Assembly: GCF_032854445.1 (NCBI RefSeq)
Contig: NC_088299.1
Span: 4,689,001 to 4,753,000 of the forward strand
DNA length: 64,000 bases
Direction: 5' to 3'
Origin: Liolophura sinensis
Lineage: Eukaryota; Mollusca; Polyplacophora; Chitonida; Chitonidae
The position numbers and the translations under genes were made by a program. Positions 1-64,000 of this stretch are shown in pieces (positions within the stretch are counted from its first letter, which is position 1; each line of letters opens with the position of its first letter). Under the pieces are notes generated by a model. The model was not told where the DNA came from and ran no database searches. It saw only the letters and a program-made list of their open reading frames with translations.

Positions 1-437
1 ATAATCACATTAGTAAGTTCTCAAGCGGACCATACATCAATAATACATTCATCCCGTTATCTCTCTTACCCACTAGAATCCCAAGGATTCTACTTGAGAT
101 ATCATCACATTAATAACAAGTGACACGGTCACTGACTGCAAAAAAATGCATTCTTTATGAAGTGAATTTATTCGCACATTATAGGCCGAGGTCCTAGCGG
201 TCAGTTCACAAGAAGAAAGGGATAATTACCATTCATTGACAACATTATGCCACTAATTATTTTATTATATTCAAAGTCATCCTCATTCTTGTATGTGGAT
301 GACTGCATGGTCTTTCCCTCTGGAAAAAAAAAATCATTTTCTTTGCTGATCGTTCCGCGAAGCGAGAAGCGCGGCCATCTTGTTACAACTTTCCATGCAC
401 GCAAGGGCACATGTCAGCGACCATTTTTTGTTACATA
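1..437. other. AT-rich non-coding flank
   Basis: No gene is supported here. Short open frames occur on both strands but have no recognisable domain. The stretch leads into a SINE fragment. Confidence 0.4.
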
Positions 438-597
438 TGCTGTCTTTCTCTCCGATCTTACAAGGGAACGTCATCCAGCAACCTGCGGATGGTTGTGAGT
501 TTCCTTCTGGCAATGCCAGATTTCCTCCCGCCATAATGCTGACCGTCGTTGTGTATACGGAGTAAAACACCATTCTAATAAATAAATAAATAAATTA
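438..597 (+). mobile_element. SINE-A fragment (3' part)
   Basis: This is the 3' portion of the commonest SINE of the window (called SINE-A here). It has the core phrase 'CAACCTGCGGATGGTTGTG', then 'CGCCATAATGCTGACC', then 'AGTAAAACACCA' and an (AAAT)n-like tail. The tRNA-like head is absent and the 5' part is diverged. Open frames crossing it are not genes. Confidence 0.75.
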
Positions 598-1289
598 ACA
601 AATAAATTTTTGTCGCCTGACGCTATTCAACATTTGAAAGATTTATTCAACATGCTATACGGGTGTGAGACCTTTAGTCTTCAGATTTGAATTAGTTCAC
701 CTATTATAGTTTTAATTTACAAGTTGAACTTTAATCTTCTACCTAAAGGTCTATCTCTCAGCATTCATGTAAGCGAATTGAAACAAATGAACTCGCGGAG
801 ATTCTGTTAGTTTAGCATTCACGTATATATTCTAAGACTGGTATATACATGTACATACATGTGCATGTTGAACTGGACGGCCAGATTTACCCGCAAATAT
901 GTCATATACGTACGTAGTACATTTCCCATCAACCGACTGCTATAAATTGAATCAGACAGGTACAGATTTGTCTCCAATCATACGTGTAAAAGCTCCGCAA
1001 GAATATGATTGAGCAAATAAGTAGATTATTTGATCAAATAAAGCATATACTCTATAGTCCTGGAATAGACTTCGTACCCATCCTCTCTTTGAATGAAATA
1101 ACGTATATGCCAGAGAAAGACATAATGCGCCAGTACCCAGTTGTTAGCGGCTTACTACCATATTCAGTATCAACTTAGTTCCTTGTTGCCTTTGTTAAAC
1201 ATTCATGATTTTAAATGTTACTGTTACAACTGAGATTACAGCATGCATCATATAGCTTATATAGGGTTGCTGTTTAGTTAGGCGTTTCA
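598..1289. other. Non-coding AT-rich spacer
   Basis: I see no gene, RNA gene or recognisable repeat here beyond simple AT-rich sequence. Confidence 0.4.
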
Positions 1290-2230
1290 ATTAGTTTCAG
1301 GTTTAGTGTTCGTGTTAATATTAGGGTTGGTGTTTTGAATAGCATTAGGTTTAAGTGTTCGAATTAGTATTATTTTTAGGTGGTCAGATTACTGTTAGGG
1401 TTGGTGCTCATATTACTATATAATGTAGGTTTAAGTGATCGGACTAGCATTAGAGCCCAGATTAGTGTTACGATTAGTACTCATATTAATGTTAGCGCTC
1501 AGATTAATGTTTGGGTTAGTGCTCAGATTAGTGTTAGTGCTCAGATTAATGTTACGGTTAGTGCTCATATTAGTGTTAGGGTTAGTTCTCAGATTAGTAA
1601 TATAGAGGATTAGTGCTCAAATTAGTATTAGGTTTAATGCTGTTAGGGTTAGTACTCAGATTAGTGTTAGTGGTCAGATTAGTATAAGGGTTAGTGCTCT
1701 GACTAGTATTAGGGTTAGCGCTAGAATTATCAAAAGGGTTAGTGCTCAGAATAGTATTAGGGTTAGCGCTAGAATTATCAAAAGGCTTAGTGCTCAGAAT
1801 AGTATTAGGGTTAGCGCTAGAATTATCAAAAAGGTTAGTGCTCAGAATAGTATTAGGGTTAGCGCTAGAATTATCAAAAGGGTTAGTGCTCAGAATAGTA
1901 TTAGGGTTAGCATTAGAATTATCAAAAGGCTTAGTGCTCGGAATAGTATTAGGGTTAGCATTAGAATTATCAAAAGGCTTAGTGCTCAGAATAGTATTAG
2001 GGTTAGCGCTAGAATTATCAAAAGGGTTAGTGCTCAGAATAGTATTAGGGTTAGCATTAGAATTATCAAAAGGCTTAGTGCTCAGAATAGTATTAGGGTT
2101 AGTATTAGAATTATCAAAAGGCTTAGTGCTCAGAATAGTATTAGGGTTAGCATTAGAATTATCATTAGGGTTAGCGTTAGAATTATCATTAGGTTTAGCG
2201 TTCAGATCAGTACTGAATTTAGTGTTCATT
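1290..2230. repeat. TTAGGG-bearing minisatellite with higher-order structure
   Basis: This is a tandem array of about 24-bp monomers of the type GTTAGTGCTCAGATTAGTGT. From about 1720 onward the monomers pair into a 48-bp dimer: a half starting GTTAGTGCTCAGAATAGTAT and a half starting GTTAGCGCTAGAATTATCAA. Each dimer carries a TTAGGGTTAG core, so it resembles degenerate telomeric repeat. Because 48 is a multiple of three, long open frames appear on both strands (16-residue periodic peptides). These are by-products of the period, not genes. Earlier copies (1290-1700) are less regular, consistent with a founder array. Confidence 0.9.
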
Positions 2231-2411
2231 TTTTATTTATTTATTTAATTCGTGTTTTACGCGGTATACTCAAGAATATTTCACTTGACAGCATTATGGT
2301 GGGAGGAAACCGGGCAGAGCACTGGGGAAACCCACGACCCTCCGCAGAATACTGGTACACCTTCCCACATACGGCCGGAGAGGAAGCTAGCATGAGCTGG
2401 ACTTGAACTCA
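2231..2411 (-). mobile_element. SINE-A copy (minus)
   Basis: The tail (TTTATTTATTTATTTAATTC) is at the left, followed by the reverse-complement core with 'AGCATTATGGTGGGAGGAAA' and 'CTTCCCACATACGGCCGGAG'. It ends near the B-box-like 'GGACTTGAACTCACAG'. The A-box end of the head is missing. It directly abuts the right edge of the minisatellite. Confidence 0.85.
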
Positions 2412-2889
2412 CAGAAATTTTAGCACTGGCACGCATTTTCTTTGTCACAATGATTTTACTTTCGGCCTTGATTAGGCTTCACTGTGTTTGGCATGGCTCT
2501 ATTATATTCGAACCATGGAACATACAGTGTTTGGGGTGTTTTCTTTCCAGTTAATATATCGCATGGTTTCAATCCAATTCCTAGACATTAATATTTTTTT
2601 TTTTAATTTTTTTAACTCCATTGTTCATACTGATTTGATGGCAATAAATGCATGGTCGACAGCGCATGCGCTTTTGCATAAAGTTCCCGGAAGACCACTT
2701 GCTATCCACCGCAAGTAGCGCGCCAAAGGCTGGTGTCAGTTATATAAAACTGACAGTCATCGCATTTAAAAGGAAACTGGTTGTTTCTATATCTAACATC
2801 CCGCTATACAGCCATCAAAACAAATCGAATGATTACATGTATTCCCATCTTTCTTGCTCCACATACATGCATGTATGCATTTATGTATG
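2412..2889. other. Non-coding spacer
   Basis: Nothing recognisable. Includes T-rich runs near 2595-2615. Confidence 0.35.
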
Positions 2890-3130
2890 TTTGCATGGGT
2901 TATAACGTCGTACTTAACCATTTTTCAGTCATATGATGACGAGGAGTCATTAGGTGTATGTACATATATTGTGTCTTCTTGTGACAGGGCGAGTCCATGC
3001 CGCCAAAGTGCTGCCGTCACTGGAGTATCATGCCGAAGACAACAGGCATGACACCCCACCCTATTCACATTATGTTGACACCGGGTCAACCAGTCTTACT
3101 TCCTTGTTCTAACCTATCAGTACTGAGCGC
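2890..3130 (-). mobile_element. SINE-B fragment
   Basis: This is a diverged copy of the second SINE family, recognised by 'AACGTCGTACTTAACCATTT' and 'TTCAGTCATATGATGACGAG', then 'CGGGTCAACCAGTC'. In the better copy at 63289-63619 the tRNA-like head lies at the right, so this copy is also on the minus strand. The head region is not recognisable here. Confidence 0.65.
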
Positions 3131-3264
3131 GCAGAGAGATCCACATGTATGTATAGACATACTGGTATGTATAACCAGACCATGATCGCTGCCATGCATC
3201 AAACAGTACTCAGTCTGAGTGATGTATAATACACATGTGTAAGCCTCAGATGTTGTCTCCTTAC

Positions 3265-3267
<3 letters not shown>

Positions 3268-3350
<83 letters not shown>
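3268..3350. repeat. (TA)n microsatellite
   Basis: About 83 bp of uninterrupted alternating T and A. The Tyr-Ile open frames on either strand are artefacts. Confidence 0.97.
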
Positions 3351-3351
<1 letters not shown>

Positions 3352-4921
3352 GTGAAACTGAAAACGCATATAGATAGATACATCTATCTCCACGAACAAG
3401 ACAGCCTCCTGCTACTGGATGTATATACTTGACCTGATATACACACAGTAGATATATTCAAACGATCGATAAAGTGTCTCAAAATGACGTCTGCACAAGC
3501 TGTACCTTCGGGAAGAGCTAGACTTGTCTTCTCTTTATATAGCTATATACAGAACGTGTTGCTCAGCGTACATACGGTAAGAAGCACGAGTTTGTTATGT
3601 TATGGGAATTATCTGATGTCGTAACGTACCTGTAGTGTTATATAGTTATAGCGACGTCTATCGCGAAAGCTTTGTCTACACATCCTGTTGTAAAATAACA
3701 TGGTCAGTCGAAAATCTTCTCCTGCTCAGGAGCGATTCCGGTATTGTAGTTGGCCGGAAGCGTACACTGTAAATTCTCTTTCCTAGGGAGAATATATAAA
3801 CTCGTACAACGACATCTTGCCGTTTCTGCGGCGAAACGAAATACGGGAAATAGCAAATAGCTGGACAGTTAACATGTACTGTGTGGTTGATGCTTATAAG
3901 GCTTTTCTCATAAACACATATGCTATAAATTTCTAAAATTCTGTTATGTTGGATCAGTCAAAATACATCAAGGTTAAGTCTTTTCTAGAAAGAAGAAAAA
4001 ACTTCTTGAAAACTAGGATTACTTCCAAACCTATGTTGAAATTACCGTTGTGACAAAATGATATGACCTACATTCCATTAGAAATAGGGCCTAGTTTTTA
4101 AAGATAGCGTCAGGGTACACTGAATATTTGATATGTTGTATGCAAGAGTTTTGATAGGACATTGACAAATTTACTACATAAATAATAAAAAAGATCAATG
4201 TAAACTGTAATCGGACAGCCCACAGCGAGTTGCACATATATACGGATGATAGACATCACCGTGCTCGTATCTTGCCAGAAAGGTTGCCTCGGCAGTTCTG
4301 TCAGACAAAGGACGAGTCTATGTAATGATTAGTACTGAATCACCTTGTCTAAGAAAAAAAAGCGTCATTAATAATAAAACCGTTGGCTATCGCAGTTCCT
4401 AAAAATCGAATGTACATTGTTTGTGCAATGTTTGCGCAATCAGGCATTAAAGAGCACGTGGTCAACTCGTTGTATAGACAGTTGCAGGAGAGTACATGAC
4501 ATGTCAGATCTGAACGTTAAGTTAATGTAGCCACAATCGATATCAGCAAGGTTATGGTTAGTGCAGTGTTAAGTAACAAATGCAATGCTAGAAATAAACA
4601 CGTGTAGCTACTCTTGAAAGTGATGTCGGTACCTTCCCACTGTACGTAGGAGGGTTTTTTTTAAAAAACTAATTGGATGGGATTATATTTATTACATGTT
4701 CTCGAAACCCGACTGAATATGTTCAATCGATAAAAGACAGAGTTGCCTATCTAATTAACTGACGCTTTGATCCATGTGAATATTAATTTATTAGACCATG
4801 ACTTGGTTGAAGAATTGCCATCTTTGAAATTCGCAAATTACGTTGTTTTATTTTTGCATTTTTTTTTATTTGAAGTAAATCTATTTAACATGTAGTGATA
4901 AGGATTAAAATCAATATAAAA
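3351..4921. other. Non-coding spacer
   Basis: About 1.6 kb without a supported gene, RNA gene or clear repeat. AT-rich, with short homopolymer runs. Confidence 0.4.
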
Positions 4922-5826
4922 TCAAGGAATAAATTTAACAGCTATGTGGAAATGTTGCGGTGCACGGGCACTGGAAACAGACGAGATGTTGCATGACAAC
5001 TTAAGAAGACAAATAAAACATGGGAATGTTGCTGTACCAGAGGACAGATAACAGCTTGACGGGGAATTTTGCCGAACAAGAGGAGAGACAACAACTAGAT
5101 GGGAATGCTGCTTACAACAGGACAGATAACAGCTAGATGGGAATTTTGTTTTACACGATAACACATAACAGCCAGATGGGAATGTTGCCTGACAAGAGGA
5201 CAGATAACAGTTGAGTGGGAATGTTTTTTGCTTAGATGACAGATAACAGCTGAGTGGGAATGTTGCTCTACAAGAGGACAGATAACAGCTGGATGGGAAT
5301 GTTGTTTGACTAAAGGACAGATAACAACTTAATGGGAATGTTGTCTGACTAGAGGACAGATAACAGCTTGATGGGAATGTTGCCTCCGAGGACAGATAAC
5401 AGTTAGATTGAAATCTTGCCGTACAAGATATCAGTTAACAAGATATCAGATAACAGCTAAATGGGAATGTTGCCTTACAAGATAACATATAACAGCTAGA
5501 TGGGAATGTTGCCTTGTTAGGAGCAGATAGTTAGGTATAAATGTTGCTTAACAAGGGACATGACAACTAGATGGGAATGTTGATTATAACAAGACAGATA
5601 ACAGCCAGGTGGGTATTTTGCATACAAAGGATAACAGCTAGATGGGAATGTTGCCTTGTTAGAGAGCAGATAGCTAGGTAGGAATGTTGCTTAACAAGAG
5701 ACATGGCAGCTAGATGGGAATGTTGCTTATAACAAGACAGGCAACAGCTAGATTGGAATGTTGCTTTACAAGAGGACAGATTACAGCTAGATGGGAATGC
5801 TGCCTACGAGGACATATAAAAGCTGT
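4922..5826. repeat. ~40-bp minisatellite (GGGAATGTTG family)
   Basis: About 20 imperfect tandem copies of a roughly 40-bp unit built from GATGGGAATGTTGCC, ACAAGAGGACAG and ATAACAGCTA. Copies differ by substitutions and small indels, so the period drifts and no frame stays open for long. Confidence 0.9.
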
Positions 5827-7204
5827 TGTACGGCTTGGTCGTTCGTAGAAAACCACGTGAAGTTTTCCTCAAAATGGTCGGCAAAAGAACGCAAGTCTGT
5901 AGCTATACAACGATACTTTACTGTGTGAACCGTGGTGCAAATAGTAAGGACTCCCCCCCCCAACCCCATCCCCCTCAAAAAAATCAGAGTTTCGCCTAGT
6001 AGTTACAAGGTATATACATTTATGTTAATTCACATTCAAAATATATCTGAAATGGTTGAGCCGTAATCATTCATTCATCCAAAACGGAGACCGGTGAGGT
6101 ATACAGTAATCAACTTCTTCAAAGCTAGGTACCAATTCGGAACAACTTTTCACAAGATTGACTTCATCATATAGTGTTCTAGAAGTGCTTATCTCACGGA
6201 AGTTATTACATGACAGGCATTAACCAGGGGTTAAATGCATTTTATTTTCTTATTTGAACGGAAATGAAAGCGACAATTGGCAATTGCATTTTTCTGAAGA
6301 TGTTCGTCTCGGGTGAATCAGAAAAAAAAAAGTGAGGTTGAGTTGATATTAAATTAAATTAGATCCAATCGTTATATTCTTTCAAACGTATCACAGTGGT
6401 GATAAATGCATTGGCCAGAGCCTTGATAAGTCTATACAGGGCAGCGGTTGATCAGTTATTATGGGATTAAGCAATAGAAAAGAGAAGATAGCCCGGCAAT
6501 TTCAAACGCCTCAGAAATATTGCGCAGTCCTCCAATCACTATGGATACAGACCATAATTTGCGTTTGCTAAAAAAAGTAGTTCCAACTCTGATTTTTAGT
6601 ATTGCTTTCGCGGATTTTTTTCTTTTAGTCTGGCTTTTTTGTTGTTTGTTTGTTATCTTTTATTTATTTATTTATATTTTTTTGGCATATATATTTACCC
6701 TTTGGTTCGTTTCATCTTGTAGATCAGGCACTAAAGTTTAGTGCCATCGGGTGTGTTTTGAAAACGAAAGTCGAGTAGATGGAACTGTGTGGAAACGTCC
6801 GCATCACTGTCAGGATCATACCTCCAGACCCATCTTATGTTTGAGAAGCTAAAAATTTCACCCATCCTGGTTCCTCGAACTTTTTTTCGTCAGTAATGTC
6901 CCACTGGTTGGTCAACAACCGGGCAAATAGGGGTTGGGACCAGCTAGTAAAGGTCTGACAATAGTCATCGGTTTAAAATTTCATCTCTTCCACGTTTACC
7001 GGTCTACAGTCAACAACAATGACTCCATAGAGAGCCATTATTTCTTAAATAAACCACATTAAAACTGTAAACAAGTAAAAAAAATGTATACAATTAAAAA
7101 AGCTATATACAAGTAAAACAAACTACATGTATAAACAAGTGAACTAACCCAGGTAAGTAACTGGAAAACTGATTGTGACCCAAGACCACATATACAGCAC
7201 AACG
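5827..7204. other. Non-coding spacer
   Basis: No supported gene. A C-rich run lies at about 5953-5970 and T-rich tracts at 6600-6690. Confidence 0.4.
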
Positions 7205-7535
7205 ACGTCCCTCTGCCTTATAGGCTGCCGGCAATATGGCCCACAGTCCGAGGCTACCAGCGATGGCCCACAGTCCGAGGCAGCCAGCCATGGTTGACAG
7301 TCCGAGACTGCCAGCGATCACCAACATTCCCTAGCTGTCAGCAATGACCCAAAGTCCGAAGCTCCCAGCGATGATGCACAGATCAGGGCTACCAGTGATA
7401 TGGTCCACAGGCCTAGTCCGTCAGCGATATGGCCCACAGCCCGAGGCTACCAGCGATGACCCACAGCACGAAGCTGCCAGTGATGGCCCACAGTCCGAGG
7501 CTGCCAGCGATATGGCTCACAGTTCGAGGCTGCGA
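7205..7535. repeat. 27-bp minisatellite
   Basis: About 12 tandem copies of a 27-bp unit: ATGGCCCACAGTCCGAGG followed by CTGCCAGCG. The period is a multiple of three, which explains the open frames on both strands here. Confidence 0.9.
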
Positions 7536-7689
7536 TGTGGTATTTCATATTTGATATGCGCATTTCAAAAATACACCCCACGATTAAAAAAAACTGTTGG
7601 CTACTTCTACTTCCGGGCGACTATAAAATAAGATATAATGATGTACTGTTAAAAATGTAATAAATTCAGTACGATCGCTGCATTTTTTA

Positions 7690-8215
7690 AACCTAATTCT
7701 GCTTGTGTCACTGTGGTAGATGGTGTATAAGTTGCCACAACAGTAACTTATTTGCCAGCTATCACGCTGTCGTCGCTAGTCTGGTTTTACTGTCTATGCT
7801 GTACGTCTTTAAGTATATTGTGTTCCTGCGTAGACCCGGATTCTGCTGGTGGACTAAGTATCTCCGAAGCCTGGTCCCTTTGCCTTGTTTTAATGGGATT
7901 GTATGTTAAATGTGATGACACCACAGCATTTTGAGGACTTCGAGACCAGTGACGTCTAATAAATTGCAATTAACATCACTGAATTATGATACCTAATTCT
8001 GGTTAAGCTATGGTGTTAGGGGGCGTGCAATTTGCTACTGTTAAAGCATATACATGAACAGTTAGTATAAAACCCTGACTGAGGTAAATTGAGTCCGATT
8101 CCATCGTGTACGTGTGACCCATTTGTCAGCTATCGCACTATCGATGTTTTACTCTCTGTGGTCTAGCTGTAGTCATGGTTTACGTCTGTTTACTTCTCCC
8201 TTCTGTGGCTCGTTA
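7690..8215 (+). repeat. Dispersed two-monomer repeat, copy 1
   Basis: Two related monomers of roughly 300 bp lie in tandem. Each begins with ACCTAATTCTG, continues with a TGCCAGCTATCAC / TGTCAGCTATCGC motif, and then a 'GGTTTTACTGTCTATGCTGTACG'-like block. The same pair occurs in inverted orientation at 11880-12300. There is no coding potential and no recognised transposon terminus, so this is either a non-autonomous mobile element or a short satellite dimer. Confidence 0.75.
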
Positions 8216-8752
8216 GCTTCACCATCAAATGTATTGGGGCCTCTTTAAGACGATTTCTGCCTGTAGCAAAACTGTTCTAATAAGACGAATCCGTATTTCA
8301 AGAGTCTCGAGAGTTTACGCGGGGTGGGTCGAGATACGGTGTGGGGCTCTCGCAAACTAACGCGGTTAAAAGACGTCCAGCCGACAAATAAGTATATGCA
8401 AAATGTATATTCATTCTGTGACGATTTTTAGCCACGTTAGTTGGAGAGTTCCATCATGTCTCGTTCGTGCAAACCTGCGTGAAGTCGCGAGACTTCTGAC
8501 AATGCCGATTCGGCTTATTAATGCGGCCTCTTTTGAGGTACATTTTCCTGCCTCGTTATGTGGGACACAATGGCATAGACGCCAAAAGCAGTTACCACGA
8601 GTACGAAATTAGACCTATTATTGTGCAAATCCCCATAATTTTGAAAAGCCATAGTGTCTTAGTGACCTGGAAACATATATAAACGTGTCCATGGTGGGAG
8701 TAAAACTTACAGCAAGTAATAGCAAGGGCACCTTTGAAAGAGACACACAATT
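8216..8752. other. Non-coding spacer
   Basis: No supported gene. It follows the dimeric repeat and may hold its diverged end. Confidence 0.35.
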
Positions 8753-9012
8753 AATTTATTTGTTTGACAGGTGTTTTACGCCGAACTCAAGAATATTTCA
8801 CATACCACGGTGGCCAGCATTATGGTAGGAGGAAACCCACGGCCATCCGCAGGTTGCTAGAAAACCTTCCCAAGCAATACCCGGAGAGGAAGTCACTTCC
8901 CAGGAAGAGCATGAGCTAGCTGGACTTGAACTCACAGCTGTCGAATTGGCCAGAGACTTCTCAGTCATTGCGCCGCGCTGACACGCTAGCCACCTCGGCC
9001 ACGGAGGCCCCC
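8753..9012 (-). mobile_element. SINE-A, near full length (minus)
   Basis: The tail is at the left. The head at the right reads, on the minus strand, GGCCTCCGTGGCCGAGGTGG, the A-box region of a tRNA-like RNA polymerase III promoter. The B-box-like stretch is the complement of 'GGACTTGAACTCACAG'. It carries a small internal deletion in the core and a short insertion near 8900. Confidence 0.9.
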
Positions 9013-10866
9013 ACAAGGATGATCAAACACAGGTTGTTTATGTATTAATGTATCACCACTTAGAACCATCAGGCTTAACTGGTCCGTACGTCAGATTTGT
9101 GGGAGTAGAATGAATTATAGTCCACTCTTCAGATTGCCCTCTATAACAACAATACTCCCACTGCCCACTATCCCCAATCCAGCCCATCCACCCCTACCCC
9201 TTGCCCACCCACGAATACTGCAAACACTTAAAATACTTCTTTTATCCGTGCCATTATCTATATATCTTATATACATACAATCGTGTAAAACAATTCACAA
9301 ATTTGATAAAAAAAACTCTACAGATAGAGCGAATCGGTGATATATTTTGTTTGTTACTAAACGAAAGGCGTTACTGTGAATTATGTCCAGAATAAAGGCT
9401 TAACATGGCACCCTATATAAGTTCGGTTCTGCGCATGACCAAAACGTGTAAATGACGCCATGTAAGAACAGTGCTCCACACTGCATGGATGTAACATACA
9501 TGCAGTAGACACGCAACTAACACTGCACTAAGCTGACCATATGTACCAACTGGACACACCAACCAACCCTGGTTTATTACTCATTCCAGGTATAATATAG
9601 AGAGCTTATTGCCGTACTTGCCATGCGCATTTTGACCCGATGTCTTTCTCATGTATAGAGCTACTAGCCAATACATTTATGTGCATAGGCCTCGACAAAG
9701 CAACCTTTTCATCTGACCATTAGGTAGTCACGTGATCACCCGTGGGAAAAGGATGTGTTCTAACTGGTGTTGACGTCCAAAAGTGTCCAGATCGGATTAA
9801 ATCAGCATGTGTTGGCGAGAACGCACCATAAGCCTGTAGACCTATACACAAACATGAAGGGCTGTGCCGCGGCCAGCATGGTGGTCAAGACATTTACACC
9901 AGCTGGACCGATCACAAAGGCCATACGACAGCACCAGGGTAAGTGTGGAAATGAGCTTGTTTGTCTGCACTTAATGAAGCGTGATACATTTACCACATAA
10001 CCTTGACACGTGACGTAACTTTGCGCACACACATATTACGTAAGTGAGGGGATTTATTTCGAACTGGCATGCAGGATTGATTTCCTCGCCTTGACGGCGC
10101 ATGTCAATAGCACAGTGGGCGGGGATAAACCAGTATATACATATCTCCGGGCCTATAGCAGTCCACGGTAAACCCCAAACAGTACGGGCTCGCCCGACCA
10201 TTTCCCCTCGAATACGCGTTTACATGTTGCCTTTAGCACTTCAATTACAAACACTTCGTTGCTTTGTTGTTTATTTCCAAACCACATGCAGTCCATTTCA
10301 GAAATGAATTGGGCTGATTCCGCTTGGAATTTTTGAAATTAAGTCTTTTATATTAATCTGCCTCGCGAGATCAGAAATATGTTTAAGAGATATATACTTG
10401 TAGCGTCTAACAGCTTTAAATCTTTAGGGCTTAAAATCTGTAAATCAGGTATTGTGTATATTTCTGATCACGTGAAGCTCAGATTTCCCTGCTGATTTTC
10501 ATGTTCATTTATGTCCTTTTAAAGCTAAACATTCCTTGGTACACATGATAATTAAATCAATACAAAAGCTAATTGCATGCACTCACATATACCTGCATGG
10601 TTATTTTGACAGTATAGATAAAGTGAAATATTAAACTACCCTGGCTTAAACGTTGCCGTCATCCCGCACATATGGTGGCTCGGGGGATTCGTACAAGTCA
10701 GTTATGTCGCATAAACATTGGAAGGTGAGTTATACTGTCTCCGTACTGTGTTCTACTAAAGAATAGGAGTAGTTGAAAGATTGTGCTGCTATGAGTTAAA
10801 AGTGTCTGTTGTAAAATATTCATGCCAGTTAAGTATTTCCTCCATTTCTTTCATCGATTTCTTATG
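9013..10866. other. Non-coding spacer
   Basis: About 1.85 kb with no supported gene or recognisable repeat. Open frames of up to 77 codons on opposite strands at 9.77-10.2 kb overlap one another and show no domain. Confidence 0.4.
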
Positions 10867-11053
10867 ATTTATTTATTTATTTATTTGATTGGTGTTCTAC
10901 GCCGTACTCAAGAATATTTCACTTATACGACGGCGGTCAGCATTATGGTGGGTCGAAACCGGGCAGAGCACGGGGGAAACCCACGACCATGCGCAGGTTG
11001 CCGACAGACCTTCCAACGTACGGCCGGAGAGGAAGCCAGCATGAGCTTGACTC
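10867..11053 (-). mobile_element. SINE-A copy lacking the head (minus)
   Basis: The (ATTT)n tail is at the left, followed by a well-preserved core. It stops after 'GAGGAAGCCAGCATGAGCTT', so the tRNA-like head is missing. Confidence 0.9.
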
Positions 11054-11499
11054 GATTTCTTATGAAATTGGATGTTGTTTAATTGTTGTTGAAGTGCCTT
11101 TTCATAACGCACGACTGACTATCATTTGTATAGGCCTATATATATATATACATAGTGGAGTATATATAAATGCACGTAACATTGTATGCAAACAAAAAAT
11201 TTCGGCCACTGGATTATAATCAATGAAATTAAGAAAGAGTGTTATATACTTAAACAACTTAATGTCACTGTTATGGAAAGTTGAATTGTACTATGTTTCA
11301 CGGGTACTATTCATGCTGATAGTCAACTTCATATCCCCAACTTTAAATGTAACTATACACAATACGAGATATATACCGAGCAATAGGGACTATTTAGTGT
11401 TGCTACAGAACTGAATTTTGTTCTGAATAACAGAATGACTGAATGGTTACGTGTGACAAGGGAACATGTATTATTTAAGAAAATAGAATTTATTATATG

Positions 11500-11737
11500 T
11501 ATTTATTTATTTGTTTAATTATTGCTTCACGCCGCACTCTAGAATATTTCACTTATGCCACGGCGGACAGGATTATGGTGGGAGGAAACCGGGCAGAGTC
11601 CGGTGGAAACCCACGACCATCCGCAGGTTGCTGCAGACCTTCCCACGTACGGCCCAAGAGGAAACTAGCATGAACTGAACTTGAACTCACAGCGACCTCA
11701 TTGGTGGAAGGTTCCTGAGTCATTGCGCCGTGATGAG
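11500..11737 (-). mobile_element. SINE-A copy (minus)
   Basis: Tail, core and part of the head ('GAACTCACAGCGACCTCATT', then 'GAGTCATTGCGCCG') are present. It ends before the A box. Confidence 0.9.
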
Positions 11738-11879
11738 AATGTACTATATAAATCAGCCACAGCTATTAAAATTGAATATCTATAATTATAATAACAGTTT
11801 GTCAATAACATGTACTGCGATAGCTGATGAAGGATTGAATAAGGAATACAGTTTGGCTGTTCATGGCGTGTCCTGATAA

Positions 11880-12300
11880 CTGTATTTAGAATATAATTAT
11901 AGACGTATAGCAAAGAGAATAAAACCGGAGCAGTGACGACAGGTACCTGGTGAAATGCCGCACCCTGTCAGTTTACCTCAGTCAGGGTTTTATTCTGACT
12001 ATTCATGTAAATGTGTAAATACATGTAGTGGCAAATAACGCGCCCCTAGCATCATGGCTTGGGCAATTGCAATTTATTGGAATACTAGAATGACTCAAAA
12101 TACGCTGTGTTGTCATCCCATTTATCATAAAGAAACGTTAAAACAATGCAAAGAGACCATTCCTGTGGGAAGCTTAGCCCACCCGCAGAATCCTGGCTTA
12201 ATACAGTACAATAAACGACTTACAGCATAGAGAGTAAAACCAGAGCGGCGACAACAGTGAGATAATTTATGATAACAGTGAAGTAACACGCACATGAATC
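11880..12300 (-). repeat. Dispersed two-monomer repeat, copy 2 (inverted)
   Basis: Read on the minus strand this matches 7690-8215 in the same monomer order. Shared blocks include 'TAATAAATTGCAATT', 'AAACCCTGACTGAGGTAAA' and 'GGTTTTACTCTCTATGCTGT'. The two copies therefore form a roughly 0.4-0.5 kb inverted repeat about 3.7 kb apart. Confidence 0.75.
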
Positions 12301-14840
12301 TTGCTGGGGGCGCTACATTTCGAAATTTGCATTCAGACTCCATACAGTTAACTAGTTAAATCACCGACAAATTTAGTCGTAATTTAATTTCTTAAATGCA
12401 TGGAAACTCATAAAATAAGTTAGAGGGCTGATTTCCTAATGCATATGCATGACGTGTAAAACGCTTGCCCGGTATAGGTGCGTGTTTTTTGGACAATTAT
12501 TATGACTTCACCTGCCCTATGTATAACTGCATCCCTTATTCAGTCGTGATTTTCGTGAAATTTCAACACGAACCTGAATATGCCCTATTTTGAATAACAT
12601 AAAAGTGTTGATCGACCAGCTTGCGCGGAGTATATACGCGACAGTTCCGGTTAGGGAAATCCGACATTGCTAAGCAGAACGGATGATGTGTATTAACTCG
12701 TATGACAGCCTGTGGGTTAAGACCACAGCTAAGGTAACAGGCTGTATGAACACGGGCAATTCCATATACGGAGGTGAAATATACAAAGCCATTCATGCAA
12801 GACGAAGAAGCTGACCATTCAGTCACAGTGTCAAGTTATATATGTGCGCTACCGGTTTTTTGTTCACAGCACAGTGTTTTTTAAAACGTGCGCATGAAGA
12901 CATTTTTATGAAGAAAAAAGAAGGCAACAACTAATTAGAAAGCAGAAAAGATCTTCCTGGGATTTGTATTTATTAAATTTATATTTAGATCTTGCTCAGC
13001 GGACGGTGGTCAAAACCACTATACATGGAGAGGAACGGACTCGAAATACCTGACTGATAAGTCACCTTGTTAGATTCGTAATGGAGCATTACGAACAAAG
13101 AGTCGTCAGTTGGATTCGAACTCCAAACCTTACTACTTTTAAATATGTGAAGAAAAAAAAGGAAAAAAAGAAACAATCGTTTAACATTATCTGCACATAT
13201 ATCCGCAATGCTTGTGTTTATTTTATATAAGTTTACTGGTTCTCTATAATATGAGTGTCTCAAAGTAACTGTTTCACAGCTCATTGTGTACATACATGAT
13301 ACATATACACTTTTATTCTGAGAGACCAAACTGGAGTATGGGTAAATGAGAGCCAATGAGCTTCAGAAACCCTTCATATTCTTAATGGAAGCATTAAATA
13401 ATCTCATTAAAGAATATTTAATAATATTAATTAAATTTCCGCAAACTAGGCGAACTGTGATTTTTCTAATCGCAATTTTCGCTCGTAAAAATCGAATTCG
13501 GCTATTTGATATATACCATTAAATATACCGCAGACAATTTTAACATCGAGAGATAGATTTCAGTTTAATTTTAATTCATTCCTTTGAGTTAAATGTAAAT
13601 TATCGAACTTTACTTGTATGTCCTATAATTAAGCAAACAGCAAAATGCCCGTTATACATACCAAATTAAGCCGTAGTGGATTTATTAATCTAAACAGTGT
13701 CGAAATATCACGTGATTGTATGCAGCAACCAAATCCTTCACATCTCTGGGCTATAGTGCCAATACTTGTAGGGTAGGGTAGGATGGGGAGGGGTGTATGG
13801 CAAACATACACGTCTACAATTCTTCTGAACATCACTGTAGCCTATTTATAATCTGGGACTGAGACACACCTCTACCTTAACCCCAGCCATAATTAAAGAA
13901 TAATCCCGGAAAGGCTTATACTTCCCATAGAATGGAGAGGTGAGGACGCACGGGTGTATTTTGGTAGATAGTTTGTTGTAAGCAGACAGACAGATCGCCT
14001 CCTTACTGGCTAGCCGCCATGCTGGAGTCGACAGGCTGATCCCCGGTCCCGGAGAAGCCATAAATAAAGGATTGGACGCGCAGTGACAGGAAGTGGTTAA
14101 TGTCCGTATATGGGCATGTGATAAAATGTCCGCCATCGGTGAAACAACTGGAAACCCAGGCGAATGCTCCCAGACCGTCAATATACTGAGCAGTAACACC
14201 CCGGCGGGGTTTCAATCATGCTGTGTAGTATTTCACTTTTCATGCCAAGGGTTCGATTCCTTTAGCTGACATTCGTAATTATCACATAAATTGACACCCT
14301 GACCTTCAGAATGTGCCGTGCAAAATGTAACCTTCGCAATTTGAAGAACTCACAAGACTGCTTCACGACTATTATTCGACTACCCGAACTTAATCATGTT
14401 GATGATAATAAAGATGTACATTAAGTTTATTTCATTCCATTTTTAATTCATTTTATATAATGTATCAAAATGTAAGCGATGTTTCATGTGTAATTTTGCG
14501 TTCGCAACTTGAAAGAATCCGAAGATCACTACATTATCTATTCTTTTTGTCTTTTGTTTAAGTTCTTGTATAACAGTAAATCCTTTCTATGTTTAATTGA
14601 TTGCTGTTATTTACAATGTATACCGTTCCGCCACATATATTGCTGTGATTGTTTGTCGAGACGCATGTGTGCCGATGACTGAATAAATCTATCAATTATT
14701 ATTGCTTATCTACATGTCTGAATAACCTTGTCGAAGACATATGTACATGTATAGGTATATATAAACTCAGATTATGTCAAATTGCGGTAGAAAAAAAAAA
14801 CAATAATCTCTTCTGAACTTGGGATTCCTTCAAATTACTT
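12301..14840. other. Non-coding spacer
   Basis: About 2.5 kb without a supported gene. Minus-strand open frames of 123 and 117 codons (12985-13356, 13846-14199) have no recognisable motif and are probably chance. Confidence 0.4.
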
Positions 14841-15029
<189 letters not shown>

Positions 15030-15974
15030 TAACGCTCATTGAAAAGGGAAGTGCTGGGTGGTTGGACTATACATGCCTTTCCCAAGTGAATATCGTTTCT
15101 CATAATTATATACAAGCAAAAGCACTCTAAATTTTTCCACATTTCAAAAGTACCCAACGGAAATTTAATTTGACTCTCCAAGATGTTGTTCCCAAAATAT
15201 CAGCGCTCGCCAGGATACCATCAATTTTCTTTAGTGTATAGCTCCACAAAATGGCCGCGGGCAATGTTCCGACCAATAGTCGCTGTGTAAAGGTCAAACC
15301 TGTTGAGATAACACTTTCCCAAGTATAAAACAGCTAACGAACGTTATTTTTACACTGACGAGCGAAACAAACTATATATGTCTTATTCGATCCGTTATGT
15401 CTCCCATTTCCCATCACTTGCGCACATGCATACAAATTAAAATGATCATATCAACTTATTAATTATTAGCAATTAAATAGAAGTCATACTCCCATAATTA
15501 GGCCAATGTGGTCAAGGGAGCACCGCCATGTCAATCAACAATAAGGCGGGAAAATATGCATCCAATTAAACAGGCATATTTTCTTCTGCTCAATATAGTG
15601 AAATTTATATTCATTACTTTGACGAACGTTTCCAAATGTCCCCAGGCGGATATTTTCTCTGAACACAGATCGTAAAAGTTGAATGTTGCTGAACTGTTTA
15701 CAGCCACATTAACTACAGAATACCTGTAAGGACTTGTCCAACTAGTTCAGGTATTTATTTAAAAGTTAGTACGTTAGCCCGCAGCAGGTTGTAAAGGGAG
15801 TGAGGGGTCGTGAGTTTGTGCATTGACCAGGATTAGAACTGACCCCTCTTCTACACACACTATGTACCTATATACTCACCTCTTCAAGCTGTCTAACATA
15901 TAGAAAGATTTTTGTCCAGGAAAATGTTTCACCAGGCTACCAGAGACAAGCTTTTTGAGCGCTTTGGAGCGAAC

Positions 15975-16085
15975 CTAATACTTGGGTTGATTGGTTTGAG
16001 CTTTATTTGGGTTCATTTGTTTGAGCTTTATTTGGGTTCATTTGTTTGAACATTATTTGGGTTCATTTGTTTGAGTATTATTTAG
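15975..16085. repeat. Short ~27-bp tandem repeat
   Basis: Three to four imperfect copies of GGGTTCATTTGTTTGAGCTT. Not coding. Confidence 0.75.
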
Positions 16086-16123
16086 ACACGTCTTATTATT
16101 ATTTATGATCATCTGTTTGATCA

Positions 16124-16124
<1 letters not shown>

Positions 16125-16167
<43 letters not shown>
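16125..16167. repeat. (TA)n microsatellite
   Basis: About 43 bp of alternating A and T. Confidence 0.95.
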
Positions 16168-16169
<2 letters not shown>

Positions 16170-17299
16170 CAACACATACATTTGATCATATCTATCCGGC
16201 AAAATAAAGTTTAATCCCCATTTATATTCGCTTGTAAAACGGAAAATATTAAAGATATCTGTTTTAATTTAAGGTGTGTGTGTTTTTATATACTTTATAG
16301 AAAGACAAATGAAATAAGTCCGCTAATTTCTTTTATATAACGAAATCCGAATTTTTGAAAATCCAAGTGCAAACACAGTTTTCCAAAATACCTAAATTTA
16401 AACCCTATATGACAATGTCGTACATCCTCCTCGCCCCCACATCCCCCTAGGCCACCACCCAATTTCATCTTTGGCCAACCCCACCCAGCCGATTTCTAAT
16501 GGTCCCTAACCCTATGCTTTTTATTCACAGAGGCTATTGTAATTCTTTATTTATTTATTGAGGATTTCCCACAGCTCTATAGCCACGAGGGGATCTCCTC
16601 AACATAAAATCAACGCATATACATAAAATAACATGGAAAACAAAGAGAACAAATGACATGTACATGTACAGAATAAGGTGATGGGAACAAAGAAAGATCA
16701 AAATCAAATCATATGACTGCTGGGCTTGGATAATAAATTTATTGGAGATGCTTATGTGCAGATTTTAAGACCAGCAGATTATTATTCACGCTTAGTTCAG
16801 GTGAAGCAAATAAGAGTAAAGAAATCCGGAGATCGGCTATGCTTTCGTTTACTGGATAGAAACAGTTGTGAACACAACTATACATAGGGCAAAAACGTAT
16901 AGGCCTAATTCTCGGTATGGGGTTCTGCACATATGTAAGTCTGCATCACCACGATATGGATCAAATACTGTTAAAAAGGGGTTAAACCGCCATCCTGCAT
17001 TCCTTCATTCTATGGTTATACGCTTTGTCTGAAGTATAAGATCAACAAATAAGTGGCCAGTTCAATCGGCAGTATTCCATTCATCAGGTATACCATACAT
17101 TTCATTGATACAGGTAAAGGCAATTGCCATTGTCCAACATTTAACATCGTATAATCCTTTAACATTTCTATTTAGCATATGACATCTACAATTTCTTGCA
17201 AAATCTGTCATTTCCCTCCAACCCATGCAATTAATCCTGACCACAAGTGCTCACGGAGATCGGTGCAAGCGTACATACTTTTCTATATGTATACATAAC

Positions 17300-17386
17300 T
17301 TATTTATTAGACTGGTGTTTTACGCCGTACTCAAGACTATTTCACTTATAGGGCATCGGCCAGCATTATGGTGGAAGGAAACCGGA
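17300..17386 (-). mobile_element. SINE-A fragment (tail end, minus)
   Basis: Only the 3' part is present: tail, 'CTGGTGTTTTACGCCGTACT', and the core as far as 'AAGGAAACCGGATG'. Confidence 0.85.
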
Positions 17387-18589
17387 TGTATGCATAACCA
17401 TATATAACCCGTACCTCTTAGCGAATGTGATCTTGCTTGATGAATGTTAACCAGTATAATTAAGAGGAGTACACTTTAATTTGTATCTTGCATTTGCCGC
17501 AGAAGGTTCAGCCAGAAAACATCGCTCCAGCCATGGCCAACCGTTCAAGGTGAAACACACAGTCACCTAATTCCAAGGAACTGTACCGGCCGCATTTCTG
17601 AGGGTACAGGGCACTAACTGAACACAAACACAGCTGAAATAGGTTTCGTTTGACGTGTAATAAATTTTAATTCACCACTGAATTTCACTATCAGGTTGAC
17701 GATATACAGATAAAAAAAAATCGAACATTGTTTGAAACAATATCATAGGAGTTTTGTGTGTAACATCTTATATACGAGAAGAACAAAAATTAAACAAAAA
17801 AACGTCGTTTTTCATTCACGTATTTTTCAGCTTTCGATTTTTACCAGTCTATGTATAGTATTTATAGTACATATACACAATATACTATCGCCCTGAGGAT
17901 GACTTCCATTCCGGAACAAATATCCAAGAGGTATTCTTCAGGTATACAGACTATCATAGCCATATACTTGTCCTGTACAGGTTTTAAAACTCAGGTAATT
18001 TCAGTTAAAATGTGTAAACTTGAACTTGAACGTGATAAGCTGCACTTGTAATAAACTTGGTCACAAAATGACCACATCCGTAGTTGAACAACGATATAGA
18101 GGCCATTCGAAGGCATTTAACAGATATCTCATAACAGATTCAATCAAGCTACACAAAAAGCACATAAGTACACAACATGTTAAAATAACTGTAAATTGCT
18201 TATACATTTGTTTCGATGGAACAATTAGATCAAAGGTACATTATGGAAAATCACATACTGCCCCACCCCCTCCCCCACCACACAAAATGTCACAGTCAGA
18301 TTTAATATCGTAATTATAAGCATTGGTGAAAAAAAAGTACAGAAAAGTAGATGAAATGTGTCTCTAATTGAGAAAAATAGGTGTGGTTAAACAAATTTAT
18401 AACACGAGCTTGGAAAACATGCTTTGTGTTCTTAACGGAACAAAATGCTATGGATAGTAAGCACATGCTTTACCGGTAATAATATATATGTATGTATCTC
18501 GATATATACATATATAAGGCCCAGTCTAAATGTTTATTGATGTCCCTTAATCTAACCCAAAAGGTCTTTACTAATCTAGCTTTTGTCTT
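17387..18589. other. Non-coding spacer
   Basis: No supported gene or RNA gene. A short C-rich run lies at about 18262-18281. Confidence 0.4.
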
Positions 18590-18624
18590 CAACGTGGGCG
18601 TTGAAATAAGGCCATGAGAGGCAA

Positions 18625-18805
18625 GAGGCGTGATATTCTTGGGCAAACATACTGAACCGTGATATTCTTGATCAGACAAGCTGAACGTAAGAAACGTGAT
18701 ATTCTTGATTTAGAAAAAAATGAAAGAACTAAGCATGACATTCGTGATCATACAAGCTGAAATTAAGAACCGATATATTCTTGATCAAACAAGCTGACAG
18801 CCGTA
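18625..18805. repeat. ~35-45-bp degenerate tandem repeat
   Basis: About five imperfect copies built on CGTGATATTCTTGATCA, then ACAAGCTGAA. Confidence 0.75.
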
Positions 18806-21800
18806 ATTGTCCTTCCTTATGGAGGAATTCGTGGAAAACATCAGCGCTGGAATCTACTGCTGATAATTTTTCTCATCCGACCTTAAAAGCCTTTGCCGTG
18901 TTCCAAATGACGTGTCTCAAGAACTGGCTCAATTTGCATTGATTAAGCATTTAGTATCGTTTAGTGGAATTCTGCGAAAAACGAAATATACCATCTACAC
19001 ACACACATCCAAAATTATCGTGAGCTCTGTAACCTATATCAGCAACAATTTATTTGTTGAAAATAAGAAAAAATGGTGAATTTTTGCAACTCCACTAGTT
19101 CACGTGTCCGAACAGAGGCCATCTGACGGCCACTCTGAACAAGGTTCAAATCGAGGCTATTCTATTTTTAGGCGATTCGGTCCTGATCAATGCCTGGAGA
19201 GGGGGGTAAGCGGAGGCCCGGGCTGGGAAGCCGTCGCTCATGTATACCGCCTGCGCTGGGTGAGCTTCTCCAGGCAGACGTGATCTGCAGTGTAAGTTGT
19301 GTACCGTGTGAGTCCAGTCTGAAAAATACCACATATGTATGTACGATGGATAAATCACTAGCAGGGGAATGGGGTGAGGGGATGCTCACGGCTAGTAGCC
19401 ATTCGCCTTGCTTCACCATCCATCGCCACCCCACCCAGCCCAGATCACCTCTGTATGACCCCGACGGAATTTACATAAGCATCGGCTGCGACAGAGGGAT
19501 ACTGTATCGAGAAATCGTTCATAACCGCATCTTTCAATGTTAAGATGGGCAGATCGATACAAGACCAAAATAGAGAGAGGGGGAACCTACCTCATGTATA
19601 TAGCTAGTCTAGGCACAGGCTGGCAAAGCTATCACCGCAGACATCTCTTATAATACTGGCTAGACGGACATGTATATATTCTCACATACATTAACCCGAT
19701 GACCGTTACAAATTTGGCCAATCAGTGCACAGGTGTGCATATGTATATATGTAGATATATACATATTGACCCATGTGTCTTCGGAGAACAAATACACACA
19801 TTGCAACCAGTACACGTGTACAAATTCTCACCGATGAGGACAAATCATTGGATAACAACCAATAACAGCTCCCTGAAGATATGAGGTTGCGAGGACGAAT
19901 ACCCAATGCTGTGGCCATATAGGCTATCTCATACATCTGCATGCTTTTCAATTATACATTCACATTTACAGGGTAATTCAACCTATCTATGTGATAGTAA
20001 TACGCGATCTTCTCCCATGACCTCCCCTCCAACCCCCCGCTATACCTTAACTCCACCAGGCAATTTGATTGCACAGGTGTTCAAACCGGGATAACAAACC
20101 TTACCTCACCATACTCTGCACTCATTTAGCAAAAACTATACGGTACGTGTATAATAAGTATACATAGACTAGCACATTATTCCGAAAGGGGCGTGGCAGT
20201 TGGCACGCAGTAGGCGTGAAATATATTTATTTTTGCATATTCATGAAATATCAAAACGGAAATTTTACGATCTTTGCTACATTGAATGGTACTGATTATA
20301 ATGTTTGAAGGAAACAAATTTAATTATCTGGCGATAATACAATCAAATATTAGGAAAGCATAAATATAGAATCGAATAAACGGACTATAATGAGCTAATA
20401 CAGACCTTCATAGGTACGTAGTTTATGACTGGCACATGGATAATGTTATTATAGCATAGCCATGGTCTTAAAGACCGAGTTATACTTATAAACTTATACA
20501 GACAAGTGATATTTTTCAAAGCTGGTTTTCAACACATCCACAAACATATTTTTCAAAAAATCACTAATTTTCAAACGATTTACATAAATGGTTCAAACAA
20601 TATAGAAAAAAGTTAGCTATATATATAATGTAAAACAATAGCATGCCAACATGCACTTTTGGTGATCTGTTTGCTGAAACATAATCTCTGATCAAGAATT
20701 AGCTGATAAGAGATCTAAAGCTGATGGCAATCATTGATTGGGTTTACGATGTTCATCTAACATGATTTTAGTCATGTGACCGGATGTACATAATGCCCCG
20801 CCAATAGAAATCGCTGACACATCCCAACCTTGAGCAACAGATTTGCTATTATAATAGTTTGTCTATTATCATTCCATTGGTTATCTGATTATATATACGT
20901 TTTAACTTATATCAATTATCTACGCAATCCAACGACATATGTACAAAAGAAAGGAAATAAAACTTAATAACAAAGAACAAAAATAACCAAGCAAATATCA
21001 CTGGAGGTATATGGCGACTGTAAAACAAGAGCACGAAAATTTGATTGATACAACCGGGATCCGCTTGGTTATAGGTTGAGTGACCGGGTCTACCCAGATT
21101 TTTTATCTCAATTAAAAAATCGATCATATTTTTAATTTGGTTTTACCAAAAGAAAAGAAGAAAAAAACACTTATTATATATGGGTACATGACACGGAAAT
21201 GGATATAATCCACTGAACATTTTTTCGCTCTAATACGTGTTTTATAACATAAAAATATCCCTCAAAAGGAGTGTGAAACTCAATAATCACCTCAAAAAAT
21301 CACACCTTTAATATTGGAGCACGTGAGCAAATGTTAACGAGGTCGGCCATGCGCAGTATACGCGGTGTTATGAACACCGTTATTGAAGCACAGACAAAAC
21401 AGGTATGCATGACATTCAGGTATCACAATTAAGAGTGACTCCTCACCCCATGCTCACCCACCACCCACCACCCCATCCAAGCCTTTAACCATACAGCCCC
21501 ACCCCTGGTGTATATACCGTTCCTCTCTTCGATTCACCTCACTTTTACCATGAATTGCCATATAGTTTATACATGACATCTTACAAACGCAACGCGAAAT
21601 CATTTGTAAAGCTAGGCTACATAGTCTAAACTACACGCAATATTCATGCATATAACTATATATGCATATGATACACTCTTCGCTATCGTCATCTCGAATC
21701 GAAGAAGTTTAAGCAGAAAAACAAATCGTTACACATTTTAGTCACAAACCATTCAAGTCTTCCGTATCAACTCAACTATGTAATATATTCAAGGCAGACC

Positions 21801-22800
21801 CCATACATAACGGGTCGACTGCATGCATAAGCGACTAAAGGCTATATCAAATACCATAACTATTTTGCATTTAAACACAAAGCGAACTGGGGCCTATTTC
21901 TTGTAAAGTATAACACGTCAGGTAAGAATACAAAATGGATATATATAAGATAGAAAAGGCGCATTTTTTTGTGGGGGCGAAAAGCGAGCAGGGGACATTT
22001 TCGCTCCCACCATCCATGCAAGCTTCCCACCACCGACCAATCAAATTGTTGTATATCTTTCGCTGCTGGCTTCGAGGCTATTGTATTAGTGTTACCCGCA
22101 TGATGTAGAAGCAATGTCGAATACATGTTTTTGCATAGCTATTCTCAATCACAAAATAGCCCGATATGCAGAAGCGTGAGCGATGACTGCAATGGTGTAT
22201 ACGTTTATATATAACACAGAAGATTGAGCGTTGGGGTGGGGGGGGGGGATTATACATGGCCATATAGGCCTATAATGCGCTTTGTTATGCAGAGCAAGAT
22301 CGTCCCGAACAAAGTAAAACACCCTAATTATACATTGGGGGGAACCTTATTAACACTACTACAAATGCATATTTCGTAACGCCTTTTTCATTTGCAATGG
22401 TATTCTAAAACATTCAGATAAACTTTAACATAACACCCATCTGATATTTTTTTTTCAGGAAGAGCTTTTTGAAGGGCACAAAAACATTAACACCAACTCT
22501 CCTGTGTAAGGAGGTACAGAACAAGAGGTATAATTTATGCACACGTGGTAACCCGTGTCTCCATCATATAGTATCAATATACCCCTAAACAAGAAACAAA
22601 GTGATCAACGACAAATCTAAAACTATTTCAATCTAACACCAACAAATTATGTAACTACAGGCATACACACATAGCATCATGCATGTAAGATCTTTTTTTA
22701 GACTCGACAGCAAAACCTTCGAGAAAATTACAAGCACCGGAAAATGCAGCATTAATTCTCTAAGTCATAATTTGAGGGATATCCCGATGCCAGTTATATA
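18806..22800. other. Non-coding spacer
   Basis: About 4 kb without a supported gene. A GC-richer island at about 19180-19480 gives overlapping open frames on both strands with no recognisable domain. A candidate minus-strand ATTAAA at about 21130 could end a very long TRIM71 3' UTR. Confidence 0.35.
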
Positions 22801-22879
22801 TAAGTAAAATGTATATATAAATTTGAATACAGTCAGGGCACGAATATACTGATGTGTGCTAGCATTATAAGTCTAAGCT

Positions 22880-22889
22880 TGAGGTAGTA
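22880..22889 (-). promoter_or_regulatory. let-7 target site (3' distal)
   Basis: The minus strand reads TACTACCTCA: the complete let-7 seed match CTACCTCA plus two further paired bases. It lies about 2.55 kb beyond the TRIM71 stop. It is functional only if the 3' UTR extends this far. Confidence 0.45.
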
Positions 22890-23675
22890 TATCATAATCA
22901 ATCACAAACCGCCCCTCGACCACACTAATGTCATGGTCAGGGAATATATAGAATCAAACGGCATTGAGCGACACATGTCATACCGTGCCTTCAGCCACGC
23001 CCACTGGCCCTCTTCACACCGTACAAACAGTAAAAATAACAACAAGTATATCTATATAAAGCACACATGAATGAGTTAGCGACTTTGGCATTCAAAGTCG
23101 ATCAAACGGTTTGGGGGTAATATTTTTGTGTTTTATAAACCAGTAGGAGAAATGAAACATAAAAAAAAAATAATGCACCTTATTTACGTCACACATCACC
23201 AATCCGGGCTCTTATTATAATTTCATTTTTTTTCTTTGGACATTTCCTGTCGACGTCCTTGCCAGTTGAACTGGACCAAGCGATCTGAAGGAAAGGCTCC
23301 AAAATTTTAGCGGATGTCAGATAAGGTGGTCAAGTATAGAATATAAAAGACATCTTAGAGACGTCTGCATATATATGCCATGGTGTACATCCGAAAGTTG
23401 GCGATGGATTGTCCAAAACATGTTGATTTTGTTTGATGTTCTGCCGTAAAGTGACCATACTTTTTTCTGGTTCCCTTCCACTACGTAGCAATTTATCAGG
23501 TGATCGAAATGGTCACCTGGTCGTTTATGCAAGATTAAGGAGGATTCAACTCCGTCATAGTACACCATATAAAATAAGATACACAGTTTTTAACTGATCT
23601 TCAAGCTTGACGGTCTCTTATATACCATATCCTTATTCCTTCCCTTCACTTATAAAGCAAAGGGGACTCTCCCTT

Positions 23676-23681
23676 TTTATT
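23676..23681 (-). promoter_or_regulatory. Candidate poly(A) signal
   Basis: AATAAA on the minus strand, 83 bases beyond the proximal let-7 site. A transcript cleaved here would carry one let-7 site. A single hexamer is weak evidence. Confidence 0.25.
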
Positions 23682-23763
23682 ACCAATATTTAAAGATATT
23701 TAAAAAGAAAAAGAAAACATCTATAGAATTCATCTTGCAAACAGATCGCGCGTAAATAAGTGC

Positions 23764-23772
23764 TGAGGTAGT
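23764..23772 (-). promoter_or_regulatory. let-7 target site (3' proximal)
   Basis: The minus strand reads ACTACCTCA, an 8-mer seed match plus one base, about 1.66 kb beyond the TRIM71 stop codon. let-7 repression of lin-41/TRIM71 through 3' UTR sites is well established in nematodes and vertebrates. Confidence 0.55.
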
Positions 23773-24139
23773 GAAATAAAGAGGCGTTTTTTGCTACTTG
23801 AGGTTTCGGTTGGCAAATAACACACACACGTGTGCGTTACGGAGGTATCATGAATGTCATATATATAGATATATGTATTTGTATATAGGTAAAATCCACA
23901 AAGGAGAAATCTGTACCGAGTTGCCATGGGAATGCGAGAGTCGTGAAGCTCAGGTTGATCGAACCTAAAGGTTGTTCCACTGACGACACGATTTACTACA
24001 GCTAGTCAAAATCTAAACATTCGCTTGAAAGCGAACTTCCAAAGCAATTTAACACATGACATAGGGGGGAAAAAATCTACCTATAATTTACATAATTTGT
24101 AAATGTTTAAGTCTTCTAAATGATCTATAGTCTGAAGAC

Positions 24140-24184
24140 ATATATAGTATATATATATATATAGCACACACACACACACACACA
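24140..24184. repeat. (TA)n/(CA)n compound microsatellite
   Basis: A TA run followed by a CA run of about 9 units. Confidence 0.95.
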
Positions 24185-25336
24185 AGGAAAAATCTGCATT
24201 TCAAATACACTCACTGTCAAACATTTCAACTGTTGGTAAGGTGTTAGACAAATAACGACGTAATAATGGAAAACAACCTCCCTACACAGAAGAAAGCCGC
24301 CCATGGAAGTAAGCGTGTTTTGGAGAGTAAATAAGCAAAGCCAGGCCATACAGCAGCTTATGAAGCGATTCTCCGACGCAGGGGTTTTGACTAAAAACAA
24401 CTGTAGGCATCACCCTTGTGTGGAGAGGCGCATCCCTGAAAAGCTAATTCTATACTTGGCATTAAATTCCAACAACCCATGTTACAGGCGAAAATTTGCC
24501 CGCAGAGACCAAATTCGTCAAACGATTATACACAAAATTTTCCCCATAGTATATCTGCATGAAATTTAAAGAAAAGAAAAAAGTTATCTGAAATTTAACA
24601 TGAACTTTTAGCTCAAATTCAGTCCGAATAAATTCTTGCATGTGAAATTGACTCAAAAGTTTACAAGAAAATTCCAGTCCTGTAAAAATTAAACTATAGT
24701 ATATCTGTTTAACGTGTTTGTGTTTGTTATGCCGAGTTGCTGGAACAAAGCTGAAGAAAATGTTTGTACATGTACTTCGTTAAAACAAATAAATTTTTGG
24801 TGAAACTTAAATTACGTTAATTATTTTGTGCAAAGAATCAATGAACAGATAAATCCTATATCCGTTTATTCTCAAAATGTCGTCAGACGAATTTAGTCTC
24901 AGAACAATGAATAAAAATTAAAACTCTTTCACTTACAGACCGGATAAAAATGCAAGCACCTTAACATATGTAATCAACAGGTATATTAATTAAAAATAAA
25001 AGGGGCGTTTCTTTTTTTTCTTTCTAAAGCAAATTAACACATCTATGGTTGAGAGAGTGCTTGTGGGCCTATACACTCCTCTATGTGCCTTAGTACTAGC
25101 CCCTAATGACACACACTATATATATATATATATAAAGCATGCCTCAGTCCTCGACATCTTCAACCATGCTGCGTGATTCAATACTAGTGGCAACGTATCC
25201 CTGAGTTGAATGAAGACAATATATATATAGCCGTAGGCTGGCAATACCGATACCTGAGAAACTAGAGCAGTCACAAAATGCACGTCACCAACAGAGTAAG
25301 AACATTGACTTATCGGAAAAAGTCACAAAATAGACA

Positions 25337-25372
<36 letters not shown>
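25337..25372. repeat. (TA)n/(GT)n compound microsatellite
   Basis: A TA run followed by a GT run. It begins about 60 bases beyond the TRIM71 stop codon, so it would fall early in its 3' UTR. Confidence 0.95.
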
Positions 25373-25434
25373 ATTTGAGTGTGCGCTCGCCCCGGGATGA
25401 TGATATATAGGTTTACCATTTATACCACCGGGAT

Positions 25435-27879
25435 TCAAAATATCTGCACTCGGTTGTTTCCGAAATCCACGACAATGATTAAACCGTCGGGGGAAACACA
25501 CAAGCCCGAGGGTCTGTCCAACTGCCCGGGGCCACTCCCCGCGGTGCCAAACTTACAGAGAAAGTTGCCGTTTGGCAGAAACACCTGGATACGGTGGTTT
25601 CTGGAATCGGCCACGATGATATTTCCTTCTGGATCGACGGCCACACCCTGGGGCCTCAGGAATTGGCCGTTAGACGAACCTTCCGTGCCCAGAAAACGGG
25701 CCGACTGGAAGTCGGGGTGTATGACCAACAGCCTGTGATTGTTGAAATCGGTGACGATCATGTAACCGTCTCCAGTGAAGCACACGCCTCTGGGGGAATC
25801 AAAATGTTTCCAAAGTGCTCCTTCAAAACCGTACTTGTTGAGAAACTGTCCGTCTCCGGTGAAGAGCTGTACCCGATGATTCCGTGTGTCGGAAACCAAG
25901 ATTTTCCCTTCAGAATTCACCGACACATCCCAGGGATAATTAAACTGGCCGTTCTTGTTGCCTTTCTCGCCGAATTTCAGAATGAAGGTGCCGTCAAAAG
26001 TGAAGAGCTGAATGCGGTGGTTGTCCTTGTCTGAGACGACGATGTGACCCTGGTGATTCGTGGCTACTCCCGCCGGCCGGTCAAACTCGCCGTTCCGGGA
26101 GCCAGGGGCGCCGAATTTATGGTGAAAAGTGCCGTCTGGGTTGAACACTTGAACTCTATTATTTGATCGATCAGCCACGATGATATAGCCGTCCCGATCA
26201 CAACAAATCCCCCACGGTCGGCAAAGTCGTCCCTGTTCCTCCCCTTCACCTCCAAACTGTAACAACATCGGTCCCACTGTAGCGTAATTTCTCCCGCTGC
26301 GTACGTCCACTGTAAACGGGCTGTCGTGAATGTGTTTTCCTCGAATAGTCACAGAAATGACATGCTTGCCTTCAGATTGGGGATGATAGGTAACAGAATA
26401 AGTCCCATTTTGATGATCGATGACGTCATTACGGTACAGCGCCCCCTCCGGGCTCTGTATGATCACCTCCATCGGGTCGCCCCCGACCACCCGGGCCTCA
26501 CCATGGTGATCCCGTGAGTGGACCGTGAAGGTGGCCAGCTTGCCCTTGAGTGCCCTTTTCAGGCCATCACCTGTCCCCATACAATGGGGCGCATAGCCGC
26601 TGCTGTTAATGAAGCCTATCTTAGAGATGGCGTTGTACAGCGCCGAGTCCGGTGAGGTAAAACTGATGTTTTCGTCTTCGTGTGGTTGCAAGTGACCGCG
26701 CAAGCGCCTCATCTGCTGGATTTCGGCCACCATGCGATCTTTAGTGTGCAAAACATCCACATCGCTGCCGGTGTGTAGTAAGTTTTCCACCTGCGCCACT
26801 GTCCGCGTCAAGGAAGTCAGGCCGTCCTTGAGGTCATCAATCTGTAGGTGTAGTGATTTTCCCTTCACTTGTCTTATCTTCTCAACCCTTCTCAGCAGGT
26901 CTCGCTCTCTTTCCTCTAGGGCAGTGATGTAGCGCCGGATAGTGGCCCGGATTTCCGCCGACACGGACTGTGACCGGTTCTCTACCTCTTCTGCCATCCC
27001 CTGACTCAACTGAATGCTCTCCTCGAGAGCTTTGATGCCTGCTTTGGCGTCCGCTAGTAACTTTACGGTGACTGTCTTCGAGTTCTCTATTGCATCTTGA
27101 AGGTAGATGAAACTATGGCCGATATGGTCGACCATGGTGCACTCTCTGCAGATGGGCTGCGCGCACGTGTCGCAGTATAGACGTAACACTTCATGTTCAT
27201 GGCGATCACAGTAGCTGGGGGGTCTGTCCGTGAGGGATAAATACTGGATAGGGGAGGATAGATTAGGGGATGGGGCCATGCTGTGGTGAATACCATTGCC
27301 GGCTGTAGATTGGTGACTAGCTGGTCGTAGCGTTTCTATATGGTGGTCCTTCGTTAAACGGACTCTTTGGTGCGCCCTAACGCAATTTCCGCACAGATAC
27401 TCGCTGCAGTTTTGACATAGGGAAGTGGCCTCGCTGCCCTCGTCACAGGAATTGCACCAGCGAGCGATCTGCCCTCTGCTCGAGTGCGACGTTCGCTCCG
27501 AGCCCCCGGGATCGTAGTCGTCCTCCTGTGAAACCACCACGTCAAGAATATTGCTAATAAACATGTTTGATGGTAGACTGTCGACTCCTGCTGACGTGAG
27601 GGGGACTACAGTGTGACAGGAGGGGCACTTGAGGCATAGTCCTTTGCCGAGGCCGGTGGGGTGGGAGCGACTGACCAGCCCGGCTAGGCAGTTCCTACAG
27701 AATGTATGAAGACATGGCAGTAATCTGGGGTCGGTGAACCTTTTCTGACACACAACGCAGGAGAGTTGTTCGCCGACCGAATCCACGTACGCTGCCATGA
27801 GCGTGGTAATACATGAGGTAGAGACGGGTTTAACACTCACGCCATTTCGAAAGGGCCCCTGGCCCAGAGCGTCAGGCAT
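25435..27879 (-). CDS. TRIM71: E3 ubiquitin ligase / RNA-binding repressor TRIM71 (LIN-41)
   Basis: Family knowledge: a RING ubiquitin ligase that binds mRNA through its NHL propeller and represses it in the cytoplasm during developmental timing. Seen, numbered from the ATG at 27879 (814 residues; human about 868): RING 41-88 (CVVC ... CLHTFCRNC ... CPSC), B-box 1 138-184, B-box 2 222-263 (YCDRHEHE), coiled coil 265-395, filamin domain 440-530, six NHL repeats 541-814, ending VDFGNNRVQIF. Two B-boxes plus filamin plus six NHL exclude TRIM2/TRIM3. All domains lie in one uninterrupted exon. Start: the open frame continues upstream to 27977, where the minus strand has an acceptor-like CTCTCAG, with a stop at 27994-27996; no ATG lies in frame between them. 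Translation therefore starts either at 27879 or in an unseen upstream exon; GTG at 27939 is not a credible animal start. The stop, TGA, is clear. Confidence 0.96.
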   Translation of the reverse strand: MPDALGQGPFRNGVSVKPVSTSCITTLMAAYVDSVGEQLSCVVCQKRFTDPRLLPCLHTFCRNCLAGLVSRSHPTGLGKGLCLKCPSCHTVVPLTSAGVDSLPSNMFISNILDVVVSQEDDYDPGGSERTSHSSRGQIARWCNSCDEGSEATSLCQNCSEYLCGNCVRAHQRVRLTKDHHIETLRPASHQSTAGNGIHHSMAPSPNLSSPIQYLSLTDRPPSYCDRHEHEVLRLYCDTCAQPICRECTMVDHIGHSFIYLQDAIENSKTVTVKLLADAKAGIKALEESIQLSQGMAEEVENRSQSVSAEIRATIRRYITALEERERDLLRRVEKIRQVKGKSLHLQIDDLKDGLTSLTRTVAQVENLLHTGSDVDVLHTKDRMVAEIQQMRRLRGHLQPHEDENISFTSPDSALYNAISKIGFINSSGYAPHCMGTGDGLKRALKGKLATFTVHSRDHHGEARVVGGDPMEVIIQSPEGALYRNDVIDHQNGTYSVTYHPQSEGKHVISVTIRGKHIHDSPFTVDVRSGRNYATVGPMLLQFGGEGEEQGRLCRPWGICCDRDGYIIVADRSNNRVQVFNPDGTFHHKFGAPGSRNGEFDRPAGVATNHQGHIVVSDKDNHRIQLFTFDGTFILKFGEKGNKNGQFNYPWDVSVNSEGKILVSDTRNHRVQLFTGDGQFLNKYGFEGALWKHFDSPRGVCFTGDGYMIVTDFNNHRLLVIHPDFQSARFLGTEGSSNGQFLRPQGVAVDPEGNIIVADSRNHRIQVFLPNGNFLCKFGTAGSGPGQLDRPSGLCVSPDGLIIVVDFGNNRVQIF
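27814..27821 (-). promoter_or_regulatory. let-7 seed match in the TRIM71 reading frame
   Basis: The minus strand reads CTACCTCA within the codons for V-S-T-S, just before the RING domain. Coding-region sites are generally weaker than 3' UTR sites, but this one is part of a four-site cluster. Confidence 0.35.
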
Positions 27880-28620
27880 ACCATTGCTGATCGGAGCTAG
27901 GCCGGGTTGGCTCCAGCCCAACCGCTCGTCCCGACACACATCGAAGCCCTCAATGGTGACTTTGAACGGAGTATTCCCTGAGAGTTTAGCCGATTAGAGT
28001 CACCACAAACCATAGCAATTTTATGAGGTAGATTGTAGGTTGTAATGTAAAGCGTCCCCTACCGTCAGACCGTTTTGTTCACCGGCAGTCCCCTTCACCC
28101 GTGTTAAATTCTCGAGACGCCATCTTTTACCACTGGATGCAGGCAGGCGGAGTAACCTGATTAATCATCAACTGTCAGTCCAGCTGTCGCTCCCGCGCGC
28201 TCAGCCAATCGAACCGCTCTAATCTAGGTTTTGTCACGCCCTCCTCCAATTCATGCTTTCTGACAAATGTGTCAAGGAATTTGACCCAGAACTCCCCTCG
28301 TTATCATGCATACAGTTGACATATACCCGACATCAGCGCCGTTCGGTTTAAAAGTCTAAAGTGCAGTCTTTGTCTAACTAGAATTGGCTAAATTTCTCTG
28401 ACAGTGATTTTCACTTTTCCGTCGCACAGCACGCGGAACCCGCCTCGTTGAACAAATAAGGCAATGTCCCCGCTATGATTAGTCCATAGCGCTTTACGTA
28501 ACATTATGTAACCTCCCAGTGGCGTGGTCTCCAAAACTCCGATTTACGTCATGCATGTTCCTGGGCGCGGGTAGCGATTGCACCGATGCAGACGGCAGAC
28601 ATTTTCCCCTCAGACCATAT
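27880..28620 (-). promoter_or_regulatory. TRIM71 5' leader and likely promoter-proximal region
   Basis: This stretch has more CpG and GC than the surrounding sequence, with GCGCGC-type motifs at about 28193-28201 and a minus-strand ATTGG (inverted CCAAT box) just beside them at about 28203-28210. No open frame spans it. A transcription start cannot be placed. A 5' exon may lie here if the acceptor at 27977 is used. Confidence 0.35.
28024..28047 (-). promoter_or_regulatory. Bipartite let-7-complementary element upstream of TRIM71
   Basis: The plus strand reads TGAGGTAG (let-7 bases 1-8), four extra bases ATTG, then TAGGTTGTA (let-7 bases 9-17). The minus-strand RNA would therefore pair with 17 of the 22 let-7 bases around a 4-base target bulge. 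No let-7 3-prime arm or hairpin follows on the plus strand, so it is a target-like element rather than a let-7 gene. It lies 145 bases upstream of the ATG at 27879. Confidence 0.5.
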
Positions 28621-29289
28621 AGAATCTATACATATTAAACATACATTTTTCCAAGGGGAACATATTATGAGCAATAACTATATATACAGTGTACATTGCA
28701 TTTGAAACTGACTGATACATAGGCACACAATTACTACACGCGGTAACACTATACGATATAGAGCTAAGGGCATGTCCACATGGGTATATTTTTACCTGGG
28801 TATATTATGTTGTCGTCATCATTGAACAGACAGATTTTTGCATCTGGAAACCGTTACATAGCTTGAAGGCCCTGCGCAGCTGACGACGCGTACTTCTAAA
28901 AGGCAATCAGGAATGTTGCAGTATTGCAAAACTGTATCGTGATATGGTCTTATGTAATTGCTTGCAAATGACACCAAAACTGTTGTGTCTGTTGTAGAAC
29001 TAAATTATAAAGGAGAGGACGTAAACCTGCTCTGCTGTGTTGCGGCTGGCCTAGCTGGAAATCGATTATTAAGCTGTCTCTCAGACTAATCAGTTTTTGC
29101 AGCACTGAATTATTGGCTTTTTAAAAGTACAGCGCGGGAATGGAGTAACTTGAATGACCGTGAAGAATTGCACGTTAAATGAAGCCACATGAACGAAGGC
29201 ATGCTCCAATCAATAGATTACAGCAGCAAGTGAATGGCTGGAGTGCTATCTCATGAATGGATGTGCAGAGATGAATGGACTGGTCGAAT
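28621..29289. other. Non-coding spacer
   Basis: No supported gene or repeat. Confidence 0.35.
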
Positions 29290-29304
29290 TCATGACACAA
29301 TGTC

Positions 29305-29670
29305 GAGCATTGATTAAAACACTGCTCCCAGTCTAATATGAATGTATTGAAGGTATTTCGTGTTTATGAACCATTTCACCCAGGTGCATACACGTATAGT
29401 TATTCAAAATGACCATTAATGGCATACAGTTGTGTTTGTTTCATCCATAAACTTGCCGTCACTGTTTCGGGGCGAGTTCGAATCCACGTATTGATTAAAA
29501 CAGAGCATTCACTGTAGTTTGAATTGGTTGAACCGAAACAAAAGGTATAATCGTGTGTTTGAACCATTTCATATTATTCTGGTGGTATATATCTAAATGA
29601 TTAGATATATACTGTTTTGTTTCATCTGTATAACCTACCATTCCTGGAAGTTCAGATCCGGCTTAGATCT
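29305..29670. repeat. ~180-bp diverged tandem duplication
   Basis: Two diverged copies share GATTAAAACA (29312 and 29493), 'TGAACCATTTCA', 'TGTTTGTTTCATC' and 'GTTCGAATCC/GTTCAGATCC', at a spacing of 176-181 bp. Non-coding. Confidence 0.6.
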
Positions 29671-30858
29671 TTTTGTAACTAATTCGACTTCACAGGTATT
29701 TCCCCGAACCGTTTGCGTTTAAATACAGTTGCCGCGTTTGTGATACAACATGTTCAGCGTAGGCTTGAATAGCAGCGTGAGATATTGAGAATTCATGAAA
29801 ATAAATCATTTGCACCCCCCTCCCACCCACTCACCCCCCCCCCCACTCACCCCCGGCCCCCAACACATCCCCAATGAGCATATGCTTTACTGGGTATGGC
29901 GTTTAGCACACCTACAAACAAGCTTCGATTACTTTCCCTTGTTACGTCACAGCACATGCCCAAGTACGTTTGTTCACGTTTACCCAACATACATATACGG
30001 TATAGGCCTGTATTGGAACAGAACTAAGTAGTTAATTGCTTTACAAGAAAAGGTGTAATTCAGCCGTGTTGTAGTTACCTTTATATTGTACACACCGTTA
30101 ATGAAGACCCACCTGGCCCACATTGTGTAAGTTCATCCAAGTTGAATAGCACTCGAGAGAACCTCAGGCTTTGTAACAAAAACACGTGCTAAATACGTTA
30201 TCATATATAACGTGATTAAAACTTGGCTGCATGCGTGTGGATTTTTGAGCTCAAATTAGTCCATTATTTAGCAGAGAATTTGTCGTTAGCTGACAACAGT
30301 ATGCGGTATGGAAGCCGGTAAAGGCCACCATTGTACCAGTATTGTACGACTGAACAATGATGGATTTTACTGGCTTCCATAATTCGGGGCCCTAATACAG
30401 AATGTATACAGTAAGAACTGCACACAGAGCTCCAGAGTTTTTAAACGAAACTGCATTTAACATCAAATTTGGTGGAAGCTAGGCTTTTCATTGACCGGAA
30501 TTTATGTGACGGCACCCCAAAAGGTGAATGTGATAATGTTAAAAGCATTTTCATTTCGCTATTCAATTAGTTATGGTTTTATTTATTTAGTTATTTACTT
30601 GATTGTTGTGTGAAACAATTTTCTAATCTAGATATATACCACTCAGGTCTGTTTCATGAGTAAATGATATTCGGGATTACGTGGAGTAAACCTGTGACCA
30701 TTGGCATGTTTCTGACGAACTATTCCTCTTGTATATAGTGCTTATTATGAAATTATCACCCATAAATGGACTGCGAACAATGAGAGCAAGGAATCTACAA
30801 ATTGCCCAAGACCAGGATTTAATACGCACCTTCATATCTAGTTGTTTGGCCGCTGTAT
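29671..30858. other. Non-coding spacer
   Basis: No supported gene. A long C-rich tract lies at 29814-29861. Confidence 0.4.
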
Positions 30859-31020
30859 ATTTATTTATTTATTTATTTGATTGGTGTTTTCCGCCGTACT
30901 CAAGAATATTTCACTTATACGACGGCGGGCAACATTATGATGGGGGGAAACCGAGCAGAGCACGGGGGGAAACCCACGACCATCCGCAGGTTGCTGCATG
31001 ACCTTCCCACTCACGGCCGC
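30859..31020 (-). mobile_element. SINE-A copy lacking the head (minus)
   Basis: An (ATTT)n tail and a well-preserved core up to 'CTTCCCACTCACGGCCGC'. The tRNA-like head is absent. Confidence 0.9.
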
Positions 31021-31479
31021 TGTACAAGTGTACAGCATATGTGTATATGGGGGTAGGGGAAGTGGCCATAACCCTTAGGAATTAAGAAGACTGTACATAC
31101 AAGGGCAATGAGCGAAGCGTGTTAAACAGCATACTGTCATTCAGTTCTTTCCCACTCAGTATCAGCTATCCGAAAGGTAAACTTTATCCAAACTCGGCTT
31201 GGATCTGAAGTGTTTTCCCAGATGGTCCCTCTAGTTGAAAGTTACGCCCACTGATATAACCCAACATGTGGGACCCCCAGCTATTAAAGCAGATGCCGCC
31301 CGTCGAAATGACAAGTGTAATGTATTCCGATCTGTGGCAGTAATCAAACTCTATGCTTATAGCTTAAGCAAATGCTAAAAACAAGGTCTTCACAAAATGT
31401 CATATATAGGTCCATGCTTGTGCCATAATGCACCACCGTCAAAAAAAATCTCCAGTTAAATCCGTTCAATGGGGCATTC

Positions 31480-31495
31480 AACGGATTAATCCGTT
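31480..31495. promoter_or_regulatory. Perfect 16-bp palindrome AACGGATTAATCCGTT
   Basis: This holds two abutting TAATCC/GGATTA half-sites, the core recognised by K50-type homeodomains such as Otx and Pitx. Near copies lie at 31458-31465 (AATCCGTT) and about 31533-31548 (AACGGATTAATCTGTT). A regulatory role is inference only. Confidence 0.3.
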
Positions 31496-31615
31496 TCTAA
31501 TACATGTATATAATGAATTAATCGGTAATCGTAAACGGATTAATCTGTTAGATCGACGGAAATGCATAGTTACCATGGCTACTTAAAAGTAATGTCACGA
31601 AAATTCAAAAGTTCA

Positions 31616-31880
31616 GGGGCCTCCGTGGCTCAGTTGGTTAGCGCGCTAGCGCAGCGTAATGACCCAGGAGACTCTCACCAATGCGGTCGCTGTGAGTTCA
31701 AGTCCAGCTCATGCTGGCTTTCTCTCCGGCCGTATGTGGGAAGGTCTGTTAGCTACCTGCGGATGGTCGTGGGTTTCCCCCGGGTTCTGCCCGGTTTCCA
31801 CCCATCATAATGCTGGCCGCCGTCGTATAAGTGAAATATTCTTGAGTACTGCGTAAAACACCAATCAAAAAAAAAAAAAA
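31616..31880 (+). mobile_element. Full-length SINE-A with target-site duplication
   Basis: The head is at the left: GGGGCCTCCGTGGCTCAGTT, with the A box TGGCTCAGTTGG, then the B-box-like GAGTTCAAGTCC. It is followed by the core and an A-rich tail. AAAATTCAAAA flanks it at 31600-31610 and 31887-31897, a likely 11-bp target-site duplication. This is the cleanest full-length copy in the window and suggests recent insertion. The head is not a functional tRNA gene. Confidence 0.93.
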
Positions 31881-31897
31881 AAATCAAAAATTCAAAA

Positions 31898-34800
31898 ATT
31901 CCACAGACTGATGAAAAAACTATTTTATTGCTGGTGAAAATAAATACATCACTAGGATTCCATCATCTATAGATTATACATTCAATACTGTTGTTCCCCG
32001 CAATGTCTGGCTTGCTACCCTGTTTAAATGACGAAATATTAAATCTATTGGTTTTAGTCCAAAAGTCAATAAACAAATGTAATTATTTTTATATAAAATA
32101 TCTGAATATACTGCTTCATCCTCAAAAATAATAATAAAAATAATAAAAATAATTGATAATAGCAAAACCATATTTTTTTATTTACAGACATGTATAGATG
32201 AATGATAAAATAAACTGATTTACTTCAATTATTTTTATTATTGAGGGACTTCGTCTTTTGGGCAAATCTATAATTCAAGGCTGAGACATGCGGCACCACG
32301 TACATGCACATGTTTACCTTTTAAAAGAATTCAAAAATTTAATGCATTTAATTCAGCAAAGAAAATTCCCCCCAAAATACATAAATAAACATAGCTTCTG
32401 ATATAGCCTTTGCTGTGTTTTTCTGCTTATGCTCCTGTCTTTGTTAATAATTTTTTCACTTCCGACTGTACCTAAAAAAATTTAACGAACTTAAAAATTG
32501 CAACTGTTACAGATATAAACAGAATTGTCGACTCTTATTTCCTGGAGATATTTTTTTAATAAATTCTGTATTTAAATCTACAATAAAGATTTTATTTAAT
32601 TCCATTGGTTGCTTACTCAGTCTATTTAAGAATACATTTCACTCATATGACGATGTTTATTCCTAAAAAGGAATTAAGGAAAAGCCAGTCAAAATTGTTC
32701 AAATACCATTGTTATAAATATATCCCATTGCTAGACCTCTGTGGATGAAAACTGAACCAGTATTCCTACACAACTATAATTGTTCTACTAAGAATTAAAA
32801 CTGTCAGTTACATGTCAGTTTGTGGAAGAAATGTACATGTGCAGTTTTCTGTGTTGTATTTTTATTTATTAGCAATCATGGTACACATGATTATACGCAT
32901 TTATCAATTTATGTACAGCCGACAAATAGATGGTAACTTACATATGGCCTACAAAATGGCTGACCTCGTGTTTTGGATGTTCTGGAACAACAGGCCGTGT
33001 ACATATATGTATATACCTCTACAAAGACATGCGCAGATAGGTGTTTACACCAACGTTAGCTTTGTCGTGTCTCCATATTGGTTTTCGCTCAGGCCCCAGC
33101 CATGATTGAATGAACAAGAGTGTTGTTCTAAAAGCCAGGGTCAAGCAGATGGTTTGTCTCGATCAAGTCGAACCCCGCCGGTCCATGACGAACCCTATCC
33201 CAAACTGACCCGCCCCTTCCGCCTAGAGGGGGGCATTGGTAAATTTATGCGACCACTACAGTCACCCCGTGAAAAGGAAACGTCTTTAGGCGGATTTGTC
33301 TTGTTTACGTCTCGAGTCGCCGGTATGTGTAGGCGGGTGTTATAGCGTCCAGTCCCTTGTCCGTCATCTGAGTGACCCTTATTCTGTGTACACCCTACCC
33401 CCACCCCTAAACGCTGTATAGGATCTTCAGACTTAACAAACACACAAGCTGGCCACACCGTCAGTCTAAAGGTGACTATCACCTTCGACCAACCAGATAA
33501 TACGGCCACTCCCGGAGTTGACCACAAGCGCATGATAAAAATGGTCTTAATAGGTTTAGACTAAATACTAAAGGGACAGGCTGTAGGCCTATGGTAGGGT
33601 AGGGTGTGGTGAATTTAACCTGTGACGATCTCTTTCGCCTTTCTCTGTGTTTAGTCCAACAGCTGAAACGGACATCGTGTACATGGCAAAATCAACAGTG
33701 GGCGAACACACAGGCGACGGCGTGTGAAAATATTCCTGTTTTAACATAATTTAAAATAAAATAAAAAAAAAATACACTTCACATGTAACAAGGAATTGTT
33801 TGCTTGTCATTACATTCCGACGACCGGAAGCATTTTGACTTTTTAAAATTTAATACCGAAAACGAAACAGTGTATAGGGCCTTTGTAGTATAACAATACG
33901 TCAGGTGCACATATCTATATATATTAATGTATATATAATATACAAGATCAAAATTAACATAATTTCCATGCCTTAACTTGATATATTCTCACGTAATTTA
34001 TAGGTTTTGGCAAGGACACCCTAAAAATCCATGCCCAAAGGTTCCGTGTTGCTGTCTAAAAATGTAGTCCCCTCATTCGTATCGATTCTAGCTTGAGCAT
34101 TTGTCCAGTCCGCGGGAATTGAAGTGTATGTGTATATACAGCGCAGGAACACGGCACGGTGCATGATTTGGCTTTCAACGTCTGTGGACCAGACTGTAGT
34201 TGCATCAGAAGCTATATAAGAATTATCGATCTAAGATGTGATCAAATGGCCAATGAAACCGCGAAATAAGCCCATGTACATGTAGCCAATATGGTTGAAT
34301 AGGTACTACATTTTAACGCTCATGGATACATCGATCTTCTCCGCATATTACATGACACTAGCTAGATTAGCATGCTTAAATTTTGTCCATTTAATGACAT
34401 ACAAGTATTCGTCATCCAGTACAATATTGCCAGTACGTGATACCTATATCGTGTACTTCGTCATGACAGTTCACCGCTAGCTCTGATAATACAAGCTATA
34501 CACCGTTTATTGATTTTTTTTTCTTTCGCCATTTTTCTTTACAGACACAAATTGTGGTCGTAAAAGGCCATTGCTGTTTTCAGTCTTTTAGGGAGATGTC
34601 ATTTTCAGCCATTTTGATTTTTCAGTTCTGTTGGCTGCATGTATACGTGTACATTGCATACAACGAGTGACGTCCAAGCGGGTACATGTACAAGCCCTAT
34701 ACATGACACTAAAAGAGGATGTGCTATACAAAACTTAATCGATGTATGTATGTAAGATGTAAGATGTGCCCTGCCATCATCAAGGTATAATTACATATAT

Positions 34801-37209
34801 GCACGTATTATATTTTCAATAACCTTTAAATATCCTTAAACTTCATGTATTTATGTATTTGTATAGTGTATCTGAGAAACAGACAGGATTTGTGTTTATA
34901 CATATTCCGCATCTGACTGGTTTATTATCACTCTATGTTTGGATATGGATGTTTATGCTGTGCTGCATGGAGTTTGGTTGCAAAAGCCGAATATCGAATT
35001 TGAAGACCTTGTGTATCAAAACGAAATTATTTGTATGTACAGAATGCCTTCAAAGTTTATCGAAATTTTCTGTGTGGGACAAATAATAAATACTATTAGT
35101 AATTTTTAATAATGTTAGGTTATAGCCCCAACACGCACAAATAGACACCATGGACTATCTGACACCATTACATGTGATACCATTGCTGAAATGTTGCATT
35201 TACAGTGCGCGTTTCGGGCAATGGAATAGACATGTATCGTATTTTACTATAGCCGCAGATGGGAAATTAAAAGAAAAATACGTATTAGACACCCACTGAA
35301 GCGTATAGGTGATACAGAAAATTGTGAATAGATATTAATTAGGTTTCGTCGACAAATGGTAACAGGCAGATTCCGGATTCCGGATTCAATGCACACAATA
35401 CCATTAAGATTCTCAATCGTAAAGTGACAGCCATTAATTTATACCATGTATGGAGGTGCATTAAAGATTACACCATAATGATATTCAGATATATATATAT
35501 ATAATCCACTGGAATAACCCAAGTTCTAGCGGACATTCTTAATTGTATTTCATGGCAAACGTTGAATAAAATTCACCAGAGTTGGTATCGAAACCAAATC
35601 ATTGCCTCATGAAAACACAACAAATCCAATCCTTCAAGGATGACAAATCCGTCTCATAGATTTATGATAGACTTAATTATACAATCTTCACGTGTGGTAT
35701 TATCGCTAATCTTACATCTGAACTACAGCGCTAATTTTTAAGTTTGTTTAATACAGCTAATACAGTCTAATGCAACTTTTAATATTAAAATAAACATATC
35801 CGAGATAATTTACAAATTTAGCGCCATAAAATATGTGCAAGTTAAGATAATAAATTATACTCCATTCAGTCTAAGTCAGCTTCGTGGTCCCGTAGGCACG
35901 AAAAACCAAAAGCAAACTTTTTTGTTTTCTTATTTCCAGAATTCTGATTTCGATCGTACATGTATATACATTGAATTCGTATTCTGCAATTTCTCTTGAT
36001 GCACATGTGTGTTAAGGCGACACGTATGGTTATATTTGACATAATATATAACATCTCAACTTCATGCATCTTTCGCTCGATATGTGCACATTTTAATGGA
36101 TTATGTCCTTTTCTCAAGCAATTAGTTAATAAATCAGTCAATGCCCCCACCGTCTCCCCTACCCACAACCACACACACGTATATACTTGGCTAAACGGTG
36201 CGAAAAGAAGATAGTCAGCCACCTAGACAGCATAAGCCAGGGCATAATTGTGGACGGCAAAATTATCGATTTTTTTGTCTTCCTTTTTTTCTCTTCCTCT
36301 CCATTTTTTTTGCCCAGGTTTCAACAAATGGAATTTTCGGCCACACTTCCATACTCCTCGCAGAGGAAGTTACACGCACCACTGTCCACCTTTCAAAGAC
36401 TGCAATCTCCGGAGTCACTTTTCATACTCCTCACCGTGCATGCGCCATTCTCTAAAACCTCACAGAGTAAAAACAAACTGTTCAGTTTAGCCAAAGAACT
36501 TTCACTTCAATACTTGACTGTATATATGTAGTGCATGAAACTGCAAATTTCAGACACGCTTGGTCGGCTTGTTTGTATAGTAAAACCAGTATGTAAAGTC
36601 GCCAACCACCTTAATGTCGCATAGTTCAAATGTTGGACAGCTTCATCGGATTCATCTGATGCAATCGGGCTTAATGATATTTCCAAATATTTAGATTTGT
36701 TCTAATGTTTTATGATATAAATATATTATTTTATTTGGAGTGATGTTTATTCCAGTTGAGTAACACTCTAGAACATTTCGGCTAAATTGTGATGAGATTT
36801 TGGGTGGAACGAATGAATGAATGACAGAATGGGGTTTCAAGCTTTCTCCCTAATTTTTCAGCGTAAGAACGTCAACGTGGCGGAAGAATGTTACAACCAC
36901 GAAACAGTTGTATTTCCATCAGAGAATGATAACGGCCCAAATCAGAATAAATAGTAAACAGATGTTTTTGAAACCAACTAAAATAAACAAAAAACAAAAA
37001 AAATCACTTAAATTACGAAAATCACATAAAATATATTTCTTATAAAATATCATTACCCCTACTATTTATAGGTTAAGATGATTGTAAAGTTTGAAATAGT
37101 TGTGATGCGAACCGATTTATACAATTTAGGACTTTTACTATTGACTCTGAGCGGTAACACGCGTGCACAGAGAAGGCTGGTATTTTGCCAAAGCTAATTG
37201 CTGGCGCTA
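31898..37209. other. Non-coding intergenic spacer
   Basis: About 5.3 kb with no supported gene. A degraded SINE-like scrap lies at 32610-32660. Overlapping open frames at 33.1-33.5 and 35.9-36.5 kb run on both strands without domains. Confidence 0.4.
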
Positions 37210-37211
37210 TT

Positions 37212-37472
37212 CTAAAATGATACCAAATTTACGCTGATTGATTGTTTTGGAAATCTCCGGCATAGCCTCTTTAAAATGCCTTTTAAATCTTTAATTACAG
37301 CATCGTCATGCGGCAAAGCAGTCAAGTCGAAAACAATCATCTCACCATACAGAAACCAGTTTGCTAGGCATACCATACGCATGTCACCCACATCAAGGAC
37401 AACGTCATATTTTAAACGCTGTTGTCCTATTCTGTTTACGGGGCCCACAAGGGAAAGGTCTGTGTTAGTCGC
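37212..37472 (-). pseudogene. Unrecognised coding-looking fragment
   Basis: A minus-strand frame of about 85 codons has protein-like composition: a charged C-terminal helix-like stretch after 'LTALPHDDAVIKDLKGILKR', preceded by 'KYDVVLDVGD'. It follows an in-frame TAG, with acceptor-like CAG at its left border in transcript terms. I do not recognise the family. It could be an isolated exon, a gene relic or chance. Confidence 0.25.
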
Positions 37473-38186
37473 CTTCGGATAAATGGCTGAGGTGACCTAC
37501 TCTTCTCTACCCTGTTGGATACCTTATGGGGAAGTCTCTGCATGGGCGTAGGAAACTAAGCGATGTGCGGAGAGAAAAATCACACCATTTCTCTGAAAAC
37601 CTGACAGCGCCGTTGACGTAGGCATGACCGTAGTCAAAATACCGGAGAGGTGGTTATGAACATGCAACCTCCCAAGGAATGAATAATGACGGAATCTGAG
37701 CTAATGCAAACAGCAATAGGCCTATTTCATGTAGATATTTTGAAAATTATTATACATTGTGTACGCTGCATTCATTTTGTGCTGATGATATGCGCATTTA
37801 CACATTTATTATTTTAAAATGGAAAAAAATGTACAGCGCATACTGATAAAACATATTAAATGCTGTAAAATATTAGTGCCAACATTTTAAAATGTTACAT
37901 TGTTTTCATAATATTAGATTACAACATTCTTAACAATTATAATGCGAAGCACGTTTCGTAAAAGCCTTAAGGTGACAAAAATTGCGTTAAATCACAACAT
38001 TTTCAAAGCATTTTGTGACCTGTTTAATTTGTAACACTTCATGGAAAGTGTTGACGTAGCATTATACTAAGTGATACTGTCCGTCTCCGCCACTGCTAAA
38101 TTGTAAGATTTAATATTGTTAAAGTTACACTGTACAAAACAGTCCGGTATTAAGGGACTAGGAAAGTGTAAGTGATACTCCATTAA

Positions 38187-38238
<52 letters not shown>

Positions 38239-39194
38239 GAAAAACGACTTCGTCTCCTCTCTTTGTGGAAACCTACTGAAAGTCTAATAATAAAATTTCA
38301 TTTCAGTCAACGTGATTACGTTTACAGCAACTTCCTCTGTCAGAATAATTCCAAAAATCCATGTCTCAATTAAGACTGTATACCTTAATCTGACACTGGG
38401 GTCAGCCCATAAACATGGTTTATTTAATGTACATTGACCGCTGTTAAAAACATCCGGTCATCGAGTGGGGTCAGTGAGTGCATGCATCCAGACCCTGCTT
38501 TGTGCATGCATCCAGACCCTGCTTTCCTGTCCGAGCTAACATTTGACCCGTACTGCCTGTGATTAAGAGCGAACTCGCCACCCGGACTAAGTCTTACGTA
38601 ATGTCGCTGTATGCATGAGCAGTGTGAGTGTCAAATATAAGGCTGTATGCTTAGCGCTCGTACACTGGCCAACTGGGTCAGTTTGCACTGGCGATAGAGG
38701 TCAGGGAGGCTAACCCACGGCATAGGCTTACCGGACAGATAACCGGTCCAGCTAGCAAGCGGGTGAGTAACCTATGCCCTGGGGAAAAAGCAGCCCACGA
38801 TTCATTCATTCATTCATGTTTCGTAAAAAAAAAGGTTAAAAAAAGGGTAAATTGGACCGTGGGCATGCACATGTGTAATGACCGGCTTGATCTGTTCAGT
38901 CACAAGCTGCACGGCGCTATTGGATCACGTCGATTCACGTTTGCAATTAATGATATGCACGTCAAAAAGAGGCTCAGTGAAAGCCAATTTGAAGTGTCCA
39001 ATGAAAACCCAAAGCGCGGGAAATTCGATATTTCTTCATAAGGCAGTCTCAGCGAGGCAAGGCTGTTAATTCATTTAAGCCAATTTGCTTTGCACTGAGA
39101 TAATATATTTAATGTTCTTAAAATGATATGCATTATTTCATAAATGTATTCAGGAAGGCCTTGAGATGGAACGGACGAATTTCCATACAACCTA
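37473..39194. other. Non-coding spacer with simple repeats
   Basis: No supported gene. It holds a (TA)n microsatellite at 38191-38235 and a 24-bp direct duplication (GTGCATGCATCCAGACCCTG) at about 38478-38525. Confidence 0.45.
38191..38235. repeat. (AT)n microsatellite
   Basis: About 45 bp of alternating A and T. Confidence 0.95.
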
Positions 39195-40522
39195 TCGTGT
39201 ATTGTCCTCACTGTATACGGGGACATGTGCCTATATTACGGACGATATCCACCCAGCACACTCCTCACTGTACCAGGGGCATTTGCCTGTATAACGGATG
39301 ATGTCAATCCAGCACATTCCTCACTATATACGGGGACATATGGGCCTACATAACGGACAATGCCCATCCAGTACACTTCTCACTGTATACGGGAACATGT
39401 GCTTGTATAGCGGACGAATGTCCACCCAGCACACCTCTCACTATATACGGGGACATATGTGCCTACATAACGGACAATGCCCATCCAGCACACTTCTCAC
39501 TGTATACGGGGACATGTGCGTGTATAGCCGACGAATGTCCACCCAGCACACCCCTCACTATGTACGGAGACATATGTGCCTACATAACGGACAGTGCCCA
39601 TCCAGTACACTTCTCACTATACACGGGGACACGTGCCCACATAACGGACGAATGTCCACCCAATACACTTTTCACTATATACGGGGAGATGTTTCTATAT
39701 AACGGACAATGTCCATCCATCACACTCCTCACTGTATACGGGACGTGTGCCTACATAACGGACGAATGCCCACTCAGCACACTCCTCACTGTATGCGAGG
39801 ACACGTTCCAACATAGGGGACGAATGTCCACCCAGCAAACACCTCACTGTATACGAGGACACGTGCGTACATCATGGACAATGCCAATCTAGCACACTCC
39901 TCACTATATACGGGAACATGTGTTAACATAACGGACGAATGTCCACTCAGCACACTCCTCACTATATGCGAGGACACGTTTCAACATAACTGACGAATGT
40001 CCACCCAGCGAACACCTCACTATATACGAGGACACGTGCGTACATAATGGACAATGCCAATCTAGCACACTCCTCACTATATACGGGAACATGTGCCTAC
40101 ATAACGGACGAATGTCCACTCAGCACACTCCTCACTATATGCGAGGACACGTTTCAACATAACTTACGAATGTCCACCCAGCACACCCCTCGCTATATAT
40201 GAGGACACGTGCGTACATAATGGACAATGCCAATCCAGCACACACCTCACTATTTACGGGGACATGTGCCTACATAACGGACGAATGTCCACTCAGCACA
40301 CTCCTCACTGTATGCGAGGACACGTTCCAACATAACGGACGAATGTCCACCCAGCAAACACCTCACTATATATGAGGACACGTGCGTACATAATGGATGA
40401 TGCCAACCCAGCACACACCTCACTGTACACGGGGAGACATGCCCACATAACGGACGAATATCCACCCAGCACACTTCTCACTGTATACGTGAACATGTTT
40501 CTGTATAACGGACAATGTCCAT
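39195..40522. repeat. ~59-bp minisatellite with 2- and 3-unit higher-order repeats
   Basis: About 22 copies of a roughly 58-60-bp unit made of CACTCCTCACTATATACGGG, ACATGTGCCTACATAACGG and ACGAATGTCCACCCAG. In the left half, GACGAATGTCCAC and GACAATGCCCATC variants alternate (2-unit period, about 118-120 bp). In the right half a 3-unit block of about 177 bp repeats, beginning near 39865, 40042, 40210 and 40383. Open frames on both strands are by-products. The right end meets a SINE-A fragment. Confidence 0.92.
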
Positions 40523-40635
40523 CGAGGGCTTTCCCCGGGTTCAGCCCGGTTTCCTCCCACCATAATGCTGGCCACCGTCATTATAAGTGAAATACTCTTG
40601 AGCACGGCGTAAAACACCAATAAAGTAAAAAAAAA
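40523..40635 (+). mobile_element. SINE-A fragment (3' part)
   Basis: Starts within the core (TTTCCCCGGGTTCAGCCCGG) and runs through 'CACCATAATGCTGGCC' to the A-rich tail. It directly abuts the minisatellite. Confidence 0.88.
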
Positions 40636-41029
40636 CGACTGTTCAACAGGCAAAGAACTTTTTTACTTGGAAATTAACAAATCTAATTTGGGAGCATGAA
40701 ACCGTAAACAATGAAGGCTATTTCAGAGGTGGTATTTCAGAGGTTGGATATTTGTTATTAGGCCTATATTTATTTTATTTGTTTTTACGTTTTATGGGGC
40801 AAATGTAAGACTTCATCCGAAACAGTGGACACTCAGTGCATGAATGACTAAATTAGTATTTAACGCCACATCGACAATGTTTCAGCCATTTTCTCTCGAG
40901 AACATTTTAAAACCAAAAATCAACTTAAATAAGAACATTCCTATTCATGTAATAGAGACAGACATTAAACCACTTAAAATCAAATGTCGGTTATATATCA
41001 CATTAATAATAATTTATAACTTTCGCAAA

Positions 41030-41935
41030 TGTACTCTTACTTGGTACACGTAATCGTAGTCTCGCTTTTCCAAGCGTGCAATGGTTTCTTCCAAATATAC
41101 TCTCTGGCTGGATTTTGCAAATGTACCGGTAATTTGGTTTTTCCAAATGTACACGCATTACCTTTCCCAATGTATGTTCTCGCCTTTCCTTATTTGCTAA
41201 CCTTTCCAAATGTAGCCTACTGTCAAATTGACTTTTTCAAATGTATATAGCTTTTCCAAACTACTCTGCCTTTACAAGTTTCTTTTCCAGTTGACTCTGG
41301 CTTTTCCAAGTTTCCTTTCCAAATGTACTCTGAGTTTCCCAAATGTACACTGGCTTTTTCAAGTGTACTCTGGCTTTTCCATACGCACACTAGCTTCTCC
41401 ACATGTACTCTGGCTTTTCTATATGTACTTTGGATTTTCCAAGTTTCTTTTACAAATGTACTCTTGCTTTTCCAAATGTCCACTAATCTTTCCAAAGGTA
41501 CAGTGGCTTTCCAAATGTACACTAGGTTTTCCTAATGTAATCTGGCTTTTCAAAATTTACTCGTGTTTTTTTCCAAATGTACTGTAGACTTTCCAAACGT
41601 AAACTAGCCTTTCCAAATGTAGCCTGTTTTTTCCGCCTTTCTTTTCCAAAAGTACAAGTGCTCTGGCTTTCCCAGATGTACACTAGCTTTTCGAAACACA
41701 CTCCGGCTTTTTCCAAATATACTCTGGCTTTTCGAAATGTTCTATGGCTTTTCGAAATGTTCTATGGCTTTTTACTCCTGATTTTCCACATGTATTCTGG
41801 TTTTTCCAAATGCACTCCTATTTTTCCAAATTTACTTTGGCTTTTATAAATGTACCGCTGCTTCTCCAAATGTACTCTGGCTTTTTCCAGATTTACTCTG
41901 GCTACTCTAAATGTACTGTCTTTGTCATGAACAAA
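41030..41935. repeat. ~20-bp minisatellite (TTTTCCAAATGTACTCTGGC)
   Basis: About 40-45 imperfect copies of a 20-bp unit with many small indels, pyrimidine-rich on the plus strand. Phe/Ser-rich and Lys/Glu-rich open frames on the two strands are artefacts of it. Confidence 0.93.
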
Positions 41936-43011
41936 TGGAATCGAGTCTATGATCCCAGGCCAGTCTGTTTGGTCAGCAGAAGCCGTCCCCGATATCACAT
42001 ACACAACTGTGATTTTCAGGTATAATTATAGGTTCAATTTTATGACTTTCCTTTGCCTTTCGCAAGTCGCTTTCTGCTCCACACAATCATTACACGAACT
42101 CCACAATAACCGTATATTCGAAAGAAATATTGTTTATGTAATCTGATGTATAAATTTGTTTCTTATTAGCCCCACAAACAGCTAGACATTTAATTGGGCG
42201 TAAAATACTACCCGCGATTATAAAACCAGAGAATTGAATTTATATTACAGCAAATTTTTACATCATGGGTAAATAATAAAAAAAAATCAGAATTGTGAGC
42301 ATATATGATCAATACACCGTGAACCCTGATGTGATCCCTCTCAATGTTTCTCTTACAAATCGTGTTTACTCATTAATTCGAGTATTTTTTTAAAACCAGC
42401 CATCATGCAAAATCAGATAATGTGTTACATATTTTTACAGCAGAATATTTTATTATTTCTGTTAAAAGAGGACAGCTTTATTTCAATGCAGACAGTAATA
42501 TAATGGAAAAGCATCTTAAAATCGATGTCATTAACTCCGAGGCTTTTTAAGAGACTGTAATTTTTGTTGCAAAAGGTATTAAGGATTGATCAAGTTAGTT
42601 GAAATTAATCGTTCAAAATGTGTTTATTGTGGCGCAGAGGGATTTAATTATTCAGATTATGGTTAGTTAATGGCCAACTGGCGCTCTAAAGTCTGGAATC
42701 GCTGGCCTTTTTTCCATACTGTAACAGCGAGATAGGCCTTTCCCAACAAAATTCAACGCATTACACAGTCGTAATATTTCTGCTCTCGTTGGAAACACAG
42801 AATGGTCGCCTGGGTATTATCGCTTTTAAAGCATTTTGTTCAATTGATTTATTTTTAAAAAAAGGAGACCCGACGAAACAAGCCGAAATTCTATATGTCT
42901 CAATTTGTCTGCATACCGACGCTTTTTCTGTTATCTTCCCCTGAATCGTATAGTTTTGTGACATGTACAGTTCGTCAATGCAAGCATATCTAGGCGTACG
43001 AACTATACAGA
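41936..43011. other. Non-coding spacer
   Basis: No supported gene or RNA gene. Confidence 0.4.
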
Positions 43012-43102
43012 GGGCCTGTGTGGTCGAGCTGCTTAGCGTGCCAGCGTGTCGCAGTGGTCCTGGAGACTCTCACCGAAGCGGTCGCTGTGAGTTCAAATGA
43101 GC
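43012..43102 (+). mobile_element. SINE-A head-only fragment
   Basis: Only the tRNA-like head is present: 'GGGCCTGTGTGGTCGAGCTG', then 'GGAGACTCTCACC' and 'TGTGAGTTCAAATGAG'. The core and tail are missing. Confidence 0.75.
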
Positions 43103-43547
43103 TGTACGCAGTTATATGTGCAAATGTGACCGCAATTTACGCTAATTACTTCGAGTGGAGACAGGTTTTGGATCTACCTCTATTTTCTGTATACTTGCAC
43201 AAAAATCCCCCTGAGCATTAATTCCAAGTTTACCACTGACTTTTCCAGATTTCTCCCGATTTCAGGTTCGAGTGGCGCACTTGGATAAGAATTCACGAAA
43301 GGTTTTCGTTCTACTCCTATTTTCTGTAGACGTTTTTGGGGTTATAACTTCCAACGTCATTTCAGATGTAGAGGCGTGGTAGGGCCTATATAGTGATCGC
43401 TTAAATATAATGTCAAACCAAATGAAGTCATCTCTTACTATTTCGTACTTGGTGAAGCTTGAATCACGTCATCATATAGTTATCATAAGTATAGATCTAG
43501 TGTAGAGCTCTGTTTAAAAATCATCTTTCTTCCTTTCTAGATCCAGG

Positions 43548-43828
43548 TAAAGCGGTAGATCCAGGGTCACACTAAAGACCTTGAAAGAGGAAGTTGTAGC
43601 TTCCTCACTTGGCGTTCAGCATGAAGGGTATAGTGCAACGACTGGTTGACCCGTACCAGTATAATGGCTTGGGTACGGGGCTGCTTGAAGCAGCACTGGT
43701 TGTAAAAGCGGTGGAAATCCGTCCTGCAACAGGGAGGCACATTACATGCACTCTAAGGACTCCTTCGTCGTCATGTGACTGAAAAATTGTTAAGTACGAC
43801 GTAAACCACAAGCACTCACTCACTCCAT
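43548..43828 (+). mobile_element. SINE-B copy (plus)
   Basis: In reverse relative to the copy at 63289-63619: 'CTTGGCGTTCAGCATGAAGG', then 'TGACTGAAAAATTGTTAAG' and a tail CACTCACTCACTCC at the right. The tRNA-like head at the left is degenerate. Confidence 0.8.
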
Positions 43829-44035
43829 TCTATGATGTAAGTGAAGATGTATGTCGAGGTCTTCCCACGAAAGTCGCGACACGTTCACAACCCGTTTTAC
43901 ACACCTGTCGCAACATTACGTCAAGCGCTTTTGCCAAGGTTATGAATTGCTTCACTGTGTTGCCCTTGAAGTTACGCCAGGTTTGCGACTGCTTCGTATG
44001 GCAGGTCCCAGTCGGCTTCTGTTCAAATCTGGCTA

Positions 44036-44833
44036 TTCCCAGTTTTCCGACCACTATTCCAGGTTTTCCCCTAGGTCATTCCAGATTTTTCACGGGGCTA
44101 TTCCAAGTTTTCCGCCGACTATTTCAGGTTTTCCCTTTAGCGATTCCAGGTTTCTCCAGTGGCTCTTCCAAGTTTTCTCTCTATTCTGGCCCCCCCACCC
44201 CCCCCACCCGACTATTCCAAGTTCATCCAAGAAATTCCAGGCTGTTCCCTTGGCTACTCCATGTTTTCTCTTGACTACATGTATATCAACAATTCCGCAT
44301 GACTATTCCAGGTTTTCCCCTACACTATTTCACGTTTCTCCCATGACTATTCCAGGTTTTCCCCTACACTATTTAACGTTTCTCCCATGACTATTCCAAG
44401 TTTTTCCCCTACACTATTTCACGTTTCTCCCATGACTATTCCAGGTTTCCCCAACACTATTTCACGTTTCTCTCATGACTATTCCAGGTTTCCCCTACAC
44501 TATTTCACATTTCTCCCATGGCTATTCCAGGCTTCCCCTACATTATTTCACGTTTCTCCCATGACTATTCCAGGTTTTCCCCTACACTATTTCACGTTTC
44601 TCCCATGACTATTCCTGGTTTTCCCCAACACTATTTCACGTTTCTCCCATGACTATTCCAGGTTTTCCCCTACACTATTTCACGTTTCTCCCATGACTAT
44701 TCCAGGTTTTCCCCTACACTATTTCACGTTTCTCCCATGACTATTCCAGGTTTTCCCCAACACTATTTCATGTTTCTCCCATGACTATTCCAGGTTTCCC
44801 CTGCACTATTTCACGTTTCTCCCATGACTATTC
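44036..44833. repeat. 44-bp minisatellite
   Basis: From about 44290, some 12 near-identical copies of a 43-44-bp unit: TTCCCCTACACTATTTCACG, then TTTCTCCCATGACTATTCCA. The left part (44036-44290) is an irregular series of shorter ACTATTCCAGGTTTTCC units, probably the ancestral form. Confidence 0.93.
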
Positions 44834-45218
44834 CTCCTTCCTGTCATTTTAGCTGGTTTTAAAACAGTCACTTTATTTTGAATGTTTTCCAATCAAAAGA
44901 TACAAGTTTCCTGGTTCTGGCATGTTCTCGTCACACGTTATGGCTGAAAAACAGTGAATGTGTCGTTTAACCCTTATCATTCATAGTAGGCTAAAAATTT
45001 AGTCAACAACTATGACCCATGTTCACGGACACAATGCAAGGTAACCCGGCGCCGAGAGACAAATGATTAATCTTGCCAGAGTGACCACGCATGCATCACT
45101 GTGCTCATATAGTGGAACTCAGGAGTTTAAAATGTGATTTTGGATTCTGTGTAATATTGTTTGTCGAGATTGTCAACCTGGGACTTGGTAACATGGTTTG
45201 CTGACATAATTCTACACG

Positions 45219-45620
45219 GAGTGATATCGAATGGTTTCCTGGTGTTTTCAGTCAGGTGGATATTTGATGGTTTCCAGGCGTTTTCATTTAGGGTGATATA
45301 TTTATTTATTTATTGGATTGGTGTTTTACGCCATGCTCAAGAATATTTCACTTATACGACGACGGCCAGCATTATGGTGAGAGGAAACCGGGCAGGGCCC
45401 GGGGGAAACCCACGACCATCTGCGGGTTGCTGGCAGATCTTCCCACATACGTCAAGGGTGATATAAGATGGTTACCTGGCTTTTTCATTAAAAAGTGATA
45501 TCGGATGGTTTCCTGATGTTTCTATCCAGGGAGATATCTTATGATTGCTGAGATCTCCAGTAAAGTGAATACCTGATGGCTTGCTGACGTTTCCATTCAT
45601 GGCGACATCGGATGATCGGA
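45219..45620. repeat. ~40-bp degenerate minisatellite interrupted by a SINE
   Basis: Diverged copies of GTGATATCGGATGGTTTCCT followed by a G(T)TTTTCAT-type spacer. The array is split by the SINE-A at 45301-45454. Confidence 0.75.
45301..45454 (-). mobile_element. SINE-A inserted in a minisatellite (minus)
   Basis: Tail at left, core to 'CTTCCCACATACGTCA'; no head. AGGGTGATATA occurs at both 45290-45300 and 45455-45465, an 11-bp perfect match consistent with a target-site duplication. AGGTGATAT-like strings also belong to the host repeat. Confidence 0.88.
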
Positions 45621-46627
45621 CGTTTATATCTATTTAATGAGATTCCTGCTCAGGTGGATATTGACTGGTTTACTGTTCTTTGTATTTGGTGGAATACTGA
45701 ATGGGTTTTGGGGATATCAAATCATTTACTGGCTTTTCTATATAACCACCAACCCCTCTCCCCTTCCCTCAAAATGGTTCCAATAGCGTATGACTATGTT
45801 GCTAGAGGTAAAATGTTTTCTGCAGTCTATTGTCAGCTGTGTTCCTGATATTTCTTTGGCGCTGATCAATAGACAAATTCCTGCATACTCAGAAATCTAT
45901 TTCAGACATTTTTTTTTTCCAGCAAATTCTTCGTTCTTTGTGATCTGATAAGAGGTGAACTACACCCGTAGGTTTCTCTGGCTGAACTCTGGTCTAGTAA
46001 CCGTCGCTTATACTAGTCAATCCAGTTGTATCTGTCAGAATTTGGATAAATAACCCAAATTTTGCACATCATTAAGATTCGCCTTATGCCTGACTTTGAG
46101 GTTGTTTGAAAAATGCAATTTTCGCATAACCAAAAGTAATCTTTTATAGAATGCATTTTTGAGAACAAAATAGATGTCATTTACTATAGTTATCTTTGCT
46201 TAGAAGATGTTCCTTGTTTTTCAGAATTGCAAAATTGCAAAGAAACATAAATAAATAAATAAGTAGATAAATGAATCAATATATTACCCCCCCACCCTTC
46301 CCACAAAAAAACAAAAAAAAAACAAAGTTGTTCTTCTAAAATGTTTACTCCCTGCATCGGTAATGTTTTATATACCATGAACAGTATGAATTTCTTCCTC
46401 AGATATTAAATAAACAGCTTTCCACGTTTGAGTGTGGAATCTGTAGTATTTGTCTGTTTCATGAATTCGAATCAGGTCAGACTATGAATCGGAATATGTT
46501 CTGGGTATTAAGAAATGTCAAAAATAAATGTGCCACTGCTGATCGCTGCAGTTGTCAAAATCCTGTATACATATTTTCATTGGTCGTTTGTTTAGCCTAG
46601 TTACATATTTGTATGTAAGAAGAGCTT
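45621..46627. other. Spacer downstream of CNOT10
   Basis: No gene is supported. The minus strand just past 46628 would be the CNOT10 3' UTR. Apart from the AATAAA overlapping the stop codon I saw no clear minus-strand AATAAA within several hundred bases. Confidence 0.4.
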
Positions 46628-46632
46628 TTATT
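46627..46632 (-). promoter_or_regulatory. AATAAA overlapping the CNOT10 stop codon
   Basis: On the minus strand the last codons read CAA-TAA-AAG, so AATAAA contains the TAA stop. If used it would give an almost absent 3' UTR; it may be coincidence. Confidence 0.25.
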
Positions 46633-49600
46633 GGCTGGCTGGTCCTTTGGCTGGGGCTTGCCACTGACTTGGAGGCTCTCCTGGTGCTGATTTGCTCACT
46701 TTCAGCTCCACTCTGTTGGGTGTTGTGTGACCAAAATAGTCCTTTATGATCACCTGGGCCATCTTCCTTCTACCTGCGGGACAGGATAAAAAAAAAATTT
46801 TGACTTTGATAAGGGAGATAACTCTTTTACAGATCTCGTTTAATCTAATAGGGTCAGGTTCCAGTTTACCCAGGTAATGTAAGGGTGGTAAGGGTGAGTT
46901 GAAAATTCGTGGCCAACAGACAATAAATGCTCAGGGCTAACTGCAGGAGGGTGTGGTGGGGGGAGGGGGGGAGGGGGGAGGTAAGTTTCCAGTTCAAAAT
47001 CTTTTGTCATTAAAGGTAAAAAAGTCCTACAGTACCATGTGACCTGTCAGAAATATTTGGGAAATTATTTTTGATTGCATATATTATAGGGCTTACCCAT
47101 GTTATAACATGTCCCTTTCACAACAACGTATTTAGAGCAAACAAAACCATACAGACAACTGAGGAGCCGAGCATTTGTGAAAGAAGTGGTCCTTTGTGAC
47201 AAGGCAGGTAATTAGTCATCGTTTTGTGGGATTTTTTTTTTTTTACCTTTGGTGAGAAATAGAGTTCAATATCAAAAACACCCCTATCACCTATTTTACC
47301 TTTTTTCTCCCTTCTCCGGGATGAACCAAGAATATAAATATAGAAATGATATATAAATAAGTTTGAAAAGTTCGCATAAGGACTTCAGGATTGTGGTTTG
47401 ACCATTCATTCAAAGTGTATTGAATTCTCACTGGGAAACCTTTCCTGTCTGAAGTAATTTGAGTTGTAGCTGTGTTTGCTGCAGGATTCGGCTGACTTAA
47501 AGTAAAACAAAGCTTAACTATGAAGTATGGTTCATTGTACTAGTTTCATATATTTCTTCAGATTTTTTTTTAAGTGTTGAAAGGTATTCAAATATTTTAA
47601 CTCTTTTGTGAATTATATGGGCCATACTGATGGTATCTAGGAACTCTGATGTCACATCACATTTTTTTTTTCTCATCTTCACCAGAAGGAAGGAATTTTT
47701 GGGAACATTATTGCACTTATGCTGCTCTTAGGTAAAAATAGTTACCCCAAAATTCAGTGTCATGATTAGAATTGGATAAACTTCCTGTGACATCAGGGAT
47801 CCTTACCTGTGTTAGTATGGTTCATAGAGCCCACCTTAAAATTTAAAATTAAAATGTTTGAGTGCCTTTAACTTTTTTCACAAAAATCTAAAAAAAATAA
47901 ATCAAAGTATGTTTATGCTTAGTTTTACGTGGTCTATTTAGTGATATCTACTCTGATTTTTAGAGGTCATTTCCTCTAAGTGTACTAGCAGTTAAATATG
48001 GTATTAACGTCAGTCCGGACTAAAGCCCAATATAAAACTCCCTCCCATCTGTAACAAAACGGTCTTAAGCTGTCGTACTTTCCTTGATTACGTCACAATA
48101 ATCGGTACAAGTGTGTTCATGAAACACGCATGAAGTACGCAAGCACTGTAATGATACAGAAGACAACAATATGTTCTACAACAATTAGGACTTCTGGTGC
48201 AGCTCATCCTTGAGTCTTCCTATGGTTTTGTGTTGGAACAAGATTGGTATTCCGATTTAAGCAGTTTAACAACTGGCCCCTGGTCATGCCTGCCCTTGTG
48301 ATGGAAGATTTGTGGGTACTCTCGTATCGTTGTAAGAGAACAGTGGTGAACCTGTCTTGGGCCCCAAGTCACCACTGGCCAGGGAAATGGAAGCACACTC
48401 CAACACAAGTTTAGAGGAGATAAGCTGTAAGAGTTGTTTCTTACCTTCAATCAGATCCAGGTAAAGTCTGAGGAAGTACATCTGAGCTGGTAGGGGAGTC
48501 CCAACAACTTTAGCACTCTGAAGACAAGACACACTGATTGACTGATTGATCGATTGATTGATTTTAATTAAACACCATACTCAGCAATTTCTCACTCGTT
48601 TATTTATTTATTTATTGATTTATTTGATTGGTGCTTTGCGCCATACTCAAGAATATTTCATTTATACAACGGCGGCCAGCATTATGGTGGGAGGAAACCC
48701 GGCAGAGCCCATGGGAAACCCATGACCATCTGCAAGTTGCTGTCAGACCTTCCCACTTACAGGCCAGAGAGGAAGCCAGCATGAGCTGGACATGAACTCA
48801 CAGCGACCGCATTGGTGAGAGACTCCTAAGTCATAACGCTGTGCTAGCGCGCTAACCAACTGAGCCATGGAGGCCCCTTTTTCACTCCTATCAGTTTAGT
48901 CAGTTTTTTGGGTGGAGGAGGCTGGAAGTACCTGTGGAAAACATCTACATCTGGCAAATTACTGAAGAACATTCCCATTTGGGATGGACATACCTGCATG
49001 TCATATTGCTTGTATTTGTGATATGATCAAGAGAATCTCAAAATGTAACATGTCTGTCATTCAGATCATCATGGCTACTACTCTAATTCCTCAACTTTTT
49101 GGCATATGAGAGAGAAACTTTGAGTCAAATTTATGCACCTTTTTCATTTGATTTTGGAGACAAAACTACATTGGTTGGGCTGGCCAATTTCACAAAAAGT
49201 ATAATTTTATCAGTGTAAACAGGACAATGCCTTCAGAATATACTAACATAAACACCAAAGAATTACAGTATTAGAGAAAACGTTCATTCCTTCCAGTTAC
49301 ATGAGTGACTGACCGATACGGCTGAGTACTTTAGAGAGAAACTAAAATAAAATCTGGGAGAATCATTGTTTTATCATAAATACTTGCAATGGCATCATCA
49401 GCAATCTTAAAGCACCAATCTAAGATAAACAGAACTCTTAGAACCATACAAAATAACTTATTTTACACATAATGCGTACTGTGAAGAGGAGACATAAGTT
49501 CATGCATCAGCCTGTGTTGTTTGTGAGGAGACTGTATCAAAGGGAGGTAATAACAGCTGGGATACCTTAATGCTTTGGATGCCCCATATTGATCTCTATC

Positions 49601-52600
49601 AACAATGCTCAAACAAAATGATAATACAACAAATAACTGAAACTTTTATTTATTTATTTTTTTTTGGATAGGTGGTTAACACCTACATGTATATAGCTCT
49701 GGTCAGATGTATGTCAATACATCATTTGATCATTAAAAAATTCGGACGTCTTGATTCTGTCCATTCTGATTTCAATTCTAACTGCCACAACCTTTACACT
49801 ATCTGAAAGTCAATGTTCATAAGTAGAGACATTAACCAAAACAAAATACTGTCGCATAACGAAAGGCTAAATGTCCCAAAAGCAATCACTTGCCACTATA
49901 ACTTCATCATCTCCATGGCAACAATGACAGTTGTCACAGAGTGTTTGTGCATGGCTTACCTCCCCTAAGTGGGCCATCGACTTGCCATACTCTCCTCGTA
50001 TTGCGTGGGCCGTGGCAAGGTTGTACTGCATCATAGCTTTGGCTTTAGACAAATCACGTGGTGTCCATGGATAGAAGAATCCTGGAGGTTCAAACAATTA
50101 CAAAAAGAGAAGAAAATATAATCAGGATATTAAAGGATAACACCTGCTTAATGGTGACATCTTCCAACCAAATATTGTTTCTGATTTTCATGCATAAATA
50201 GAAATGGACTGACAACTTTAACCTGTTTGAACATGTTGCTATAGGTATTCTCAAATTTGGCTATTGCCATTTCAACACATACAAAGGGACAACTTGCTAT
50301 TGATTAAACTTGAGTCAAGGATTTTAGGAGTCTGATAGTGAATTCGGTTCATGTACATATATTAAAAAAAAAACAACTATCCCAGTCAGCTCCTTCGTAT
50401 GCTTTATATCAAGCAATAACAGTTGCCAAGATGGTGCCATTTTCAAAAGATGTGACAGAAACCAGAATTGAAACTGTCTCCCAATTACAAAATATGAGCA
50501 TGAAACAACTGTTCAATTAAAGGGAAAGAAACTCAAAAATGAATTAAGCATTTGTAGAAAGTCTACTGAAAATTGTGTGTGAAAATACCTTTACAAGGTC
50601 ATGGATAACATACATTATCAACCTGTTACCCTACACAGTTCAAACATTTCATGTCTCTTAACTGAGTGAAAATATACAGAAAATTATAAGTAAAGGTATT
50701 TTCAGACACAGGTCTGTATCTTTCTCTCTACCTTTGAATTCTCCATTCTCAGACACTTCCTTCTCACCCTTGTCAGATCCCTTCTCCTTTTCCAGTTTTT
50801 CTTTAACAAGAAAGACAACATCAGGTTATGAAGAATGATGTATCATAGTGAGCTGTGAATGGAAATATTAAATATTGACGTCAGTCTTTACTACTTTCTG
50901 AAGTAAGCCCCTAATGTTTACTTGACCTTATCATAAGGGTGAAACATCCAATTTCAGTTTCAGAATTCTAATTAAGGGGTTACATATGAAGCCCTGACTT
51001 TACATTCTAGCCCCTCCTTGGATTCTTGGGGCCTCTGTGGCTCAGTTGGTTAGCGAGCTAGCGCAGCGTAATGACCCAGGAGCCTCTCACCAATGCGGTC
51101 ACTGTGAGTTCAAATCCAACTCCTGCTGGCTTCCTCTCTAGCTGTAAGTGGGAAGGTCTGCCAGCAACCTGTGGGTGATCGGTGGGATGGGTTTTCCATC
51201 GGGCTCCGCCTGGTTTCCTCCCACCATAATGCTGGCCTCCGTTGCATAAGGGGAAATATTCTTGAGTGCAGCGGAAAACACCAATCAAATAAATAAATAA
51301 ATCCATGGATTTGCAACTGACACTGTTGTCCACATCCCTTCATCCATACAATAACGCCTTTCGAAGAGAATAATCTGGTAAATGTACATATACTACCTGA
51401 AAAGCTTGACACATGTGCACAAGAACAAATTCAGCCAGGAGTCCGACATGAACTCAAGATCTACTCGTGATATATATGCTCTCAACTCATAACTTAATGG
51501 CAGGAATACAAATGTCTGATTAAGCACGGTGTGATTCAGGGTATTTTTGAACCTGTCTAAAGGGTTTGAGGGTCAGAAGTTTGGCATCCAAAATGATAAC
51601 ATCTTCATTCTTTTGCCTTATTTGCATAGGCAGAAATGGTGAAACGGATGCCTTTCCAGATCAAACGGATACCCAAAACTACTCAGCTGTATGAACACCT
51701 ATGAAGCTTATACCTTGCTCTGACTTGTGCTCTGGAGGAACCGTGCTGATGTCCATCACATTTTCCACGTTAAGGTGCTGGATAGCGTCTGCGATTCTGT
51801 CCACGTACACCAGCGCTTCCGCAATGTACATGTTACCCAGGTACCTACAGGTGTGTAACCATGAAAATATTTTTTAATGAAATTAAATTTTTGTTCTTTC
51901 CACGTTTTACACTTCCTTGACACATGAAAAGATATAATTTGTAATGGTATTATCATTCTTTAAATAATACAACTGTTTCACGCAGGTACAACATAATCCA
52001 CTGACAAAATTGGCACTTGGGTTTGTAAATAAATAAACCAGAATTTAGCTGCAAAAATATTGAGGTATAAACAACGCATAGCATAAAAAAAAAACCCTAT
52101 ATTTTCATAGGCTTCTTCAAATCCCTCCCCCCTCCCACCACCAAAAAATCTTACTTTTGAGCTCCTGATAGGCGTGGTTGTTTGAGTAAGTTCTCCGCCA
52201 AGTTGATGGCCAGGATGAAATCATGAAGGCATAGTGAAACGTAGGAAGCTGCACACAAGATAGAACACCTGCAGGTAGGAAGGGGACAGTCATACCCGTA
52301 AGACCATAGTTCCACCAGATGTTCTTAAAATTCTGTCTAACAATATTGCACTCTAACAGGCAAATACCCTGAATGACATAAAATTTCGCCCACAAAAGTG
52401 TACTTTCAGAGACTAATAAATGTCACACAATATTAATTTTGGTGTTGAAACTTATAATTTTCCACTAGAATATCATCCCAAATTCCAAGCAAACCTCAAA
52501 GCACCTTTCTAATGTCAATGCAACTATCCAAAACAGGAAATATCGGCGTGTAAGAAGTTTATGGTCATTTATGGTATGTCTAAAAAAATATCACTTTTGG

Positions 52601-55600
52601 TGTGGAAGCTGAAATATTTTGACCATGATATCATTTTACCTTCCAAACAAACCTCAATAAACCTTTCTAAGATCCACAGAACTTTCAAGGGAGATAAATG
52701 CTGTCAATCATAGGTTCTGAAAAGCTTTATTAACCACCAAAACTTAAGTTGCTGAAAAAAATGTTGTAAAATGAACAATACACAGGAAAAAAACATCTTG
52801 TGTTCTCAAGTTGTTTAAATTAATTGGATGGTAAATAAGGCAAAGGTAAGAAAAAGGTGACCTAAAAAGTGATAAGTTAATGTAAACAATACAAAGCTTT
52901 GAACAGAAACCCTTGCCATTGGAATTATTTGAATAATTCTGATTCAATAAAACACCAAATGAATAAAAACATTATTTAAATTTTGCAAACATATACTATG
53001 AGTTAAGTTTCATTTACTATTCTCTACAATTGTGTGACTCAGTCAATATATCACTCTTGACACCCAAAATGGACACATATTTATTGGTACTTTAGATGCT
53101 GATAGAAAATATACGATCTTAGGTATTAGCAAACTAATGGAATGAATGAATGACTATGGCTTTAACACACAAGTGGACGGTCAGTCAGTTTTTACTGTAC
53201 CTCAGGTTGGCGACTTCTGGCGGCCTCATGGGATTGGCAGGGGGAGCTGGCACCAAAACCACCTCAGGAGTTTTACTGTAATGAAACAAGAGAAAAATAA
53301 CACCATTGGTTTAAGAGTTAGAGAGGCTATACCTCAAAATGTGACAAAAAATATACTTAGAAATGGTAACGATGTACCAAAGAGCTCACATGTAGGAGTC
53401 ACATGAATGCAAAACTTCAGCTCAATACATGAAGTACTGAAATCGTGAAGTTGGTAATTTACGGTAATTAATACGCACACAGAGAATCAGCGACATCTGT
53501 GTGATAGTGCTTTACATGCATGTAAGACTTCAGCTCAATACATGAAGAACTGAAATCGTGAAGTTGGTAATTTACGGTAATTAATATGCACACAGAGAAT
53601 CAGCGACATCTGTGTGATTGTGCTTTACATGCATGTAAGACTTCAGGTCAATACATGCTGTACTTTTCATGATACCACCCCTAACACTCTGTTTAACTTG
53701 GATTCTAACATACAATACACTACGTCAAGAATTTGGTAATTCGCTGTATTTAATATCCACACACCATATCAACAATGGAATATCACCCTCGTGTTATTGT
53801 GCTCTACGTCTGTCCAAACTCTGAGCTCAATAAAAGTATTTTCTTTAACACTGCATTCCCTGTAACTGGATGCCAACCCCTACGCTCACGCTACAACATG
53901 TATTTTGCACCAGCGAGCCAGAAAACTGATCAAAAGCTAATCAAAACACATTTTCCTAATATTTCCTACATAAACCACAAGCACACAAGAAAAGATATAC
54001 CCTTTGATGGAATAAGTCCAAAACACAACAACATGAATCTACATTTTACCAGATGGAACAATATAAGGAGGTTATCAAAGTCAAGATTGGTCAATGAATT
54101 CATGCTTGTCTGGTCACAGTTACCTCCCCTCAGTCTGCTCATCTGGAGACACTGGGACAACCGTGGCTGGGTCGTCTGGCAAAAGAGCTAGGGCGTTCCT
54201 CAGACACAGGGCAGCGAACTCCAGGGTAGCCATTGGGATCGCTGCTGATTGGGTCCTGTAAATAAGAATCATAGAATTACCACAGTAAAACTGAATGGCG
54301 CAAGGAAAGTATTTGATTTTTGACCTCTTTTTGCCTGTTTTAAAGATGCTTATTCAAGCACATTCTGATAGCATTATTCTGTGTAGACTAACCAAAACCA
54401 TACTTTCTGTAAAAACCCTGTAATAGGCCAACCCAACCAATGTAGTTTTGTCTCCAAAATCAAAATTAAAAAGGTGCATAAATCATACTGAAATGTGATT
54501 TTTCCCATACGAAATGTTTTACAAATTAGGACGGCTATAATGGAAAAACCTGTGGTTGTTAACTTGGTGTAGATTTGAACGAACTGACAGACTGTAGCAC
54601 TTACCTGGGTACATAATTTTCAACTCCAGCTCCCAGGATAAGCTTACGGTGAATTCCACTCCCTACTGATCCTTTTACTGGTTCTAGACGTTTGGCTAAG
54701 GATCGATCTTCTTCATTGTTCTAAAAATCCACAAATATAATCTGCACATATCAACTGCAAGCTTACTTCATATAGCACATATCTGTGGATCATTCCCCAA
54801 AACCATCAGGCTGTCTTGGACTTAAGTCAGACCTGGTCTTAACTTCAAAACAGTTTACTGTTCTGAAATTGGGACTCATGGAATTGGATTTAGAAATTGG
54901 ATTTTATTTTAGAACCAAGGTTTATCTTAAACCTTCATGATGAAAATGAAAATTAGAGTTCAAGTTCAAATCTAAGTTGTGGGAAGGTCTGCCAGCAACC
55001 TGCGGATGGTTGTGGGTTTCCCTCTGGGCTGTGCCCGGTTTCAACCCACCATAATGCTGGCCGCCGTCGTATAAGTGAAATATTCTTGAGTACAGCGTAA
55101 AACACCAATCAAATAAATAAATAAATAAATCAAATCTAAGTTCAAAAATAATACTAATAATAAGTTAAGACCATTTGAAGTCAGACTTAAGTATTCATGA
55201 TCATGGTCTCTTCGTAAAGTATGGTGACACCAACTTTATTTTTTGTGCCGCCACTCAAAAAAAAAATCCAAAAATGGGATAAAATTAAAATTGAAAATCC
55301 ACCATTTTATTGTGTCTGATCACAATATTTTTAATGATTTTCCTATTTGTCAAGGCATTCAAATCACATAACAGGAACAATTCTACCTTACCCACAAATA
55401 AGATTATTTTTCCTTCCAACGACACTGGTAAAAGATCAACAAAAAGTTATTTATTTACTCAAGAATATTTCACTCATATCACGGCAGCCAGCATTATAGT
55501 GGGAGGAAACCGGGCTCGGGGGAAACCCACGACCATCTGCAGGTTTGAAACTGAACGTTAAACTGGTGTCAATGGATGAACTGTAGACTTACCGCCCTGT

Positions 55601-58600
55601 ACTCCATGATACAACACTCGGCTAATCTGAGCCACAGCCTGGGGTTGGTCTGGAATCTTTGTACAGCCTCAATCAGACAGTCAAATGCCGCCTCAGGTTT
55701 CCCACAATGCAACAACTCGATCCCTATGTTGTACATCAGCTCATGGTGGCGACTCGTGCACTGCAGCAAAGTCAGCTGACCTGATGCTGCTTTCCCTGTA
55801 AGAAAGATTAACACATTAGCAGAAAGATTATACTTCTGTTCATTTATCTATTTATTTGAATACTCTTTAACGGCACAGAATGTTTGGCTTATACAATGGC
55901 TATCAGTTTTATGGGTAGAGGTTTTAAGTGTCCAGCGTAAAACCTCCAACCTATGGCAAGTTACTGATGAACTTTCCCACATGAGACGCACGGATCATAA
56001 GCGCTCTATACTGAGTGAGTGAGTGCTTGGGGTTTAATGTCATACTTAACAATTTTTCAGTCATATGACAATGAAGGAGTGCATGTAATGTGCCTCATTG
56101 TTGCATGACAGATTTCCACCGCTCTTTTATCTGGTGCTGCTTCACTGAGACGCCTTACTGTAGGCAAGTAAGCCGCCCACCCATCAACAATGATCTTCAA
56201 CAAATGTTAACGGACTGTGAAAATGGCCCTATGAGTTTTGCTGACCGCTTATTGTCACCACTAATGGCGAGAAAGCAGAAGAGACTATGCATACCAGTCT
56301 CACACCTATGCGAAGTTAATAATCGGCTTAAAACATGCATGAAATATGTGCATTTCAGGATTTGCCATTTTCAAAACCTTCTGACCATTAATGGAAACTA
56401 TGCATAAAATAGAGGAACAGTTTTGAGAAATACAATCTTTTTTCCCCAAAGTGAATTTTTTTCTTTGTTCTTTCATTTTTCATTTTTTGGACTTTATTTT
56501 CAATATTTACCACAAAACATAAACTGCACTCAAGGGTTGCTTTTCATGTAATCCTGAACATCTTTATACATTTTTGAACAACTTTTTGGACAGCCTTTGT
56601 ACCTGACTCCGACTTGGTTGATTCTTTAATGACGTTCTCATTGCTGTTGATGGCCTTGCGAAAATAGAAGGCACCCAAGTGGTGTTTTCTCATGTGAAAA
56701 TGTGTACAGCCGAGATTGTTGAAGTACATAACTGGCAGGGACTCTCCACTAGCTGTCAACTCCTGGGTCTGAGGGGTAGAGCCCAGGATTTTGTTGGCTT
56801 TCCGGAAATTACCGCGGATATATTCAAAATTGCTCCTCAGGTATCCGAAGGATGTTGACTGCAGAAAAGGACAGAAATGGATTCAGAATAGCCACAAGCT
56901 ACCTCGATTAAAGGAAAAGGAAAACCATTTTTGAAAATACTATATTTCACCCAAATTGAAAAATTCTGTTTGATTTAGCCACATTATACGGTGACCTCAG
57001 AGTGTTTTATGAAGTTTGATTAGTTAGTTATCAGAAACAGAACTGACATGCTCTGAGTGTCATGGCAACAAAACACTGCGTAAATTACATATTATGCTTG
57101 TTAAGACTATACCCAGTGTCAGTCAGCATTATGGTGGGAGGAAACCGGGTAAAGGAAATGTGAGGGGTGAGGGAGTGGGGGAACCCACAACCTGCACCTG
57201 AAGAGGAAACCAGCATGAGCTGGATTTGAACTCACAGTGACCCCATTGGTGACAGGCTCAAGGGTCATAGTAATGCACAAGCTTGCTAACCACTCTGACC
57301 TAGAGGCCTCAAATTAAGTTCGTAAAATTCTAGTTCTTACTGATGACACAGCATTCACCAAGGATTTGATCTCTCTCTTACAGGACTTCAATGACTTCAC
57401 CATCAAGTAACACCTGGCTTTATACTGTCAACAACAACGAAAATGAGAGAATATGATCAATGTGCAGTCACAAGCTGCAAATGCATGCACATTTTAAAAA
57501 TGCACTTCACAAACACGAAGAACAAAGTATAATATCACCACCTTATACAGCTGCTTGTTGCAGCTAACCACGCAAAATTTCAACAAACGTCACTACGAAT
57601 CAATGATATGGCTTATTGTCACTTCAGCAATATTTCAGCCATATCGTGGCGATAAGTAAAAAGGAAACACTAATGAATATGCAAGGGGGCTAAGCTTTTT
57701 TAATTAAAAAAAGATTTTTTTCATCAACAAAAAATCTTAAACAGGCTGAAATATACATGGACATATAATTGAATGGATAACTTGATAGCTGTCCAGAATC
57801 TTTCATTAAGAGTTAACAAAGGTGAAAAAAAAAGACAAAAGGGTCTTTGTATTCTGCATGTTCAGTTAAAATTCATTAACATTTTTTAGTCAAAAACAAC
57901 TTTTCTGGAATGAAATAGATTATTTGGCAATAAAAAAAAAATCCAAAACCAAAACAGAGAATTACTAACTTGACTAATACGAATTTTTGTTGCATCATTG
58001 ATATCTACATCTTCTGGAGAATCCCCTTTATCTCGGCTGTTCTCTTTACTGTCCTTACTCCCTTCCTTTTCCAGCAAGGATCCTCCAGCAGCTGCTCCTG
58101 ACTTACCACCATTAAATAATGCTTTCTCCATGTAAGCTAGCATTCCGATGCCCTTCTCAGGCTACAAAGTACAAATGTATTTATTTATTCATTTCATTTT
58201 TGTTTAACATTAAACATTTTTCACTTGCATGATACAGTGGCCAGTTTTATAGGTGTAGGCAAATACAAAATATAAAAACAGGCTGATGAAGATAATTTCA
58301 TAAGCAAATACAATGGAATGAAATGTTTCAAAAATTTTTAATATTTAAGTTTACTTTCTTTAAATAAAAATCCTAATACATATAACAATATTTTGTTACT
58401 TTCTTTTTTCATTTAGGCTTGGACAAACCACTGTGGATTTATGGATAGTTGACCACAAATGTACAGTTCACTCTTACATTACCCAACAATTAGTAACATG
58501 TAACATCTCTTAGTGACTTGTCCATAACACAAGAATGAGAAACTCGGGCGAAAAGAGTTGGTGAAACATATACTACATGTTCCTTACTTCTTCAACCTTT

Positions 58601-61600
58601 TCAAACACCTCACCAACCAATATTTTGAAACATTCTGAGATGGGGTGTAGCGAAATAATTTCCACAGTTTTATGACGCATTCCTCTATAGTGTCATTTTC
58701 ATACTAAGTGTCATTTTCATAATAAATGGATGATTTAAGTCCACTGAAAAAAGTGCTTCAGTGATTGACAAGATTAATGATTTACAGTAGGCATTCCCTC
58801 CAAAAACTAGCTGGGATTTGCAGATCTCCTATACAATTAAGTAGACAATGTCATCGCTCAATCAATGTTGTGATGTTGTGCAGTAGTTCCTCTAACATTC
58901 AAGTTTATGCTAGCTGTGTATTAGATTTCATCACGTACCAGCTTTCACTGTTCGCTAACTCCATCTTTAACCATGTGCCAGATTTATCTGTGTTCCAGCT
59001 TTCCTGTGTGCTAGATTTATCTGTGTTCCAGCTTTCAATGTGTGCTAGATTTATCAGTGTGCCAGCTTTCACAGTGTGCTATAATTCATCTGTGTTCCAT
59101 CTTTAGCCGTGTGCTAGATTTATCAGTGTGCCAGCTTTCACAGTGTGCTAAAATTCATTTGTGTTCCATCTTTAACTGTGTGGCATCTTTAATTGTGTGT
59201 TACATTATTCTGTGTGCCAGCTTTCACTGTTTTAGTTTTAACTGTGTGCTAGCTATCTCTTTGATAGCTTTAAAGGATATATGAAAAGGTGCTATAAAAC
59301 AGATTATAGTATGGTTTTAAGAAAAATGAAAAAAAATTCATCTGTGAGGCATATTTTATATTTAATAACCACTTTATTTTATGCATATTTTCTGTGAATG
59401 ATTGTAAAATATTCAGAAATGACGTCATCAATGAAAATACTGGGAATACCGCACCAGGTTAACCCTCTCAGGGCGGGCTCTTCCAAACAACATAGTTATT
59501 TTGATAGCTTCCACCACTGACAGCTATCACCACTGACATCACCACAGCAGGCTACTTAATTTACGGACCAAACACTCAAGCCTTAGGAATACTATAGTTT
59601 AAACCCATTTTCATGCCTCAAGAAGAAGCTAAGAAACATTTGTGTACTTTTCGGTATACAGTCCCTATCAAGAAACAAAAAAAGTTATGCTTTAATTGCA
59701 TCATAGGTTTATCTCTCACCTGGTTTGTGCAAAGATACAACTCTACCAGCAGAAACATCACCTTTTTGGCCAAGCTTTCTTCTGGAAGCATAAAAACATA
59801 TCTTTGGGTTAGACATTCTGGGCGATAATCATGAAGCAATCAAAATGAACTGCACTTCCATGTGTGTACATGTATTTTCCTAAGTCATAATGCGTATTAT
59901 GAAACTGCATGAAATTTCAGCCCATATACAGGATCATTTAATACTCAACTTCTCTCTCTTTCCCACAAAACTTAACAGTTCTAAAAGAAAAGAAATTCTC
60001 TGGACATTTTATACTGGAAATGAACGCTACCTGTACTCTCTAAAACAATATGCTTCATTCAATTATTAGATTTCTTTTATTTTTGGTGGGGGGTGGGGGG
60101 AGCAATTTTTTGTTGAGAAACTAACAGGCTCTAAAGGTAGAAAAATAAGCCATGACACAAAGGTTACCTGTACATAGCGGCCTTTTGTAGCTGACATGTG
60201 GCAGTAGTTACATGCGGTGAATACGGAAGGCTCACAATATTACAAGATTGTAAGGCTAAACGGAAGTCAGTAAAATACATACAGTGCCTTATACACGATC
60301 ACTGCAACTGACACACCTAAAAAATTTTAGAAAACCATTTTCAGGACATAAGTACATGTACTTACCCAAAGGTTCAATGAACTGGAAGAGCTTGTCCACG
60401 ATGGTGAGTGACGCTCTATACTGATGAAGCCTGTACAGTAACACAGCCTGATTGTAGTAAATAATACCATGGTCCACATCCTCTACACTCTCAGCATTTT
60501 CTGATGGAATATGAGACTGCCAAGTAAACAATTTACACATTTACATGAAGGTGAATTTCACAACTTTATTTACTGAGAAAAAAGTGTTATGCTGGCTTCC
60601 TCTCCGGCCGTACGTAGGAAGGTCTGCCATCAACCTGCGGATGATCGTGGGTTTCCCCCAGGCTCTGCTCGTCTCCTCCCACCATAATGCTGGTTGCCGT
60701 CGTATCAGTGAAATATTCTTGAGTGTGGCGTAAAACACCAATCAAATAAATAAATAAATAAATAAATAAACCAGGAGACAGGACACTGCAATCTCTCCCA
60801 ACATATGCATAAAACACCAATCAAATAAATCGAATAAATCAATACCTAAATCCATCACTGCCAGTTCTGTGTGAAGTAAAGTAGGATTTCAAATCGGAGA
60901 ATCCTATTACACTCCCACAAATAACGCACTCCTGAGACTAAGTCCAGGTCAAGGTGTATTGGCATGACACACCTGACAAAGGGGAGAATGAATTTAGGTG
61001 TGCTATAAATAAACACATACAGTCTCTTGCAAGGAGTGACATACCACACTGTAACACCCGCACAAAAACAAAAATGAAAGCCTGTTCACTGAGAAGTTTT
61101 CACAGAAGTAAAAAGGCTCCATATTTTTAAACATTGTTCTCACATTTGGTAAGCTTCTTGTTTAAGGAGAGTTTTCAGTTTTCAAAATTCTACAGTACTG
61201 TGTCCATTAATGCCTTTCATGGAATAATTTTCTGAAGATGGATTTTTAAACGTATATTTAGTGTGAGTAATAAATACTAAGGGCATAAATTAAATGAAAA
61301 GGTTGCATTCCATAAATACTGTTCTCGCAAAAGGCCAAATGATAATCAACCTGGCATGAAACGCGAACATTATCCTTTAATTATATGATTTTTGATTAAC
61401 ACACTACACAGGCATTTTGCACATATATCATAGACAACAGTTTCATTCCTAGAGGACAAAAGCCCTTCACTGGGTTCACACCACAGGTTTAACAATATGA
61501 ACTCACCAACTGACAGACTTTGCTCAAGGCTTGTCGAAACTCTGCTGTTTTACAAAACTTTGAGCTGTAAAACTCTGTCACAGCTTTGTTGTGCACCACT

Positions 61601-61791
61601 TTGGGGTCATTTGACCTTTGACTCAAAAGTTTGTTTATTGTTTGGCTGCACTGTTCATACTGTGCCTTGTCAAACTCCTGCATCGCTTGATTGGCCACCT
61701 CCCTCTGGTGTTCAGTGACAGGTGGTAGAGAAGGGGCAGGCAACTCCTGCTTCTCAGTCTGATCATCTTGCTTCTGCAGGTCTGCCATCAT
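46628..61791 (-). CDS. CNOT10: CCR4-NOT transcription complex subunit 10
   Basis: TPR-type scaffold subunit of the cytoplasmic CCR4-NOT deadenylase; in the family it pairs with CNOT11 on the CNOT1 N-terminus. Coding exons in transcript order: 61791-61507, 60516-60366, 59781-59720, 58161-57970, 57424-57341, 56858-56603, 55795-55593, 54720-54605, 54255-54124, 53275-53201, 52268-52155, 51844-51714, 50800-50732, 50081-49960, 48517-48445, 46773-46628. Every intron is GT-AG and the phases agree throughout, giving 736 residues (human about 744). Conserved stretches I recognise: YYNQAVLLY (exon 2), FNNLGCTHF (6), NPRLWLRLAECC (7), EFAALCLRNAL (9), AKAMMQYNLA (14). Exons 4 and 13 encode charged low-complexity linkers. 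The start is ATG-ATG at 61791; an acceptor-like TTTCAG at 61812-61817 suggests a 5' UTR intron. Introns hold several SINEs and tandem repeats. Exon limits were read by eye. Confidence 0.95.
46945..46981 (+). repeat. G-rich tract
   Basis: Runs of G (GGGTGTGGTGGGGGGAGGGG and following) in the last CNOT10 intron, with four or more G-runs able in principle to form a G-quadruplex on the plus strand. The CNOT10 RNA carries the C-rich complement. Confidence 0.6.
48558..48598 (+). mobile_element. SINE-C fragment, left half (split by SINE-A)
   Basis: ATTTTAATTAAACACCATAC, then CAATTTCTCACTCG, resembling the start of a third repeat family seen at 55837 and 58168. It continues at 48889 after an inserted SINE-A. 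Confidence 0.5.
48599..48877 (-). mobile_element. Full-length SINE-A in CNOT10 intron 14 (minus)
   Basis: Tail at left, complete core, and head at right ending 'GCTAACCAACTGAGCCATGG' then AGGCCCC (A box on the minus strand TGGCTCAGTTGG). Flanks TTTCTCACTCG (48588) and TTTTTCACTCC (48878) match at 9 of 11 bases and suggest a decayed target-site duplication. Being opposite to plus-strand genes, it is sense with CNOT10. Confidence 0.93.
48889..48985 (+). mobile_element. SINE-C fragment, right half
   Basis: 'GGGTGGAGGAGGCTGGAAGT' and 'GGCAAATTACTGAAGAACAT' match the third family at 55837-55984 ('GGCAAGTTACTGATGAACTT'). Confidence 0.55.
49128..49187 (+). repeat. Inverted repeat, left arm
   Basis: TTTATGCACCTTTTTCATTT, then GGAGACAAAACTACATTGGT and TGGGCTGGCC. 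Its near reverse complement is at 54424-54484. Both lie in CNOT10 introns (14 and 8). Confidence 0.75.
51028..51302 (+). mobile_element. Full-length SINE-A in CNOT10 intron 12 (plus)
   Basis: Head GGGGCCTCTGTGGCTCAGTT at the left, core with a small expansion near 51175, (AAAT)n tail. CCTTGGATTC (51016) and CCATGGATTT (51303) flank it, an 8 of 10 match suggesting an aged target-site duplication. It is antisense to CNOT10. Confidence 0.93.
52437..52705. repeat. ~158-bp diverged tandem duplication
   Basis: Two diverged copies in CNOT10 intron 10 share 'TTTTGGTGT', 'ATATCAT', 'CAAACCTCAA' and 'CCTTTCTAA', with a period of about 158 bp. Confidence 0.5.
53405..53840. repeat. 113-bp tandem repeat in CNOT10 intron 9
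   Basis: Two nearly identical 113-bp units (ACTTCAGCTCAATACATGAA, then CGTGAAGTTGGTAATTTACG and CAGCGACATCTGTGTGAT) at about 53414 and 53527, followed by a diverged third copy to about 53840. The 138-codon open frame at 53775-54191 overlaps the diverged copy and exon 9 and is not supported. Confidence 0.9.
54424..54484 (-). repeat. Inverted repeat, right arm
   Basis: Reverse complement of 49128-49187 with a few differences. Located in CNOT10 intron 8. Confidence 0.75.
54979..55129 (+). mobile_element. 5'-truncated SINE-A with perfect 13-bp duplication
   Basis: Begins at 'GTGGGAAGGTCTGCCAGCAA' and runs through the core to an (AAAT)n tail; no tRNA-like head. TCAAATCTAAGTT occurs at 54966-54978 and 55130-55142 without mismatch. 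Lies in CNOT10 intron 7. Confidence 0.93.
55448..55545 (-). mobile_element. SINE-A fragment (minus)
   Basis: TTATTTATTTACTCAAGAAT and a core to 'ACGACCATCTGCAGGTTT', with internal deletions. Lies in CNOT10 intron 7, opposite to the copy at 54979. Confidence 0.82.
55837..55984 (+). mobile_element. SINE-C copy
   Basis: Third dispersed family: 'TCTATTTATTTGAATACTCT', 'GGCTATCAGTTTTATGGGTA', 'CTATGGCAAGTTACTGATGA', 'ACTTTCCCACATGAG'. Other fragments are at 48558-48985 and 58168-58255. No tRNA head was identified, so the class is tentative. Confidence 0.55.
56010..56190 (-). mobile_element. SINE-B fragment
   Basis: GAGTGAGTGAGTGCTTGGGG, then 'TTCAGTCATATGACAATGAA' and 'GGCAAGTAAGCCGCCCACC'. Cut off before the tRNA-like head. 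Lies in CNOT10 intron 6. Confidence 0.82.
57115..57311 (-). mobile_element. SINE-A copy lacking the tail (minus)
   Basis: 'GTCAGCATTATGGTGGGAGG', a diverged core with a G-rich insertion, and a head ending 'GCTAACCACTCTGACCTAGA' then GGCCTC. Sits in CNOT10 intron 5, ending just before exon 5. Confidence 0.82.
58168..58255 (+). mobile_element. SINE-C fragment
   Basis: 'TGTATTTATTTATTCATTTC', 'TTTTTCACTTGCATGATACA', 'GTGGCCAGTTTTATAGGTG'. Lies in CNOT10 intron 3, just beyond the exon 4 boundary. Confidence 0.5.
58905..59270. repeat. ~31-bp minisatellite in CNOT10 intron 3
   Basis: About 10 imperfect units of GTGTGCTAGATTTATCTGTG and TTCCAGCTTTCA. The plus-strand open frames here are artefacts. 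Confidence 0.85.
60588..60770 (+). mobile_element. SINE-A copy lacking the head (plus)
   Basis: Begins 'TATGCTGGCTTCCTCTCCGG' and has a complete core and an (AAAT)n tail. A second tail scrap (CATAAAACACCAATCAAATA) follows at 60808-60840. Lies in CNOT10 intron 1. Confidence 0.92.
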
Positions 61792-63280
61792 AGCCTAACC
61801 AGTTTTCCGATCTGAAATCAGAACCTAAAAAATACAAGCCGTTACATCTCTAAAAATGACAGAGGTTCCATCTGCCACCAAGAAAACAAGCAGGGTTTCT
61901 ATTAACTGTGTCAAAAATATTGTTTTAACTGTAAATCAGATTAATGAGAAGTGGCTGTATGAAAGCATCATTAAGTTCTGTTTTAGTTATGAGTTTTCTG
62001 GGAAGTGTATGCACTGCCAATTAATTGTTGTGTTTTACTTTTCTCAGGGGTGTTATTATGCATGTACTCTACCACAGTATAATAAGCCGAGTTAACATTT
62101 CAGGAGTCCTGTGAGTTCATGCACACATGGATGAGACAGGGTGGTGCCAACTAATGCAACTAAGAGGCGAGATTTTACGGTACTTGCTAGACTGAATATA
62201 CAGCTTGCATAGCTGGGTCTGTTGACACTACAGTGCCATTGTCAGCTACCATAAAATCACATCTCTTAGCTTCATAAGTCTGCAAGACACTCTCCCCCCC
62301 CCCCCCCCCTCACCAACCCTGTCTTGTCCACATCTAAGTAAACTCACAGGACAAGCTTCACTGAGAGTTACAGTCCTAATTATATTAAACTACCATATTC
62401 AGTATTTGGTATTCTAATAACAGACATTTGCTCAACTCCTTCATTCAATGATTATTTCAACTGCTACATTCAGAAAATTACATCACATGGTGAACATCGG
62501 AGTAGCTAGTCATTCCAGATATTCTGATTCATCGTGCATTATCAGCATTTTCATACCTGTTTGTCCAAGTTCTATAAGGCATAAGTTCTATAAAGTAATT
62601 ATCTTAAAAAATCCCAATGTTCGTCTTTTCATCAACTGACGAGGCCGCAGAAAAATTAACGATGATTCTATTTGGGGTCCAATTTTCGATCACCTATTGT
62701 TTACGGACCGTTACAAAGACATGAACAGCGCTTCGAACAGGACTTTCTGGACAAAACCTTACGTTAGTACTGACCATAATACCACAATCAGTAAATACTC
62801 ATTAATGAAACACATTCTTCTGTCGACTATTTACCACAAAAATTGAAGTCAGCACAAGTGTTCAGAGTTTCAAGGGATTCACATCATTCAAATATAAGAG
62901 AGCTCTTCAAGGGAAGCTACTCTGGTGTTACCTCCCAGGCCCACATCAGCAAGTTTGTTAAAGGTAGGTCTCGGATACGGGCCAACCAGTCGTTTCACTT
63001 TTATTTGGCAGAAAATGTCTGCACATGGCTCTGTATCTTTGCACCTATTTTCACACAGCACAATATCGCGTTTTATTTCTTGTCATTGTCTTAGCTCATA
63101 ATCAATTCAATCCCAATTATCTTATCTATATTGTGTATAGAGGCCTAAATATTCGCTGATTAATAGGGAAATATTTTCAGATGGAGCATTTCACTGCTGT
63201 GCTATGTCGAAGACATGCTCGAGTACAAATTTACAGATATCCGATATCAGGAAACCGTTACATATATTTCATATTTTGTG
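61792..63280. other. Region upstream of CNOT10
   Basis: Should contain the CNOT10 promoter and 5' UTR. An acceptor-like TTTCAG on the minus strand at 61812-61817 points to at least one non-coding 5' exon, which I could not place. A homopolymer C run lies at 62294-62309. No other gene is supported; a plus-strand 83-codon frame at 62843 overlaps a SINE-B-like scrap near 62960-63005. Confidence 0.4.
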
Positions 63281-63288
63281 GGATTTGA

Positions 63289-63619
63289 GTGAGTGAGTGA
63301 GTGTTTGGGGTTTAACGTCGTACTTAACAATTTTTCAGTCATATGACGACGAAGGAGTCCCCAGAGTGCTTGTACGTGTAATGTGCCTTCTTGTAGCACG
63401 GCGGATTTACACCCATCTTTTATCTACTACTGCTAGAGACGACTTACCGAAGGCAAGTAAGCCACCCATCCGAGCCACTATACTAATACGAGTCAACCAG
63501 CCGTTGCACTTACCCTTAATGCTGAACGCCAAGTCTTTATTGCTCTAAGGTGTGTCCCGACCCAGGATTCAACCTAGTTCTACTGCCCCCAGAGCGGACG
63601 CTCTACCAACTGAGCCATC
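63289..63619 (-). mobile_element. SINE-B, near full length, with target-site duplication
   Basis: The tail-like TGAGTGAGTGAGTG is at the left. The head at the right, read on the minus strand, has GATGGCTCAGTTGGTAGAGC (A box) and a B-box-like GGTTGAATCC. GGATTTGA at 63281-63288 and 63620-63627 flanks it. The head is tRNA-derived, so the element is a SINE, not a tRNA gene. Confidence 0.88.
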
Positions 63620-63820
63620 GGATTTGAAGGCTTGCCATCACAGTAGGCTACATATGCAGGCCTGCATACTGTACGTGAGAATTATACATGAAGGCTAGGC
63701 TATAAAAAGGGAGAGGAAGGCGTCCGCTACGAAACCTGTAGGGCCTATACATGCACGAAGGTCAGCACCTTTCCATTGATTTTAATATACAGTTCCACAC
63801 GAAGATTTATACTGCAGGCC

Positions 63821-64000
63821 TATTTATTTATTTATTTGATACCACAATGATGATGGCAGTTGTACAAGTGAAATATTCTAGAGTATACGGCGTAAAATAC
63901 CAATCAAATAAATAAATAAAGAAATAAATTTATTTGATGTTTTAAGTAATATGACGGCGGCCATGCAACATTTTGGTGGGGCTCACGACCATCCACAGAT
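63821..64000. mobile_element. Cluster of SINE-A fragments in opposite orientations
   Basis: A minus tail (63821-63840), then a plus 3' fragment ('GTGAAATATTCTAGAGTATA', 63850-63929), then a minus copy starting at 63928 and running off the window ('CTCACGACCATCCACAG'). The last two abut tail to tail. Confidence 0.8.

Follow-up and report, generated by a model that had tools for sequence, protein, structure and literature searches.

Cis elements located inside bystander genes or close to them are named in the literature as the main accepted mechanism by which microsynteny is kept (PMC5722932, PMC3826495). The microsyntenic pairs and regulatory blocks of Irimia 2012, Engstrom 2007, and Kikuta 2007 (via PMC3826495 and PMC5722932) resemble the locus described here in joining unrelated neighbors, one developmental and one apparently constitutive. 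The target here would differ in being an RNA-binding ubiquitin ligase instead of a transcription factor, with two lineages compared. On a larger scale, 256 new blocks of three or more genes each arose in the bilaterian ancestor and were largely retained in lophotrochozoans; vertebrates lost 84% of the blocks of this age (PMC8851819). The vertebrate ancestor inherited 70 blocks, fewer than the 110-124 in shuffled genomes (PMC8851819), and therefore vertebrate retention is not generally above chance for such blocks. Most bilaterian-age blocks (Robert et al.) are gene-dense and more co-expressed (PMC8851819), unlike the reading proposed here, an observation that speaks against a regulatory-block view.

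The closest described arrangement is that of human 3p22.3, where the genes nearest to a translocation breakpoint are CNOT10 (telomeric) and TRIM71 (centromeric) and no gene is disrupted (PMC4967518). The genes tested in that work were DYNC1LI1, CNOT10, TRIM71, and CCR4, a list that is not stated to be in map order. The carrier had Mullerian agenesis and otherwise no known related anomalies. In the carrier's lymphoblasts, two other 3p22.3 genes, CMTM7 and CCR4, were altered (PMC4967518); thus long-range effects exist at this locus. With the pair split by the break, neither CNOT10 nor TRIM71 was significantly changed in these cells, which as an observation in its own right counts against a regulatory block (PMC4967518). 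The two genes are nearest neighbors in human and adjacent here, but human TRIM71 and CNOT10 have 4 and 19 coding exons, respectively (PMC4967518), compared to 1 and 15 here. None of the outer human neighbors is seen in the window (the whole 64-kb stretch of DNA that was analyzed), which ends 2.2 kb past CNOT10 and leaves DYNC1LI1 out of view. Our literature search found no paper treating the CNOT10 and TRIM71 pair as synteny; the excerpt of a duck TRIM paper that we used mentions synteny and does not include CNOT10, and a coleoid preprint names neither gene.

The window contains the following genes and intervening region:

25435-27993, minus strand: open frame of TRIM71/LIN-41 in a single coding exon, with the domain order RING-Bbox-Bbox-filamin-NHL
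27994-46627, no strand: intergenic spacer of 18,634 bp, of which 3,591 bp are tandem arrays and SINE copies listed by hand
46628-61791, minus strand: coding span of the CNOT10 gene, with 15 coding exons that encode 713 aa plus stop
61507-61791, minus strand: CNOT10 coding exon 1
60366-60516, minus strand: CNOT10 coding exon 2
59720-59781, minus strand: CNOT10 coding exon 3
57970-58161, minus strand: CNOT10 coding exon 4
57341-57424, minus strand: CNOT10 coding exon 5
56603-56858, minus strand: CNOT10 coding exon 6
55593-55795, minus strand: CNOT10 coding exon 7
54605-54720, minus strand: CNOT10 coding exon 8
54124-54255, minus strand: CNOT10 coding exon 9
53201-53275, minus strand: CNOT10 coding exon 10
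52155-52268, minus strand: CNOT10 coding exon 11
51714-51844, minus strand: CNOT10 coding exon 12
49960-50081, minus strand: CNOT10 coding exon 13
48445-48517, minus strand: CNOT10 coding exon 14
46628-46773, minus strand: CNOT10 coding exon 15 plus stop; final 37 residues outside the PDB alignment

A Pfam domain search placed a RING, two B-boxes, a filamin domain, and an NHL propeller on one TRIM71/LIN-41 chain. Among the best 60 of 128 PDB matches, the top match of this open frame is TRIM71 (6fpt_A; E 9.8e-187, 626 bits), to which its filamin-NHL portion is identical at 268/389 positions (68.9%), followed by Thin (230 bits), TRIM2 (~181), Brat (134), and Mei-P26 (85). Judged by its domains and PDB bit scores, the frame is an intact TRIM71/LIN-41 orthologue; the far lower scores of TRIM2 and Brat among those best 60 of 128 matches (~181 and 134 versus 626 bits) exclude a TRIM2/3 or Brat identity. 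As the coding part is intronless, a displaced retrocopy was also considered and was rejected because the neighboring CNOT10 is as in human, which would mark an ancestral locus. Compared with viral contigs, the TRIM71 protein yielded two pattern matches but no relative; SINE core patterns had no match in viral or genome contigs.

The CNOT10 protein aligns colinearly with CNOT10 chain 8bfi_B (residues 8-676 on 11-708; E 1.8e-156), and the three PDB sequences that match it with E no higher than 1e-10 are all CNOT10. Its reading frame is open across all 14 exon joins, ruling out a pseudogene; each of the 14 introns begins with GT and ends with AG, the exon borders having been picked to give this. 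On the colinear match and open frame, this is likewise an intact orthologue.

Both genes lie on the minus strand with CNOT10 upstream, and the gap between them (27994-46627) measures 18,634 bp. The earlier note had described CNOT10 upstream of TRIM71, co-oriented and separated by a gene-free gap, and this arrangement is borne out: its coordinates and gap (18,634 bp, no Pfam domain) were correct. The adjacency of the human genes is in print (PMC4967518). They are presumably also in the same orientation, as the earlier note had it. Translated in six X-coded frames, the spacer yielded no Pfam domain at E up to 0.01, by a method that finds TRIM71 in its own frame as a positive control. Three ORFs carrying single CNOT10 exons gave no Pfam match at E up to 0.001, and therefore a spacer gene with small, domain-poor exons could escape such a search. 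Six-frame Pfam searches of the flanks (1-25434 and 61800-64000) returned no match, so that no recognized gene appears for 25 kb beyond TRIM71, and Rfam (at gathering scores) and tRNA searches returned none either.

CNOT10 followed by TRIM71 is probably an ancient microsyntenic pair, which is a known kind of arrangement. By our estimate, the probability that a given adjacency, ordered and co-oriented, would re-form by chance is ~1/(2G), or ~2.5e-5 for 20,000 genes. The order would thus be inherited from a common ancestor rather than re-formed, and, with the animal presumably a mollusc or another lophotrochozoan as its SINE suggests, the pair would date to the bilaterian ancestor. With two lineages compared and the same orientation presumed in human, it is likely that it has been kept since the protostome-deuterostome split. 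If it holds across phyla, the pair offers a compact test case for gene order surviving over half a billion years.

The explanation that we consider rather probable is that this ancestral pair is held together by distal elements of TRIM71, with CNOT10 as a constitutive bystander and with no co-expression of the two. TRIM71 would be the developmentally restricted target, its regulatory DNA residing in the spacer, which is CpG-normal, or farther away, and the transcription unit of the constitutively expressed CNOT10 would border this DNA; the distal elements, not co-expression of both genes, would keep the pair together. The base composition of the window bears on this division of roles:

45751-62500, no strand: CpG-depleted block, observed/expected 0.38 versus 0.84 outside; coincides with CNOT10

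This block is the best segment of a gene-blind CpG segmentation (gain 75.5; none of 200 permutations of the bins, scanned at half the resolution, exceeded 12.6) and matches CNOT10 nearly exactly. The observed/expected CpG ratio is 0.37 in CNOT10 coding exons and 0.38 in its introns, compared to 0.85 in the rest of the window, and the loss of CG within the block is accompanied by an excess of TpG and CpA, fitting methylation decay. A tandem array at 5-6 kb, far from CNOT10, is equally low (0.36). With CpG depletion as a proxy, CNOT10 alone looks as if it were germline-methylated, and the opposite CpG classes suggest a constitutive CNOT10 and a restricted TRIM71. The pair would then place a constitutive mRNA-decay subunit next to a classic heterochronic gene, separated by a clear border in CpG class, and this step allows a direct test of the co-expression hypothesis. 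The shared control proposed in the earlier note, if taken to mean co-regulation, is weakened: it is not supported because CNOT10 alone occupies the CpG-depleted block, and the human translocation between the genes changed neither significantly in lymphoblasts.

Passive retention, in which the pair is merely unbroken because slow-evolving genomes keep old adjacencies, with no regulatory or functional constraint, is possible though less probable. It fits the large-scale retention of the 256 bilaterian-ancestor blocks in lophotrochozoans (PMC8851819), the tolerance of a human translocation that splits the pair (PMC4967518), and the different CpG classes of CNOT10 and TRIM71, but the repeat-rich 18.6-kb spacer offers room for breaks, and human still has the pair although 84% of such blocks were lost in vertebrates (PMC8851819).

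The favored reading, in which distal TRIM71 elements hold the pair, concerns the locus; at the transcript level, the following microRNA sites were found:

28024-28031, minus strand: let-7 8-mer lying 5' of the TRIM71 frame, with long 3' pairing; strongest minus-strand let-7 duplex found
27975-27982, minus strand: miR-125/lin-4 8-mer within the TRIM71 open frame, 5' of both candidate start codons
27814-27821, minus strand: let-7 8-mer, 15 nt ahead of start 27798; part of the coding sequence should 27879 be the start
25198-25205, minus strand: miR-125/lin-4 8-mer, 3' of the TRIM71 stop codon
23764-23771, minus strand: let-7 8-mer in the possible TRIM71 3' UTR, 82 nt ahead of an AATAAA (from 23681)
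22880-22887, minus strand: let-7 8-mer, extended pairing; belongs to the 3' UTR only where the UTR passes 22.9 kb

All sense-strand 8-mers in the window (4/4 for let-7, 2/2 for miR-125) are thus at TRIM71; the CNOT10 sense strand has none for either microRNA and one intronic let-7 7-mer at 52067. Duplex energy alone was rejected as evidence for let-7, since -23.2 kcal/mol is attained at a site whose seed match is not intact, as was the miR-125 count alone, two or more 8-mers occurring in 24 of 100 window shuffles. Sites for both microRNAs in the lin-41 3' UTR are stated for bilaterians (PMC4382986), and TRIM71 here similarly has two let-7 and one miR-125 8-mers 3' of its stop codon, although their placement in the UTR depends on the transcript end; another AATAAA (from 24870) precedes that from 23681 in the possible 3' UTR. 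These sites suggest that TRIM71 would be a post-transcriptional target of let-7 and miR-125, as in other animals.

Three extra sites (3/6) mark the difference from lin-41; they lie immediately 5' of the RING-proximal ATG, and the strongest of the predicted let-7 duplexes is among them. Of the two candidate start codons, 27879 and 27798, the latter is placed relative to the RING in what we take to be the manner of the vertebrate TRIM71 start. We know of no 5' let-7/miR-125 brake for vertebrate or worm TRIM71/lin-41, and the 5' sites could add a layer to lin-41 control. More tentatively, and unlikely as a whole, the sequence may combine a bilaterian-age regulatory block (TRIM71 elements in the spacer, CNOT10 as methylated bystander) with let-7/miR-125 sites at both ends of the TRIM71 mRNA, those in the 5' leader or at the start codon (a lin-41-like let-7 site and a miR-125 site) forming a second brake.

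CNOT10 is one among many CCR4-NOT subunits. That two mRNA-repression partners are kept adjacent for co-regulation appears improbable. Functional clustering of this kind, and the earlier note's proposed link between TRIM-NHL repressors and CCR4-NOT, accord with the C. elegans germline, where the two act jointly: CCR4-NOT components occur in LIN-41 pull-downs, and depletion of NOT1 or CCF-1 de-represses a LIN-41 target reporter (PMC10602926). The link did not extend to somatic LIN-41 targets, for which CCR4-NOT seemed dispensable (PMC10602926). The binding of LIN-41 to CCR4-NOT in worms is a possible functional link but leaves the gene linkage unexplained. Bilaterian-age blocks do tend toward co-expression (PMC8851819), but the opposite CpG classes and the lack of let-7 or miR-125 8-mers on the CNOT10 sense strand argue against it for this pair. 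In the portion of PMC7145526 used here, CCR4-NOT appears only as background to nonsense-mediated decay.

A false join of the two genes within 28-46.6 kb is very improbable, for although the spacer holds tandem arrays at 39.2-40.5, 41.3-41.9, and 44.0-44.8 kb, typical places of assembler failure, the 64-kb window contains no N, a SINE family is common to both sides, and such a join would need to reproduce the human gene order by coincidence.

The two genes lie on the minus strand in the order CNOT10, TRIM71, confirming the neighbourhood described in the earlier note:

61791 to 46628, minus strand: CNOT10, 15 coding exons encoding 713 amino acids plus a stop
25435-27993, minus strand: TRIM71, a single open frame encoding a RING domain, two B-boxes, one filamin repeat, and NHL repeats

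CNOT10 was first indicated by two single exons matching CNOT10 chains (6.8e-21 and 1.1e-6), whose non-CNOT10 matches all exceed 0.04. Further exons were located with three X-coded frames, and exon 8, the final two exons, and the exact borders by reading translations; exons 3, 4, 10, and 13 score below 0 bits alone and are convincing only within the full alignment. All 14 introns begin with GT and finish with AG, but because the borders were picked to give these ends, the better test is the frame, open across all 14 joins, together with the colinear alignment to 8bfi_B (residues 8-676 on 11-708, E 1.8e-156), beyond which the final 37 residues fall. The match to the PDB CNOT10 chains, which we take to be mammalian, is far from identity, so the animal is probably not a vertebrate. 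Against Pfam the full protein gives weak TPR matches only, with a single one, TPR_14, exceeding its cut-off. From its sequence, the gene looks intact. An AATAAA hexamer at 46627-46632 overlaps the stop codon and would allow a very short 3' UTR.

The top PDB match of the TRIM71 frame is TRIM71 6fpt_A (E 9.8e-187, 626 bits, 268 of 389 aligned residues identical), followed, among the best 60 of 128 matches, by Thin (230 bits), TRIM2 (about 181), and Brat (134). In-frame candidate start codons lie at 27879 and 27798; with the latter, the distance from the N terminus to the RING is as short as we take it to be in vertebrate TRIM71. There is one coding exon here, in contrast to four in human. Pfam domains are absent from the outer flanks searched (1-25434 and 61800-64000), the CNOT10 side being 2.2 kb in view. 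Downstream of TRIM71, positions 1-22400 (over 22 kb) lack a Pfam domain on both strands and are a possible gene desert.

The spacer between the genes (27994-46627) measures 18,634 bp, 3,591 bp of which are hand-listed tandem arrays and SINE copies. Its six frames contain no Pfam family at E up to 0.01, in an X-coded search that recovers the TRIM71 domains in TRIM71's own frame as a control and would miss a short-exon gene without Pfam domains, as three ORFs each holding a single CNOT10 exon gave no match. No N occurs anywhere in the window. Its main repeats are:

39205-40521: tandem array, 58/173 bp units, in the spacer
44293-44834: tandem array, 22/44 bp units, in the spacer
1450-2200: tandem array, 24/48 bp units
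5020-5805: tandem array, 39/143 bp units
31615-31884: example of a dispersed SINE with a tRNA head; copies lie on both strands, e.g. at 10865, 30857, 45294, 48604, and 54979

The four large arrays are candidate assembly-collapse sites. The SINE is presumably of the mollusc/MetaSINE type, known from molluscs and related phyla.

We take human CNOT10 and TRIM71 to share one orientation, and chance re-formation of one given ordered, co-oriented adjacency would have a probability of about 1/(2G), or 2.5e-5. That the two are neighbours in human rests on printed breakpoint data: mapping of a patient's 3;16 translocation placed the 3p22.3 break within 13.6 kb, reportedly without disruption of any gene, and the nearest genes were TRIM71 towards the centromere and CNOT10 towards the telomere (PMC4967518). 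The tested genes include CMTM6, CMTM7, CMTM8, DYNC1LI1, CNOT10, TRIM71, CCR4, GLB1, TMPPE, and CRTAP, a list that makes no claim of map order (PMC4967518). These two endpoints, with the animal taken to be a mollusc, make deep conservation of the pair likely; were it an invertebrate deuterostome, the case for great age would weaken. Robert et al. inferred 256 new microsyntenic blocks in the bilaterian ancestor versus 45-56 in shuffled genomes, each block having at least three genes with up to five intervening genes, a looser definition than a direct pair (PMC8851819). Bilaterian-age blocks were largely kept by lophotrochozoans and 84% were lost in vertebrates, whose ancestor inherited 70, below the 110-124 of shuffled genomes (PMC8851819). 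Retained neighbourhoods are thus a known class, and the CNOT10-TRIM71 pair is notable but not unique in kind.

The earlier note had proposed that retention may reflect shared regulatory DNA in the spacer or in CNOT10 introns. Genes under shared control should resemble each other in chromatin class, for which we used CpG content as a proxy. CpG observed/expected is 0.38 in CNOT10 (introns 0.38, coding exons 0.37) versus about 0.84-0.85 in the remainder of the window, and a scan blind to genes returned one best deviating segment:

45751-62500: CpG-depleted block with sharp edges, coinciding with the CNOT10 coding span (46628-61791)

Its log-likelihood gain is 75.5, against a maximum of 12.6 in 200 bin permutations scanned at half resolution. 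One-kb windows inside and outside CNOT10 differ at p 2.3e-8 (14 vs 47 windows, picked in knowledge of the gene's position and excluding three border windows), and some outside windows are also low, with a minimum of 0.36 in the tandem array at 5-6 kb. CG shows the largest change among the 11 dinucleotides compared, TpG and CpA are in excess inside CNOT10, and smaller shifts affect TA (0.74 vs 0.93) and CT (1.06 vs 0.85). This pattern suggests that CNOT10 is likely methylated in the germline as a gene body and that TRIM71 and the spacer are not. Counting against a simple CpG reading, the relevant passages of a methylation study describe methylated regions without obvious relation to CpG content.

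We consider it somewhat better than an even bet that the pair is inherited, CNOT10 being a constitutive bystander that would adjoin the developmental target TRIM71, an arrangement with which the CpG contrast fits. A bystander beside a developmental target is the accepted model for kept pairs (PMC5722932, PMC3826495). Our confidence is slightly reduced because two results of Robert et al. speak against it; a bystander and its target are at odds with the gene density and higher co-expression of most bilaterian-age blocks (PMC8851819). Passive retention is preferred alongside this explanation, and either is favoured over co-regulation, since the CpG classes of the two genes differ and co-expression is therefore disfavoured. 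The same contrast makes CNOT10 introns a less likely, if conceivable, site for TRIM71 elements. In lymphoblasts of the person whose translocation separates the two genes, 4 of 20 tested genes changed, those on chromosome 3 being CMTM7 (0.22 fold) and CCR4 (0.64 fold), with CNOT10 and TRIM71 not significantly altered (PMC4967518). Long-range effects at 3p22.3 exist, none of them on CNOT10 or TRIM71 in the lymphoblasts reported (PMC4967518).

A functional link between TRIM-NHL proteins and CCR4-NOT, also proposed earlier, is real biochemically and partial: CCR4-NOT components occur in C. elegans LIN-41 pull-downs, and in the germline a reporter of cfp-1, a LIN-41 target, is de-repressed once NOT1 or CCF-1 is depleted, whereas for somatic targets CCR4-NOT is seemingly dispensable (PMC10602926). 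CNOT10 is unnamed in that paper's passages on LIN-41 and CCR4-NOT, the link concerning the whole complex (PMC10602926), and such a link does not require gene linkage.

The candidate microRNA sites, of which those on the sense strand all lie at TRIM71, are:

28031, 27821, 23771, and 22887, minus (sense) strand: let-7 8-mers, all four of that strand in 64 kb
27982 and 25205, minus (sense) strand: miR-125 8-mers, both of that strand in 64 kb
19587, other strand: the only let-7 8-mer there

In a 5,859-bp stretch picked after the sites were seen, let-7 8-mers number four against a shuffle mean of 0.06 (four reached in 0 of 2,000 shuffles), and CTACCTCA is the most frequent among the 420 8-mers of its composition. 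For miR-125, two 8-mers stand against a shuffle mean of 0.08 (two reached in 9 of 2,000 shuffles), 7 of the 1,680 8-mers of that composition, the miR-125 one included, occur twice in the stretch, and the count over the whole window is nothing unusual (equalled or exceeded in 24 of 100 shuffles). All six sense sites lie at most 3 kb from the frame, a margin set afterwards, with a chance of 5.7e-6 for placement alone. The strongest predicted let-7 duplex on the minus strand, scanned in steps of 3, is at 28031 (-23.6 kcal/mol; a seven-pair seed, then a bulge of four bases and ten further pairs), a shape that we take to resemble the worm lin-41 sites; the second-strongest (-23.2, at 12748) lacks an intact seed match. 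The lin-41 3' UTR carries let-7 and miR-125 sites across bilaterians (PMC4382986). Here, in contrast, candidate sites also occur 5' of the RING-proximal start at 27798, where two let-7 8-mers (28031 and 27821) and one miR-125 8-mer (27982) span 218 bp (27814-28031), and this position is the unusual part.
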